Positions 1 through 64,000 of a stretch of DNA of 64,000 bases are shown here, one piece after another. Each line of letters starts with the position of its first letter. Positions within the stretch are counted from its first letter, which is position 1. The stretch spans positions 56,877,283 to 56,941,282 of the forward strand of contig OX387182.1 of the NCBI GenBank assembly GCA_947561395.2, written 5' to 3'. This DNA is from Buxus sempervirens. Taxonomy: Eukaryota > Streptophyta > Magnoliopsida > Buxales > Buxaceae. The notes under the pieces were generated by a model that saw only the letters and a list, made by a program, of their open reading frames with translations, ran no database searches and was not told the DNA's origin. Both the position numbers and the translations under genes were made by a program.

Positions 1-1
1 C

Positions 2-415
2 TCCGATTTTGCTGGTTGCACAGATAGCAGGAAATCCACCTCTGGATATGTATTTTTGCTAGCTAGTGGAGCCATTTCATGGAGAAGCATGAAGCAAACC
101 ATTATTGCTTCATGTACAATGGAGGCTGAATTTGTGGCGTGCTTTGAAGCCACAGTACATGCCTTATGGCTAAGGAACTTTATTTCAAGGCTTGGAGTTG
201 TTGATTCTATATCCAAGCCACTGAGAATTCGTTGTGATAATTCCTTTGCAGTCTTTTTCTCCAAGAATGATAGGTATTCTAATGGTGCAAAACATATAGA
301 GCTTAAATACCTAAGTGTGAAGGAGGAAGTACAGAAACAAACAGTGTCCGTAGAACATATCAAGACTTCTCTTATGATTGTTGATCCATTAACGAAGGGG
401 TTAGCAGCAAAGTAG
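2..415 (+). CDS. Copia pol, C-terminal RNase H domain (partial)
   Basis: The reading frame is open from the window edge and ends at TAG 413-415. It reads as the Ty1/copia RNase H tail: a D near the start ([16 protein letters not shown]), the EAE motif in CTMEAEFVA, the CDNSFAVFF motif, and the end motif DPLTKGL. In this family the domain degrades the RNA strand of the RNA/DNA hybrid during reverse transcription. The active-site acidic residues visible here are kept and no stop interrupts the fragment. The internal ATG at 86 is not a real start; this is the end of a long polyprotein whose beginning is outside the window. Confidence 0.88.
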
Positions 416-978
416 TTTAAAGAACATGTTGAAAATATGGGTCTTATGTCTTTACTGATGATGTGAACATGTTGATGAGCTCATTGATGTATTGATTGTT
501 TTCTTTTGGACATACATGGATATATCATTATAGTTGTTTCTGTTTTTTGTTTTCCATTTATATGTACGTTGAATGGCATGGATGAATGTTAGCAAGAAAA
601 TGTCTGAAATAGACATGAATGTGAACCCAAGGCATTAAAGTTTTATGGCCTTAGAATAATCCCTATTAAAGATCATGTTGAATGAAGTTACAAGTGTTAT
701 AGTACATGGAAGGAATTTTGTTGATTATATAACAAATGACCGCCATGACTCGCATTGGTTTCTAGTTCAACATCGATATGATGGAACTCATATTTAGTAC
801 ACTGAACCATAAGTGTTTTTCCAAAAATAAAATGTGCACATGTATGGTTTTGTTTGTTTTAAACCCATAGAGTCGTTTTTACAGAAAACAAACTTTTTTT
901 TTTTGAAGTAAAATGTTTTTCAATGGCAAAATAAATGTTTTGTTTTGGGAATAAATTTACGGAAAACAAGTGGGAGAA

Positions 979-1379
979 TGTTAGAATATTAATTAATATT
1001 CATTAAAGTGTCCCACACACCCCATGACATTCAATTAATAAAGTATGGGTTTAATGGTTCAGTTATAGGGAGTTGTTATTATGAGTTGAAGTGAGGGGTT
1101 AAAAATTCAATTAATTTCCTTGATGGTTAGAAACTCTATTATATAAAAATGGAGAGACTTTAGGGTTCTCACCTACAACAACAACAGTGTGTGCCTCAAG
1201 CCATCACGAGACACTTTCAAGAAAGTTGCTAGGGTGATCCTTCTCTCTCAAGGCAAGAATATCTTTTGCAATGGATTCATTCAGGTATGTTCTTCAATAC
1301 TTATTCCATGTTAAAGTATGTGAGAATCGTGTGATTCAAGATTTTGTATGATAAAATGTTTATATAATAATTTTAAACA
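979..1379 (+). repeat. Copia 3' LTR
   Basis: The repeat has TG...CA ends and is directly preceded by a purine tract (AAGTGGGAGAA), as expected for a polypurine tract. It contains a TATA-like box in TATTATATAAAAATGG (about 1137-1152). The 5' LTR is outside the window, so LTR identity cannot be judged. Confidence 0.75.
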
Positions 1380-1415
1380 TCATTCTCATCTTTTTCATCA
1401 TTTTCCACTGCATTC
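1380..1415 (-). pseudogene. CSC1-like last exon, truncated copy
   Basis: About 36 bp match the start of the CSC1-like terminal exon seen complete at 47841-47996 and 31488-31643. The acceptor is still AG (TTAG instead of CTCAG). The reading begins NAVENDE and is cut after about a dozen codons by the copia LTR. It marks the left-most visible unit of the tandem array and shows that the array extended further left before the copia insertion. Confidence 0.7.
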
Positions 1416-2672
1416 TAAGCACAAACAGCATACAATAACACCAGTTTAAGAAAATTGTAGGATATTTAAAGCCCATCAATAAGTTTACTACATTGGAGTA
1501 CTCATCCAAAAAAAAAAAAGCATCAGCATATTCTATCTTGTGTGACCATTAATGCATTTGTACATATTACAGTTGTAACAACAAGTTACTTTCCATTACA
1601 AGAGGCAGTCAAGTGCTAATTCGTTATCCACTGGGTTATAAGTCAAACTGCGAACCATTTAGCAAATCAAAATATAATAATAAGACTATTATGTGGATTA
1701 CGATTAGGGTTCCTCTAATTAAAAGTTTTTTTTCTTTTCCTAAATATCCCTTGGCCCCAAACATCAACATCTCTTTCAAATTTTTGCCCAATTTTTTTTT
1801 TTTTTTGGGTAATTATACGATACCTAATTGCATTAATTTCTTCACATACCACTTGATTTAGGACTCATTAATCAAGTAATAGTACTAAAACACCCTTTTA
1901 TTCTCATAATGGGCTGCACACTTGGCTTTTTATATCTAACCTAGGTCTAACATAAGTCCAATTGAATTTTTCTTAAGCCCAAGAAGGTTAATTAATTAAT
2001 TATTTATTTAATCAATTATACTAATTAGGAAAAGACAAAATCAACCCTAGGTTATTTCTAGGTCATTACAAAATATTACTTCATTTTGTATTTCATTTCT
2101 AGCAAGCATGCAGCATCTCCTCTAGTTGGCTTGGTTCCAGTCCACAAACTGGAGGTTATTGAGAGAGGTTAGCAAAATTCATAAGACCAAGCAAAATATG
2201 AGTTTTAGTGAACTCTTCACTCATAGTTGAATGCTTGAACTACGAACCAAGTCAGTCCTCTCTTTCTCAATTGCCTCCTTCAGAATTATCCAGCCACATA
2301 CTTGAGGGCTTATCTTAATAGTTTTGCATACAAAGAGTCAAACAGGTAACATGGAGTAGTTATATTTCAATGATTTATCAAGAAAAATACCTTGATTTCT
2401 AAAAAGGATAAATTGAGGGGGAAAAATATGCTAAATTTTAATGCCCTATTATTTTCCAAAAACATACACAAACCTTTCCTTCCACTTTCATGACTTCACT
2501 AAAAAAATGCGAAAGTTTAATCATAATTCAAGCAGGGAGAAGGTGTTGTTTCTATCCATAATCCCTTAAATTAGATCAAAATTAGGAAAAAAGATAAATA
2601 AATACCCCTGGTGGCGAAATACCACATATCGATATTTATGATTTCAATAGCATAACGTGGCATGCCAGCAAA
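1416..2672. repeat. Array unit 1: duplicated last-intron segment of the CSC1-like gene
   Basis: The segment aligns closely with 31644-35962 (which has a CACTA insertion) and 47997-49272 (the parental intron). Shared landmarks include the A run after CATCC, GTGCTAATTCGTTATCCACTGG, the poly-T block followed by GGGTAATTATACGATACC, and the closing CATAACGTGGCATGCCAGCAAA. It contains no gene. Similarity to the parental intron stops at the junction near 2672. Confidence 0.8.
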
Positions 2673-3190
2673 TTGTAGCAAAAGTGTATGAAGCTCTGAA
2701 TCCATGTTTAATATCCCAATTTGTGCTTGCTTATCTGCAAAATAATTCTTATTTGAAGCTCAAAGTCAGAGGAGATCAGGAAGAGTAGGATATCAGAAGA
2801 GTTAAAAAGTGTCTTGAGATACCTGCATATCTTTAATGGGAAGAATATTACATTCAGAACTAGAGATGATGGTAAAGGTGATTGTGTCATAATCGGTTTG
2901 GGTTATCATGACATGAGCAAAAGGATAATGCAGTGCAAACTTGGTTAAAACCAAGAAGATTCAGTAAGGGTGGTCCATTCTATATTTTAAACCCACAGAA
3001 TTTTGTGGTTAACCGTCTGAAACCCATGTTTTAAACAGGTTTAGATTAACCTGAGTGTTAATGAACTGTCATAGCAACCCAAAGGCATGTAAAACCAGAT
3101 GGATTCTGGCATATTGGCATATCAAGTTAGAAATTGAACACAACAGGGATCCAATTAGATTCTTGAATTTCTGTTAAAAGCTAACAAATA
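2673..3190. repeat. Orphan copy of the DUF247 3' flank (unit 1)
   Basis: From the junction at about 2673, this stretch resembles the downstream flank of the DUF247 genes (6325-6840 and 43105-43600). Shared pieces include ATCCATGTTTAATA, TCTGCAAAATAATTCT, GAGTTAAAAAGTGTCTT and TTAGATTAACCTGAGTGTT. Similarity is clear but lower than between the two gene flanks. No DUF247 coding sequence precedes it, so it is a flank without its gene. Confidence 0.7.
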
Positions 3191-4304
3191 ACAACGAAAG
3201 AAAACAAGGGTTCAACTGTAGATGATCTGATTCCGTAGATGTGTTAGCACTTACAAAAGCAGTTGACGGAAACGTTGCACAGACATATATACTATTAATA
3301 AAGTTTACTAGTAAAGTAAACTGAGGAATATATCCCCAGGTTTTGGCCATCCTTTTTCCTTCTATTTTTTTGTTTCTCAAAGATTTTTCTCTACAACCAA
3401 AATAATCCCGAACTATACCACCACATCTACTTTGAAATTTAAACCTTACTCCTACTTCTATGCTAAGTTATTGGGTTGAGAACATGCAAAATGCATGTGC
3501 CACCGCTAGTTTCACAAAAAAGAAGGAAAGAAAAACCCATAAAAAACTCAGCCATCACAACCTCAAAAACCAATACTTCATTGCCGTCTTTTCCTGCCGG
3601 AGAAAGAAAGAAGAAATGAATTAAAAGATTGAAGGTGGAGAGCAGAGGGCATAAAATTAAATGAGACGGCAATCTCGTTAGAAATTAGGGTTTTTTTAAG
3701 TTTGCTTTCGTCTAAACAAAATCAGGGCAAATAAGTAATTTTATAATGAAGGGTGTTTTGGTCTTTTGTTATGCACACAAGCAACGGAGTTTAATCATAA
3801 ATTGACAGTAGACGGGTGTGGCTAATGGCTATACATTGCGCAAATCTCAAGGGAGGTGAGTATCTGTAAATTTCCCTATTTTTTTGGAAAGAAATGTATT
3901 AAAAAAAGTCAATATGAGAAACACCAATGTGAGGGAACTTTTCATGCCTTCCATGTAACATTTGCAGTGCTCTCTAGAATGATCCTATATGATAACTAAA
4001 AGCTACTATTCTTTTTTCTATTTTCCAACTTTCATCAGAAAATATCAAGTTATAGTTAAATAACCAATTCTTCTATTGATTATCTATATCTGAATTGAAA
4101 TTTACCTTTTCAATTCAGATATCAAATTATAAAATATCAAGTTATAGTGAAAACTATAACTTGAAATTTATAGTGAAATTTACTATACCTTTTCATCACA
4201 AAATATCAAGTTATGGTGAAATTTATTAATTATTGTTTTTTTATTTCTGAACAGTTTTTAAGACATCGTTTCTAACAGTATTGTGCCTAATCCCCCACAC
4301 AACA
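3191..4304. other. Gene-free spacer with short direct and inverted repeats
   Basis: No convincing coding region was found. Part of it (about 3870-3960) again resembles the distal DUF247 3' flank (compare 7020-7095). At 4036-4222 a motif containing AAAATATCAAGTTATAG occurs three times. Around 4089-4124 there is an inverted repeat with arms TCTGAATTGAAA and TTTTCAATTCAGA. The middle of the spacer is not matched by unit 2. Confidence 0.5.
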
Positions 4305-4668
4305 CAGAATCCCTTGCATAGTGCACTTTAAGTAATAAACAATACAAGAACCTAGCCAAAGTGAAGCATACAACTTTGTATCTGATATAAGAAATGAATA
4401 AAATTTGATCACACCTCTATATTTGGAATGTTCTTGGAAGAGAATCCCCCACGATATCTTTGCTTCCTGGGGTGAAAAAATATAGGATCCCTCCATGTAG
4501 GATCACTGGCTATTATTATATATTAGTTGGGACTCGGGAGTCTTGATCTTTTGTGCCAAGGAACCATATTCTATAGCATTTGCACGGTTCAATTAATGCT
4601 TGGAACGTGAGAAAAAGAAGATCCTCCAAAACTGTTATTTATGTTTGGTATGATACCATCAACTGTAA

Positions 4669-4675
4669 TATAAAA
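4669..4675 (+). promoter_or_regulatory. TATA-like box of DUF247 gene 1
   Basis: TATAAAA lies 50 bp upstream of the end of the leader and about 56 bp upstream of the ATG at 4725. The same box and spacing occur before the second copy (41441-41447). The position implies a short leader of roughly 25 nt. This is inference from sequence only. Confidence 0.45.
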
Positions 4676-4724
4676 TTGCAAGACACTCCAATCTCAATCT
4701 TCCCTGCTACCTTTGTGTGAGACA

Positions 4725-6092
4725 ATGGAACTGGCTGAAGAAACGACCACACAAATCCCCAACACCAGTGATGACACCGAGAGTAATGTATTCACAGAAG
4801 AAGGCAGTACAAGTTTCAGTACCAGCAACGACATAGAGTGGTTAATTTCTATACCGCCGGATGGAGGGGAGGAGCTCGGAACTGCAGAATCTCAAAAGCC
4901 CAAGATACAGCAGGTTCCTAAGATGCTGCGGCATCTCTACCGCGAGGACAATTGTTTTGATCCCATGATAGTTTCCATCGGTCCTTACCACCATGGAAAG
5001 CCAGAGCTCCAGCTAGCAGAGAAGATCAAGATTACGACTGCACGACAATTTGTGTGGGACAGAAGCAACAAAAACGTTGATGCCTTCTACAAGAGTGTTG
5101 CAGAAGTGTCCAGCAATGCAAGAGGGTGCTACACTGCAGGTTCTACAACTCGGTTCAGTGACAAAGAATTTGCGGATATGATGTTCCTTGATGGTTGTTT
5201 CATTCTGCAGCTCATTGATTGCATGATGAACAAGAAGCGCGAAGGCATAAAAATGAAATGTCACTACATTGCATTTGTGCTGAGAGACTTGTTCTTGCTG
5301 GAGAACCAACTCCCTTTTGTAGTTCTTCAGGCTCTAATGAGCATGAAATTCCCTGGAGATCAAGGGATTGCCATGGTTAAGGCTTTTATCAAGCAGCGAA
5401 TTAGGGCCCCAGAGTCCGTATCTAAGGAGTCAGGTGCTGAACCTCTTCATCTTCTTGAACTTATGAGAACTGAGCTCCTTGGAAGAAGTTCAACTACTGA
5501 TTCTCCTCTTCCGGAAGGTGCCGGTGGGCAAACCTTTCGATCAGTGAATGAGCTTAAAACTGCTGGTATTAAGTTCAAGAAGAGCAATACTTCGTGTTTT
5601 AATGACATCAGCTTCAAACCAGGCATCATTTCTGGAACATTGAGGCTCCCTCCAGTAGCCATTGATGATTCAAGCAAGGCCAAGTTCTTGAACTTGATTG
5701 CCTATGAAGCATGTCCTGATACCCCTGATGACTATGGGATTACCTCTTACATCTGTTTCATGGATAAACTCATTGATCTTCCAAGTGATGTGAAGGAGCT
5801 TAGATCAAAAGGCATAGTTCAAAACTTCGTCGGCAGCGATGAAGAAGTGGCCAAGTTGTTCAATGAGATTGCTACTGAATTGGTGCCAAATCCACAAACC
5901 TACGCAACAGTAGGAGATGGTATTGAGAAGATATACAAGAACAAACGCATAAACTGGATGACTGAAATGTGTCACAAACATTGCAGTACCCCATGGAAAA
6001 TTATCGCGTTACTTGCTGGAATCTATGTTCTCGTCATAAGCACTGTCCAGACCCATTTCACTATCCTCCCTCTAAAGAAGGATGGCCACTAA
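4725..6092 (+). CDS. DUF247 (UPF0481-like) membrane protein, copy 1
   Basis: A single-exon gene of 455 residues starts at ATG 4725; the frame is open slightly upstream (to TTG 4713) but that is not a usual plant start. The family signature MIVSIGPYHHG is at residues 81-91, preceded by the LRHLYREDNCFDP block. The usual FLLENQLPF motif lies in the middle. A single membrane segment (about residues 424-446) is close to the C terminus, followed by a short basic tail. Length and layout fit the DUF247 family, which is plant-specific. Its biochemical role is unknown; in grasses two DUF247 genes act at the S and Z self-incompatibility loci, but nothing here shows that role. No stops or frameshifts. 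The tandem paralog is at 41497-42867; the two proteins differ at roughly 25-30 positions, mostly in the first 60 percent. Confidence 0.9.
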   Translation: MELAEETTTQIPNTSDDTESNVFTEEGSTSFSTSNDIEWLISIPPDGGEELGTAESQKPKIQQVPKMLRHLYREDNCFDPMIVSIGPYHHGKPELQLAEKIKITTARQFVWDRSNKNVDAFYKSVAEVSSNARGCYTAGSTTRFSDKEFADMMFLDGCFILQLIDCMMNKKREGIKMKCHYIAFVLRDLFLLENQLPFVVLQALMSMKFPGDQGIAMVKAFIKQRIRAPESVSKESGAEPLHLLELMRTELLGRSSTTDSPLPEGAGGQTFRSVNELKTAGIKFKKSNTSCFNDISFKPGIISGTLRLPPVAIDDSSKAKFLNLIAYEACPDTPDDYGITSYICFMDKLIDLPSDVKELRSKGIVQNFVGSDEEVAKLFNEIATELVPNPQTYATVGDGIEKIYKNKRINWMTEMCHKHCSTPWKIIALLAGIYVLVISTVQTHFTILPLKKDGH

Positions 6093-7336
6093 TCATTGAT
6101 GATGGTTGGTGGTTCAACTTACCATCTTTTCCACCCCCGAAAAGAGCATGGTCATCTGATTCCAACCTCATTTCTGAAACCATTATTCTTTCTGTTCTTA
6201 AGAATTTCTAGCTTTTACATGATTTGATTGAAGGAATGGATTTTCTTTTTCCCTTTCTTTTTTCTGCACAATAGTGGTGGAACTACGAACTGTTTATTTT
6301 CAATGAATGTACCATTTTAAAGCTACAAATCCATGTTTAATAACCAATTTGAGGTTGCATAATTATCTGCAAAATAATTCTCATTTAAAGCACATTGCTA
6401 GAGGAGATCAGGATGAGCAGGATATTGGAAAGAGTTAAAAAGTGTCTTCAGATACCCTGCGTATGTTTAATGTGAAGGATATTACGAACATTGAAAACTA
6501 GATATAGTAGTAAAGGTAATTGTATCATAATTGGTTTGGGTTGTCACGACATGAGCAACAGTATAATGCAATCCAAACTTTGCTTAAACCGGGGAAGATT
6601 CAGTAAGGGTGGTTCATTTTATATTCTAAACCCACAGAATTTTATGGTTAACCCATCTGAAACCCCATCCCCCGGGTTTTCAACAGGTTTAGATTAACCT
6701 GAGTGTTCATGAAATATGTCATACCAACCCAAAAGCCATGTAAAACCAGATGGATTCCTGTCAAATTAGAAGTTGCACACAGCAAGGATCCAATAGATGA
6801 GCTAATGAATAATAAGAATAAAAGAAAACAAAGCCACTGTTCACCATAAGGGCACAGACATGACTTTTCAGATCCTTCATTATTTTGCAGTTACAGAATT
6901 GAATACTATGTCATTTTACTGAAAATTGAAGCCATGGTTTTAAATTTTGGATTTCAAAGAAAATTTCTATTGTTACAAAATGAAAAATTTTGAAGGAAAT
7001 TTCACTTTGTAATAGTTTTCTGTAAGAATATTTTTTAAAAAAAAAATCCAAGTTATGAGAAATATGAATGTGACGTAAATTTTCATGCCTTCTATTTCTA
7101 TATAGCAAGAAAAATAGGGGTAAATTTGATTAAATTTCAAAAAATAAAAAATAAAAAAATAAATAGAAAGTGTTGAAGAAGGTATATTCCCAACCTGTCT
7201 CTACTTTCCACCCATTTGAATTTCAGAATGCAAGTTCCCATTAAAATAATAATTATTATTATTAACATCCGAGACTGCAAATTCCATACTAGCTTACTTG
7301 TCTAACAAGATTTTAAAACTGTGTGAGCAACCCTAC
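6093..7336. other. 3' flank of DUF247 gene 1
   Basis: The flank matches 42868-44101 almost throughout, so it belongs to the duplicated unit. It is AT-rich with small A and T runs. The orphan flank copies at 2673-3190 and 35963-36600 are diverged relatives. No gene was recognised. An open frame at 5969-6211 overlaps the gene end and is not supported. Confidence 0.6.
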
Positions 7337-7537
7337 CTTGTCTTTAATTGGGTCTGAGAATGACCAAGGGAAAATGGCAACGCAGCAGCATAGGCAGATC
7401 AATACACTATAATTCGCTAGATCCTTGGTCTCAGTTCCAGGCAGGGTCAAAGCATTCATGATCACTGGTGTACAAATAGGGGCAGCATGTCCGGACATTA
7501 TGCTTGGATCAAGTACCAATCTATTCTCTCTAGTTTG
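7337..7537 (-). other. Exon-like ORF, unrecognised, copy 1
   Basis: An open stretch of 67 codons on the minus strand is bounded by an acceptor-like TTCAG and a donor-like AAG|GTAGGG. It reads QTRENRLVLDPSIMSGHAAP... and ends ...FSDPIKDK. The tandem copy at 44102-44302 has the same length, frame and splice-like borders, with about six amino-acid changes. I do not recognise the family. It could be one exon of a gene or a captured gene piece. Just beyond it (7490-7620) a short piece around GCATGTCCGGACATTATGCTTGG is locally repeated in unit 1 only. Confidence 0.35.
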
Positions 7538-7671
7538 CTGAAGATGCTATTCATTTCTTTCCATAAATCATTCATAGTAACTGCACAGCATGTCCGGACA
7601 TTATGCTTGGACATTATGCTTGGTCAAAGGCCTTTAATCCTATGGAAGGAAGTAAATCCAGTATCACCATC

Positions 7672-9669
7672 TGTAACGATTTAAAAAAAAAAAAAAAACT
7701 TTGGAACTTTGACCAGTCAAACTTTGACCGGTCAAGTTGCTTTTGTTTTAAGACTTATGGGTGAGCACACACACACCCCTAGTTGCACACACACACACAA
7801 TCCCTTCCAAAAGCAAACCCTAGCCGTCATTTACTAAAATCTATTTCAAACTCTCCCTTCACCTCACGCCCTCTTCTTCCCCTCTCTCCCATTTCACCCT
7901 TTTGCCATTATCCCCTTCTCCTCTCCTTCATCCCACACACTTCCCTTTTTCTCTCACATCTCCTTATATCTTAACCTCCTTTATTTAATGTTCTTGGGAT
8001 TAACAAAAGAAGACAAAGGAGGGGAAGAATATAATTTCAAGGCTTCATACAAGTAAGTGGGATTAATCCAACTTATATGATTATGGGCATATTTCCTTTA
8101 AATTTGGTTTGTTTTGTTTTCCTTGTGTATGATGACGGAGAACCACACAATTTTTTTATGGAATGAAAATCATGATAATTTTTGGTGAAACTATTGTTCA
8201 TATTCATAATTTTTTTTATCATTTAAAGGCACCGTGGGGAAATATTTTGTTGTTATGTGAATATGTATGTATTGATGATTTCTAAATTTTTTGATATTCG
8301 AATTTCGGGTATATGCAGATTTATTATTTACAAATTTTTATTGGTTGTATGCAAATTGTTTTATTGGTTTGAATGGGGTTGACGTATGCCTATTTTCACC
8401 TTGTTGGTTATATGCAGATTTTTATTGGTTTGATTGGACTTGAACACCTTTGCACAATTTTTATATTGATTTCAAATTTGTGTGGGTACGTTGTGCAATC
8501 TCCAGACATGAGGGTTGAAGGTTTAGGTATGTTAAAGAAATGTACAGTGGTAAGGTACTGTGAACAAAAGAAAAGTAGGATGGCATCATCCTTCTTTATG
8601 GATTGGTGGTACAAGTATAATAAATAAGATGGATTTTGGTATGCGTGCTATAAGAGAATAAAAGAGAGTGGTGAATAGGCTTAGCATACTTTATAAGTCT
8701 ACAACCCCTATAAAGACTAGGCAATGAATTCTTTGACTTGCTTTTGTATAAAAAGGAATTTAAATAAAGAAAGAAAGAATTGGGTTGTCTATTTTTATTT
8801 ATTGTTTAGGTGAGATAGAAGAGAGAGAATGTAGAGAGGGAAAATGAGAAAGAGAGTTAAAGGAGTAAATGGGTTGGCTATTTTGTTTTAGGTGAGGTGG
8901 AAGAGAGATAAAGAGATGGGGTTGGCTATTTTGTCTTTTAGTTAAGGTGGAAGAGAGAGAAGGAGATAGGGTTGTTTCATGAACCATAGCATAACAATGT
9001 GTGCATACACCCTATTGTTGCTTATATATTTGAAATTATATATGAGTTGGTGCAATGTTTAATAATTGTCAAATTTGAATCAAAGCATGGCATGTTGAGT
9101 TGGTAATTTTTAAATGAAACATGATTATATGGATATTAGTACTACTAGTATCTTGATACTAGTCTAGTACCCAGCACCAAGTGTTGTTGGGAGATATAAT
9201 TTTTGTATTGCTGGCACGAGTTGCTAGTTCAGTACCCAGCATTTTGAGATGTCTGGGATGATGATTAAATTGTACTGCTAGTCATGCTAGTTCAGTACCC
9301 AGTGTGTGATTAACCACTGGGATGATTGTGATGCGATTGTACTGCTAGTGGCAAGGGTTCACTAGTCCAGTACCCAATATGAAGACTGGCAGACACCTAT
9401 ATGGTGGTACTTCTAGTAGTGAGGCCACACACTAGTTAAGTAGTCTGTCAGGGACGTTCTATTGGGAGTGTGTTTACTGCTAGTCTATACTAGTTCAGTA
9501 CCCAGTGAGGGACACCCATTGGAAGAGGATATTGAAATAATTGTACTGTTAGCAGACATAATGCTAATTCAGTACCCAGCGTGACCTAGATGTCTACTGG
9601 GATGTGAGGATGATATTTGGTGGTTAATATTTCTTTACATTCGGTTATTTTATTTTATTTTCTGCAAGG
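7672..9669 (+). repeat. Left part of the outer solo LTR
   Basis: The part begins TGTAACGATT followed by an A15-16 run, then two near copies of TTGACC(A/G)GTCAA, a short CA repeat (about 7768-7800) and a C/T-rich stretch to about 7980. No real gene was found; short open frames here lack coding features. The last five bases, CAAGG (9665-9669), are the left TSD of the nested Tat element. Confidence 0.65.
9139..9600. repeat. Degenerate tandem repeats with inverted core (solo LTR)
   Basis: About seven degenerate units of roughly 56-74 bp are marked by CTAGTTCAGTACCCAG (near 9160, 9224, 9286, 9355, 9430, 9486 and 9560). In several units GTACTGCTAGT on one side pairs with ACTAGTTCAGTAC on the other, so each could fold as a hairpin. 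Confidence 0.7.
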
Positions 9670-9759
9670 TGTAGACACCCCAAATTGCACAAACAATCAT
9701 CAAAAATCATTATCTCCTGGAAAGCCAGCACAGAATTTGAAGAAAATAAACTTTTACCT

Positions 9760-9903
9760 GTATCCGGATTGAGTATCCGGATACAAGTACCCTTTCCCGT
9801 ATCCGGATAGTCATACCGGATACGTGTGAGCCTTAGCGTATCCGGTACCATGTACCGGATACCTTAAGGCCCTTTGTTATCCGGTCTGATATACCGGATA
9901 CCT
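9760..9903. repeat. Inverted GTATCCGG/CCGGATAC array in the 5' LTR
   Basis: Four successive inverted pairs of TATCCGG and CCGGATA lie within about 145 bp. The third is a perfect pair (GTATCCGGTAC/GTACCGGATAC around a 3-base loop). The array sits 150-300 bp upstream of the LTR TATA box. The same array occurs in the 3' LTR at about 25394-25537. Confidence 0.85.
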
Positions 9904-10056
9904 TAAGTTTGCTCAAAATTAGGGTTTTCCGAGAGCTTTTCACTTTTACCATCATGTCCCTCATTAAATGAGGGGAAATCGCGGAAATAACCTTAGGGTT
10001 TAGGTTGGAGGGTTCTAGACATTAATTTGTGTCTACCAATGACCTTAGCCCTTGCC

Positions 10057-10064
10057 TATAAATA
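10057..10064 (+). promoter_or_regulatory. TATA box of the 5' LTR
   Basis: TATAAATA in the context CTTGCCTATAAATAGGAG is a good plant TATA box. Transcription would begin about 25-35 bp downstream. The 3' LTR has the same box at 25692-25699. Confidence 0.65.
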
Positions 10065-11943
10065 GGAGCCTCCTCCTTGAGCAAATGGGACACAACTCTT
10101 GTTTTGAATTCTCGCAAAGAAGAACTCCAAGAGAAGAAGGAAACCGCTGTGGAATCGCCTCCAGCACTCAGGTAAGCCTCAACTTTTCTTTTTATTTTCT
10201 GTCTTTACATTCCTAGATCTAGATCTCTTCTTCTACCTTTCTGTAGTGTAAAGCCTTGTTTGTATGTGTGGAAATCCTTCCCCGGCTCAAAGTATCTCAA
10301 GACTCCCCTAGCCGTAAAACGTGAAGGCGGATCTAGGAGAAACGAGACTGGGGATTGACCCTAGTGCTAGAACCTATGTAACATAAGGCCTTTTTTATTG
10401 ATTGTAAACCGTTCCATATTCAAAGTACCCTTGATTATCTTAAAGAGAACAGAGGGAAACGATAATGGAACGGAACCCTAGGCTATGCTAGAACCTATTT
10501 TATTGAATCTATATGCATGTGTATGGATCTTGCTAGGTTTTTTTCACTTTTGCACACATATCACTATTTTGGCGGGATAGGCTCATATTTGGGGTTTATT
10601 GCATTTATTGTGATAAATCTCAAATAAATGGCCTCAATCAATTCTGGAATGCCTTTCGGATGATTTTGAAGTATTTGTGTTCATCTTACACGAATTTCAT
10701 TTTTTATCAATTTTCGGATTTGGTTTTTACTCAAAAATGGCTTAGCTTGACAGCACCTGTACCCCTACTTCGGACGTCCGTAACTTCATCATCCGGATGA
10801 ATTTTGGGACGATTTCAGAACCATGGGAAAGGTGAGGCTGTCTAGTTTATGTCCACCAAATTTCATGATGTTCTATCTAGCCGATTTTTGACACCTCTCT
10901 GTCGAAGTTGAGTGGACAGTTCAGGTCCAAGTACAGAACTTGTCACTTCGACGGACCGCCATGTGTTCGTTTTAAGTCCGATTCAAGTGGTTTTTATTTC
11001 TGAGTACTCCTTTATGAGTCTATTTTCAAATCCAGTTGGTTTCATAATTTTTGGATTCCATTTGAATTATTGGTAGCCGATTTACTCAGAACTGCTCATT
11101 TGCATTTTTCTGGGTAAATCTGTGATCTTCGGGGCCTGTTCGGGAGACCACCCAAGGCACGTCCGAAGGGATTTTTGTATGAGGCTAGTTTCTGTTGAAA
11201 GATGGCCATACAGACTTCAATCACACCAAATTTCACGGATTTCTATGTAGTGGATTTTTCTAGACAATTTTCCAAAGTTGCCCACTTATCACTTTTAAAA
11301 ATCCCCAACAGCAACTTCAAAGGAGCATAACTCCTAGATTTTTCATCGGAATGAAGTGAAATTTTGCATGAGAGTCTTATTTACCCTAATCTTTCAAATG
11401 GATTTGGTTTGGTTCAATTCAGAATTGGATTTGAATGATTTTAAGGCAAATGGCGTACTTTTTACCGAATTTTCCGGATTTGATTCAACTTGGTTTTGAT
11501 CAACTTGTGCTTTGATTTCTATCTTTTGAGATATTCCAGAAGTGATATTGACATAAGAGAAGATCTAAAATCCATTTGGATCTTCATGTGAAAATATCAT
11601 ACATTGTTCCTTTTTCAAGGCTTTTTCATGATTTTTAGCAAGCTTTCTTACTTGATTTTTGCATGAACATACACTTGGCAACCACTTCGTGTGGATGAAT
11701 GGGGGTGCCTAACACCTTCCCCCGTTCATAATCTAATCCCCTTACCCATCTCTGGACTTGATTTTCAAGTAGGGTTATTTTTACCCTAGAATTTGTCTTT
11801 TGGTTATTTTGCCTATTTTTGAATCCTTGGTGTCCATTCTCACCCCAAAATCATGAATGGTGGCGACTCTCCCACATTTGCGTTGAGCCCGTGTGTTGAC
11901 GGAGGGACGATCACTCCGGTGATTTTTTCCCATGTCTCACAAC

Positions 11944-11961
11944 TGGCGACTCTGCTGGGGA
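11944..11961 (+). other. Primer binding site of the Tat element
   Basis: TGGCGACTCTGCTGGGGA starts two bases after the 5' LTR, where minus-strand synthesis is primed. This sequence type is found in Tat/Ogre elements and, from memory, pairs with the 3' end of a tRNA-Arg; a tRNA search would settle this. Confidence 0.8.
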
Positions 11962-13740
11962 CTTGTGGATTTAAGCCATTTTGTGTATGTTCATGCTTTT
12001 CTATACTTTTGGATGCTTGCTATTTTGATTACTCTATTTGGGGCATATTGTTACATTTCAAATCAGATTGGTATGCTTTGGATAATGGCATAAGCATGTT
12101 GCTTGATTTTTGTTGAAAAGAAAACCCATATTGTGATATGACTTGGCTATATTATGAGATAGCATGTGTTATTTTGGGGTTTGAAGGCCATGAGCTAAAA
12201 AAAAATACAATATTTGGAATCTGGGAATTTTATGTGTATTTTGGATATTCAAGCATGTTTTGCCATGAATAAAGTTTTTTTGTGCTTAATGTTTGTAAGA
12301 TGCCATGCCTTTGATTTGGGGGTATAGGAAGACTTGATTTGAGCATGAAAGTAAAGAAAAAAAAATCTGGAAATTTAGTGCATATTTTGGGAGTTTTAAA
12401 GCATGCTTTTACCATCAAAACTTTTCTTGTATCATGTCAAGTAGTGCTAAATTTTTAGGCATCAACTTGGGGTAGAAATGGTATACTTTGAGCATGAAAA
12501 AGAGCATGAAATCTGGAATTCTAGGAATGCTTTTGGGTTTCAAGCATGCTTACATGAGTTGATTGTTGTTTGCACAAATAACATGTTTTGTATACCACTT
12601 TTTGGGCATGTAATATTTTTGTGCATATTTGGTACTTGCTTGCTTGTATTTAGCTTCATTATTTTGTCATATATGCCTTGACTTGAAATGAATGCATGGC
12701 TACGAAAAAGAGTGGCAAGGGGCTGGGACGTTGTGAATGTTACCACAATTTTAAATTGCACTTGAGCACTTGAAACAATTTGCACAGCCTACCCTTTACC
12801 TATTAGGAAGTTGAACCATGAATGTGTGTAGCTTGGCGCACCGAGGTCGTGACTTCGGAAAGCGAAAGTGAAAACATTTACCTTAGAATTTGGGTCAATG
12901 ATGTGATGACAATGGGATCTGTGATTCGATTCCGGGCATCACTAGACTTGAGTTCTAAGTTGCCAATTAAGCCAAAACCCAAAAACCATACGCTTGAAGG
13001 TGGAGAAACACGTTTTCGGCTAAAAGCACACAATTGCGTTTGGGGAAATTGGGTGTAAATGTGGGAAGGCCGTTTGCATGTTTTACAGGCTAATGTGAAT
13101 ACCATATTGAATGAAGATAATACAAGGTGGCAAGGTAAAGCCAAGTCCTTTTCATAAATTTGGGGAATTTTGCAAGTATTATGCCCAAGCCCAATTTGGG
13201 GCAAGTTTTGAAGGTTAAATTAAGGTGAACATCAATTGGGAATAAAAAAAAACTAATCTGGTGAAAAAATAAGTCAAAAAAGGCCATTTCGGCAATAACC
13301 GGCAACTCAGGCCGGTTAATAACAGCTCTAATCGTATCCGGTACATATTTCCGGATACAAAGACATATGCGGATATCCGGTTAGGTTAACCGGATACAGT
13401 AAGGCATATTCTTATCCGGAATAGTGTACCGGATACATTCAAAAAATGCACAAATTGGCTGTTCAGCCCAAATTTTCAGAATAAAATGCCTAAAACACTG
13501 TGGATAATCCTTAGGCACCCCGAAAAGAACATAAGAAATGTTCCCAAAAATACAAAATCAAAAAAAAAATACAAAAGAAAAAAAACAAAAAAAGAATAAA
13601 ATAAAATATTCTTTCAGGGTTTAACCTAAGTCTGAAAATCAAAGAGGAAACCAAGGTGTCATATTTTTTTTGACACCAACTCAACTCAAACATGTGTCAA
13701 TCAAACTCTGGAACTTGAAAACTGAGAAAATTCAGCAAAT
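11962..13740. other. Non-coding leader of the Tat element
   Basis: No convincing gene was found between the PBS and the tandem array. Frames up to about 108 codons occur on both strands but show no domain. Ogre elements can have an extra ORF upstream of gag; none is recognised here. A run of A-rich sequence lies at about 13556-13612. Confidence 0.5.
13333..13438. repeat. Internal GTATCCGG/CCGGATAC array (leader)
   Basis: Three more inverted pairs of TATCCGG and CCGGATA, the same motif as in both LTRs, lie in the untranslated leader about 3.4 kb downstream of the LTR array. The spacers between arms differ from those in the LTR. Confidence 0.8.
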
Positions 13741-14775
13741 TTGAAGAAGAAAAAAAACCTTGGTTGGTTATTTTTATCAATCAAGTCAAAAAAAAATGAT
13801 GAAAACCTCGGTTGGTTATTTTTATCAATCAAATCAAAAAAAGTGGGACACTTGGAAGCCCTAGAATATTCCATGAAAACCTTGGTTGGTTATTTTTATC
13901 AATCAAATCAAATAAAAAAAAAAAGAATGAAAACCTTTGGTTGGTTATTTTTATCAATCAAATCAAAACATTTGTGGGATACTTGGATAGAGTAGTCCAA
14001 GACACCTTTGGTTGGTTATTTTTATCAATCAAATCAAAACATTTGTGGGATACTTGGATAGAGTAGTCCAAGACACCTTTGGTTGGTTATTTTTATCAAT
14101 CAAATCAAAACATTTGTGGGATACTTGGATAGAGTAGTCCAAGACACCTTTGGTTGGTTATTTTTATCAATCAAATCAAAACATTTGTGGGATACTTGGA
14201 TAGAATATTCCAAGACACCTTTGGTTGGTTATTTTTATCAATCAAATCAAAACATTTGTGGGATACTTGGAAGCCCTAGAATATTCCAAGACACCTTTGG
14301 TTGGTTATTTCTATCAATCAAATCAAAACATTTGTGGGATACTTGGATAGAGTAGTCCAAGACACCTTTGGTTGGTTATTTTATCAATCAAATCAAAACA
14401 TTTGTGGGACACTTGGAAGCCTAGAATATTCCATGAAAACCTTTGGTTGGTTATTTTTATCAATCAAATCAAAACATTTGTGGGATACTTGGAAGCCCTA
14501 GAATATTCCAAGACATCTTTGGTTGGTTATTTTTATCAATCAAATCAAAACATTTGTGGGATACTTGGATAGAGTAGTCCAAGACACCTTTGGTTGGTTA
14601 TTTTTATCAATCAAATCAAAACATTTGTGGGATACTTGGATAGAGTAGTCCAAGATACCTTTGGTTGGTTATTTTTATCAATCAAATCAAAAAAAAAATG
14701 AAAACCTTGGTTGGTTATTTTTATCAATCAAATCAAAAAAAATTGGGACCCTTGGAAGCCCTAGAATATTCCAAC
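13741..14775 (+). repeat. 71-bp tandem repeat array in the Tat leader
   Basis: About 15 copies carry GGTTGGTTATTTTTATCAAT (starts near 13762, 13810, 13884, 13939, 14010, 14081, 14152, 14223, 14299, 14370, 14445, 14521, 14592, 14663 and 14709). The usual period is 71 bp; variants of 75-76 bp carry GAAGCCCTAGAATATTCC in place of ATAGAGTAGTCC, and the edge units are shorter. Overlapping open frames through it are artefacts of the repeat. It is followed by an A-rich stretch to about 14845. Confidence 0.92.
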
Positions 14776-15007
14776 ACAAAATCAAAAAACAAAAAAAAAA
14801 AACAAAACAAAAAAAAAACAAAACAAAAAAAAAAGCACAAAAAAATCTGGATTGGTGTTCACCTAACCTACTGGTTTACATGTATAGGGGTGTGACTCAA
14901 GTTAAATGGAAGCTGACATGTTCTATTCATTTTTTCCTCAGGTACATTCAACCTAGGTGCACTTATTTGCAGTCATTGCTCCCGTGACCAGATCCAAAGC
15001 AAGAGCC

Positions 15008-17149
15008 ATGAATACTGAAGAGAACCAAGCCCAAGCTACTGTCCCCGCTCAGGACTTTACTCAGCTGCAGGAGCAAGTGGCCGGTCTGGCCAAAATGCTG
15101 GGAGACTTACTGGCGGCTCAGGCCCAGCAGGCCCAAGCCCAAAATCAGGCGTCGACTTCTCATCCGGCACCGCCACCTCAGGCCTATATTCCGCCTCCGG
15201 TTCAGCCCATGCCTGAGCCCATTTCTGAACCAGTCCCTGAACCCATTCTGATCAGGGAAAATACAGCGGAGTTTGAGAAAGAGCTGGAAAAAGAAAAGGC
15301 CCGGGATGAGATGGAAAAGAAAATGCTGCTGAGGATAGAAAGAATTCAGGCAGAGCTGAAAGAGGTGAAGGGGGGAGGCAGCCATGCAGGCACCACCTTC
15401 GAAGATCTGTGCATGTACCCGGACGTCTGTCTACCGGCTAAGTTCAGGTGCCCAGACTTTGACAAGTTTGATGGCACGGGCTGCCCATTGAGCCATCTGA
15501 AATTATACTGCGGGGCCCTATGCCAATTTGGCCGGGATGATGGCATACTGATCCAGCTCTTCCAGAGGAGTCTGACCGGGTCAGCCCTTCGGTGGTTCGC
15601 TACAGTGGACCATGGAAGGATCAGGAGGTGGAAGGACCTAGCCGACGCCTTCTTAGACCAATATAAGTTCAACTCGGAGATCGTGCCGGACCGGTACGAC
15701 ATGATGAGGATGACCAAGGGGAAAGATGAACCGGTACGGCAGTACGCCAAGAGATGGAGAGAGGCCGCCTCCCAGGTCAGGCCACCTATGCAAGAGCCGG
15801 AGATGATCTCCACGTTTATGGGCACACTGGGGCAGCCCTTTTACAACCATCTGGTGGGCCAGATCACCACCAACTTTGCTGCCCTGGTACAGGTGGCGGA
15901 CCGGATCGAGGAAGGGGTCAGGTCAGGACGGCTGATAGACTACTCGACCCTGACTGGGCAGGCTGAGTCCTCGGCCTCCATGGCCCAGAAGAAAGGGGCC
16001 GGATTCAAAAAGACGGGGGCCCGAAAAGAAGGGGAGGTGAACCTGGTCCAGGCTCCTCCCGCCAAGAAGCCACTGCACGTGAACATCTCGGCACCCCAAC
16101 GGGCCCAGCAGGCCCAGCAGTCGTACCAGACCCCGATGAATGTCAACTTCTCTCCTTCCGTGCCAGCTAACACAAGGAGGACTTTTTCTAAGGAGGAGCG
16201 GGATGCCTGGTTCGCAGCAAGAAAGAACCGGGTTTTCACCCCTCTACCCATATCTCTGTCCCAACTACTGCCAACCCTGCTGAAAGGGGAATACTTGACT
16301 CTGAAGGAGCCTAACCCGAATGCCACCAGGGGGAGAAATTTTGACACATCGGTCACCTGTGATTTCTACATGGGTGCACAAGGGCACTCTACTGATACCT
16401 GCTGGGTATTGAAGCATGCAGTCCAGGATTTGTTGGACCAGAAGGCCTTGGTGTTCAACACTGCTGCACCGGCCCCGTCCGGGAATGATATTGGGCAGAA
16501 TCCTCTGCCTTACCACAATGGGGCAGGCCCATCCAATTCCATCACTGCCATATCCACCACCAGAAGGGCCTTTGACCCATCACAGCTTATAGCACCCGTG
16601 GGGACCACAGTCCAGGTCCATTTCTTCCAAGAGGAGGACAAAGAGGAGATCAACATGGTCTCCCAAAAAAATAATCTTGCTGCTGAGGACATAAGCTCCT
16701 CCTTAAACCGGGTCTCTTCTCTGATGGCCCAGATAAATACTGCAAGGCCTCCATTGGTCTTCAATTGCAGTCCACCCACTTATTCCCCATCCAAGCCATC
16801 TAAGGCTCCACTGGTCATCAATCTTGACCCCACCGATGCTTCCATCACTTCTTCTGTCCCCACAAATTCCAAACTTCAACCCTTGGTTGTAAATGTGCAG
16901 CCAGCCCATACTATCCCTAAACCGGCCCATACATCCCGGTCCAAACTCCAGCCATTAGTGGTTAACATCCCTAAACTAGCCTATTCTGAGGCTGCTGTAC
17001 CATGGAATTACAGCGAGGGAATCACGGCTACGGTTCCAGCGGTTAGAAACCCGAACCAGGAGGAGGTGAACCTCATGACGAGGTCAGGGAGATGTGCAGG
17101 GGGCGAAGAGAAAGAAAAAGAGACAGAAGTAGAGAAAGAAAAAAAATAA
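15008..17149 (+). CDS. gag: Gag polyprotein of the Tat element
   Basis: Gag forms the particle that packages the element RNA. The frame is open from about 14957; the first ATG is 15008. Just upstream ATT GCT CCC (14975) precedes VTRSKARAM, where related gag proteins, as I recall them, begin MAP; the ancestral start may be lost. A Q/A/P-rich N-terminal part with a coiled-coil-like E/K stretch (about 15260-15370) is followed by the retrotransposon gag core (about 15440-15950; W, R and Y positions typical). A zinc-binding motif at 16358-16402 reads CDFYMGAQGHSTDTC; the family usually has H where Y stands. The frame ends at TAA 17147-17149, and protease continues in the same frame immediately after. 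The region is GC-richer than its flanks, as other Tat coding parts are. Confidence 0.88.
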   Translation: MNTEENQAQATVPAQDFTQLQEQVAGLAKMLGDLLAAQAQQAQAQNQASTSHPAPPPQAYIPPPVQPMPEPISEPVPEPILIRENTAEFEKELEKEKARDEMEKKMLLRIERIQAELKEVKGGGSHAGTTFEDLCMYPDVCLPAKFRCPDFDKFDGTGCPLSHLKLYCGALCQFGRDDGILIQLFQRSLTGSALRWFATVDHGRIRRWKDLADAFLDQYKFNSEIVPDRYDMMRMTKGKDEPVRQYAKRWREAASQVRPPMQEPEMISTFMGTLGQPFYNHLVGQITTNFAALVQVADRIEEGVRSGRLIDYSTLTGQAESSASMAQKKGAGFKKTGARKEGEVNLVQAPPAKKPLHVNISAPQRAQQAQQSYQTPMNVNFSPSVPANTRRTFSKEERDAWFAARKNRVFTPLPISLSQLLPTLLKGEYLTLKEPNPNATRGRNFDTSVTCDFYMGAQGHSTDTCWVLKHAVQDLLDQKALVFNTAAPAPSGNDIGQNPLPYHNGAGPSNSITAISTTRRAFDPSQLIAPVGTTVQVHFFQEEDKEEINMVSQKNNLAAEDISSSLNRVSSLMAQINTARPPLVFNCSPPTYSPSKPSKAPLVINLDPTDASITSSVPTNSKLQPLVVNVQPAHTIPKPAHTSRSKLQPLVVNIPKLAYSEAAVPWNYSEGITATVPAVRNPNQEEVNLMTRSGRCAGGEEKEKETEVEKEKK

Positions 17150-18712
17150 AATGAAGAAAAAAGAAAACAGAAAGGAAAAAATAAAGTGGGAGAAGACACC
17201 CCCCAGGGTGCAGAAAATGAGGCAGCCGACCTCATAAAAATAATAAAAAAGAGTGAATTTAATCTTGTGGATCAGCTAAACAAGGTCCCGGCCCAGATTT
17301 CAATACTGGGCCTTTTGCTGAATTCTGAAAAGCATAGGGATGCATTGTTAAGGGTGCTACAGAGTGCACACGTGTCCCAGACCATTGATCCAGACCAGCT
17401 TGGCAAAATGGTTGGTCAAATCTTGTCACATAATGTGATAAGTTTCTCAGAGGGTGAGATCAGCCCAGGTGGGTGTTATCATGTGGACCCTTTGCACATC
17501 ACTGTGCTTTGTAAGGGCTGCATGGTTGCACGGGTTTTAATCGACAACGGGTCAGCGTTAAACGTTTGCCCGTTAATCACTTTTACCAAGCTGGGTCTGG
17601 ACCAGTCAAGGATCAAGCAAAATGGGCGGATAGTAAGGGCTTTTGATAGCTCCAAGACCCACTCCCTAGGGGAGATTGAACTGCCGGTCACAATTGGGCC
17701 GAATATCTTTAACATCACATTTGAGGTGATGGATATACCCGCAGCCTTCAATCTGCTCCTAGGAAGGCCGTGGATACATTCGGCTAGGGCAATACCATCC
17801 ACGCTCCACCAAAGGGTGAAATATGTAAGAGGGCAAAGGGTGATAACAGTCCTAGCCGAAAACTTGGTGCCGCCCATTCTGTCACCTGATGTACCATTAA
17901 TCAATGTGGACTTGACTGTCGACAAGATTGCATTCCACTCATTTCAATTTGAGGCGGTAAATTACATACCTGGGGGGTGTGAGAAAAAGAGAGAAAAGGG
18001 GACCACTGCAGAAAGAATGGTCAAGAAAGTGATGGAGAAATACCACTTTCACCCAGGGAAAGGCCTGGGGATCAATCTGCAGGGGATGGTGGAGCCAATC
18101 ACGGCTAAGAAACTAATCCCCAAGGTAGGGTTGGGCTTCAAGCCCAGAGGCTGGAGAAGAATGAAGCACGAAAAAGGGGAGAGCAGAAGCAAAGGAAAAC
18201 TCCCTCATTTAAGGGAAAGTTTCCCTAAACCCGCTTATATAATCCAAATTTCTCCTCCTATGGACCAATCAAAACCTCCCTACTACAATGTCAACCCATT
18301 TCAAAAGCCTTCTGTTTCGGCCTTACAACCCTATAACCCATCTCCAATACTGGGAGCAGTGGATGGGCCTGGACCACAGCCCGAGCAGCAGGTGGATTTT
18401 TCTGAAGATGTTGGTGCATTCTTCGCCATGACTGAGGGCGAAAAGACAGGGGTAGACATGGAACTACCATTCATTGACTGGGCCGCAGTAAAGGTTCCAG
18501 ACAAGGTCATTTCTGAACTGGGCCCTGCAACAAAAAAGGGCAGTACCCACCCGGTGATGATGGCATCGGAAGCTGGGCTTGAGGAGCGGGCTTTCCCTAT
18601 TTCCCCTGCTCCCCAAAATTTTGTACTGAACAATTGGGAGGAAACTCCCCTTACCTTTGAAGCAGCGTTAGTTTGGCAAACTGACGCGGCTTCCAAAAAA
18701 AAACTCCAATAG
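17150..18712 (+). CDS. Aspartic protease region with G-patch-like motif (Tat)
   Basis: The same frame as gag continues after one TAA without an ATG at its start, so it must be reached by readthrough or the stop is a mutation. The retropepsin core LIDNGSALNVCP (active-site D at 17543) and the LLGRPWIHSA block (about 17755-17785) are complete. A glycine-rich, G-patch-like segment (KYHFHPGKGLG, GLGFKPRG; about 18035-18160) follows, as in Tat polyproteins. The frame ends at TAG 18710-18712, just after an A9 run (18695-18703). A -1 step there leads into the RT frame. The protease releases the mature proteins in this family. Confidence 0.82.
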   Translation, partial: NEEKRKQKGKNKVGEDTPQGAENEAADLIKIIKKSEFNLVDQLNKVPAQISILGLLLNSEKHRDALLRVLQSAHVSQTIDPDQLGKMVGQILSHNVISFSEGEISPGGCYHVDPLHITVLCKGCMVARVLIDNGSALNVCPLITFTKLGLDQSRIKQNGRIVRAFDSSKTHSLGEIELPVTIGPNIFNITFEVMDIPAAFNLLLGRPWIHSARAIPSTLHQRVKYVRGQRVITVLAENLVPPILSPDVPLINVDLTVDKIAFHSFQFEAVNYIPGGCEKKREKGTTAERMVKKVMEKYHFHPGKGLGINLQGMVEPITAKKLIPKVGLGFKPRGWRRMKHEKGESRSKGKLPHLRESFPKPAYIIQISPPMDQSKPPYYNVNPFQKPSVSALQPYNPSPILGAVDGPGPQPEQQVDFSEDVGAFFAMTEGEKTGVDMELPFIDWAAVKVPDKVISELGPATKKGSTHPVMMASEAGLEERAFPISPAPQNFVLNNWEETPLTFEAALVWQTDAASKKKLQ

Positions 18713-21700
18713 TGGATTGCCATTTCCCTGAAGGTTCTAATGGGCCTTCGTCTTCAGGGGAATTATGTTTAGAAGGCCCACAAAAAACCCAAAAAGATTT
18801 TTCTATTTTTTCTAGAAAATTTAAATTTTTCAAAAAGGTCCAAACCACTTATGAGCCATACAATCAGACCGAATTAGACCAGGTTGAATATGACTTCGAC
18901 CTTGAGCTCGACTTTGATCTCATGGGGGTCGAAGAAGAGACCGAGGTCGAAGAAGAAGACGTTCCAAAAGAAATTGAATACCAATTGGAACGTCATGAAA
19001 AGGGGGTCCAACCTAATATTGAGGAGACCATATCCATAAACCTTGGGACCAAAGATGACCCAAAAATTGTAAAAATCGGGTCATGCTTGTCTGATGTGCA
19101 GAAAATTGAAATGTCACAATTCTTGGCAGACTACAAAGATGTGTTCGCTTGGTCATATCGGGACATGCCGGGGTTGGACACGGACATGGTGGTGCACAAG
19201 TTGCCAATTTTGCCAGGGGTTAAGCCGATTAAGCAGAAGCTGAGAAGATTGAAACCTGAATGGACTCTGAAGGTCAAGGATGAAGTGGTCAAACAGTTCC
19301 AAGCTGGATTTCTGGCAGTCTCTACGTACCCTGAATGGCTCGCAAACATAGTGCCGGTACCAAAGAAGGACGGGAAGGTCCGAATGTGCGTGGATTATAG
19401 AGACTTGAACAGGGCAAGCCCAAAGGACGATTTTCCGCTTCCACACATCGACATTCTGGTCGATAATACTGCGGTACATAGCCTGTTTTCCTTCATGGAT
19501 GGTTTTTCAGGATATAATCAGATCAAGATGGCTAAGGAAGATCAAGAGAAAACAGCATTTATCACACCTTGGGGCACATTCCACTATACAGTCATGCCGT
19601 TTGGGCTCAAGAACGCTGGGGCAACATATCAGCGGGCCATGACTGCACTATTTCATGACATGATCCACAAAGAGATGGAAGTCTACGTGGACGATATGAT
19701 TGCCAAATCATGCAAAGAGGAGGACCACTTGATCAATCTGAAGAAAGTGTTTGATCGGCTCAGGAAGTATAGTCTACGGCTTAACCCGGCTAAGTGCGTC
19801 TTTGGGGCTACATCAGGAAAGTTGCTTGGGTTTATAGTGAGCCGAAGAGGAATTGAAATTGACCCGGCTAAAGCTAAGGCCATAATTGGAATGCCATCAC
19901 CCCGAACCGAGAAGGAGGTCAGGGGCTTTCTTGGAAGAATTCAATACATAAGCCGGTTCATAGCACAGCTCACTGCTATCTGTGAACCAATTTTCAAACT
20001 TCTAAGGAAAGATAACCCTACGGTCTGGAATGAGGATTGCCAGCAGGCATTTGACACCATAAAGAGGTATTTGCTAAACCCACCTGTGCTAGTGCCACCA
20101 ACTCCAGGAAGACCACTGATCCTGTACTTGTCAGTGTTGGAAACGTCAATGGGATGTGTCTTGGGGCAGCATGATGAGACTGGTAGAAAAGAAAGGGCAA
20201 TTTACTATCTGAGTAAAAAATTCACAGAATATGAAGCTAAGTACTCATCATTGGAGAAGACTTGCTGCGCTCTAGTGTGGGCCACTCAGAGGCTAAGGCA
20301 TTATTTCCTTAGTCACTCCACACTATTGATATCCCGGATGGACCCGCTGAAGTATTTATTTGAGAAACCGGCACTGACTGGCAGAACGGCTAAGTGGCAA
20401 CTGCTACTGTCCGAGTTTGACCTCACATATATCACCCAGAAGGCGATCAAGGGTCAAGCCATAGCTGATCACCTGGCTGCACATCCTCTGCCAGAATATC
20501 AACCCTTGAAGACCAACTTCCCAGATGAGGCAATTCTGTACACTGAAGAAGAGGAGGACAGGGAGAGTTCTTGGCAGATGTTCTTCGATGGGGCCGCCAA
20601 CATGAATGGGAATGGAATAGGGGCAGTCTTGGTTAAACCAGATGGTTCACATATCCCGATTGCAGTAAAGCTGAGATTCCAGTGCACCAATAACATAGCA
20701 GAATATGAAGCATGCATAATTGGATTGCAAGCAGCCATGGATCATGGAGTAGAGGAACTTGACGTATACGGGGATTCGAGTCTTATCATCTTCCAAACAA
20801 CTGGTGAGTGGAAAACCAAGGATCATAAATTGATCCCCTATCACCAGTATTTGGAAGAAATAAGCACAAATTTCACTCGAATTTCCTTCAACTATATGCC
20901 AAGGGCCAAGAATCAGTTTGCGGATGCTCTAGCAACATTAGCTTCAATGGTCAGCATATCAGAAGGAGTAGACATCAGACCGCTGGAAATTGAGGTTAGA
21001 GATGAACCGGCTTACTGTCTCGTTCTAGAGGAAGCACCAGAAGAAGAAGCGCCATGGTTTCAAGATATCAAGAATTTCTTGAATAATCGGAGTCTGCCAG
21101 AAAATGCCACTGCTACTGAGAAGAGGACAATACAGAGATTGGCTGGTCAATTTCTACTAAGTGGTGGACATGTGTACAAGAGGTCGCATAACGATATTCT
21201 GCTAAGATGTGTTGCCAAGGCTGAATCAGAAAGGCTGATCGAGACCGTACATGGAGGAGTCTGTGGGCCCCATATGAGTGGGCACATGCTGGCTAAGAAG
21301 ATCCTGAGGCTGGGATACTACTGGACAACCATGGAGCATGATTGCTATATACATGTCAGGAGGTGCCATCAATGCCAAATCTATGCAGATAATAAGCATG
21401 CACCCCCTGGTGAGCTGCACAACATGACATCACCCTGGCCCTTCTCTATGTGGGGCATAGATGTTATTGGCATGATCTCCCCTAAAGCATCGAACGGGCA
21501 CAGATTCATCTTGGTGGCGATTGATTATTTCACTAAGTGGGTGGAAGCAGCATCATATGCAAATATTACAAGCAACCATGTGATCAAATTTTTGAAGCAC
21601 AACATTATTTGTCGCTATGGACTGCCAAGTGCCATAGTATCAGACAATGCTTCAAATATTAAGAACAAGGACATGAAGAAAATGTGTGAGCAGTTTCAGA

Positions 21701-22302
21701 TCACCCACCATAAGTCAGCTCCGTACAGGCCAAAGATGAATGGGGCAGTAGAAGCAGCCAACAAGAATATAAAGAAGATCATTCAGAAGATGGTAGTGAG
21801 CTACAAAGATTGGCATGAAATGCTGCCACTTGCTCTACATGCCTACAGAACCTCGATCCGGACTTCAACTGGGGCAACTCCATACTCCCTAGTCTATGGG
21901 ATGGAAGCAGTCTTGCCCGTGGAAGTAGAGATCCCCTCACTCCGAGTGCTCATGGAAGCAGAACTAGAAGAAGCCGAATGGGTCCAGTCGAGACATGATC
22001 AACTTAACCTGATAGAAGAAAAGCGATTGAAAGCGCTTTGCCATGGACAGTTGTACCAGAAGAGAATGGCCCGGGCTTACAATAAGAAAGTGAGGCCCAG
22101 AACTTTCCAAGAAGGAAACTTGGTGTTAAAGAAAATTCTACCATTTCTGGAAGATCCTCGTGGTAAGTTCAAGCCCAATTGGGAAGGCCCATATGTCGTC
22201 AAGAAAGTCCTGTCAGGGGGAGCACTCATCTTGGCAGAAATGGATGGGTCAGATTTTCCTGAGCCCATTAACTCTGATGCGGTAAAAAGGTATTTTCCTT
22301 GA
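18712..22302 (+). CDS. pol: Pol: RT, RNase H, second RNase H, integrase (Tat)
   Basis: The long open frame is 1196 codons with no stop. Domains in order: reverse transcriptase with VPVPKKDGKVRMCVDYRDLN and the catalytic YVDD at residues 325-328; a gypsy RNase H (about 475-600); a second, archaeal-type RNase H (from FFDGAA at 624; conserved D, E, D and the NQFADALA end), which is diagnostic of the Tat clade; integrase with an HHCC zinc domain (about 845-893) and D, D, E at about 915, 978 and 1014, the last two 35 residues apart. A C-terminal domain ends at TGA. It starts as GTG directly after the protease stop; entry by a -1 step at the A9 run is likely. All catalytic residues I could check are present. 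Confidence 0.93.
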   Translation: MDCHFPEGSNGPSSSGELCLEGPQKTQKDFSIFSRKFKFFKKVQTTYEPYNQTELDQVEYDFDLELDFDLMGVEEETEVEEEDVPKEIEYQLERHEKGVQPNIEETISINLGTKDDPKIVKIGSCLSDVQKIEMSQFLADYKDVFAWSYRDMPGLDTDMVVHKLPILPGVKPIKQKLRRLKPEWTLKVKDEVVKQFQAGFLAVSTYPEWLANIVPVPKKDGKVRMCVDYRDLNRASPKDDFPLPHIDILVDNTAVHSLFSFMDGFSGYNQIKMAKEDQEKTAFITPWGTFHYTVMPFGLKNAGATYQRAMTALFHDMIHKEMEVYVDDMIAKSCKEEDHLINLKKVFDRLRKYSLRLNPAKCVFGATSGKLLGFIVSRRGIEIDPAKAKAIIGMPSPRTEKEVRGFLGRIQYISRFIAQLTAICEPIFKLLRKDNPTVWNEDCQQAFDTIKRYLLNPPVLVPPTPGRPLILYLSVLETSMGCVLGQHDETGRKERAIYYLSKKFTEYEAKYSSLEKTCCALVWATQRLRHYFLSHSTLLISRMDPLKYLFEKPALTGRTAKWQLLLSEFDLTYITQKAIKGQAIADHLAAHPLPEYQPLKTNFPDEAILYTEEEEDRESSWQMFFDGAANMNGNGIGAVLVKPDGSHIPIAVKLRFQCTNNIAEYEACIIGLQAAMDHGVEELDVYGDSSLIIFQTTGEWKTKDHKLIPYHQYLEEISTNFTRISFNYMPRAKNQFADALATLASMVSISEGVDIRPLEIEVRDEPAYCLVLEEAPEEEAPWFQDIKNFLNNRSLPENATATEKRTIQRLAGQFLLSGGHVYKRSHNDILLRCVAKAESERLIETVHGGVCGPHMSGHMLAKKILRLGYYWTTMEHDCYIHVRRCHQCQIYADNKHAPPGELHNMTSPWPFSMWGIDVIGMISPKASNGHRFILVAIDYFTKWVEAASYANITSNHVIKFLKHNIICRYGLPSAIVSDNASNIKNKDMKKMCEQFQITHHKSAPYRPKMNGAVEAANKNIKKIIQKMVVSYKDWHEMLPLALHAYRTSIRTSTGATPYSLVYGMEAVLPVEVEIPSLRVLMEAELEEAEWVQSRHDQLNLIEEKRLKALCHGQLYQKRMARAYNKKVRPRTFQEGNLVLKKILPFLEDPRGKFKPNWEGPYVVKKVLSGGALILAEMDGSDFPEPINSDAVKRYFP

Positions 22303-23253
22303 GTGAATATTTCTAGGAAATGATCCGAGGCCATTTTTCTTTATTTCCTTCAAAAATTTTAATCCCTAGTCTAGCCAAGTTGAGCCGGTTCGTTTCTTTG
22401 ATAAACCCAAACCGGATTTACAGTCTTAAATTGGAGCAAAACAAATTGGGGCAAAGTAAGGAAAGAAAAAGAAAAAGAGAGGAAAAGCAATGGAAATGGC
22501 AAATGAAAGCCAAGTGTGAAAAAAGATGCAAAAAATGCAATTTGGGGAAAAAGGGTTAAATTCATCATGACTGTAAGTCCGGTTGACCTATTTCCACACT
22601 TGAAAATTTTTGGGCCTTTAATACCCTTTCTTTCATAAACTGAGCCTAGCCTTTATTTCGTCCTATATTTAAGCCCTCGGTGATCTTAGTTTGTTCATTC
22701 AAATATCAAAGTAAGATGGGTGATGACGGAATTCAGAAGCCGGCCCTAGTGAAAACCGTAACTGGCGCTAGGGGCAATATTGGCAAAAAGGCAAAAAGAA
22801 AAAAAAATAAAAGGAAAAATGAAAGAAAATCAGAGGATCATGGGGATCTGAGCTTCAAGCAAAATCGGCATGAGCAGATTGGGTAATACAGTCAATTCTG
22901 GAAGAAAAGGCAGTTGGGGATGACTCTAAAGGTCCTAAGATGGACGGTTCTGATCCCTCAGTATTTTGTGGACTACCCTTTTCATTATTTAACCTGGTTT
23001 TAATTCCTTTAATTATAGGTGATTAAGTGCATGGACCAAATTTCAAAAAATACAAAAAAATATAAAAAGGAAAAAATTATACTTTGGCCAGTGATGAGAA
23101 ATCAAATACTTTTCATAAAACCTTTGTTTTTACAAGCATCTGAGCATTCTGAGGCCAATAATATAAAAACTTTATTTTGAATTAAAACCTTTGTATTTCC
23201 ACTATTGGAGTTCAATTTTGTACAAAGGTATGAAAAATGTGCAGGAAATAAAG
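22303..23253. other. Non-coding stretch between pol and the antisense ORF
   Basis: The stretch is A-rich with no recognised domain; small frames at 22320-22559 and 22680-22886 are K/R-rich by composition only. It would form the sense transcript's 3' untranslated part and lie past the 3' end of the antisense ORF. Confidence 0.5.
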
Positions 23254-24138
23254 CTAATCCCTATCTCCTAGCCGCTCCTCAAGCTCCCGAATCCGAGCTG
23301 CCTGAGCTGCAATGACTCCTGAAGCCCCCTCTGCAGCGGGATCACTCAGGAAGGAAATGACCTCATCTAAAAGGGCCTGCCTGATCCGCATACTCCTAAG
23401 GCTGGCCAAAGTATCCTGGTACTTCTGCCGGATCATACGGACCTCGAAGCGACGGGCCTGCCTCTGCTCCTCCAGCTTCTCTTCCACGGCAATACGGCGT
23501 GAGATCTGCTCCTCAAGCTGCCTCTCCAGATAAGCGCCCTGTATCCTGAGCTCCTGGGCCTCCCGTACCCATATCTGCTGAAGCCGCTTATGAGAAGCCC
23601 GCTCAGACTCTAGAATGTCCTCATAGGTGGGAGCCAAGACTACAGGAGGATCTTCGGGTACCGGGGCCTGAGTCTGTATCTGCTCCTTGATCCAGAAGAG
23701 ATAATCCTTCACATGGGCTTCTGAGAAGACTGGACCATGCATAAAGCGGACATAGGACCACTCCTTCATCAACCAGGCATTCAGCTTCATAGAAAGGGGC
23801 CCAAGACGATCCTCATATCCACATGGGATGATAATCCCCTGGGTCGCACGAAACTGACGAAGGACCCGCAGAGGAAGATAAAGCACTGCATGCCTCAGGC
23901 CAGCCAGAATCAGAAAGTTGCGGTCTCGGAAGCTAATCACTGTCTCCGCATTAGGCTGATAAGTACCAGGCCATCTCACCTGGTCATCCTTAAGCGAGCC
24001 CAAGAAAGTGAACCAGCCCTGTTTGCCCCCTGGAATATCGGGGCACCCCCTGTTGCTCATCAACAAGGGGACTTTTAGACTCGGGAAGAAGTGTCGATTG
24101 ATCTCTTCAATCTGGCTCAAATGATCAAGTAGCCAAAG
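23254..24138 (-). CDS. Antisense ORF, DUF7745-like, last exon
   Basis: A 294-residue open frame on the strand opposite to gag-pol ends at TAG (23254-23256). The N-terminal half (QLWLLDHLSQIE..., WPGTYQPNAETVISFRDR, VLYLPLRVLRQFRATQGI) resembles the C-terminal half of the plant DUF7745 family, related to plant mobile domain proteins. The second half is a long E/R/Q-rich coiled coil. It begins at a clear splice acceptor (pyrimidines then TTGCAG|CTTTGG); the upstream exon at 24315 and above joins in frame. Function is unknown. Antisense ORFs at this place are known in Tat-group elements such as Grande. Family assignment is from memory of motifs. Confidence 0.7.
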   Translation of the reverse strand, partial: LWLLDHLSQIEEINRHFFPSLKVPLLMSNRGCPDIPGGKQGWFTFLGSLKDDQVRWPGTYQPNAETVISFRDRNFLILAGLRHAVLYLPLRVLRQFRATQGIIIPCGYEDRLGPLSMKLNAWLMKEWSYVRFMHGPVFSEAHVKDYLFWIKEQIQTQAPVPEDPPVVLAPTYEDILESERASHKRLQQIWVREAQELRIQGAYLERQLEEQISRRIAVEEKLEEQRQARRFEVRMIRQKYQDTLASLRSMRIRQALLDEVISFLSDPAAEGASGVIAAQAARIRELEERLGDRD

Positions 24139-24314
24139 CTGCAAAGGAAGGGAGATATGTCAGCACATTGTAAAAAAAAAAAAAAAAGAGAGCAGAAAAA
24201 GCAAGAAAAAAGCAAAAAAAAAAAAAAAAAAAAAAAAAAAGCAAAAAAGCAAAAAAGAAAGCAAAAAAAAAAAAAAGGCAAAAATAAAAAATAAAAAAAA
24301 ATTTTTTTTTTTAC

Positions 24315-24415
24315 CTGCAGGCTATGGGCATCAATGGCACATACATCCTTATTGAGAGAGCAAGAAGATGAAGAAGCAAAAGCAAGTTGCAGAATATTCA
24401 AGCACAGGTTTGGGC
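24315..24415 (-). CDS. Antisense ORF, upstream exon (partial)
   Basis: An open stretch ends at the donor CTGCAG|GTAAAA (24315/24314). Its last codons read KDVCAIDAHSLQ and join in phase 0 to LWLLDHL of the next exon, giving the continuous block seen in DUF7745-like proteins. The open frame reaches back to a TGA at 24416-24418; the true 5' border and any further exons were not found. The intron 24139-24314 is almost pure A/G on the plus strand (T/C-rich in the direction of transcription). Confidence 0.55.
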
Positions 24416-24418
24416 ATC

Positions 24419-25290
24419 AAATGGCACCCAGGTAAATCAAATAAGAAAATCAATCAGGAAAATTCAATAAAATATTTCCTTCCTTATTATTGAAGGACAT
24501 CAAAAGCAATTGAGTTTGCAGAGGTCAATTTTAAATCCACATTCTTTTCAAAATTTGCTTGTCTCAGATTTCTTTTCATAGCCACGAGAGCTCAAAGAAA
24601 TCTGAGATAAGGAAGAGACGCCACCCCGTCAGACTATACACAGCAGGGGTTTCATTGGCTATCTTCAAATCCATGTTTTTATCACTCATTTGTTTGACCA
24701 AAGCAAGTTCAATTAGTGAGGTGTCTTTCAAACGTGCAATTTTGAGTTGTGTCTATTCTTTGTTGTTCATTGTGCTACAACTCCAGCAAAGAGGGGAAGT
24801 TGTAGACATTGCACGATTTTTGATAAATCTTGAAGGAGAGGAATACATTATTGGAATTTTCAATTCTTTGCATTGGGTTTGAGAAGGAGCAAAAAGAAAT
24901 GTGCTATAAATTCTTCTATTTTCTCTCAAAATCCTATTTTTGTCTTGAAATCCACCTCACAGCCACGAGAGCTCTGTGGAATTTAGGACAACCTTGGGAA
25001 ATGTGCCTGGTCAAAAGGATGATATCCACTCAATTTTCAACTTGGTTTGATAAAAAATCAGTTTTTCAAAAATCCTATTTTTGGGCTTAAAATCCACTTC
25101 ACAGCCACAAAGGGCTCAGTGGAATTTAAGAACTCTTGGAGAGATGCCCCCTTAAAGTGAGGGCTTTTTGGCAAATCTCCACTCAAAAATGGTTTTCTAC
25201 AGAAATTGAATTAAACCGAGCAAATCATGCTCAAGGGAATGCAATTTGGGCTTGTCTACTCTTTGCAGCTCACTGCTTCGCAGCTCCCGC
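24419..25290. repeat. Degenerate repeats near the 3' end of the Tat element
   Basis: A motif near CACAGCCACGAGAGCTC followed by (G)TGGAATTTAGGA occurs three times in diverging form (about 24575, 24958 and 25098). A PPT-plus-LTR-start copy occurs at 24788-24814. No gene is supported here. Confidence 0.6.
24788..24814 (+). repeat. Internal copy of the PPT and LTR start
   Basis: AAAGAGGGGAAGT followed by TGTAGACATTGCAC repeats, with small changes, the true junction at 25291-25320. The preceding 35 bp also match (compare 24752 onward with 25253 onward). It is a duplicated junction about 500 bp inside the element. Confidence 0.65.
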
Positions 25291-25303
25291 AAAGAGGGGC
25301 AGT
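25291..25303 (+). other. Polypurine tract of the Tat element
   Basis: AAAGAGGGGCAGT lies directly before the 3' LTR. It primes plus-strand synthesis in this class of element. Confidence 0.8.
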
Positions 25304-27577
25304 TGTAGACACCCCAAATTGCACAAACAATCATCAAAAATCATTATCTCCTGGAAAGCCAGCACAGAATTTGAAGAAAATAAACTTTTACCTGTATCCG
25401 GATTGAGTATCCGGATACAAGTACCCTTTCCCGTATCCGGATAGTCATACCGGATACGTGTGAGCCTTAGCGTATCCGGTACCATGTACCGGATACCTTA
25501 AGGCCCTTTGTTATCCGGTCTGATATACCGGATACCTTAAGTTTGCTCAAAATTAGGGTTTTCCGAGAGCTTTTCACTTTTACCATCATGTCCCTCATTA
25601 AATGAGGGGAAATCGCGGAAATAACCTTAGGGTTTAGGTTGGAGGGGTTCTAGACATTAATTTGTGTCTACCAATGACCTTAGCCCTTGCCTATAAATAG
25701 GAGCCTCCTCCTTGAGCAAATGGGACACAACTCTTGTTTTGAATTCTCGCAAAGAAGAACTCCAAGAGAAGAAGGAAACCGCTGTGGAATCGCCTCCAGC
25801 ACTCAGGTAAGCCTCAACTTTTCTTTTTATTTTCTGTCTTTACATTCCTAGATCTAGATCTCTTCTTCTACCTTTCTGTAGTGTAAAGCCTTGTTTGTAT
25901 GTGTGGAAATCCTTCCCCGGCTCAAAGTATCTCAAGACTCCCCTAGCCGTAAAACGTGAAGGCGGATCTAGGAGAAACGAGACTGGGGATTGACCCTAGT
26001 GCTAGAACCTATGTAGCATAAGGCCTTTTTTATTGATTGTAAACCGTTCCATATTCAAAGTACCCTTGATTATCTTAAAGAGAACAGAGGGAAACGATAA
26101 TGGAACGGAACCCTAGGCTATGCTAGAACCTATTTTATTGAATCTATATGCATGTGTATGGATCTTGCTAGGTTTTTTTCACTTTTGCACACATATCACT
26201 ATTTTGGCGGGATAGGCTCATATTTGGGGTTTATTGCATTTATTGTGATAAATCTCAAATAAATGGCCTCAATCAATTCTGGAATGCCTTTCGGATGATT
26301 TTGAAGTATTTGTGTTCATCTTACACGAATTTCATTTTTTATCAATTTTCGGATTTGGTTTTTACTCAAAAATGGCTTAGCTTGACAGCACCTGTACCCC
26401 TACTTCGGACGTCCGTAACTTCATCATCCGGATGAATTTTGGGACGATTCCAGAACCATGGGAAAGGTGAGGCTGTCTAGTTTATGTCCACCAAATTTCA
26501 TGATGTTCTATCTAGCCGATTTTTGACACCTCTCTGTCGAAGTTGAGTGGACAGTTCAGGTCCAAGTACAGAACTTGTCACTTCGACGGACCGCCATGTG
26601 TTCGTTTTAAGTCCGATTCAAGTGGTTTTTATTTCTGAGTACTCCTTTATGAGTCTATTTTCAAATCCAGTTGGTTTCATAATTTTTGGATTCCATTTGA
26701 ATTATTGGTAGCCGATTTACTCAGAACTGCTCATTTGCATTTTTCTGGGTAAATCTGTGATCTTCGGGGCCTGTTCGGGAGACCACCCAAGGCACGTCCG
26801 AAGGGATTTTTGTATGAGGCTAGTTTCTGTTGAAAGATGGCCATACAGACTTCAATCACACCAAATTTCACGGATTTCTATGTAGTGGATTTTTCTAGAC
26901 AATTTTCCAAAGTTGCCCACTTATCACTTTTAAAAATCCCCAACAGCAACTTCAAAGGAGCATAACTCCTAGATTTTTCATCGGAATGAAGTGAAATTTT
27001 GCATGAGAGTCTTATTTACCCTAATCTTTCAAATGGATTTGGTTTGGTTCAATTCAGAATTGGATTTGAATGATTTTAAGGCAAATGGCGTACTTTTTAC
27101 CGAATTTTCCGGATTTGATTCAACTTGGTTTTGATCAACTTGTGCTTTGATTTCTATCTTTTGAGATATTCCAGAAGTGATATTGACATAAGAGAAGATC
27201 TAAAATCCATTTGGATCTTCATTTGAAAATATCATACATTGTTCCTTTTTCAAGGCTTTTTCATGATTTTTAGCAAAGCTTTCTTACTTGATTTTTGCAT
27301 GAACATACACTTGGCAACCACTTCGTGTGGATGAATGGGGGTGCCTAACACCTTCCCCCGTTCATAATCTAATCCCCTTACCCATCTCTGGACTTGATTT
27401 TCAAGTAGGGTTATTTTTACCCTAGAATTTGTCTTTTGGTTATTTTGCCTATTTTTGAATCCTTGGTGTCCATTCTCACCCCAAAATCATGAATGGTGGC
27501 GACTCTCCCACATTTGCGTTGAGCCCGTGTGTTGACGGAGGGATGATCACTCCGGTGATTTTTTCCCATGTCTCACA
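25304..27577 (+). repeat. 3' LTR of the Tat element
   Basis: The LTR is 2274 bp and differs from the 5' LTR at six places noticed by eye: four substitutions (near 26017, 26450, 27223 and 27543 here) and two single-base indels (near 25648 and 27276). The inverted array is at 25394-25537 and the TATA box at 25692-25699. It is followed by the TSD CAAGG. Confidence 0.93.
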
Positions 27578-27582
27578 CAAGG

Positions 27583-28253
27583 CATATGTCCATAAAAATC
27601 ACAGGTAAGTATTTCTAACACTTAGATTAAGGTTTTTTTATTGTATCTCTTTATCATGTTTAATTTATTGTTCTCATGTTAGAATTCGTGATCCCTTATG
27701 TTTAACATTGTTAATATTAAAATATATACGTAAATATGTTATAAACCCAACTTAGGAAAACTTTTCATATTTAATGATAATATATTAAATATCAAATTGG
27801 TGTACATATATTATTTAAATAAGGAATATTATGCATATTCTCATGCGAGGTGTATTAGCCTCACTTACTGGGTTTCGTTGAGACTCACCCCTTATATTTT
27901 CACAGGAAACCTACAATCTTGAGATAATGAAATATGGTGACAGGATGGTGATTAGAATGTCGAACATGTTGTTTGAGATGTTATTGCTTCGGCAAGAATC
28001 TTTTATGAACCACTGGGGTTCAAGAATTGTACTTGGATGTATGTGGATAAGCCATGGTTCGGGCTGGTTAAATTTTGATTTTAATTGTTACATTGGTGTA
28101 AATTCCGCTTTAACTCTGATTGAAGAATTATTAAAATAAATACTCAAGTATTTATTGAGAAATAAATGCATTTTCGAATTCGCTTACGAGCAAGGTTACG
28201 CTCGGTCCTACTCATGCATAGTAAGTCGTGAGATGTGGATTTAGGGCGTGACA
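27583..28253 (+). repeat. Right part of the outer solo LTR
   Basis: The sequence continues from the left part after the nested element and ends GGGCGTGACA. GTTTCGTTGAGACTCACCCC and GTTACGCTCGGTCC near the end are of a type I associate with plant gypsy LTRs. No coding region is supported; the open frame at 27927-28139 has no known domain. Confidence 0.65.
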
Positions 28254-31200
28254 CCATCAGACATATCTTTAAGTCTGAAATAATCTTCTTTTACACCTGC
28301 GAAGCTTCTCTTATTTCAAAGCCCAGTACATTTTTTTTTTCTTTGTTATGCCGTCCCCCATATACCAAGCTTATCATAAAACAAAAGCAAAATCCTCCAA
28401 AATTTCCTTTTTTTTTTCTTTTTGAATCATACATCTTCACTTCAAACTAAGATATCTACAATGTAATGTGATATAAATTGTAGAGGCCAAACCACAGAAG
28501 ATAACTAATAACTGCAATTGCAATTTTGTAAAAGCCCAAAATTCAATTAAGTGAATTTACAGGACCGTGTTAAAAAATAATTTTTCAAGTTAATCCTACG
28601 GTTGAAAATTGATAACCCTAAGGGTCCCACGCAAATCACTTTTAGGGTTCACACGTGAGCCTATATATAAGGCTATTAGATATGGCCATGAATTAGAATT
28701 ATTTTTTGTGAAAATCACTATCATAGAGATTTCAAGAACCTTAGCGCAAAAGTGAGCGTGGATTCTTCCCGTACATATTACTTTAGGAGACAGAACACTT
28801 GAGCTGCTTTATTCCGTACAAATCACAGAAACTTTCAATCTTTAAGTTTGAAATAATCTTCTTTTACACCTGTGAAGCATCTCTTATTTCAAAGCTCAAT
28901 ACATATTTTCTTCTTTGTTATGCAGTCCCGATATACCAAGCTTATCATAGAAATAAAGCAAAATCCTCCGAAACTTCCCTTTTTTTTAACTAATGCTGCA
29001 AGTTTTTTCACTTCAAACTAAGATATCTACAATGTAACATGATATAAATTGTAAAGGCCAGACCACAGGAGATAACTAATAACTGCTGTTATAACATTAT
29101 TGTGTTATCAAATGGATGGCGTTGATGAAATTCAACTCATTTCTACCTTTGGCAACCCATCATCCATAGTGGGATCTCAATAAACTCCAAAAGCATAAAG
29201 AAGAGAGGAAGGGAAACTATAAATCATCGCTATAAACCAGTTCCCACCAAAGTTGGGTTGGCGAAGAAAGGGGAATTTATACACATAAAAATATTAAAGA
29301 GTTCAGGACTCTTTTAGAGAGCTTTATGTGAATAAAACTCTTCCTTTTTTTTTTCCTCCCACGTTGGGCATTTAAATGCTCGACCTAACACAGAACTGTT
29401 ACATCGAACCTATCTTGGCTGGGTCAATCGGATTGGATCAACTCATTTGGAGACAAAATCCTACTCTACCTAAACTTGAAAAGAAAATTTTTTAATATTT
29501 ATATTTAATAGAAAAATCCATTTTTCATTTAAGAGATTTATCTAGCTTCTCAACAAAGGCAAGGCACCAATGGTCCTTGAAGAAAATGAATTATTGAGTT
29601 ACCAACATGGCATTGGATTTAACTTAACTATAATAATGATTAAGAACTTCTCATCCAATTGAATCATATGTTTTGTTTTCACATAAACTAAGGATATGGA
29701 AAGAAGAGTAGTTATAAACACTATAGACCATCCCTACAGGAGTGTGAAGTGAAGGGCCCAGTTGGTAACATAAAAAAATTTAAAATATAATTGGAGGAGA
29801 AAAGAAGAAAAATAAATAAATATAGTGTCAATTTGATTCTTCGTCGCCCTAATAAATAGAAGAGAATAGAGTTTGTTTCATCTTCTTTAGAAACAAAATA
29901 TTGATAAGATATAAATATGGATGAAGAAGAACAGCATGAACTTGGAGAAACACGCATTGGAGGACTTGTTCATTCCCTACAATTTAGTTTTTCTGTCTGA
30001 AAAATATCTACATTGGCACCAAACAAGAGGAAAAAGGATTTGATATTTTTCACAGACTAAGTCACAGCTCGCATGACAGAAAGGCTTAGTACATATAAAC
30101 AGAAATGGATCCTACATCAACCATTAAGATGGTCAGTAACAATACAGAAGACCACAACCCTAATAATTATTGACTTAGTTGAATTAATTGCCTTGTAATT
30201 GTAAATTTTGTATATTTATAGCCATAATTATGGGCTTGAAAAAAAAAACGTTGAAAATATAAAAAAGCAAAATCCTTTATACCGACTAGTTGGGATCGAA
30301 AACATGAATCTTATTCCTATCTTAATCTGTCAAAAAACTATAATTTGAGTGTCAAAATCCCTATTAACTAATCCCATCTAAGTAAATTTGTGAATCATAA
30401 CCTTATTCGATCATCATTCATGATTGACTGAATTGAAATTCCACAACCTTTCACCCTTCCTCTTAATAGGCAAACAGTAAAAGTTATGTTTTATTTTGCT
30501 CTTAAATCCTGTAATGGGATAATGCAAATTTTTGTTGTTCCCCTTGTGATGGACTTATATAAGAAAAGGCTCATACCACATATTAAGTATGCGATGAAAT
30601 CTACAATGTAAAGAGGCTGAAATGAAATATATATCTGTGTTCTCATTAATCTCCGCAATAGCGGAAAAAAGTCAAGAAACAAAATTATTCCCTCACTCCT
30701 CCGTGTATTATATAATAAAATTCCATTTATCTATCTCTAATAAGATATTTCAATAATTTTTTTCCTTCAGAAATTTTCTGATTTGATCTTTATCCACAAG
30801 CAATCAATCTTCGAGTGAAGGACCTTATTATGCTCCGTGATACAACTTGACTGTGAGAGTAACAATTGCTAGACATTCTTTACATGAAAAAACATACATG
30901 CACTTACCACAGGTCATAACTCTGGAACTGATGTATCAAAGCCCAACTGCTCCATGCCACCTTATATAAATATAGAGAGTTTTATTCCTGTGACCTGTTT
31001 CATGAGGGGTATCTTTAACTTGACACATTAGTACTAGATATAGGAAAGAAGGAACATCATGCATGAAACTACAAAGGATGAAGACCCACCCAAAAAATTG
31101 TAGAAGTTTTTTCTATGGATATTTTTTGCAGTCTCAGTATTTCATAACCTTCACTCCCATTTTCTTCCACTTTTCCTTTACAACTGAATGGTCTAATGAA

Positions 31201-31487
31201 AAGTAACTTCCTTGTCCCTTTCATTCTAATAATCCTATCCTACATAAAATTCCCAAAACCCAAATGCGTCCTCAGTTATAATCTAAAGGAGAAGAAAGTG
31301 GGCAGAGATGTTCATGAGGTAGCAGACATTTTTTATTTTTCTGAAAGAATGCTATAGGAAATTTTAATATGGGAGAGTCAATAAAGTTCAACATAACTCC
31401 TTCATAGCCAAATAAACTTCTGATAAGTAATTGTCAAACTTGAATTGCAGAGGGGGAGCAATAAAAAGGCCAAAATCTTGGTTGAAA
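28254..31487. repeat. Array unit 1: AT-rich spacer downstream of DUF247
   Basis: The spacer is collinear with 44444-47840 (unit 2). Internally, a piece starting TTTAAGTCTGAAATAATCTTC is present twice (about 28268-28520 and 28841-29090). Between them lies an LTR-like piece (about 28527-28824) with a TATA (CTATATATAAGG). Unit 2 has about 115 bp near 46350-46460 that unit 1 lacks. No gene was recognised; frames of about 60-80 codons differ between units or lack domains. Confidence 0.65.
28527..28824 (+). repeat. Possible small solo LTR or promoter fragment
   Basis: The piece begins TGTAAAAG, contains CACACGTGAGCCTATATATAAGG and ends AAATCACA. It is flanked by two copies of the local repeat and is present in both units (also about 44718-45014). 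Clear TSDs were not found, so the LTR reading is weak. Confidence 0.3.
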
Positions 31488-31643
31488 TCATGCCGAAGAA
31501 ACTAGTGGCTGTGTGGAGCTTGACTCTAGAGGAGTGAAGTTCACAGGCCGCAAACAAGGAGGGAAATATGCATTGATTGCATTTTCCGGGTTCATTTCCA
31601 GCAGTTCATCCTTCTCATCTTGTTCATCATTTTCCACTGCATT
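31488..31643 (-). pseudogene. CSC1-like last exon, duplicated copy (unit 1/2 border)
   Basis: The exon copy is complete: acceptor CTCAG, 51 codons from NAVENDEQ to QPLVSSA, then TGA. It differs from the parental exon at 47841-47996 by a few bases (two amino-acid changes near the end, in TPLESSS against TSLEPSS). It has no upstream exons of its own: the preceding intron piece runs into DUF247-flank sequence. It cannot make a CSC1-like protein alone. Confidence 0.75.
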
Positions 31644-34600
31644 CTGAGCACAAACAGCATACAATAACACCAGTTTAAGAAAAATTGTAGGATATCTAAA
31701 GCCCATCAATAAGTTTACTAGATTGGAGTACTCATCCCAAAAAAAAAAAAAAAAGCATCACCATATTCTATCTTGTGTGACCAATAATGCATTTGTACAT
31801 ATTACAGGTGTAACAAGAAGTTACTTTCCATTACAAGAGGCAGTCAAGTGCTAATTCGTTATCCACTGGGTTATAAGTCAAACTGCGAACCCTTTAGCAA
31901 ATCAAAAAATAATAATAAGCCTTTTATGTGGATTAGGATTAGGGTTTGTCTAATTAAAAGTTTTTTTTTCCTAAATATCCCTTGGCCCCAAACATCAACA
32001 TCTCTTTCAAATTTTTGCCCCCTTTTTTTTGGGTAATTATACGATACCTAATTGCATTAGTTCTTCAAATACCACTTGATTTAGGACTCATTAATCAAGT
32101 AATAGTACTAAAACACCCTTTTATTCTCATAATGGGCTGCACACCTGGCTTTTTAGATCTAACCTAGCTCTAACACAAGTCCAATTGAATTTTTCTTAAG
32201 CCCAAGAAGGTTAATTAATTAATTATTTAATCAATTATACTAATTAGGAAAGACAAAATTAACCCTAGGTTATTTCTAGGTCATTACAAAATATCACTTC
32301 ATTTTGTATTTCCTCTTGGTTTATGAAGATCAAACAAAACTTTTTAGTATTTCATTTCTAGCAAGCATGCAGCATCTCCTCTAGTTGGCTTGGTTCCAGT
32401 CCACAAACTGGAGGTTATTGAGAGAGGTTAGCAAAATTCATAAGACCAAGCAAAATAAGAGTTTTAGTGAACTCTTCACTCATAGTTGAATGCTTGAAAT
32501 ACAAACCAACACTACAAAACATAACACTTTTACCAGCGGTTTTAAAACTGTCGGCAAAAGTACAAAACATGACACTCTTACCAGCGGTTTTAAAACCGCC
32601 CGCAAAACTTTTGCCGGCGGTTAAACTTCGCGCCCCTATATGCGTTGCCGGCAAAAACCTTTGCCGACGGTTTTTCCGGCAGACAGAAATAACTGCTGGC
32701 AAAAGGGAGACAATACCAATGGCCGCCTCTCCCGCTGGCATATACCTTTGCCGGCAGTTATGGTGCCGCCGGTGAAGACTCTAAGGGAGCCCACGCTCCA
32801 TGTATTGCTGGCGGTTTTTGGCAACCGCCGGTAATAGCGAAATCCTTATTTTGCATAGCCTTTACCGGCCGTTTTTAAAAAACCGTCGGTAAAGGTTAAC
32901 TCAGATTTTTTAACCCGCCTTTATTTTCTTTGATTCTAAATTTTTTATACCTGTAAATTAAACCATATACACACCTATAGAGACACATTATTATATCGCC
33001 AAATATTTTCAAATATCACACATTAACATATATAAAACCTTAAAAATTAACAAAAATATTAATACATTGTATTTCCATAAAACATACACTCTAATGTTTA
33101 AAAATATGACAAAGTGTTTAATAATTGTGTCAAATACATGTAATTAAATTCGAAAACACAAACAAAAAAATCTGAAGAGGTACAAGCAAAAAAAAAACAG
33201 CCCAAACAATTTCCCATAGAAAGTTCCCACACAACACTCATAAGTTCCCTCGCTTGTTCAAGAAAAAATTCCTACACAACACTTAAAAGTTCCATCACTT
33301 GAGCCGAAATTTCGGCAACACCTCCCCTAAAATGGAAGGGGTGACCAAGCCCAAATAGGTCCCAAAATCAAATAACCTGCAATAAATGGGAGACCAAGGC
33401 CAAATAGGTCACAAAGGAGACATGAAACAAGGGAGACAATATAGGGGATCAATATCATGATTCATATTAAGTATACTATTCATATGTCACGTCTAGCTAT
33501 AAGTGGGACAGCCTCATAGTTCTCATAATTGCCTACACACAGACTTTGTGACAGGAGCTGAAAGAGAGAACCTAAAAGCTTAATTTTATCAAGTTGAAAC
33601 CAAGTTATCATGCAAGTTAGGGAAAAGTGCTGCGAAGATGAGCTCTATATTTCACTCTTCAGTTAAGATTCACATCACTTATTTTTATTTACTGAAAGTT
33701 CTATTTTAAATACATCAATGTCACATAAAACTGTATTGGTATGATACAATTCTCAACTGGGATTGGTGGTGGTAGCTACTAGACTGTGTTTGTACAGTCA
33801 CATAACATATACATATATATCGCAAGTCAGGCCAGCAACCCAAAAACATATTTGGAGATTTCTGGTGTTCTGATTGAATATGTTGGAATCATTTAGGTGA
33901 CCTGTTAGGGAAAATAGAGAATCCAATGTTAGTGGACTGTGGAATGAGGGAGGAGAATTTGGAATATTTCAAATTCAAATTCTAGAGGATCATAGCCTTC
34001 ACTTACATTCTTAGGCTTGCAAACATTAACTAAATGAGTTGAATCTGTGGGTTTGAACATTATTTTCTCAGTTAACATTTCGTCAACAGAAACTCTAAAT
34101 TGGATACACATGTCCATAATTTTCATTGCCACTGCTTGATAATCATATGAATCAAAAGAGAGCAAACTAAATTGATGAGAAGGAAGTTGTATGGGGCTGG
34201 AAATCTCTAACTACAGAGTTTTTCACTGCTTAATTGCTTATGAATAACTATAGAACAAAAATCACTTTATTGAGTTGCTTTCGACAGCATTCCTATAAAT
34301 GTAGACCAACCTAAGAGATCCAGAATACCTATGTCGTAGCTTCTGCTAGCAAAGCTGTTAAGCAAACCATTTCAATTTATTTAGAGTTTAGCAAGTAACT
34401 CACAAAGTTTACTACTGAATGTCAGGAAACACTTGTTTGTTGTAGCGTATAGCCTTGACAGCAGGTTGCTATCACTTTTCTGTGAAAGGAGGACATAGGA
34501 AACACTGATTAGAAATATTTACTATATGGGAGCAGCTTGTGTATGTTCAGAATGATTATTGAGCACAAATAATTTGAAGCAATTGTTACAAAAGGAGGGC

Positions 34601-35962
34601 ATAGTTCCTGATTTAGAGTGTTTTGTAGGAAGATAAAGAGCTTATAAATTTAATCAATATCAAGTGTTTGTTTGTTCTATTGTACCTGATAGTCCTCTCT
34701 TTCTGTACATTCTACTCTATTTATCTCATCGTAGTATGAGATGAATAGAATTGCTCATAAAGCAGCTAAAATGACAGGATCCTAAATCATGGTACAAATT
34801 TCTTTCTGTTCAGGTTGGTGCCAACACAAGGCAGTTAGACACAGTAACTTGGGGTAGTCTTTGTTTTACTGTCCCCTCTTTTAACTACCTAATTCCTTGG
34901 ATCCATGTCAACCCCTCCTGATTTTTTGTCTGAGTTCGGTGTATGGACCATCATCGCCAGTTTACGTGCATCTCTGCCTATAAGAAAAGACTTAGAAACA
35001 GATCCCATGGTCTTCTTCCTACTAATCCAAGAAATATACAATAAAAATGTATGGATCTTAATTTGGCATTGATCTGATGACTTAATTAATTAACCACCAA
35101 AAAGCTTTGCGGATAAAAAGGATATAGCCATATGCACGTACAGTGCATATGTCCAAGCCTTCTAAATCAGTGGGGAGGGCTTTGAGAAGGAGAGAGCCTG
35201 AAGGGGGAGGGGTGGGGCGTACCTGCTGGTCGCCTGCCTCGTCTCTCCTTGTCGCAATCTCCACTCTGTCGCAGGAAGCAAGTAGAACCCCCAACCAATC
35301 GAGAAGAAGGTACAATCCCCAGCAATGGAGGAGGAGGGCGCAATCCTTGGTTGGCGGCGGCTGTGGTGAGCAGAGCAATGGAGGAGGAGGGTTGGCGCGC
35401 GCGGCGGCAGTGGTGCGCAGAGCAATGGAGGAGGAGGGTTACCAGCGGCAGTGGTGAACAGAGCAATGAATCGAGGAGGAGGGTTGGCGGCGGCAGTGGT
35501 GAGCAGAGCAGGAGGAGGGTTGGCGAGCAGAGGCTCTAGAAGCAAAGTGAGAAAAAAACGAAGAGAAGCCAAAAGAAGAAGCGGCAAAAATTCGCCCTCC
35601 TATAGAATTATCCAGCCACATATTTGAGGGCTTATCTTAATAGTTTTGCATACAAAGAGTCAAACAGGTAACCTGGAGTAGTTATATTTCAATGATTTAT
35701 CAAGAAAAATACCTTGATTTCTAAATTTTTAATGCCCTATTATTTTCCATACACATACACAAACCTTTCCTTCTACTTTCATGACTTCACTAAAAAAATG
35801 CGAAAGTTTAATCATAATTCAAGCAGGGACAAGGTGTTGTTTCTATCATAATCCCTTAAATTGGATCAAAATTAGGAAAAAAGATAAATAAAGACCCCTG
35901 GTGGCGAACTACCACATATCGATATTTATGATTTCAATAGCATAACGTGGCATGCCAGCAAA
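31644..35962. repeat. Array unit 2: last-intron segment, interrupted by CACTA
   Basis: The segment matches 1416-2672 and 47997-49272 except for the insert at 32510-about 35605. At the insert's right border about 36 bp of the unit (from GTCAGTCC to about CCTTCAG) are missing. Confidence 0.8.
32510..35605 (+). mobile_element. CACTA (En/Spm-like) element, right end lost
   Basis: The left end CACTACAAAA is a CACTA terminus, followed to about 32900 by subterminal repeats of ACCGCCGGTAAA/TTTGCCGGCGGTTTT type in both directions. The insert is absent from the other two copies of the segment. The expected right end (...TAGTG) is missing and a little host sequence is deleted with it. No transposase (TNP1/TNP2-like) was recognised. 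The part 35160-35590 is GC-rich with repeats of GAGCAATGGAGGAGGAGGG and GGCGGCAGTGGTG; open frames there come from composition. Confidence 0.75.
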
Positions 35963-36621
35963 CTGTAGCAAAACTGTATGAAGCTGTATGAAGCTCTGAA
36001 TCCATGTTTAATATCCCAATTTGTGCTTGCTTATCTGCAAAATAATTCTTATTTGAAGCTTAAAGTCAGAGGAGATCAGGAAGAGTGGGATATCAGAAGA
36101 GTTAAAAAGTGCCTTGAGATACCTGCATATCTATAATGGGAAGAATTTTTTTTTTATATAAGAATATTACATTCACAACTAGAGATGGCAGTAAAGATGA
36201 CTGTATCATAATTGGTTTGGTTGGTTTATCATGACATGAGCAACAGGATAAAGCAGTCCAAACTTGGTTAAACCCGGCCGGGAAGATTCAGTAAGGGTGG
36301 TGCATTCTATATTTAAAACCCACAAAATTTTATGGTTAACCCTTCTGAAACCAATGTTTTATACAGGTTTAGATTAACCTGAGTGTTAATGAACTGTCAG
36401 ACCAACCCAAAGCCATGAAAAACCAGATGGATTCAGGCACCTTGGCATGTCAAGTTAGAAATTGAATACAACAGGGATCCAATTAGATGCTTGAATTTCT
36501 GTTAAAAGCTAACAAATAACAACAATGAAAAAAACAAAGCCACTCTAAAAGAACACAAACATAATTCTTCATATCCTTTTTATAGTTCTATAAAGATAAT
36601 TCATTTTGAATTATCCATTTA
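35963..36621. repeat. Orphan copy of the DUF247 3' flank (unit 2)
   Basis: Counterpart of 2673-3190, diverged from the gene flanks at 6325 and 43105. A 12-bp piece (GAAGCTGTATGA type) is duplicated near 35982. It ends at the TTA target site of the Harbinger-like element. Confidence 0.65.
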
Positions 36622-36731
36622 GGCCTCGTTTGGCTTTCATTCCGGATTAGGAACTCATTCCGAGAATGAGTTCTTAAAACTCATTTTGCAAATCAATTTT
36701 GAAGTCTTTCTAATTGCGTTTGGTTAACACA

Positions 36732-37078
36732 TTATTGCCCCCCCTAACTTTTAGTTTTTTAATAAAAACTATGTATATTTTATATATTTATTAATTAAAA
36801 TTTATGTTTCCCCACCCCCCCCCCCCCCCCCCCCCCTCTCTAAAATTTTTGGTTTGCCCCCCCAACCCATTGAAATTTTTATATTTTATGAGAATCCCCT
36901 CTAAAATTTTTGATTTGGCCCCCCCAACTCATTGAAATTTCTATATTTCATGATAATGCCCTCTAAAATTTCTGGTTTGCCCACCTCCAACTTATTGAAA
37001 TTTCTATATTTCATGAAAAGTGTTAATTAAAATTTTTTTTTGCCCCCCCAGATTTGAAGTCCTGGTTCCGCCACTGGC
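36732..37078. repeat. Nested low-complexity repeat with a poly-C run
   Basis: A run of about 22 C (from 36815) is followed by about three units of CTCTAAAATTTTTGGTTTGCCCCCCCAAC type with AT-rich ends. The piece ends with GAAGTCCTGGTTCCGCCACTGG, a phrase common in dispersed plant repeats. It interrupts the left arm of the Harbinger-like element. The class is not determined. Confidence 0.45.
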
Positions 37079-37375
37079 AGAATGAATTTTCACCTAGAAA
37101 ATTGTTTGGTTAACAAGTATAAAATGAGTTCCATGAAATTTGTTTTTCCTTATTTTTTTTCTTTTTCCATGAATAATTATACGAAATTGGTTGATCCTTG
37201 AAAGATAAAACTTGAAACACCTAAGAAATGAAAAAGAAAAAAAATAAAAGACGGGGTTGCTGATTATGTCTATTAATTTAAAACACATAATTCTAGCAAC
37301 TATCAGTAAAGTCACAAAGTCCTATCACATCCATGATTTATAGCAAAGTTCATTACATTAATACGAATAATACTC

Positions 37376-37508
37376 TCAAGGGTAGTGACTATTGCAAGCA
37401 TGCGATATAGCTTCAGCAATTGATTGTCTAAATGCATCCATCCTCCTTATTCCTTGATCTTGTACTACTCCATCTGGATTTGGTTTATCATCAATGTGCT
37501 CTTCTTCA
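37376..37508 (-). pseudogene. Terminal exon remnant, possible Harbinger transposase
   Basis: After an acceptor-like ATGTTTCAG, 43 codons read EEEHIDDKPNPDG... to AISHACNSHYP and stop. An acidic stretch followed by an R-x-S-IA-like helix resembles the C-terminal tail of plant PIF/Harbinger transposases. No DDE domain was found upstream, so this is a remnant and the assignment rests mostly on its location inside a Harbinger-like element. Confidence 0.35.
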
Positions 37509-40263
37509 CTGAAACATAAAAGTGAGACATGAATTTTGATCTTCGCATTACTTTATTCACTTTTTCTTTAAATAATCAATAGCACTTCTAGTTATAGAGC
37601 TAGTAAGGAAATCAATAACACTTCTAGTTATAAATATGACTAAATCATTCTTGTGGTTGAAACCAATAAACAAACCCAACAAAAAGAGAGAAAGAGAATG
37701 TGATTTAAATCATGATCCTTGGGATCAAATGTAAAAAGAATAACTATAAGTGTCATCTGACCTCATGAGTGATGGATCAGGTGGGCTTTGGGTCTTACCA
37801 TCCGACACCAAAACAGCACACATGACCCATGTGATCAAGTATTTAGTTCTTTCATAAGCACGACAGAAGATGCAATGAAACCAAAAGAATAAGGACTCTA
37901 CACCCTAAAGTATTTAGTTCCAGAAGCTGAGAACATGTGAAGAGAAGGAAAAGAGAAGAACAGGGAGCTCCCTTCAGTCCAAAACAGAGCATTGAGGCAG
38001 TAAGGCAAAGATCATGGACTGTTTTGGGCTGGAAGGAACCCCCACTTCTGCAATTTTCTTACTGAAACAAGCTCATGGAGCTAACAAAGAGAAGGCAAGG
38101 AGATTGAAGCTGGGTGCAACAGAAGGAAAAGGAAGAGATACAAGTTTGCATTCACAAAAGAATTTTTGTAGTAGTCTTTAATTTCTAAAACAGCTGCCTT
38201 ACTCTTTCACACTCATTTTTCTTTTCTTGGATGTGAAAAGGGCTTTAGCCATTTAAGGCAACTGAACTTGACATGGATGGACCACAGCTGCAACATGGTG
38301 AGGCTATTGCATATCACGTTGCTATTCTAATTGCCAAATTACAGAGATTAACACATACATGGCACCTTGTGGGCATGGGCATGAAAGTAAAAAATGAAAA
38401 AAGGGCATGGAAACAACCTTTAGTATATTTAGCTAGAGTATCCTTTAAGAAAACATGGCATGGAAACACTGAAATTATAAACTAAGATGGTGATGGATCT
38501 CGTTCAAGTTGTTTATGGTGGCTACTAGGGCTAAATGATGTGAACCATAATGATTACAACATGACAATCTATTCCTAAGCTACTGACTTCAAATTCGTCA
38601 TACAGGGTAAAACTTAAAATACCTAAAAAAAATTAAAATGAAAACTTAAATCCTTCTTATAAAAAAATTTGAATATAAATAATTCAAATATAAAACACCT
38701 AAAGACAATGTTTCCAAACTCAAATCCAAAATGATGGCCAAAAGAAGGGTAAAATATTCTCATGCTAAGGTTTGCTGACATAAAAATGTGGGATTAGTGT
38801 GTGGAAATACTAGAAAAAAAAGGATAAGTTTACCTTCTAAAGTCAAGCTGTTACATAAATAGGAGATAAGATGACCAAATTATGTCAAGACTATTTAAGC
38901 ATGTAAAAAGAGTACCTAAGGAGGTTGCTAACTTACTAGTAGATAGTAAGAAGCAATACATATTGCAGGATCTAAAAAGTCAAAAGGAAGACAAAAAAGA
39001 GCCTAAATGGAGCTACCTTATAAATAAATAAGTACAAATAACCTGATCAATGACTTGTTTTTCACCAAAGAGACTTTGTATATCAAAATTCATACTGTCA
39101 GCCACAAATAGTTGGAATAAGGCCTTTTAGCTTTTGTTTCATCTCTATTTGTAACTATTAATTAAGCAACCAACAGCACCAATTCCATTCATCAATTTTT
39201 AACATTCCATCATAAGCTTGCTGAATTCAAAACCTTGCTAATATTGCCACAAAAAGTAAATGAAGAGCAAAGCAAAGTTGGCAATGCTGACCCCAACAAA
39301 ACAAATCCAAACCACGGCTACAGAAAATATGGTAAAGAGAGTGATGGGAGTGTGTGGAAAACTGGTCTGAGCTACATTCCACTAGAAAAATAAAAGAATA
39401 ACAACAAAGAAGATGAAGAACTACTAGTAAGAATATCTAAAAAAATAACCTTTCTTGCCGGGCAACTCCTTACAGTCTTTCACATAGAGTTCTCGAATGT
39501 TGACTACAACCCTTGCTTGCCAACTTCTCAGCTTTACCTTCCTACCCTTTAAAAACTACACACTTAACAAAAAACATAAATGAGAAACAGAGTTAAAATG
39601 GTAAAGCAAAAAAAATGAGGGAACCGCCTCATCCACCTCCTAAGCACCATTAAAACAAAACAAAATTCAGAATGAATAAAGAGAACGACCTCACATATAA
39701 CGATCTCGTTACCGTCGTCGTCATGTTTCCTTGCGTAAGAGAGAAAGCAGCATTGATTGAAGAAAAACCTTTTGCGCTTCTCAGCTCACCGTTATGCAAC
39801 AGCTATGGTAGAACAAGAACAGATTCTTCCGGATTTAGAAGGAAACATTTCTCGATTACCTCTAGCCACGATGATAATGGTCGTTGAAACCCCTTTGATT
39901 TCAGCGTGTGGCGATGGAGGCTTCCTCTGTGTTGAAGAGGAAGGATCGAGGAGGAAGGGTCGACTGCTGTTCGTTGAAGAAAAAGGGTGGATTAATGTAT
40001 TTACATTTCATGCCACTCTTTAAAAAGCTCACTCATTTTACAAGTTTGCCACCGCAAAAACGCACAAAACTCATTCCTCAAATCTGGAAATGGCATCAGG
40101 GGCAATTTTAGAAAACAATGGTTTTTCTCATTCTCATTTTGGGAGAATGAGTTTTGGCACACTTACCAAACACCTTTCTATCTCTCAAAATTAATGATAG
40201 GCTTTGGAACTCATTCCAAGGCCTGGAATGAGTTCCCAAAAATGAAAGCCAAACGAGACCTTA

Positions 40264-41440
40264 ACTATTGTATCTCTAGCCACATGTTGGTTAAAAGAAA
40301 AGTTAGACATAGTCGACCCACTAATAGAAATTTGGATTTACCGAAGGTCTGTAACACCATGTTTAGGGAGACAAGTCTGCAAATGTTTTTATACATAGCT
40401 TGTACCACCAGAACTTTTGTAGCAAAAGTGTATTTTTCAATGCAAACAAATTTCCCTAGGTCCAATCCCTTTTGAATCTTAAATTTTAAAATATTTCCAG
40501 AGTATAGAAGTCCTTGTTGTTTTGCTTCTGGGCCTCGAAAACGATGTCTATTTAATGGTAACATCTGGATTAGTATCAAAAGGTAGGGACCCATCAAATC
40601 CTGGGTTTGTATGGATTGATTAATAAATTCCATTTCTTCAGTTGATGGAATTGCCTAGGATCCATTTTCAAATAGGAAAACAAAGCTTAATTAATTAGAT
40701 AATATAAATAATAAGTTTTTATGGTAATACAGCATATAAACAAAATAAAAGAAGAGAGATACCCATATATATAATATTTATAAGGAATTTTAAATAAGAA
40801 GAATACCCTTTTTGAGGCCTAAGCTTGAACCAGTTTTGGACCTTTTGGTTCAACCTTTGGAGACCACTTTTCACGTTTGATGCTTGGAGAATTTAATAAA
40901 GAATAGTTACAATTGGAAAGCTGGATAATTGAAAGCTTGAATGCATTAATTACAATGTAAAATAGTGGGAGAAAATTGGTGTAATTTGGAAATATAGGCA
41001 TTTCTAAGCAGCTTTTTTTTTTAATTAATTTACAAGTATATCACCAAACTAGTTGTTATTTGACTGTTGGAAGGATAGAAATGATAGATCAAAAAATAAA
41101 AAGAACATTTTTTAAGGCTAACTGTTTGTGGCCCAGCACGTAACAGTTACAGAATCCCTTGCATGGTGCACTTAAGTGATAAACAATACAAGAACCTAGC
41201 CAAAGTGAAGCAAACAACTTTCTATCTGATATAAGAAATGAATAAAATTTGATCACACCTCTATATTTGGAATGTTCTTGGAAGAGAATCCCCCACGATA
41301 TCTTTGCTTCGTGGGGTGACAAATAAAGAACATATTCTATAACATTTACATGGTTCAATTAATGCTTGGAAGGTGAGAAAAAGAAGATGAAGATCCTCCA
41401 AAACTGTTATTTATGTTTGGTATGATACCATCAACTGTAA
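40264..41440. other. Gene-free region upstream of DUF247 gene 2
   Basis: Up to about 41137 the sequence has no counterpart in unit 1 that I could find. From about 41150 it matches the unit 1 promoter side (4305 onward). No gene was recognised. Confidence 0.5.
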
Positions 41441-41447
41441 TATAAAA
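41441..41447 (+). promoter_or_regulatory. TATA-like box of DUF247 gene 2
   Basis: TATAAAA lies about 56 bp before the ATG at 41497, the same as in copy 1. Confidence 0.45.
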
Positions 41448-41496
41448 TTGCAAGACACTCCAATCTCAATCTTCCCTGCTACCTTTGCGTGAGACA

Positions 41497-42867
41497 ATGG
41501 AACGGGCAGTGATGTATTCACAATTGACGACCACACAAATCCCCATCACCAGTGATGACACCAAGAGTAATGTATTCACAGAAGAAGGCAGTACAACTTT
41601 CATTACCAGCAACGACATAGAGTGGTTAATTTCTATACCGCCCGATGGAGGGGAGGAGCTCGGAACTGCAGAATCTCAAAAGCCCAAGATACAGCATGTT
41701 CCTAAGATGCTGCGGCATCTCTACCGCGAGGACAATTGTTTTGATCCCATGATAGTTTCCATCGGTCCTTACCACCATGGAAAGCCAGAGCTCCAGCTAG
41801 CAGAGAAGATAAAGATTACGACTGCACGACAATTTGTGTGGGGCAGAAGCAACAAAAACGTTGATGCCTTCTACAAGAGTGTGGCAGAAGTGTCCAGCAA
41901 TGCAAGAGCGTGCTACACTGCAGATTCTACAACTCGGTTCAGTGACAAAGAATTCGCGGATATGATGTTCCTTGATGGTTGTTTCATTCTGAATCTCATT
42001 GATTGCATGATGAACAAGAAGCGCGAAGGCATAAAAATGAAATGTCACCACATTGCATTTGTGCTAAGAGACTTGTTCTTGCTGGAGAACCAACTCCCTT
42101 TTGTAGTTCTTCAGGCTCTAATGAGCATGAAATTCTCTGGAGATCAAGGGATTGCCATGGTTAAGGCTTTTATCAAGCGGCAAATTAGGACCCCAGCGTC
42201 CCCATCCGAGGAGTCAGGTGCTGAACCTCTTCATCTTCTTGAACTTATGAGAACTGAGCTCCTTGGAAGTTCAACTACAGATTCTCCTCTTCCGGAAGGT
42301 GCCAGTGGGCAAACCTTTCGATCAGTGAAGGAGCTTAAAACCGCTGGTATTAAGTTCAAGACGAGCAATACTTCGTGTTTTAATGACATCAGCTTCAAAC
42401 CAGGCATCATTTCTGGAACATTGAGGCTCCCTCCAGTAGCCATTGATGATTCAAGCAAGGCCAAGTTCTTGAACTTGATTGCCTATGAAGCATGTCCTGA
42501 TACCCCTGATGACTATGGGATTACCTCTTACATCTGTTTCATGGATAAACTCATTGATCTTCCAAGTGATGTGAAGGAGCTTAGATCAAAAGGCATAGTT
42601 CAAAACTTCGTCGGCAGCGATGAAGAAGCGGCCAAGTTGTTCAATGAGATTGCTACTGAATTGGTGCCAAATCCACAAACCTACGCAACAGTAGGAGATG
42701 GTATTGAGAAGATATACAAGAACAAACGCATAAGCTGGATGACTGAAATGTGCCACAAAAATTGCAGTACCCCATGGAAAATTATCGCGTTACTTGCTGG
42801 AATCTATGTTCTCGTCTTAAGCACTGTCCAGACCCATTTCACTATCCTCCCTCTAAAGAACGATTGA
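41497..42867 (+). CDS. DUF247 (UPF0481-like) membrane protein, copy 2
   Basis: An intact single-exon paralog of 456 residues starts at ATG 41497. Compared with copy 1 the first residues are rewritten (MERAVMYSQL against MELAEE), the DUF247 signature MIVSIGPYHHG is unchanged, and one R is missing after ELLG. The membrane segment near the C terminus is kept and the end is PLKND. From about 42363 to 42620 the DNA is identical to copy 1, while the first 880 bp differ at about 25 or more places. Both copies are open, so both may be expressed. The role of the family is unknown outside grass self-incompatibility. Confidence 0.9.
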   Translation: MERAVMYSQLTTTQIPITSDDTKSNVFTEEGSTTFITSNDIEWLISIPPDGGEELGTAESQKPKIQHVPKMLRHLYREDNCFDPMIVSIGPYHHGKPELQLAEKIKITTARQFVWGRSNKNVDAFYKSVAEVSSNARACYTADSTTRFSDKEFADMMFLDGCFILNLIDCMMNKKREGIKMKCHHIAFVLRDLFLLENQLPFVVLQALMSMKFSGDQGIAMVKAFIKRQIRTPASPSEESGAEPLHLLELMRTELLGSSTTDSPLPEGASGQTFRSVKELKTAGIKFKTSNTSCFNDISFKPGIISGTLRLPPVAIDDSSKAKFLNLIAYEACPDTPDDYGITSYICFMDKLIDLPSDVKELRSKGIVQNFVGSDEEAAKLFNEIATELVPNPQTYATVGDGIEKIYKNKRISWMTEMCHKNCSTPWKIIALLAGIYVLVLSTVQTHFTILPLKND

Positions 42868-44101
42868 CACTAATCATTGATGATGGTGAGAGGTTCAAGT
42901 TACCATCTTTTCCACCCCCCAAAAGAACATGGTCATCTGATTTCAACCTCATTTCTGAAACCATTATTCTTTCTGTTCTTAAGGATTTCTACCTTTTACA
43001 TAATTTGATTGAAGGAATGGATTTTCTTCTTCCCTTACTTTCTTCTGCACAGTAGTGGCAGAACTACGAACTGTTTATTTTCAATGAATGTACCATTTTA
43101 AAGCTATGAATCCATGTTTAATAACCAATTTGAGGTTGCATAATTATCTGCAAAATAATTCTCATTTAAAGCACATTGCTAGAGGAGATCAGGAAGGGCA
43201 GGATATTGGAAAGAGTTAAAAAGTGTCTTCAGATACCCTGCGTATGTTTAATGTGAAGGATATTACGTACATTGAAAACTAGATATAGTAGTAAAGGTAA
43301 TTGTATCATAATTGGTTTGGGTTGTCATGACATGAGCAACAGTATAATGCAATCAAAACTTTGCTTAACCGGGGAACACTCAATAAGGGTGGTGCATTTT
43401 ATATTCTAAACCCCCAGAATTGTATGGTTAACCCATCTTAAACCCCATCCCCAGGGTTTTAAACAGGTTTAGATCAACCTGAGTGTTAATGAAATATGTC
43501 ATACCAACCCAAAAGCCATGTAAAACCAGATGGATATATTCCTGTCAAATTAGAAGTTGCAGACAAGGATCCAATAGATGAGCTAATGAATAATAAGAAT
43601 AGGAATAAAAGAAAACATAGCCACTGTACACTATAAGGGCACAGACATGACTTTTCAGATCCTTCATTATTTGGCAGTTATAGAATTGAATACTATGTCA
43701 TTTTACTGATAATTGAAGCCATGGTTTTAAATTGTGGATTTCAAAGAAAATTTCCATTGTTTCAAAATGAAAAATTTTGAAGGAAATTTTACTTTGTAAT
43801 AGTTTTCTGTAAGAATATTTTAAAAAAAATCAAGTTATGAGAAATATGAATGTGACGTAAATTTTCATGCCTTCTATTTCTATATAACAAGAAAAATAGG
43901 GGTAAATTTGATTAAATTTCAAAAATAAATAGAAATTGTTGAAGAAGGTATATTCCCACCCTGTCTCTACTTTCCACCCATTTGAATTTCAGAATGCAAG
44001 TTCCCATTAAAATAATTATTATTATTATTAACATCCGAGACTGCAAATTCCATGCTAGCTTACTTGTCTAAAAGATTTTAGAACTGTGTGAGCAACCCTA
44101 C
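42868..44101. other. 3' flank of DUF247 gene 2
   Basis: The flank is collinear with 6093-7336, with small indels only. No gene was recognised. Confidence 0.6.
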
Positions 44102-44302
44102 CTTATCTTTAATTGGGTCTGAGAATGCCCAAGGGAACATGGCAATGCAGCGGCATAGGCAGATCAATACACTATAATTCGCTAGATCCTTAGTCTCAGT
44201 TCCAGGCAGGGTCAAAGCATTTATGATCACAGATGTACAAATGGGGGCAGCATGTCCGGACATTATGCTTGGATCAAGTACCAATCTATTCTCTCTAGTT
44301 TG
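44102..44302 (-). other. Exon-like ORF, unrecognised, copy 2
   Basis: Same 67-codon block as at 7337-7537, with acceptor-like TTCAG and donor-like AAG|GTAGGG. The changes between copies include T/S, M/I, C/R and S/A. Upstream (about 44333-44352) a second short exon-like piece between TGTGCAG and GTAAGA is visible. I do not recognise the protein. Confidence 0.35.
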
Positions 44303-44443
44303 CTGAAGATGTTATTCATTTCTTACCATAAATCATTCATAGTAACTGCACAGAGAACAAGCATTAATTTACAAGATGAGCCCAGATAAATAGATGCAAA
44401 GGCCTTTAGTCCTATGGAAGGAAGTGAATCCAGTATCACCATC

Positions 44444-47400
44444 ACACATATCTTTTAGTCTGAAATAATCTTCTTTTACACTTGCGAAGCTTCTCTTATT
44501 TCAAAGCCCAGTACATATTTTTTTTCTTTGTTATGACGTCCCCCATATACCAAGCTTATCATAAAACTAAAGCAAAATCCTCCAAAACTTCCATTTTTTT
44601 TTTTTTTGAATCATACTACAAGTTTCTTCACTTTAAACAAAGATATCTACAATGTAATGTGATATAAATTGTAGACGCCAGACCACAGAAGATAACTAAT
44701 AACTGCTATTGCAATTTTGTAAAAGCCAAAATTCAATTAATTGAATTTACGGGAACATGTTAAAAAATAGTCTTTCAAGTTAATCCTACGGTCGAAAATT
44801 GATATCCCTGAAGGTCCCACGCAAATCATTCTTAGGGTTCACACGTGAGCCTATATATAAGGCTATTAGATATGGCCATGAATTAGAATTATTTTTTGTG
44901 AAAATCAGTATCGTAGAGATTTCAAGAACCCTAGCGCAAAAGTGAGCGTGGATTCTTCCTGTACATATCACTCCAGAAGATAAAACACCTGGGCTGCTTT
45001 ATTCCGTACAAATCACAGAAACTTTCAATCTTTAAGTCTGAAATAATCTTCTTTTACACCTGTGAAGCATCTCTTATTTCAAAGCCCAATACATATTTTC
45101 TTCTTTGTTAAGCAGTCCCTATATACCAAGCTTATCATAGAAGTAAAGCAAAATCCTCCGAAACTTCCCTTTTTTTTTAACTAATGATACAAGTTTTTTC
45201 GCTTCAAACTAAGATATCTACAATGTAACATGATATAAATTGTAGAGGCCAGACCACAGAAGATAACTAATAACTGCTGTTATAATATTATTGTGTTATC
45301 AAATGGATGGGTTGATGAAATTCAACTCATCTCTACCTTTGGCAACCCATCATCCATGGTGGGATCTCAATAAACTCCAAAAGCATAAAGAGGAGAGGAA
45401 GGGAAATTATAAATCATCGTTATAAGCCAATTCCCACCAAATTTGGGTTGGCGAAGAAAGGGGAATTTATACACATAAAAATATTAAAGAGTTCAGGACT
45501 CTTTTAGATAGCTTTATGTGAGTAAAACTCTCCATTTTTTTTCCTCCCACGTTGGGCATTTAAATGCTCGACCTAACACAGGACTGTTACATCAAACCTA
45601 TCTTGGCTGGGTCAATTGGATTGGATCAACCCATTTGGAGACAGAATCCTACTCTACCTAAACTTGAAAAGAAAATTTTTTTATATTTATGTTTAATAGA
45701 AAAATCCATTTTTCATTTAAGAGATTTATCTAGCTTCTCAACAGAGGCAAGGCACCAATGGTCCTTGAAGAAAATGAATTATTGAGTTACCAACATGGCA
45801 TTGGATTTAACTTAATTATAATAATGATTAAGAACTTCTCATCCAATTGAATCATATGTTTTCTTTTCACATAAACTAAGGATATGGAAAGAAGAGTAGT
45901 TATAAACCCTATAGACCATCCCTACAGGAGTGCGAAGTGAAGGGCCCAGTTGGTAACATAAAAAAATTTAAAATATAATTGGAGGAGAAAAGCAGAAAAA
46001 TAAACAAATATAGCATCAGTTTGATTCTTCATCGCCCTAATAAATAGAAGAGAATAGAATTTGTTTCATCTTCTTTAGAAACAAAATATTGATAAGATAT
46101 AAATATGATAAAGAAGAACAGCATGAACTTGGAGAAACACGCATTGGAGGACTCGTTCATTCCCTACAATTCAGTTTTTCTGTCTGAAAAATATCTACAT
46201 TGGCACCAAACAAGAGAAAAACAGATTTGATATTTTTCACAGACCAAGTCACAGCTCGCATGACAGAAAGGCTTAAGACATATAAACAGAAATAGATCCT
46301 AAATCAACCATTGAGATGGTCAGTAAAAATATAGAAGACCACAACCCTGATGCTATCATCATCAGTTATATCAAATTAGAGAGCAGAAATGAGCCACAAT
46401 AGGAAGATAATTCATGTGCCGCCTCCCTTTCAAAATTAGGAAGTAATAATTACTATGATGTTGCTAAAATTATTGACTTAGTTGAATTAATTGCCTTGTA
46501 ATTGTAAATTTTGTATATTTATAGCCATAATTATGGGCTTGAAAAAAAAAGGTTGAAAATATAACAAAGCAAAATCCTTTATACCGACTAGTTGGGATCG
46601 AAAACATGAATCTTATTCCTATCTTAATGTTTCAAAAAACTATAATTTGAGTGTCAAAATCCCTATTAACTAACCCCATCTAAGTAAATTTTTGAACTCC
46701 ATAACCTTATTCGATCATCATTCATGATTGACTGAATTGAAATTCCACAACCTTTCACCCTTCGTCATAATAGGGACACAGTAAAAGTTATGTTTTAATT
46801 TGCTCTTAAATCCTGTTATGGGATAATGCAAATTTTTGTTGTTCCCCTTGTGATCGACTTATAAGAAAAGGCTCATACCACATATTCAGTATGCGATGAT
46901 ATCTACAATGTAAAGAGGCTGAAATTAAAAATATATATCTGTGTTCTCATTTATCCCCACAATAGCAGAAAAAAGTCAAGAAACAAAATTGTTCCCTCAC
47001 TCCATGTATTATATAATAAAATTCCATTTATCTATCTCTAATCAGATATTTCAATAAATTTTTTTCTTCAGAAATTTTCTGATTTGATCTTTATTCACAA
47101 GCAATCAATCTTCGAGTGAAGGACCTTATTATGCTCCATGATACAACTTAACTGTGAGAGTAACAAATGCTAGACATTCTTTACATGAAAAAACATACAT
47201 GTGGTAAAACATACATGCACTTACCACAGGTCATAACTCTGGAACTGATGTATCAAAGCCCAACTGCTCCATGCCACCTTATATAAATATAGAGTTTTAT
47301 TCCTGTGACCTGTTTCATGACGGTATCTTTAACTTGACACATTAGTACCAGAAATAGGAAAGAAGGAACATCATGCATGAAACTACAAAGGATGAAGACC

Positions 47401-47840
47401 CACCCAACAAATTTTAGAAGTTTTTCTATGGATATTTTTTGCATCTCTTTTTTGTGTTTGGATAGCTGGAGAGTCATAAGACAGGCTGCATCGTCACACA
47501 AGAAATAAGACTTTCCCCACTTGACCCCTCCGTATTTCACAACCTTCACTCCCATTTTCTTCCACTTTTCTTTTACAACCAAATGATCTAATGAAAAGTA
47601 ACTTCCCAAAACCCAAATGGATCCTCAGTTATAATCTAAAGGAGAAGAAAGTGGGCAGAGATGTTCATGAAGTAGCAGACATTTTTTATTTTTCTGAAAG
47701 AATGCTATAGGAAATTTTAGTACGGAGCAGTCAATAAAGTTCAACATAACTCCTTCATAGCCAAATAAACTTCTGATAAGTAATTGTCGAACTTGAATTG
47801 CAGAGGGGGAGCAATAAAAAGGCCAAAATCTTGGTTGAAA
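44444..47840. repeat. Array unit 2: AT-rich spacer downstream of DUF247
   Basis: Counterpart of 28254-31487, beginning directly after the empty target site (TATCACCATCACACATATC). It carries the same internal duplication (about 44455 and 45038). It holds about 85 bp near 47447-47530 that unit 1 lacks, making a minus-strand open frame (47253-47609) of 118 codons containing KWKKMGVKVVKYGG and SYFLCDDAACLMTL. That frame looks protein-like but is unrecognised and broken in unit 1. Confidence 0.6.
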
Positions 47841-47996
47841 TCATGCCGAAGAAACTAGTGGCTGTGTGGAGCTTGGCTCTAGAGAAGTGAAGTTCACAGG
47901 CCGCAAACAAGGAGGGAAATAAGCATTGATTGCATTTTCCGGGTTCATTTCCAGCAGTTCATCCTTCTCATCTTGTTCATCATTTTCCACTGCATT
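47841..47996 (-). CDS. CSC1-like gene, last exon
   Basis: After acceptor TGTGCTCAG, 51 codons (NAVENDEQDEKDELLEMNP...QPLVSSA) and TGA. It forms the acidic cytosolic tail, comparable to AVEIDEEDEKNGEME... of At3g54510 as I recall it. Copies of this exon alone are at 31488-31643 and 1380-1415. Confidence 0.82.
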   Translation of the reverse strand, partial: NAVENDEQDEKDELLEMNPENAINAYFPPCLRPVNFTSLEPSSTQPLVSSA

Positions 47997-50900
47997 CTGA
48001 GCACAAACAGCATACAATAACACCAGTTTAAGAAAAATTGTAGGATATCTAAAGCCCATCAATAAGTTTACTAGATTGGAGTACTCATCCCAAAAAAAAA
48101 AAGCATTACCATATTCTATCTTGTGTGACCAATAATGCATTTGTACATATTACAGGTGTAACAACAAGTTACTTTCCATTACAAGAGGCAGTCAAGTGCT
48201 CATTCGTTATCCACTGGGTTATAAGTCAAACCGCGAACCCATTAGCAAATCAAAATATAATAATAAGACTTTTATGTGGATTAGGATTAGGGTTTCTCAA
48301 ATTAAAAGTTTTTTTTTCCTAAATATCCTTGGGCCCAAACATCAACATCTCTTTCAAATTTTTGCCCCTTTTTTTTGGGTAATTATACGATACCTAATTG
48401 CATTAGTTCTTCAAATACCACTTGATTTAGGACTTATTAATCAAGTAATAGTACTAAAACAACCTATTATTCTCATAATGGGCTGCACACCTGGCTTTTT
48501 AGATCTAACCTAGGTCTAACATAAGTCCAATTGAATTTTTCTTAAGCCCAAGAAGGTTAATTATTTAATCAATTATACTAATTAGGAAAAGACAAAATTA
48601 ACCCTAGGTTATTTCTAGGTCATTACAAAATGTCAGTTCATTTTGTATTTCCTCTTGGTTTATGAAGATCAAACAAAATTTTTTAGTATTTCATTTCTAG
48701 CAAGCATGCAGCATCTCCTCTAGTTGGCTTGGTTTCAGTCCACAAACTGGAGGTTATTGAGAGAGGTTAGCAAAATTCATAAGACCAAGCAAAATAAGAG
48801 TTTTAGTGAACTCTTCACCCATAGTTGAATGTTTGAAATATGAACCAAGTCAGTCCTCTCTTTCTCAACTGCCTCCTTCAGAATTATCCAGCCACATATT
48901 TGAGGGCTTATCTTAATAGTTTTGCATACAAAGAGTCAAACAGATAACATGGAGCAGTTATATTTCAATGATTTGTCAAGAAAAATACCTTGATTTCTAA
49001 AAAGGATAAATTGAGGGGAAAAAAATATGCTAAATTTTAATGCCCTATTATTTTCCATACACGTACACAAACCTTGCCTTCTACTTTCATGACTTGACTA
49101 AAAAAATGCGAAAGTTTAATCATAATGCAATCAGGGACAAGGTGTTGTTTCTATCCATAATCCCTTAAATTAGATCAAAATTAGGAAAAAAGATAAATAG
49201 AGACAATTGGTGGCGAAATACCACATATCGATATTTATGATTTCAATAGCATAACGTGGCATGCCAGCAAATTTCACCATTTCGAATAAGGGGCATTAAT
49301 TAGGGTCAAAATGTTTATATCATGAAATTCCCTCATGCCACCAAAATTTCAATAGCGTAAGGGAATTTTGCATGTGGTCCCGAATCACCATTTAAAGTAC
49401 AATTTCAAGGGAAATGTCACCTCATTTCGTCAACATTTCCTCCATTCTTCTTCTCCATTTCTTTAGCTAAGAAAAAACCCTCAAGATCCTTTTTTCCACC
49501 CCCAACAACTTAGAAAACACTCATTTATGAGTATTTCGTGAATGTTCTTATATACATTTGTTGAAGATTTAGAGCCCCTCAAGAACAGAAATCATCTGCA
49601 CCCAATTTATCGTGCACCCGTGCACCAACCATTTGCAATTGGTGCATCCCACTTAAAAAAATCCTCTCTCTCTTGAAATGATTGAACGCACCAATCAAAA
49701 TGAATGGGTGCATGGGCGTATGAGAAATTGGGTGCATATGATACATGCTCGCGTCTCAGAAGCTCACACTTGAGGTAAATAGAGATTTTTGGTTTTGTGT
49801 AGTTATTTGACTTATATTTTTATCTTTCTTTTGTGTCACTTTGATTTATGCATATTTCTTTTAGGTGGTGTATTATACTATCATTTAAACCATCTAAAAG
49901 TTTTATTTAAAAGATTTCAACAAAATTTCCTCACAATTCCAGCATACCAGCAAAATTTTCTATCATGCCAGCAAAGTTTGGCAAAATCAAAATGTAAAAC
50001 CTTACTGTATATTAACAAAGTCAAGGTGCAGTTTTTCACTTGGCAACAATAGCTATAGGTAGAAGAAAAAAGAGCCTTAGGAAACTAGTTCCTTGTGTTC
50101 TTTCAAAACGACCTTATAAGAAAAGGGTGCAAAAGAAGAAAACTTCCGAACTGGACTAACAAAACCTCATGGCCATATATAAAGCAAACTAAACCTATTT
50201 GCTTACCATGCAAAAGTTGAAAGAAACAACTGCATATTTAAAATCAGTTAGGCCGCCTTAAGAGCGTAACAGCAAGACAAAGCCCAGGATACTAAAGGGC
50301 ATTTTGCTCATCTTTAGCATGGGTTTGAGAAAAAAGAATTCAGCAAATAGAGGCACCTCGAAAGTTTGCAACTGGCAGTACTTGGCACACAAAAATGAGA
50401 ACATTAAAGATACAAACTGCATAGGTGACAGGCTTTCGGCAAGTGAAAGGTGATGAAGAGTGATGGACGATGGCTAATCAAGGAAAGAAAGCTGGATATG
50501 GTGGCATCATTAGGAACCACGACAGCACCTAGTTATGTGCTTTTGTAATCAAGCAGCAAGCAGAAGATATCTAGTTGATTGATTTTGTGATGGCACTCAA
50601 ACTTAAGTAGATAAAGGGCATGCAAAGTAGTTTTGCTCATAGTGAATCAACTCCAAACTCCTTGCGACTTGAGCACTGTCATGTGCTGTATCATGGGGAA
50701 AGCCAAGTTTCTGGGAAAGCATAATATTAAGGGGCTGACACAGATAGATAATGACAGTTTCAGCGTTTTATGTAGCATTCCCCATTGTGATGAATACAAA
50801 TAAAGATTTCCATGATCAACAGCATGACTTACATGTATATGCAATGAATCGCTTTTCTAACTCGAAGTTAATTCTCATGCTTTGTCAAAATATTGAGTGT

Positions 50901-53900
50901 GCTGGTTTATACAGGATATGTATCATGCCAAATGTAAAATCAAATAAAACTATCAAACACAGGATCTTGAATGGAAATCCTGAAGCAAAATCTGGAACAA
51001 TTAAGTTCTTTTTTTTCTTCTGATGAATAATGAAGTATTAAAGTTAAAATAGAATGTACAAAAGTGGTGTGAGACTGCTGAGCAACCCCATCCCCAAACT
51101 GCTACCACACCAACTACCTCATGACCAGCCTTCAATACAAGGCAAGCTATATGCATGGACTCCCCATAATTGAGTGCCCTCCCCCCACTATCTTGAACAG
51201 TTAAGTAGCAACCATATTCCTGAACCATCCATCATTGTCCACCAAGGAAAAACAATGAACAATAAAATGCTAACATATTGACAAAAGGAAAAAAAAAATT
51301 GTTAGAGACATGTGAAGGGATCAGAGAGCACACAGTAAGGTAATATAAGCAAAGAAAAGCCCCAAGTAGAATTAATTTTCCTTTTCAGATTGCAACACAC
51401 ATTGCATCTAGATTCCTCTTAACTAAAATCTCCATAGAACTAACCACCTCACAATTGCATGCAAAAATGTACTCTAGTCTCTAGGTTGACAACCTCAATT
51501 CTAAAATTGAAACCTTAGATTTTTCCAAGAAGAACAAGCATCATTCAGGCTAGAAATGATTTCATAGAAAGACATAGAATAAAAACGTCCATGTGATTTC
51601 ACAGACATATCATCCAGGCTTTTAATGCATAAAATATATTTACAACTTCCAAATCAAAATCATTTTATGAAAAATAATAATCAAATATGTACTTTGAATG
51701 AAGGCTCGTCATATTGCTGCTGAGGGGCATGCCACCTTTTAAGCTTGGGGATATATCGCCAGCGTGCCTCTCATGTTGTTGACCTGTGCAGCATTTCCCC
51801 TCCTTGCTGCAATATATAGCTACATGTCACTGATATATTACATGTAGAGGAAAAGGGGAGAAATTTTATCATGCCACCAGGGGCCTTTTGTGGGGAAAAA
51901 TTTCCCACCTGCTGACAATATTTTAAACCATGCTTTTAACAATATAAGCTTAGTTCTTTTCTCTCGAGAAGCAGCCACATCTATTTCCAATTCCTATCTA
52001 ATGTTACATAAAACAACAAGTAGCACACGCATTAAGAGTTCCTTATTAATAATATCAATTATGTAGTACTGCAAATACCTGGATGGGGAATCGGTAAAAT
52101 GTTGGAAGAAATCGCATCTTGCAATACTCATTAAATAATAATGAAACCAAAAGGAGTGGTATTGTGGAAATTGATGCTGCTGGATTTGATTTTAGTCCAA
52201 ATAGACCAATCATAGTGATTTGCATGAGAACAATAGCCATAAAAATGTAATGATGAATGTATGGCCAATACTGCCCACATGTCTCATAAGCAATTTCATA
52301 CACATCTTGAATCTGAAAATATTATGGATTGTAAACTTGAATCAGTCATTGCATCACCTAATAAACAAGACAACTAAAAAATGAAAGAGAATGTGTTCTT
52401 TAAAATCAAAAAAATAAATGGACACGTTTCTTTGGCTAAAAACTGTGAAGAAGTTTGATTTACATCTTTAATATGCAGATAGCAATTGCATCCCTGAATA
52501 TAAACATATAAATATGAACAACAACATCAGTGATAACTTCAGTGCAAACCCTTGAATAAATAAGAAATGGTACTATAATGTTTATGGTGATTTACTAAAT
52601 GAAGATCAAGAAATAAATCAGTTCAAGCAATATGGAACTTTTCATTCAGAATAGGTAATTATTTACCAAATGGTTCAATATTCTGAGGCACCTGTTATAA
52701 GATGTTATCAGTCTAATAAACACAAAAACTCAACCTTGAGATTTTAACTTGGATCAGATACAATATTAGTTTACTGAGTGTTGGCATCCAATTTTCACAC
52801 TCTTTAACTCCTTGCAGAAATGATTGCACCTTAATCTAAAGATTCTAAACCATAAAAGCCTAAGTTCCTAACAGTCCCTATATCAATGAAATGATGAAAT
52901 TCCCCTATGTTAACCTCTATGTGTGTGTGTGTGTGTGTAAGGACTTGACACTTAGATCAAATTATATGATGTCTAACATGAGAAAATAAAAAGTAAAAAG
53001 TTGTATGCTTTGTTTATTCAGGTGTAACACTTCCAAATATTGTTTTTGAACATATTCATTTCTATAAATAGACATCAAATTTCAGGCCTGTTAAGCGCAA
53101 AAAAATAAATTACGATTAGGTAAACCCAAGAAATTCATTCAATTTAGTTGACTACCCACAAAAGGAACCACCTTAGGGATCAAGAACTAGTTATTAGGCT
53201 AACTTATTGAGAGGGTTTGGTGACCATCCAATAGCAATCTCCTTCAACCAACTTTGGGACTGTAACACTTATGGTCTTTACCCTTTTCTTTTTCCTTCTG
53301 AAACTCCTAAAAGGACATTCCCTGGTATATTTTATTTAACCTAAAACTTTGGAAAATCATATTAAAATGGTTCAAAAAATCATATCGAGCTATTTTGGAG
53401 TGTGGCTCTATTTTTAGTGTGTTCAAATGGAGAGGGACTTGAGGAGTGAGGGGCCCCATGAGTGTGGGAAGTGGAAGGGTATATTGGGAATTTTCTCCAA
53501 TGTACTAGGCTAGAGTTGTAACTGGGGATTGGAGATATAAGTTGTAACAATATTGTTATTCAATATAGTAGAAATCTTCTTCTCTCTTGTGGATATAGGC
53601 ACAATGCTAAACCACATAAAATTTTTGTGCAATGTTCACTGATCTTTCTTTTACTTCTTCATTGTTATCACATATTTAAGTATTCAACAATTTTATTGGT
53701 TAATCCAAAAATGGACATGTATCAAATAAAGATGGAAACTTTATAAAAAAAAACATAAATACAGTGGATACAAATGAAAAGTGGTGGATATTTCAAACAA
53801 AACGTATTTAGATTCAGCGATAAGCTAATGAGAATGTTGGTAAGAGAACTGAAGTGGCAACCAAGCCAGCCTAACAAAGGCACTGAAAGAATGAGTACTC

Positions 53901-56900
53901 ATCAAGAACCTAGAAGAGGTGAGCCTAAAGCTCGAATAGGAATAATATAGAGAAAGACTGATATTGTTGATGATGAAGAATTCAAGAGGATGACGAGAAG
54001 ACCGATTGGGAGGCTTAGTAGTGTTGCTAAAAATATAGATTATGATAAGGATGATGATGGAGATGATGGTGGGGAGTGTGGGGACCATCAAGATGAAAAT
54101 GAAGATGATGATGATGATGATAAAAATAATGACAATTATGATGATTGTATGAGTGGTGGCGGTGGCAGTCGTAGTGGTGGTGGGGCTTACTACAATGGGG
54201 GAGGCAACAGTCCACCACATTCACAGGGTGTCAGAAATGAAGACGAACCTAGAGGAGGCCTTTATTTTATTGAAGAACCACTCTTTCATCATGCAACTCA
54301 AGAGTCGAGAAGGTATATGACAGACGCATAGTGACTTCCAACAGCCACTTCTATATGTTTTGGATGCAATTACTGAGGGTGTCAACATGATTCATGCTGA
54401 TATTTCAGAATTGCTGCATATACTTGAAGGTGTAGGATATAGTCAGAGAGATTCGCATTCATCACCTTCATCATGTAGGTGCTCTTATAATTGAGAGGGT
54501 TCATATTGGAGGCACACAACTAGATCTTCTTACCAAGTTATTTCATCATCGTATGCTCCTACTGCTTACCAATTTCATGCTAGGCTTTCATTAGTACAAT
54601 ATGAACAGTTTGTGAGAGATTATGAAACCTGGAACCAACATTATATCTATTAGGCTGCATATTATCAACATATCCAAAATCTTCAAAATATTCCTCTGAA
54701 TGCTTATCAAAATCATCTTGGTGGAAGTGAAAGTGAATTTGATCATGCCTGTAACTCTGTGGAAAAAAAATAGTGAAAGTGCAGTTTTTGTATAAGGTAT
54801 GTGCTTTTATTTGCTTTTTCAATAGGTTACTTTTCAATACTTATGTTTCATGTTTTATCACTTATATTATTCCTGCAGGTAACTAACACATTTAAGTGCA
54901 TTTATGTTCATTTTACAACCAAGGTTCACATATTAGAGCTTGTTATTACATCTAATGAAGCTTTTCTTTGAGTTTCTATATGCATACATGTATGTCAGTG
55001 TCTTTTTTTTTTTAATATTTATTTGTATAACTACATGGATGCATGATGTCAAATACATATCAATTTCTTTTTTTTTTTAGCTTATTTAGGAATTTAAGTA
55101 AGTTTTATTAAGTTTCCATGAGTTTCCAACATTTCCATTACTTTTTTACAGTGTTTCCACACATATTGATACATTTCTGTTTTTTGAATGATCAAAACTC
55201 CACCCCAATATGATGTTTTAAACCATGTTTACAAGGTATTGCTTAGGAAGCACTGTAGCAATAAGAAGAAAGAAAGAAATGAAAAAGGAACAAATAGTGC
55301 TTATATCTTCTTTGATCCTAACTCTTTACGTCTGCATGAATACATTTACATAAGAATCACCTTAAAAATAATTACATGACATCTAGTAATAACAACAATA
55401 ATATAAATGCTCCTCTCAACATGAAAATGTACTAATGCACACATACAATTGATACAGGAAAGAGAAGAAATTTAACCTGATTGATATACACCACATAGCC
55501 GAGGAAAAAGTAGCCAATAAGGAAAGGAAGCAGCAATGGCGCAATGTCCGCGTATACCATTCCAATTAATATTGGGAGGCAGATGGAAGGAATAACTCTA
55601 TAGTATGGAAGTGAATAAAGATAAGGTTTATGCTTTTCCCCTCGACCAAACAAGTGCTCTTTCACAAAAATCCAAAATTAGTAGACCGGGCAGAAGAATC
55701 TCTATTGAAAATCCTGACAGCCCAATCGTCAAAATATATGTTATAAAGAAATCTGCCTGAAAAAATGACACAACAGCAGTAAGATTTCTAATGTCATCTT
55801 CTAAAAAATGATATGGGAAAAAGCAATGCATTAGTTCTAACTTTTGCAACTATGTTCCAATTTCATACATGTCTTCTTATGAATAAATTCATGCCTTATT
55901 CAAATATCAATGGGCTAATAATTCCTGATCCACCTGCTCACAACCAAGTTGATCATTTTTAAGTTAAATATTCACTTGCAGCAGTTTACATTTGTTCTTA
56001 GCAATGCCTTTTTGAAATGCTATAAGAAGGGAGAAGTAAATTATATCGGAAAAGAATGTACAGAAAGCAAAGTATCAGTGAAAATGCCAAGAGAAAAAGA
56101 GGCAAAGGTGCTTACTTGAGCAGCCACAGAAAATGCAAGATGACTAGGAAAGCCTGTGGGATGACTGAAATATTCTCCAATTTGATGAAGTAAAGACCCT
56201 GATAGCAAGCTCAAAAAGAAGACATTTCCCACCAGAAAATAGAATACCATATTGCACGCTTTTATCTCCTGCTTGCTCCTTGAAATAAAACCTGATAGTT
56301 TAGCCATTAACAGCATTGCATCGGGAACGATGTATATAAATGCATTAAGAATGACACTTGGAAGATACCCTGTCACAATAGAACTTAGTGCTGGTCTGCA
56401 GGAAAATTAAGATGTCAGACAAACTAAGGTAACCTTGCCTGTCTGTAATCTTGAAGCCATCAAATAAATTATATATGATTCAGATCAAATCACTCATGTA
56501 ATTTTAGACACAGGACAAAATTCAAAACCTTTAAAGAATAAATTATGCATTCGAACTATGTAAAGTTCTCTCTTGTGTAGTTGTTAACAACAACTTCTTG
56601 TCCCATCTTCGAGATTAGAAGAGAATTGGACATGAACAGTAGAATTAGTAAGAACAAAACAAAGCATCTTGCAGTTTACGCTTTTGAACCTTTTACTTCC
56701 CAAAAATAACGAGCAAATATGAATTTTAGTTGGCAGCAAACACTTATGTCTATAAAATGGAGTTTTTATGTCTAGCTGATTGAAAATTTCAATTAACGAG
56801 AGTGCAAGAACCACCATTTATGGCATTTATCACCAGCTTCGAAAGCCAAATGTTAAGGCCAGTGATTTAAATTTTAAAATGCTCACAGCATCTGATTAAA

Positions 56901-59900
56901 ATCCTCCATGAAGGTTTTAACTTTATCAAGCCCTTTAAGTGAGTTCCTCCTAACCACTTTTATTAAAATCCTCCATGAAGGTCATTACGTGTCAAGACAT
57001 TTGGCATGCCAGTTCAACAGTCAGCAGAGTTCATCAATAGTTGCCCTTCCTAAGTTTCATTGTGCATGAACAATGGTTAAGAACTGAATCACTTTGTCTA
57101 CATTTAAATGGCTTGATAACATGTTCAAAGGATGAGTTATCTAAGATGTTGAAATGGATATTTAAAATTAACAGGAAATATAAGACGAGGAACAGAGGTT
57201 ATCCAAGAGAATGCAGTAGTAGGCTAGTAGCGTCAATAGGATATCAAATAAAAGATAGTATGTTAAGATTGTTTGGACTTTTAAAATGGAGGCCTCATTA
57301 GGCACCTGTAAGAAGTGCAAATGAGTTCACATTGCAGCATCCAAAAATAGATGAAAATACTAGAAAAGATAATGATGGAGTTACTCAGGAATGATTTGAG
57401 TATACATAATCTAACTAATGAGATGATTTTTGAGAAACCAGTATGGCATAGCAGAATTACCTTTCCAGACTACTAAAGGCCCGGATATAGTTTGGTCGGA
57501 CATGAATTGAGTACATGTAATCCAACTGAAAAAATGATTTTTGAGAAACTGGGTGGAGCAGAATTATTGACCCCGTCTCCTAGGCTCCTAGCTGGGATAA
57601 GGAATTTTTTTTTTTAATCTATCATTGACATCATCATAAGCCAGTTCCCACCTAGTGGGATTGGCGACACAAATCTTGTCTCTCCATCCTGCCCTATCAA
57701 AAATTAAGATGCTTTTTAAATCAGCTACTGACTAATCCTCATCCTATGCAATCATTTTTATTTGGTAAAAAGGATTAAGACTAGTTTGTAAGTAGAACCT
57801 ATTGTTTAAATTTGGTTTCTTATTTGCCACTATTCTACTTCTAATAACTGCTAATCAACTATTGAAGCCCATAAAGAAGATAAAGTCCCATGAGTTCTGT
57901 GGCAACAAAATCTCACTTTTAATTCATCAGGATCTGGCTAGCTTTAAACAATCCAAAACAATTTCTCTTAATTTCACATTCAACAGCTTTATATGGAGAT
58001 TCCATACATCAATGATCATTATTGGAGAATCTGAAAATTCCCTAGGCAGGCAAGTCAATTTTTTGTCCATATTTGCAATTCCAGGCAGGCTACTACGCTT
58101 CTTGTACCCTGAGAAGAGGCTACACTAAACCATTCCATGAATTGCTCTAAAATTTGTCTGAGAACTTGCTTGGTTATTAGAGGTCCTCCAATTCAATTCA
58201 TATATTGGCAATCATCTACAGCTTCATACCCAAAAGATCATGTACACAAAGACATGTTCAACGTCTAGAGAGATTTTTTTTGTTTTTATTTTCATTTGGA
58301 CAGGATTGCAGGTTAAAAGAATAGATTCACGATTAAAGTTTTTCCAACTTTGTGATTGAGCTGATGTAAGTTGTTCCTGCAATGTAGTGAAATTGTGACT
58401 GGTACCAAGATGGTTGACTTTCCCGAACAGGGTAGTTAATTCTAAGTTGATAAAGATATCAATTGGAACTATCCAAAAGTCAGTGGTGAAATCAGTCAAG
58501 CATGCATAGGAAGCTCTCCAACCAGTCAAGTAAGCATAGGAAGACTCTCCAGCCTCCGAGCACAACAAAACATCAGAACAAAGTATAATTGAGATGATTG
58601 GGAATTCACACATTTAATTAATATTTACACAAATGTATCACTGGAAATCCCCAACAAAGACATCAATGATTACAATGCAAGAACTATAAGGGACCTATAT
58701 TTTCCAAGATGGCCTCATAAATCTGCCCGATGCTTGGCAGGGTTGCACTGAACAAAAGATCAATAATCCATGTGGTCAAATGCCCAAAGACACATGCATA
58801 AAAACCACAAAAGCACAGGTGATCCTCCTATGGTTCACATGTTACAAAGTACAAAAAAATACAAATCTGTCCTTTGTTTATGTATAAAATGTGTGTCGTG
58901 TGTGTGTGCACGTGTCTGCCACAAAGCACAATCAATGCTCCCTGCGACATCAAAGATAATAAATTACCAGAAAATATAACTGGAGTCTGGACTCCTTGAA
59001 ATATCACAATTTGCCCTCCTTCGTGTGCATGAATGGGTGTAGTGCACATGAGAGAGAGAGAGAGATAGGGTATGTGCATGAGAGAGAGAGATAGAGAGAG
59101 AGAGAGAGATAGGGTATCACACATTGCAGCCTCTATGGTATAGATGAAAATTGCTAATAGATAACAATTAAAGTTAGTTTGTTCTGAAAGGTAACATCAA
59201 TGTTTGAGACTACCCAGCACCAAAAATCACAGCCAACCAAAAATGTAATGCCTTTTAGTAACTTTAAGTGAAGGGTCCTTGATTCAGTAATCGAACATAA
59301 GGAAATATCCTTCAAATATAGATCTAAAAATGACGGAAATCCGAACATCCACAAAAATCAGAAGGTGCAATGCCAGAAGAAAACTTTCTTACATCAGTTG
59401 AACAGCCATTGCTGGGGGAAACCATTTCCTTAATTTGTCGAACTGTGCTATTCCTTGAACTGCACTGACTGGGATAGCAAAGAAAATTGTAACAAGAGAT
59501 GCTGCAATGAAGGCTCCAAGTCTGTGCAGTGGCAGATACTCATATGGAATAGACAAATTCTTCCATAACACATCCCTTGGTTCTGGAGCTACTTCTGTTA
59601 TCCATAGAAGTGGATCCGCATGCTGCGGAGATTGGGCAGCAAGTGTAGCACCAGACCGAGATTTGAATGATACAAATGCAACAGGCAACTCCTGAACCCC
59701 AAAAAAAACCCAAAAAAAAACAAAAATAAAAATTAACAATATATGCCTACCAACAGTGGAAACAATTTTGTTAGGAAAAGTGAGCTTTCCTGCTTTATGA
59801 AAAACATTCATGCGAAGAATAGAGAAATATAAAGAAGCAATCATACGTAGTAGATGCGAACAAATCAAAAGGCAATGTACAAGGTAGAGAGACCAAGATT

Positions 59901-62900
59901 TACAAATGAAAAGGTGAAAACTTTGAGTTGTAAATCAATCAACCAATAACTAAATGCCTTGTACCAACCATGGTTCAAAGTATCATATCGACGTGCGTAT
60001 CGGACAATCCAAAAATGGAAACGTATCGAGGATACGCACAAATACGCACTAAAATGGTGGATACGGTGGATACATAGAACAAAACCTATCTAGATAGAAA
60101 GATAAGTTAAAAATATGTCAAATAAACATGGTTTTAGCATTATAGGGCTATACAAAGAGTATTTATGCATTATAGAAACATATAGGCATACGCGAAAATG
60201 AATGATAATTATAATAAGAGCTATAAAAAGGCTATATAAACCAATAAATGAAGTGAGAAAATTCATTCATATAATGTAAGCAACACACTAAGTCAATAAC
60301 ACTTAAAACATCAAAATCAACAATATAAAACTGCCATAGCACAACATTCTCTATAACTGATTGCATACAAATATTTGGTTCCAAAATCCAGACATGCAAA
60401 GCTACCCCATGGTCAAACCATGTAAATGGCATCACCCAACATCCCAACCTCTCTTAGGAAAAGAAGCAGAACCCAAACATCAAATTTAATAAAAATAAAA
60501 TTTTTTTCCCATATTTTTAATTAATATTCTGCAAAAACAATTATTAAAAATAATTTTATTGACGAAAAAATTGCAAGAATCATGGGGGTGATAGATCAGC
60601 CCCATATGCATCTTATATAAAAAAATTGAACACAAACCATTAAGTTTTATATAATTTTTTTCAAAAAAAAAAAAGGGTATTTTCGTAACTTTTTTCATAT
60701 TGCAAAAGATTTGATTTTTTACTCAAAAACGCAATTTTGATCTATGGATTTCACTTGAAATTGATAGATTTATACAAAACATTGTCAAACCATGCTTAAA
60801 TATGAAAAAAAAATGATTTATATTGAAAAAAAATTAAAAATCTAAAATACCTTCAAAACTGTAGACGATTTTGATTTCTGTTGCTTGATTCGTTCTTTGA
60901 AGTTGTTTTGCAAAAATTGTAGTATTAATTAGGTTGCAAAAAGGTAGATAACAATGGGGTTTCATGGATTTTGGAATGGGTTTCTCAGTAAAGAGTTATC
61001 TTCCAAGTTACTTTTTTAGCCTTTTTTACCCTTTTTATCGACTGTATTGACTCGATACAGTCGATACAGGTCGATACAAGGTCGATACGGGTCGATAAGA
61101 CCTATTTCGCGAAACGGTAGTGTGTATCGTGCCGTTAGATTGTGGGCAATTTCAAATCCTTTCCTTTCTAACAATATGGGTATTCAAATCCTTTCCTTTG
61201 TAACCATATCCATGTTCTTTTGGTCTTTTCCTCACCCTTACAGATCATTCAAATATTCAATGATTAATCCTCACACCTTCTCATAATTGCTGCCTTGGGT
61301 CTTCGCTTTACAAATTACATGTCTAAATCATCTTACTGCTTGCATTATCATCTATTTGGACAATACTTAACCCACTCACAAATATGTTCATTCCATACCT
61401 TAATGACCATCTTGTAGAAGCAGTCAAATAGTTTGAGTGAGACCTGCCGATCACATAACAACCAAGAAATGCCTCTCCATTTAAGCCATCCAACTCTTAT
61501 TTTTTGTTGAACATCCTCATCATTATCCCACAATAATGTAACTTTTAGGATTCTTTTGAATCTCAATTCTTAACATTCATTCAACTTTACCATTATTTAG
61601 ACTACAGTTGTACTTGATATAACTGATTTTAGTTCAACTTATTTTAAAACCTTTTGATTCCAAAATATCCTTCCAAAACTCCAATTTTGCATTGAATCCC
61701 CCAATAATTTGGTCCATCAAACCTACATCATCTGCAAATAACATATATTAAACCTACCCTTTTTATATGACTAGTTAATTCAAACATAGGTAGTCAAAAA
61801 TATAAACGCTCAGCTGACCCTCGGTGTGAACCTAGCTTTCTTGGGAACTAATTTTTCTCCCCGTTTGCTGCTTTTAACCTAGCTAGCTCTCTCTCACACA
61901 TCTCTGATAACTTCAATGCATCTTCTTCGTGCTTATTTTCCACCAAATGTCCACTAAATTAACTCTTTGGGGACTCTGTCAGATAGGTCAACAAAATCCA
62001 TGTGATAGTCTATATTCTTCTATCTAAACTTTTCTGCTAATTTATTTAAGAAGATTGCCTCAATCGTAGACCACGTGGCACAAAATCAAACTGATATTCT
62101 GATACCTTTTGCCTCTATACTCATTCTCTACCAAGCTAGAGATTTTTTATCAAATCTGGCCTGATCTCACATGTTCTCTTCAGATCTACAGTATGCAAAT
62201 ACTGTAGCTCTGGCAGCAGATTTGGAGTTTAAAATTGCTCAGGGGCGCATGCATTAAAATTTGATTTTTCCCATTTTGAAAGTTATAATCTAATTACATC
62301 TCACCAGTTCATTTTATCAACTAATGATCACATCATCACAACACATATTGGTTACTTAAATTTGTCTTGTCTTGGATAAAGGAATTTTGTTTTATATTGA
62401 GATATTGATGTGTATTTATGTATAATTTAATATTTACAGAAATTTCACTGAAGATTTTTCAATAACCACCAATTCTTCCTAAAGCAGGAAAAAGAGTTTG
62501 TCAAAACAAAAATTTTCCCCGAACTCTTCTGCAAAATGTTTTCCATAAAGCCAAAAATATTAGCAAAATGAAAGCACAAGACTTTGGTAGTCCTATCAAG
62601 AAGATGAAATAAAAACAAAAATTAGTATGAAAAGAGAAAAAGCCAGCAATGTCTAAATTGAATCTTAATTAAGATATTAATTGGCCACAAGAACTATTTG
62701 AAATAAACTGAAATTTTATAGTCTCTCAATGAAATTGAGGATGATATTAAGCTTTAAAATACACCTCATGCATGTTAAAAAAAATTTCATTATACTTCAG
62801 AGTTCAGAACAGAAATATGTGGAAGTGTTCTACTGCTAATATGTACATGGATGTTTCTGTAGGTGATGGGAGCTTAGGGTTTCTATGGTTGGAGATATAT

Positions 62901-63444
62901 TGAGGGGCTATGGAGGTTCATGATCGAGGTTTAGGATGTATTATTCTGAGTAGCATTTTGTTTATTGCATAGGTTTTACTGTACATTCCATCTTCTGTTA
63001 TATATATATATATATATCTACATGGATGAAAAAGAGATTGTTGATCTAATGCATAAAACCAAAAAGGCATGCATGAATACCATACCACCTAAATTTCAAC
63101 TATTATATAACCTTGTCCACATAAAAGAAAATCATACCATTTTTTTTTTTGGAGGATGCTTTCACGTTGCAAATGGATATTATATGACAAAGTTCTCGAA
63201 GCCTGTCCTAAAGTTCAACCATTATATGACCTTGTCCACATAACAGAGACCATACCTTTTGTTTGAGGATGTTTCCACATTGCCAATGGCGTATTATATG
63301 ACAAAGTTCTCGAAGCTTGTCCTCGTACACCGACATTTTTGCAGCATCTTCTCGAAATACATTCAAAAACATGGATACTTTGCTTTGTTTTGAGACCACA
63401 GATCTTCTTCTCAAGCCCTCTATCTTTCTTGCAATAGATGATGC
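47841..63444 (-). CDS. CSC1-like (OSCA/DUF221) ion channel gene, 5' end outside the window
   Basis: Six exons on the minus strand, in order 63256-63444, 59393-59691, 56116-56395, 55477-55756, 52079-52312 and 47841-47996, join in phase with GT-AG introns of 0.36-4.1 kb. The product resembles plant CSC1-like membrane proteins, closest in my memory to Arabidopsis At3g54510. CSC1/OSCA proteins are multi-pass osmo- or mechanosensitive cation channels. Visible blocks: ELPVAFVSFKSR, APEPRDVLWKNL, VTGYLPSV, ACNMVFYFLVGNVFFLSLLSGS, LPYYRVIP, ETCGQYWPYIHHYIF, and the acidic C-terminal tail. The N-terminal membrane segments are beyond 64000. The exon at 55477-55756 carries one extra base, so this allele may be non-functional unless that is a sequence error. 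Confidence 0.85.
47997..49272. repeat. Parental last-intron segment (source of the array units)
   Basis: The start of the last intron as read from its 3' end. It matches 1416-2672 and 31644-35962 until CATGCCAGCAAA at 49272, where similarity stops abruptly: this is the duplication breakpoint. Confidence 0.8.
49273..52078. other. Remainder of the CSC1-like last intron
   Basis: Single-copy in the window and AT-rich. No gene or clear transposon was recognised; open frames up to 90 codons lack domains. Confidence 0.55.
52079..52312 (-). CDS. CSC1-like gene, exon with the last membrane segments
   Basis: The exon is 234 bp (78 codons), phase 0 at both ends: acceptor TTTTCAG|ATTCAAG and donor CCAG|GTATTT. 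It reads IQDVYEIAYETCGQYWPY..., IGLFGLKSNPAAS and CKMRFLPTFYRFPIQ. It contains two hydrophobic stretches. Confidence 0.85.
53370..54660 (+). mobile_element. hAT-like element remnant with an acidic/Gly-rich ORF
   Basis: The left end GGTTCAAAAAATCATATCGA and the part after the nested LTR (53694-53815, AATCCAAAAATGGA..., GGTGGATA..., ACAAAACGTATTTAGAT) match the start of the repeat at 59970. Further on, an open frame (to 54331) has D/E runs, GGGG blocks and TRRPIGRLSSVAKN. A second open tail ends YEQFVRDYETWNQHYIY at a stop near 54650. This resembles the low-complexity C terminus of plant hAT-family transposases. The core domains are missing, so the family call is inference. Confidence 0.42.
53393..53689 (+). 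repeat. Copia-type solo LTR fragment, nested
   Basis: The fragment includes GTTCAAATGGAGAGG and the U5-like stretch TTGTGGATATAGGCAC...AACCACATAAA, typical of plant copia LTRs, and ends TTCAACA. It separates ATCATATCGA from AATCCAAAAATGG, which are adjacent in the related repeat at 59980-60020. The left border is approximate. Confidence 0.6.
55477..55756 (-). CDS. CSC1-like gene, exon with a one-base frameshift
   Basis: Acceptor TTTTTTCAG|GCAGATTTC and donor AATCAG|GTTAAA are good. The first part reads ADFFITYILTIGLSGFSIEILLPGLLILDF; the second, one frame away, reads VKEHLFGRGEKHKPYLYSLP... to YVVYINQ. The exon is 280 bp where 279 would keep phase with both neighbours. The extra base is in the A5 run at 55666-55670 (T5 in the coding strand). 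Without it the two parts align with the family without a gap. Either a real loss-of-function change or a homopolymer sequencing error. Confidence 0.82.
56116..56395 (-). CDS. CSC1-like gene, exon (RSN1/DUF221 7TM core)
   Basis: Acceptor CCTGCAG|ACCAGC; donor GCTCAA|GTAAGC. It is 280 bp (one base completing the previous codon, then 93 codons). It reads PALSSIVTGYLPSVILNA..., EIKACNMVFYFLVGN and ends FSVAAQ. Three hydrophobic segments belong to the channel core. Confidence 0.85.
57041..57420 (+). mobile_element. RTE-type LINE fragment (C-terminal ORF2)
   Basis: The degenerate frame contains MLKWIFKINRKYKTRNRGY and VASIGYQIKDSMLRLFGLLK-RP, which match the C-terminal end of plant RTE LINE ORF2 (LRWM..., GVASIGDK...LRWFGHV.RRP). 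A stop follows RPH. There are no RT motifs here; this is a 5'-truncated remnant. Confidence 0.65.
58893..59113. repeat. GT and GAGA microsatellites
   Basis: GTGTGTCGTGTGTGTGTG at about 58890-58909 and two GA-rich blocks (59050-59067, 59081-59110) separated by a repeated GATAGGGTAT(G/C). They lie inside an intron. Confidence 0.8.
59393..59691 (-). CDS. CSC1-like gene, exon with APEPRDV block
   Basis: Acceptor GGGTTCAG|GAGTTG; donor CTGAT|GTAAGA. It is 299 bp: 99 codons plus two bases completed by the next exon. It reads ELPVAFVSFKSRSGATLAAQ, APEPRDVLWKNLSIPYEYLP, one membrane segment, then GIAQFDKLRKWFPPAMAVQL. No damage was seen. Confidence 0.88.
59970..61140. mobile_element. Non-autonomous hAT-like repeat with CGATAC-rich ends
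   Basis: It begins near GGTTCAAAGTATCATATCGA and ends in a stretch of GTCGATACAGGTCGATAC-like repeats (61036-61130). Both ends are rich in TATCG/CGATA motifs on opposite strands, as in several plant hAT families. The first about 120 bp match 53370-53830. Exact TIRs and TSD were not found. No ORF. Confidence 0.45.
61340..62095 (-). mobile_element. RTE-type LINE reverse transcriptase fragment
   Basis: Read on the minus strand, degenerate ORF2 pieces appear in the right order: STIEAIFLNKLAEKFR and HMDFVDL near 62080-62000 (family: STTEAIFLLR...HMVFIDLEKAYD), LFADDVGLMDQIIGGFN near 61740 (the catalytic FADD), then DNDEDVQQKIRVGWLKWRG and CDRQVSLKL near 61530-61430. Several stops and frameshifts break it. 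Confidence 0.75.
63088..63321. repeat. 119-bp tandem duplication overlapping an exon end
   Basis: 63088-63206 and 63207-63321 are similar copies (CCTAAA(T/G)TTCAAC(T/C)ATTATAT..., ACAAAGTTCTCGAAGC(C/T)TGTCC). The second contains the last part of the CSC1-like exon and its donor; the first is a decayed copy with an A10 (T10 on plus) run in place of the LKQK codons. Confidence 0.75.
63256..63444 (-). CDS. CSC1-like gene, first visible exon
   Basis: The exon is 189 bp (63 codons), phase 0. Acceptor GAGTCAG|GCATCA; donor CAAAAG|GTATGG. It reads ASSIARKIEGLRRR..., VYEDKLREL, IIRHWQCGNILKQK and joins directly to ELPVAF of the next exon, as in related proteins (...LREKELPVAF). It belongs to the cytosolic loop before the 7TM core. 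Confidence 0.78.
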
Positions 63445-64000
63445 CTGACTCTGTATATATTATTATACAACTGATCTTAATCAACAAAGAGAAAAGATAA
63501 CAAGTCCATAGGTCACCTTCAGCAAAGGCGCAAGTATGTTGGAAAAATGCTAAAATAAAATTTCAATATCTTTTACACACCACAATGCACCATAGAAAAT
63601 GCACACAACACATCCAATATGTTTATCCTGAAGCAACAAGGACTAGGAAACATGTTGATGTCTCATAGGAAAAGTTGTGTCCTCCAAACTCCAAAAAACC
63701 ATTTCCCATATAAGAAGATTGGGCAAGAAGTAGAAGAAGACTCCTTACAACAAAATGAAATTTTATTGGCCTTAGAGAGGATTTAAAGTTGGAAGAGAGA
63801 GGGAGGCAAAAAAAGCCTCAAGATGCTTAAGAGTTTTAAAACAACAATAACAATGACGAATGCTTGATCCAAACTAGTTGATGTTGGCGACATTACTTGT
63901 CAAAAAACCATACCTTTATTCAGACTACAAGCATCTAAACCATTTATGACAAACTATGTCTAGGTTCCTTCTCAATCTTCTCACACATCTACCTCAACAT
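63445..64000. other. Intron region at the right edge
   Basis: No further CSC1-like exon could be confirmed. A possible 33-bp exon on the minus strand near 63512-63544 (between TTTTAG and AAG|GTGACC) is in phase but too short to support. Upstream exons must lie beyond the window. Confidence 0.4.

Follow-up and report, generated by a model that had tools for sequence, protein, structure and literature searches.

The window analysed here, a stretch of 64,000 nucleotides from Buxus sempervirens (contig OX387182.1), holds two repeat units preceded by the terminal part of another, all head-to-tail and in register in the self-alignment (Table 1). Read from left to right, a full unit carries an intact DUF247 gene on the plus strand, then, on the minus strand, a CSC1-like last exon with a piece of the adjoining last intron. 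The source of these exon and intron pieces is a CSC1/OSCA gene of the HYP1 type on the minus strand, referred to below as the resident gene. The repeat matches are well beyond chance, with several blastn E-values of 0.0 over 0.9 to 3.1 kb when the window is compared with itself. An earlier note on this DNA had proposed a tandem array in which every DUF247 gene is paired with a stranded CSC1-like last exon, and this is borne out by the self-alignment and by a three-way alignment of the exon and intron copies. With copies head to tail, in register and sharing a common join, the array fits a tandem segmental duplication.

Table 1. Features of the window, with positions counted from its first letter.
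Feature	Position	Strand	Basis
Retrotransposon 3′ part, inserted in exon copy A; 3′ LTR ~979-1379, TG...CA	1..1379	+	RNase H end read by eye
Exon copy A, interrupted by the LTR after the first 35 nt of the CSC1-like last exon; TAG acceptor	1380..1414	-	alignment
Intron piece, copy A	1415..2672	-	alignment
Join J1, CSC1-like intron / DUF247 3′ flank	2672..2673	.	alignment
3′ flank of older DUF247 paralogue, unit 1	2691..3190	+	sequence distance
Unit 1 DUF247 gene with promoter side and 3′ flank	4304..7671	+	self-alignment
DUF247 gene 1, intact ORF, 455 aa	4725..6092	+	Pfam PF03140 E 2.7e-103
Nested insertion: TGTAACG...GTGACA element, CCATC on both sides	7672..28253	.	
Complete last exon (exon copy B) with open frame, AG acceptor and stop; AATAAA at 31337	31488..31643	-	
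Copy B of the intron piece, interrupted by the insertion at 32510-35605	31644..35962	-	alignment
Insertion in intron piece B, starts CACTACAAA	32510..35605		
Join J2, same base as J1	35962..35963	.	alignment
3′ flank of older DUF247 paralogue, unit 2	35991..36516	+	sequence distance
Insertion, inverted ends (GGCCTCGTTTGGCTTTCATT and near complement), TTA on both sides	36622..40260	.	read by eye
Unit 2 DUF247 gene with promoter side and 3′ flank	41149..44443	+	self-alignment
DUF247 gene 2, intact ORF, 456 aa	41497..42867	+	Pfam PF03140 E 2.3e-102
Exon C, native last exon of the resident gene; AATAAA at 47690	47841..47996	-	
Native counterpart of copied intron piece	47997..49271	-	alignment
CSC1-like penultimate exon	52079..52312	-	sequence match
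CSC1-like exon, 280 nt, frame change near 55663-55673	55477..55756	-	sequence match
Further CSC1-like exons 56116-56395, 59393-59691, 63256-63450	56116..63450	-	sequence match

The unit measures about 9.6 kb net of insertions. The earlier estimates of about 9.64 and 9.65 kb hold at that resolution; counted exactly, the spacing comes to 9618 and 9647 bases when measured between exons, and to 9671 and 9612 bases when measured between joins. This near equality is partly a matter of chance, since about 1 kb to the left of each DUF247 gene cannot be aligned between the units. These stretches, 3208-4303 (unit 1) and 40261-41148 (unit 2), separate the join flank from the DUF247 promoter side. Within unit 1, approximately 3893-3954 matches the distal 3′ flank of the DUF247 genes at 80-81%, and the non-aligning stretch there may in part be further old flank. 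Each unit contains 20 open reading frames of at least 40 amino acids, and 11 pairs of these match between the units.

No complete gene other than the DUF247 genes was recognised in the units. Both match the PF03140 profile at 346.9 and 343.8 bits against a cut-off of 24.8, covering profile positions 1-400 and 1-401 of 401. Over 1359 aligned coding sites they show 43 differences (K2P 0.032); dN is approximately 0.032 and dS 0.040-0.042, values that come from one pair with too few changes for selection to be read from them.

The exons of the resident gene, the first part of the last exon included, find their best match in HYP1 (PDB 8t57). The match falls in two pieces, residues 239-519 (E 5e-51) and 524-693 (E 3e-39). 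In Pfam, a search with one CSC1-like open reading frame alone placed PHM7_cyt above its cut-off and RSN1_7TM below (21.8 against 28.7 bits). No 5′ end of this gene could be located in the window. As assembled, the reading frame is not continuous but breaks in the exon at 55477-55756; the break lies near a T run and is possibly a sequence error.

Several mobile elements have divided the units. The LTR retrotransposon at the left edge, which we take to be Copia-type, has its 5′ end outside the window. The nested insertion of unit 1 encloses a full LTR element, with LTRs at 9670-11941 and 25304-27577 and CAAGG on both sides; this inner LTR pair differs at 4 of 2272 sites, far below the divergence of the repeat units. 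The insertion at 36622 is presumably DNA-transposon-like. No insertion in the aligned parts is common to different copies, so these elements would postdate the copies or have been lost from one of them.

The three-way alignment covers 1380-2672 in copy A, 31608-32509 together with 35606-35962 in copy B, which is split by an insertion, and 47961-49271 in copy C. Exon A had been described as truncated at 1380-1415. It is indeed incomplete, but its boundary lies at 1414, and the cut was made by the LTR end at 1379 and not by the duplication; the remainder of the exon and of its unit may be situated to the left of the window. Exon B is complete; 3 of its 156 sites differ from exon C (K2P 0.0195), with a changed amino acid in two of the three cases. 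The two are identical over the 40 bases ahead of the acceptor, and in each an AATAAA follows 151 nt past the stop. With acceptor region, open frame, stop and AATAAA intact, exon B could be spliced. This intactness of exon B is the sole pointer to use as an alternative 3′ end.

The neighbours of exon B are slightly more diverged, at 9 of 241 sites on the 3′ side and 9 of 304 on the intron side. Exon-specific constraint was not significant when the 3/156 differences were set against the unit average of 336/7793 (Fisher p 0.16, Poisson p 0.097). The stranded exons are most likely without function and decaying, one of them having already been interrupted by a retrotransposon. Of the two readings offered earlier, alternative 3′ ends or inert remnants, the inert one is the better supported.

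The copied intron piece terminates at the motif CATGCCAGCAAA, which ends at 2672 in copy A, 35962 in copy B and 49271 in copy C; the end points given previously (about 2672, 35962 and 49272) were right to within one base. Beyond the motif, copies A and B are alike and run into DUF247 3′ flank, whereas copy C differs and the native intron continues past 49271. The break is resolved to approximately two bases, as one or two bases past the motif also agree between A and C. On the DUF247 side, the join likewise starts at the same place in both units, and J1 and J2 are set apart by substitutions and a small duplication. That the duplication broke inside the last CSC1-like intron, at the same position in both joined units, is supported by the alignments and the motif positions, and the self-alignment suggested as a check returned the same breakpoints for both.

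The break sits in a 15-nt motif with four occurrences in the native intron (87-100% identity); its 12-nt core is found exactly at 49260 and 49964. An 11-nt stretch, CCCCTGGTGGC, is present in copies A and B and absent as such from copy C, with an inverted match at 51873. A transposon as the cause of the break was considered and rejected: CCCCTGGTGGC also matches at 16322, inside a retroelement. The inverted pairs inspected (25 of 34) included no convincing terminal repeats. Seventeen nucleotides of J1 recur at 40417, which exceeds the maximum of 15 in 100 order-2 random windows, and templated filler DNA at J1 is possible.

The genes carried by the units are not the source of the DUF247 flank found at the joins. 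The passage from intron into DUF247 flank had been noted earlier and is present in both units, but the flank is that of an older paralogue, as it differs from the flanks of the two intact genes by a K2P of 0.23-0.26, against 0.055 between the latter. Before the duplication, this older paralogue probably stood to the left. Its coding part was not found; a protein search of the window with gene 2 returned the two genes only.

The locus is very likely the product of a segmental tandem duplication, with one join that was multiplied and stranded exons that are inert passengers. The segment would have spanned the 3′ flank of the older DUF247 gene, the younger DUF247 gene and the last intron of the HYP1-type gene as far as its middle. 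To judge from the join, it would have been copied head to tail through an illegitimate (non-homologous) junction, and unequal exchange between the repeats could then have produced more copies of the same join. As J1 and J2 share both the base and the DUF247 flank, a single joining event, multiplied afterwards, is probable. The extra last exons would have ended up downstream as passengers because the CSC1-like gene points towards the array. The gene itself has retained its own last exon, and the duplication could therefore be neutral for it.

The intron tails differ by a K2P of 0.034 between A and B, 0.046 between A and C and 0.032 between B and C, and units 1 and 2 differ by 0.0445 (336 differences over 7793 aligned sites). 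By these distances the copies appear to be of similar age. Divergence is uneven along them. The join flank differs at 36 of 498 trimmed sites (50 of 556 untrimmed) against 336 of 7793 elsewhere, with a post hoc and uncorrected Fisher p of 0.005. Between the B and C tails, 19 of 828 sites differ on the exon side and 20 of 416 on the join side (p 0.024, again post hoc and uncorrected). Sites private to one tail (28 in A, 27 in C and 11 in B) are also unevenly distributed. A single round of copying without later exchange would not predict such unevenness, while later exchange or gene conversion between the units would fit it. A chimeric reading of the three tails was discarded, as branch lengths but no topology can be obtained from three sequences that lack an outgroup.

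It could be proposed that each unit arose through an independent break at an intron hotspot, rather than by multiplication of one join, and the repeated motif in which the break lies would offer such a site. Two independent events would then need to agree at both ends, as the DUF247 side is also the same, which makes this account very unlikely. Similarly low is the probability that the repeat is an error of assembly, for example two haplotypes laid end to end. Only one assembly underlies the repeat, and the frame break near the T run shows that sequence errors are possible. A haplotype mis-join, however, is not expected to create the same join twice, and the position of the join is identical in J1 and J2. 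The small differences between J1 and J2 also count against an error, as do the 3-5% of substitutions between copies and the insertions of the aligned parts, none of which the copies have in common.

The remaining account takes exon B as an alternative last exon, reached by a CSC1-like transcript that continues through exon C and unit 2 before it is spliced to B. The intact signals of this exon and its slightly lower divergence are in favour. Such a transcript must nevertheless pass exon C, whose own stop and AATAAA come first, and must skip 16 kb that include a 3.6-kb insertion and an antisense DUF247 gene. Its product would differ from that of exon C at two residues only, the resident gene is frame-broken upstream as assembled, and the constraint on exon B is not significant. 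The account is accordingly highly improbable. The wider proposal that the array supplies the CSC1-like gene with a series of usable downstream last exons is still less probable; if true, read-through across the antisense DUF247 genes could couple the expression of both families, with copy number setting the outcome.

The segmental duplication favoured here can be compared with several known systems. Tandem growth of the DUF247 family is already known from the oak Quercus lobata, where one tandem block is described with 34 complete and 22 partial DUF247 genes and 17 additional genes (PMC9018854). The array resembles the oak blocks in that DUF247 genes have multiplied in tandem (PMC9018854). It differs in having two visible complete genes and a repeat unit whose join has been resolved. 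A CSC1-like neighbour is not mentioned in the available part of the oak description (PMC9018854). In rice, only 3 of 21 duplicated DUF247 pairs are reported as tandem in the portion of the study consulted (PMC11184719). In the literature collection searched, no paper named both DUF247 and CSC1-like, and co-mentions of DUF247 and OSCA exist.

Self-incompatibility loci of grasses contain paired, closely placed DUF247 genes that are single open reading frames, according to the section of the source available (PMC13033167). Loci of this type are recognised by a DUF247 pair, a gene for a small secreted stigma peptide, high allelic polymorphism and expression in pollen and stigma. The array shares the pair, with two intronless single-ORF DUF247 genes (PMC13033167). 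The pair here, in contrast, is a recent duplicate (coding K2P 0.032), and its genes lie about 35 kb apart as assembled, owing to insertions. The array is likened to the grass loci by its DUF247 gene pair alone. The resident gene resembles HYP1 as the best sequence match of its exons, and departs from it in the frame break as assembled and in a 5′ end that was not found in the window.

The locus can be read as a worked case of tandem array growth, in which the join is seen nearly to the base and has then been multiplied. Pieces of a neighbouring gene were carried along and the copies were split by transposons. For annotation, it serves as a warning that isolated last exons beside a tandem array can be passengers and not genes. 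A literature search that required all terms together returned no papers on partial-gene tandem duplication. Partial-gene tandem duplications form a known class, in which the duplicated block has one end inside a gene. As in the array, that end lies in an intron, the copy holds a partial gene and the original keeps its own end; the array differs in that the passenger consists of a terminal exon and a partial intron only. Most likely, the array is a commonplace side effect of tandem duplication and does not represent a novel type of gene end.

The duplication break falls at the first of four copies of a 15-nt motif, CATGCCAGCAAATTT, that lie at 49260-49978 in the last intron of the resident CSC1-like gene and are 87-100% alike. 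At J1, the join of this intron to DUF247 3′ flank, the 17 nt at 2673-2689 recur exactly at 40417-40433. None of 100 random windows gave a match of more than 15 nt, as against 17 nt here, and the recurrence may represent templated filler. The resident gene itself carries a frame shift at a T run (55663-55673) within an exon that matches HYP1 on both sides of the run, indicating either a pseudogene or a sequence error.

The nested insertion (see table) holds a recent inner LTR element, flanked on both sides by CAAGG; its two LTRs are identical at all but 4 of 2272 sites. The outer element is approximately 2.7 kb in length with CCATC on both sides, and is perhaps a solo LTR. A further insertion, at 32510-35605, interrupts copy B of the last exon and intron piece. 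Its left end is CACTACAAA, and no matching right end was seen by eye. Beside it, copy B lacks 23 bp of target sequence that copies A and C retain.

Each tandem unit also contains two copies, approximately 86% alike, of a direct repeat, which is therefore older than the duplication.

Nested insertion and direct repeats in the tandem units
Feature	Position	Description
Nested insertion	7672-28253	LTR element within TGTAACG...GTGACA element
Direct repeat pair, one unit	28265-28515 and 28838-29086	~250 bp (self-alignment)
Direct repeat pair, other unit	44450-44718 and 45028-45289	~250 bp (self-alignment)
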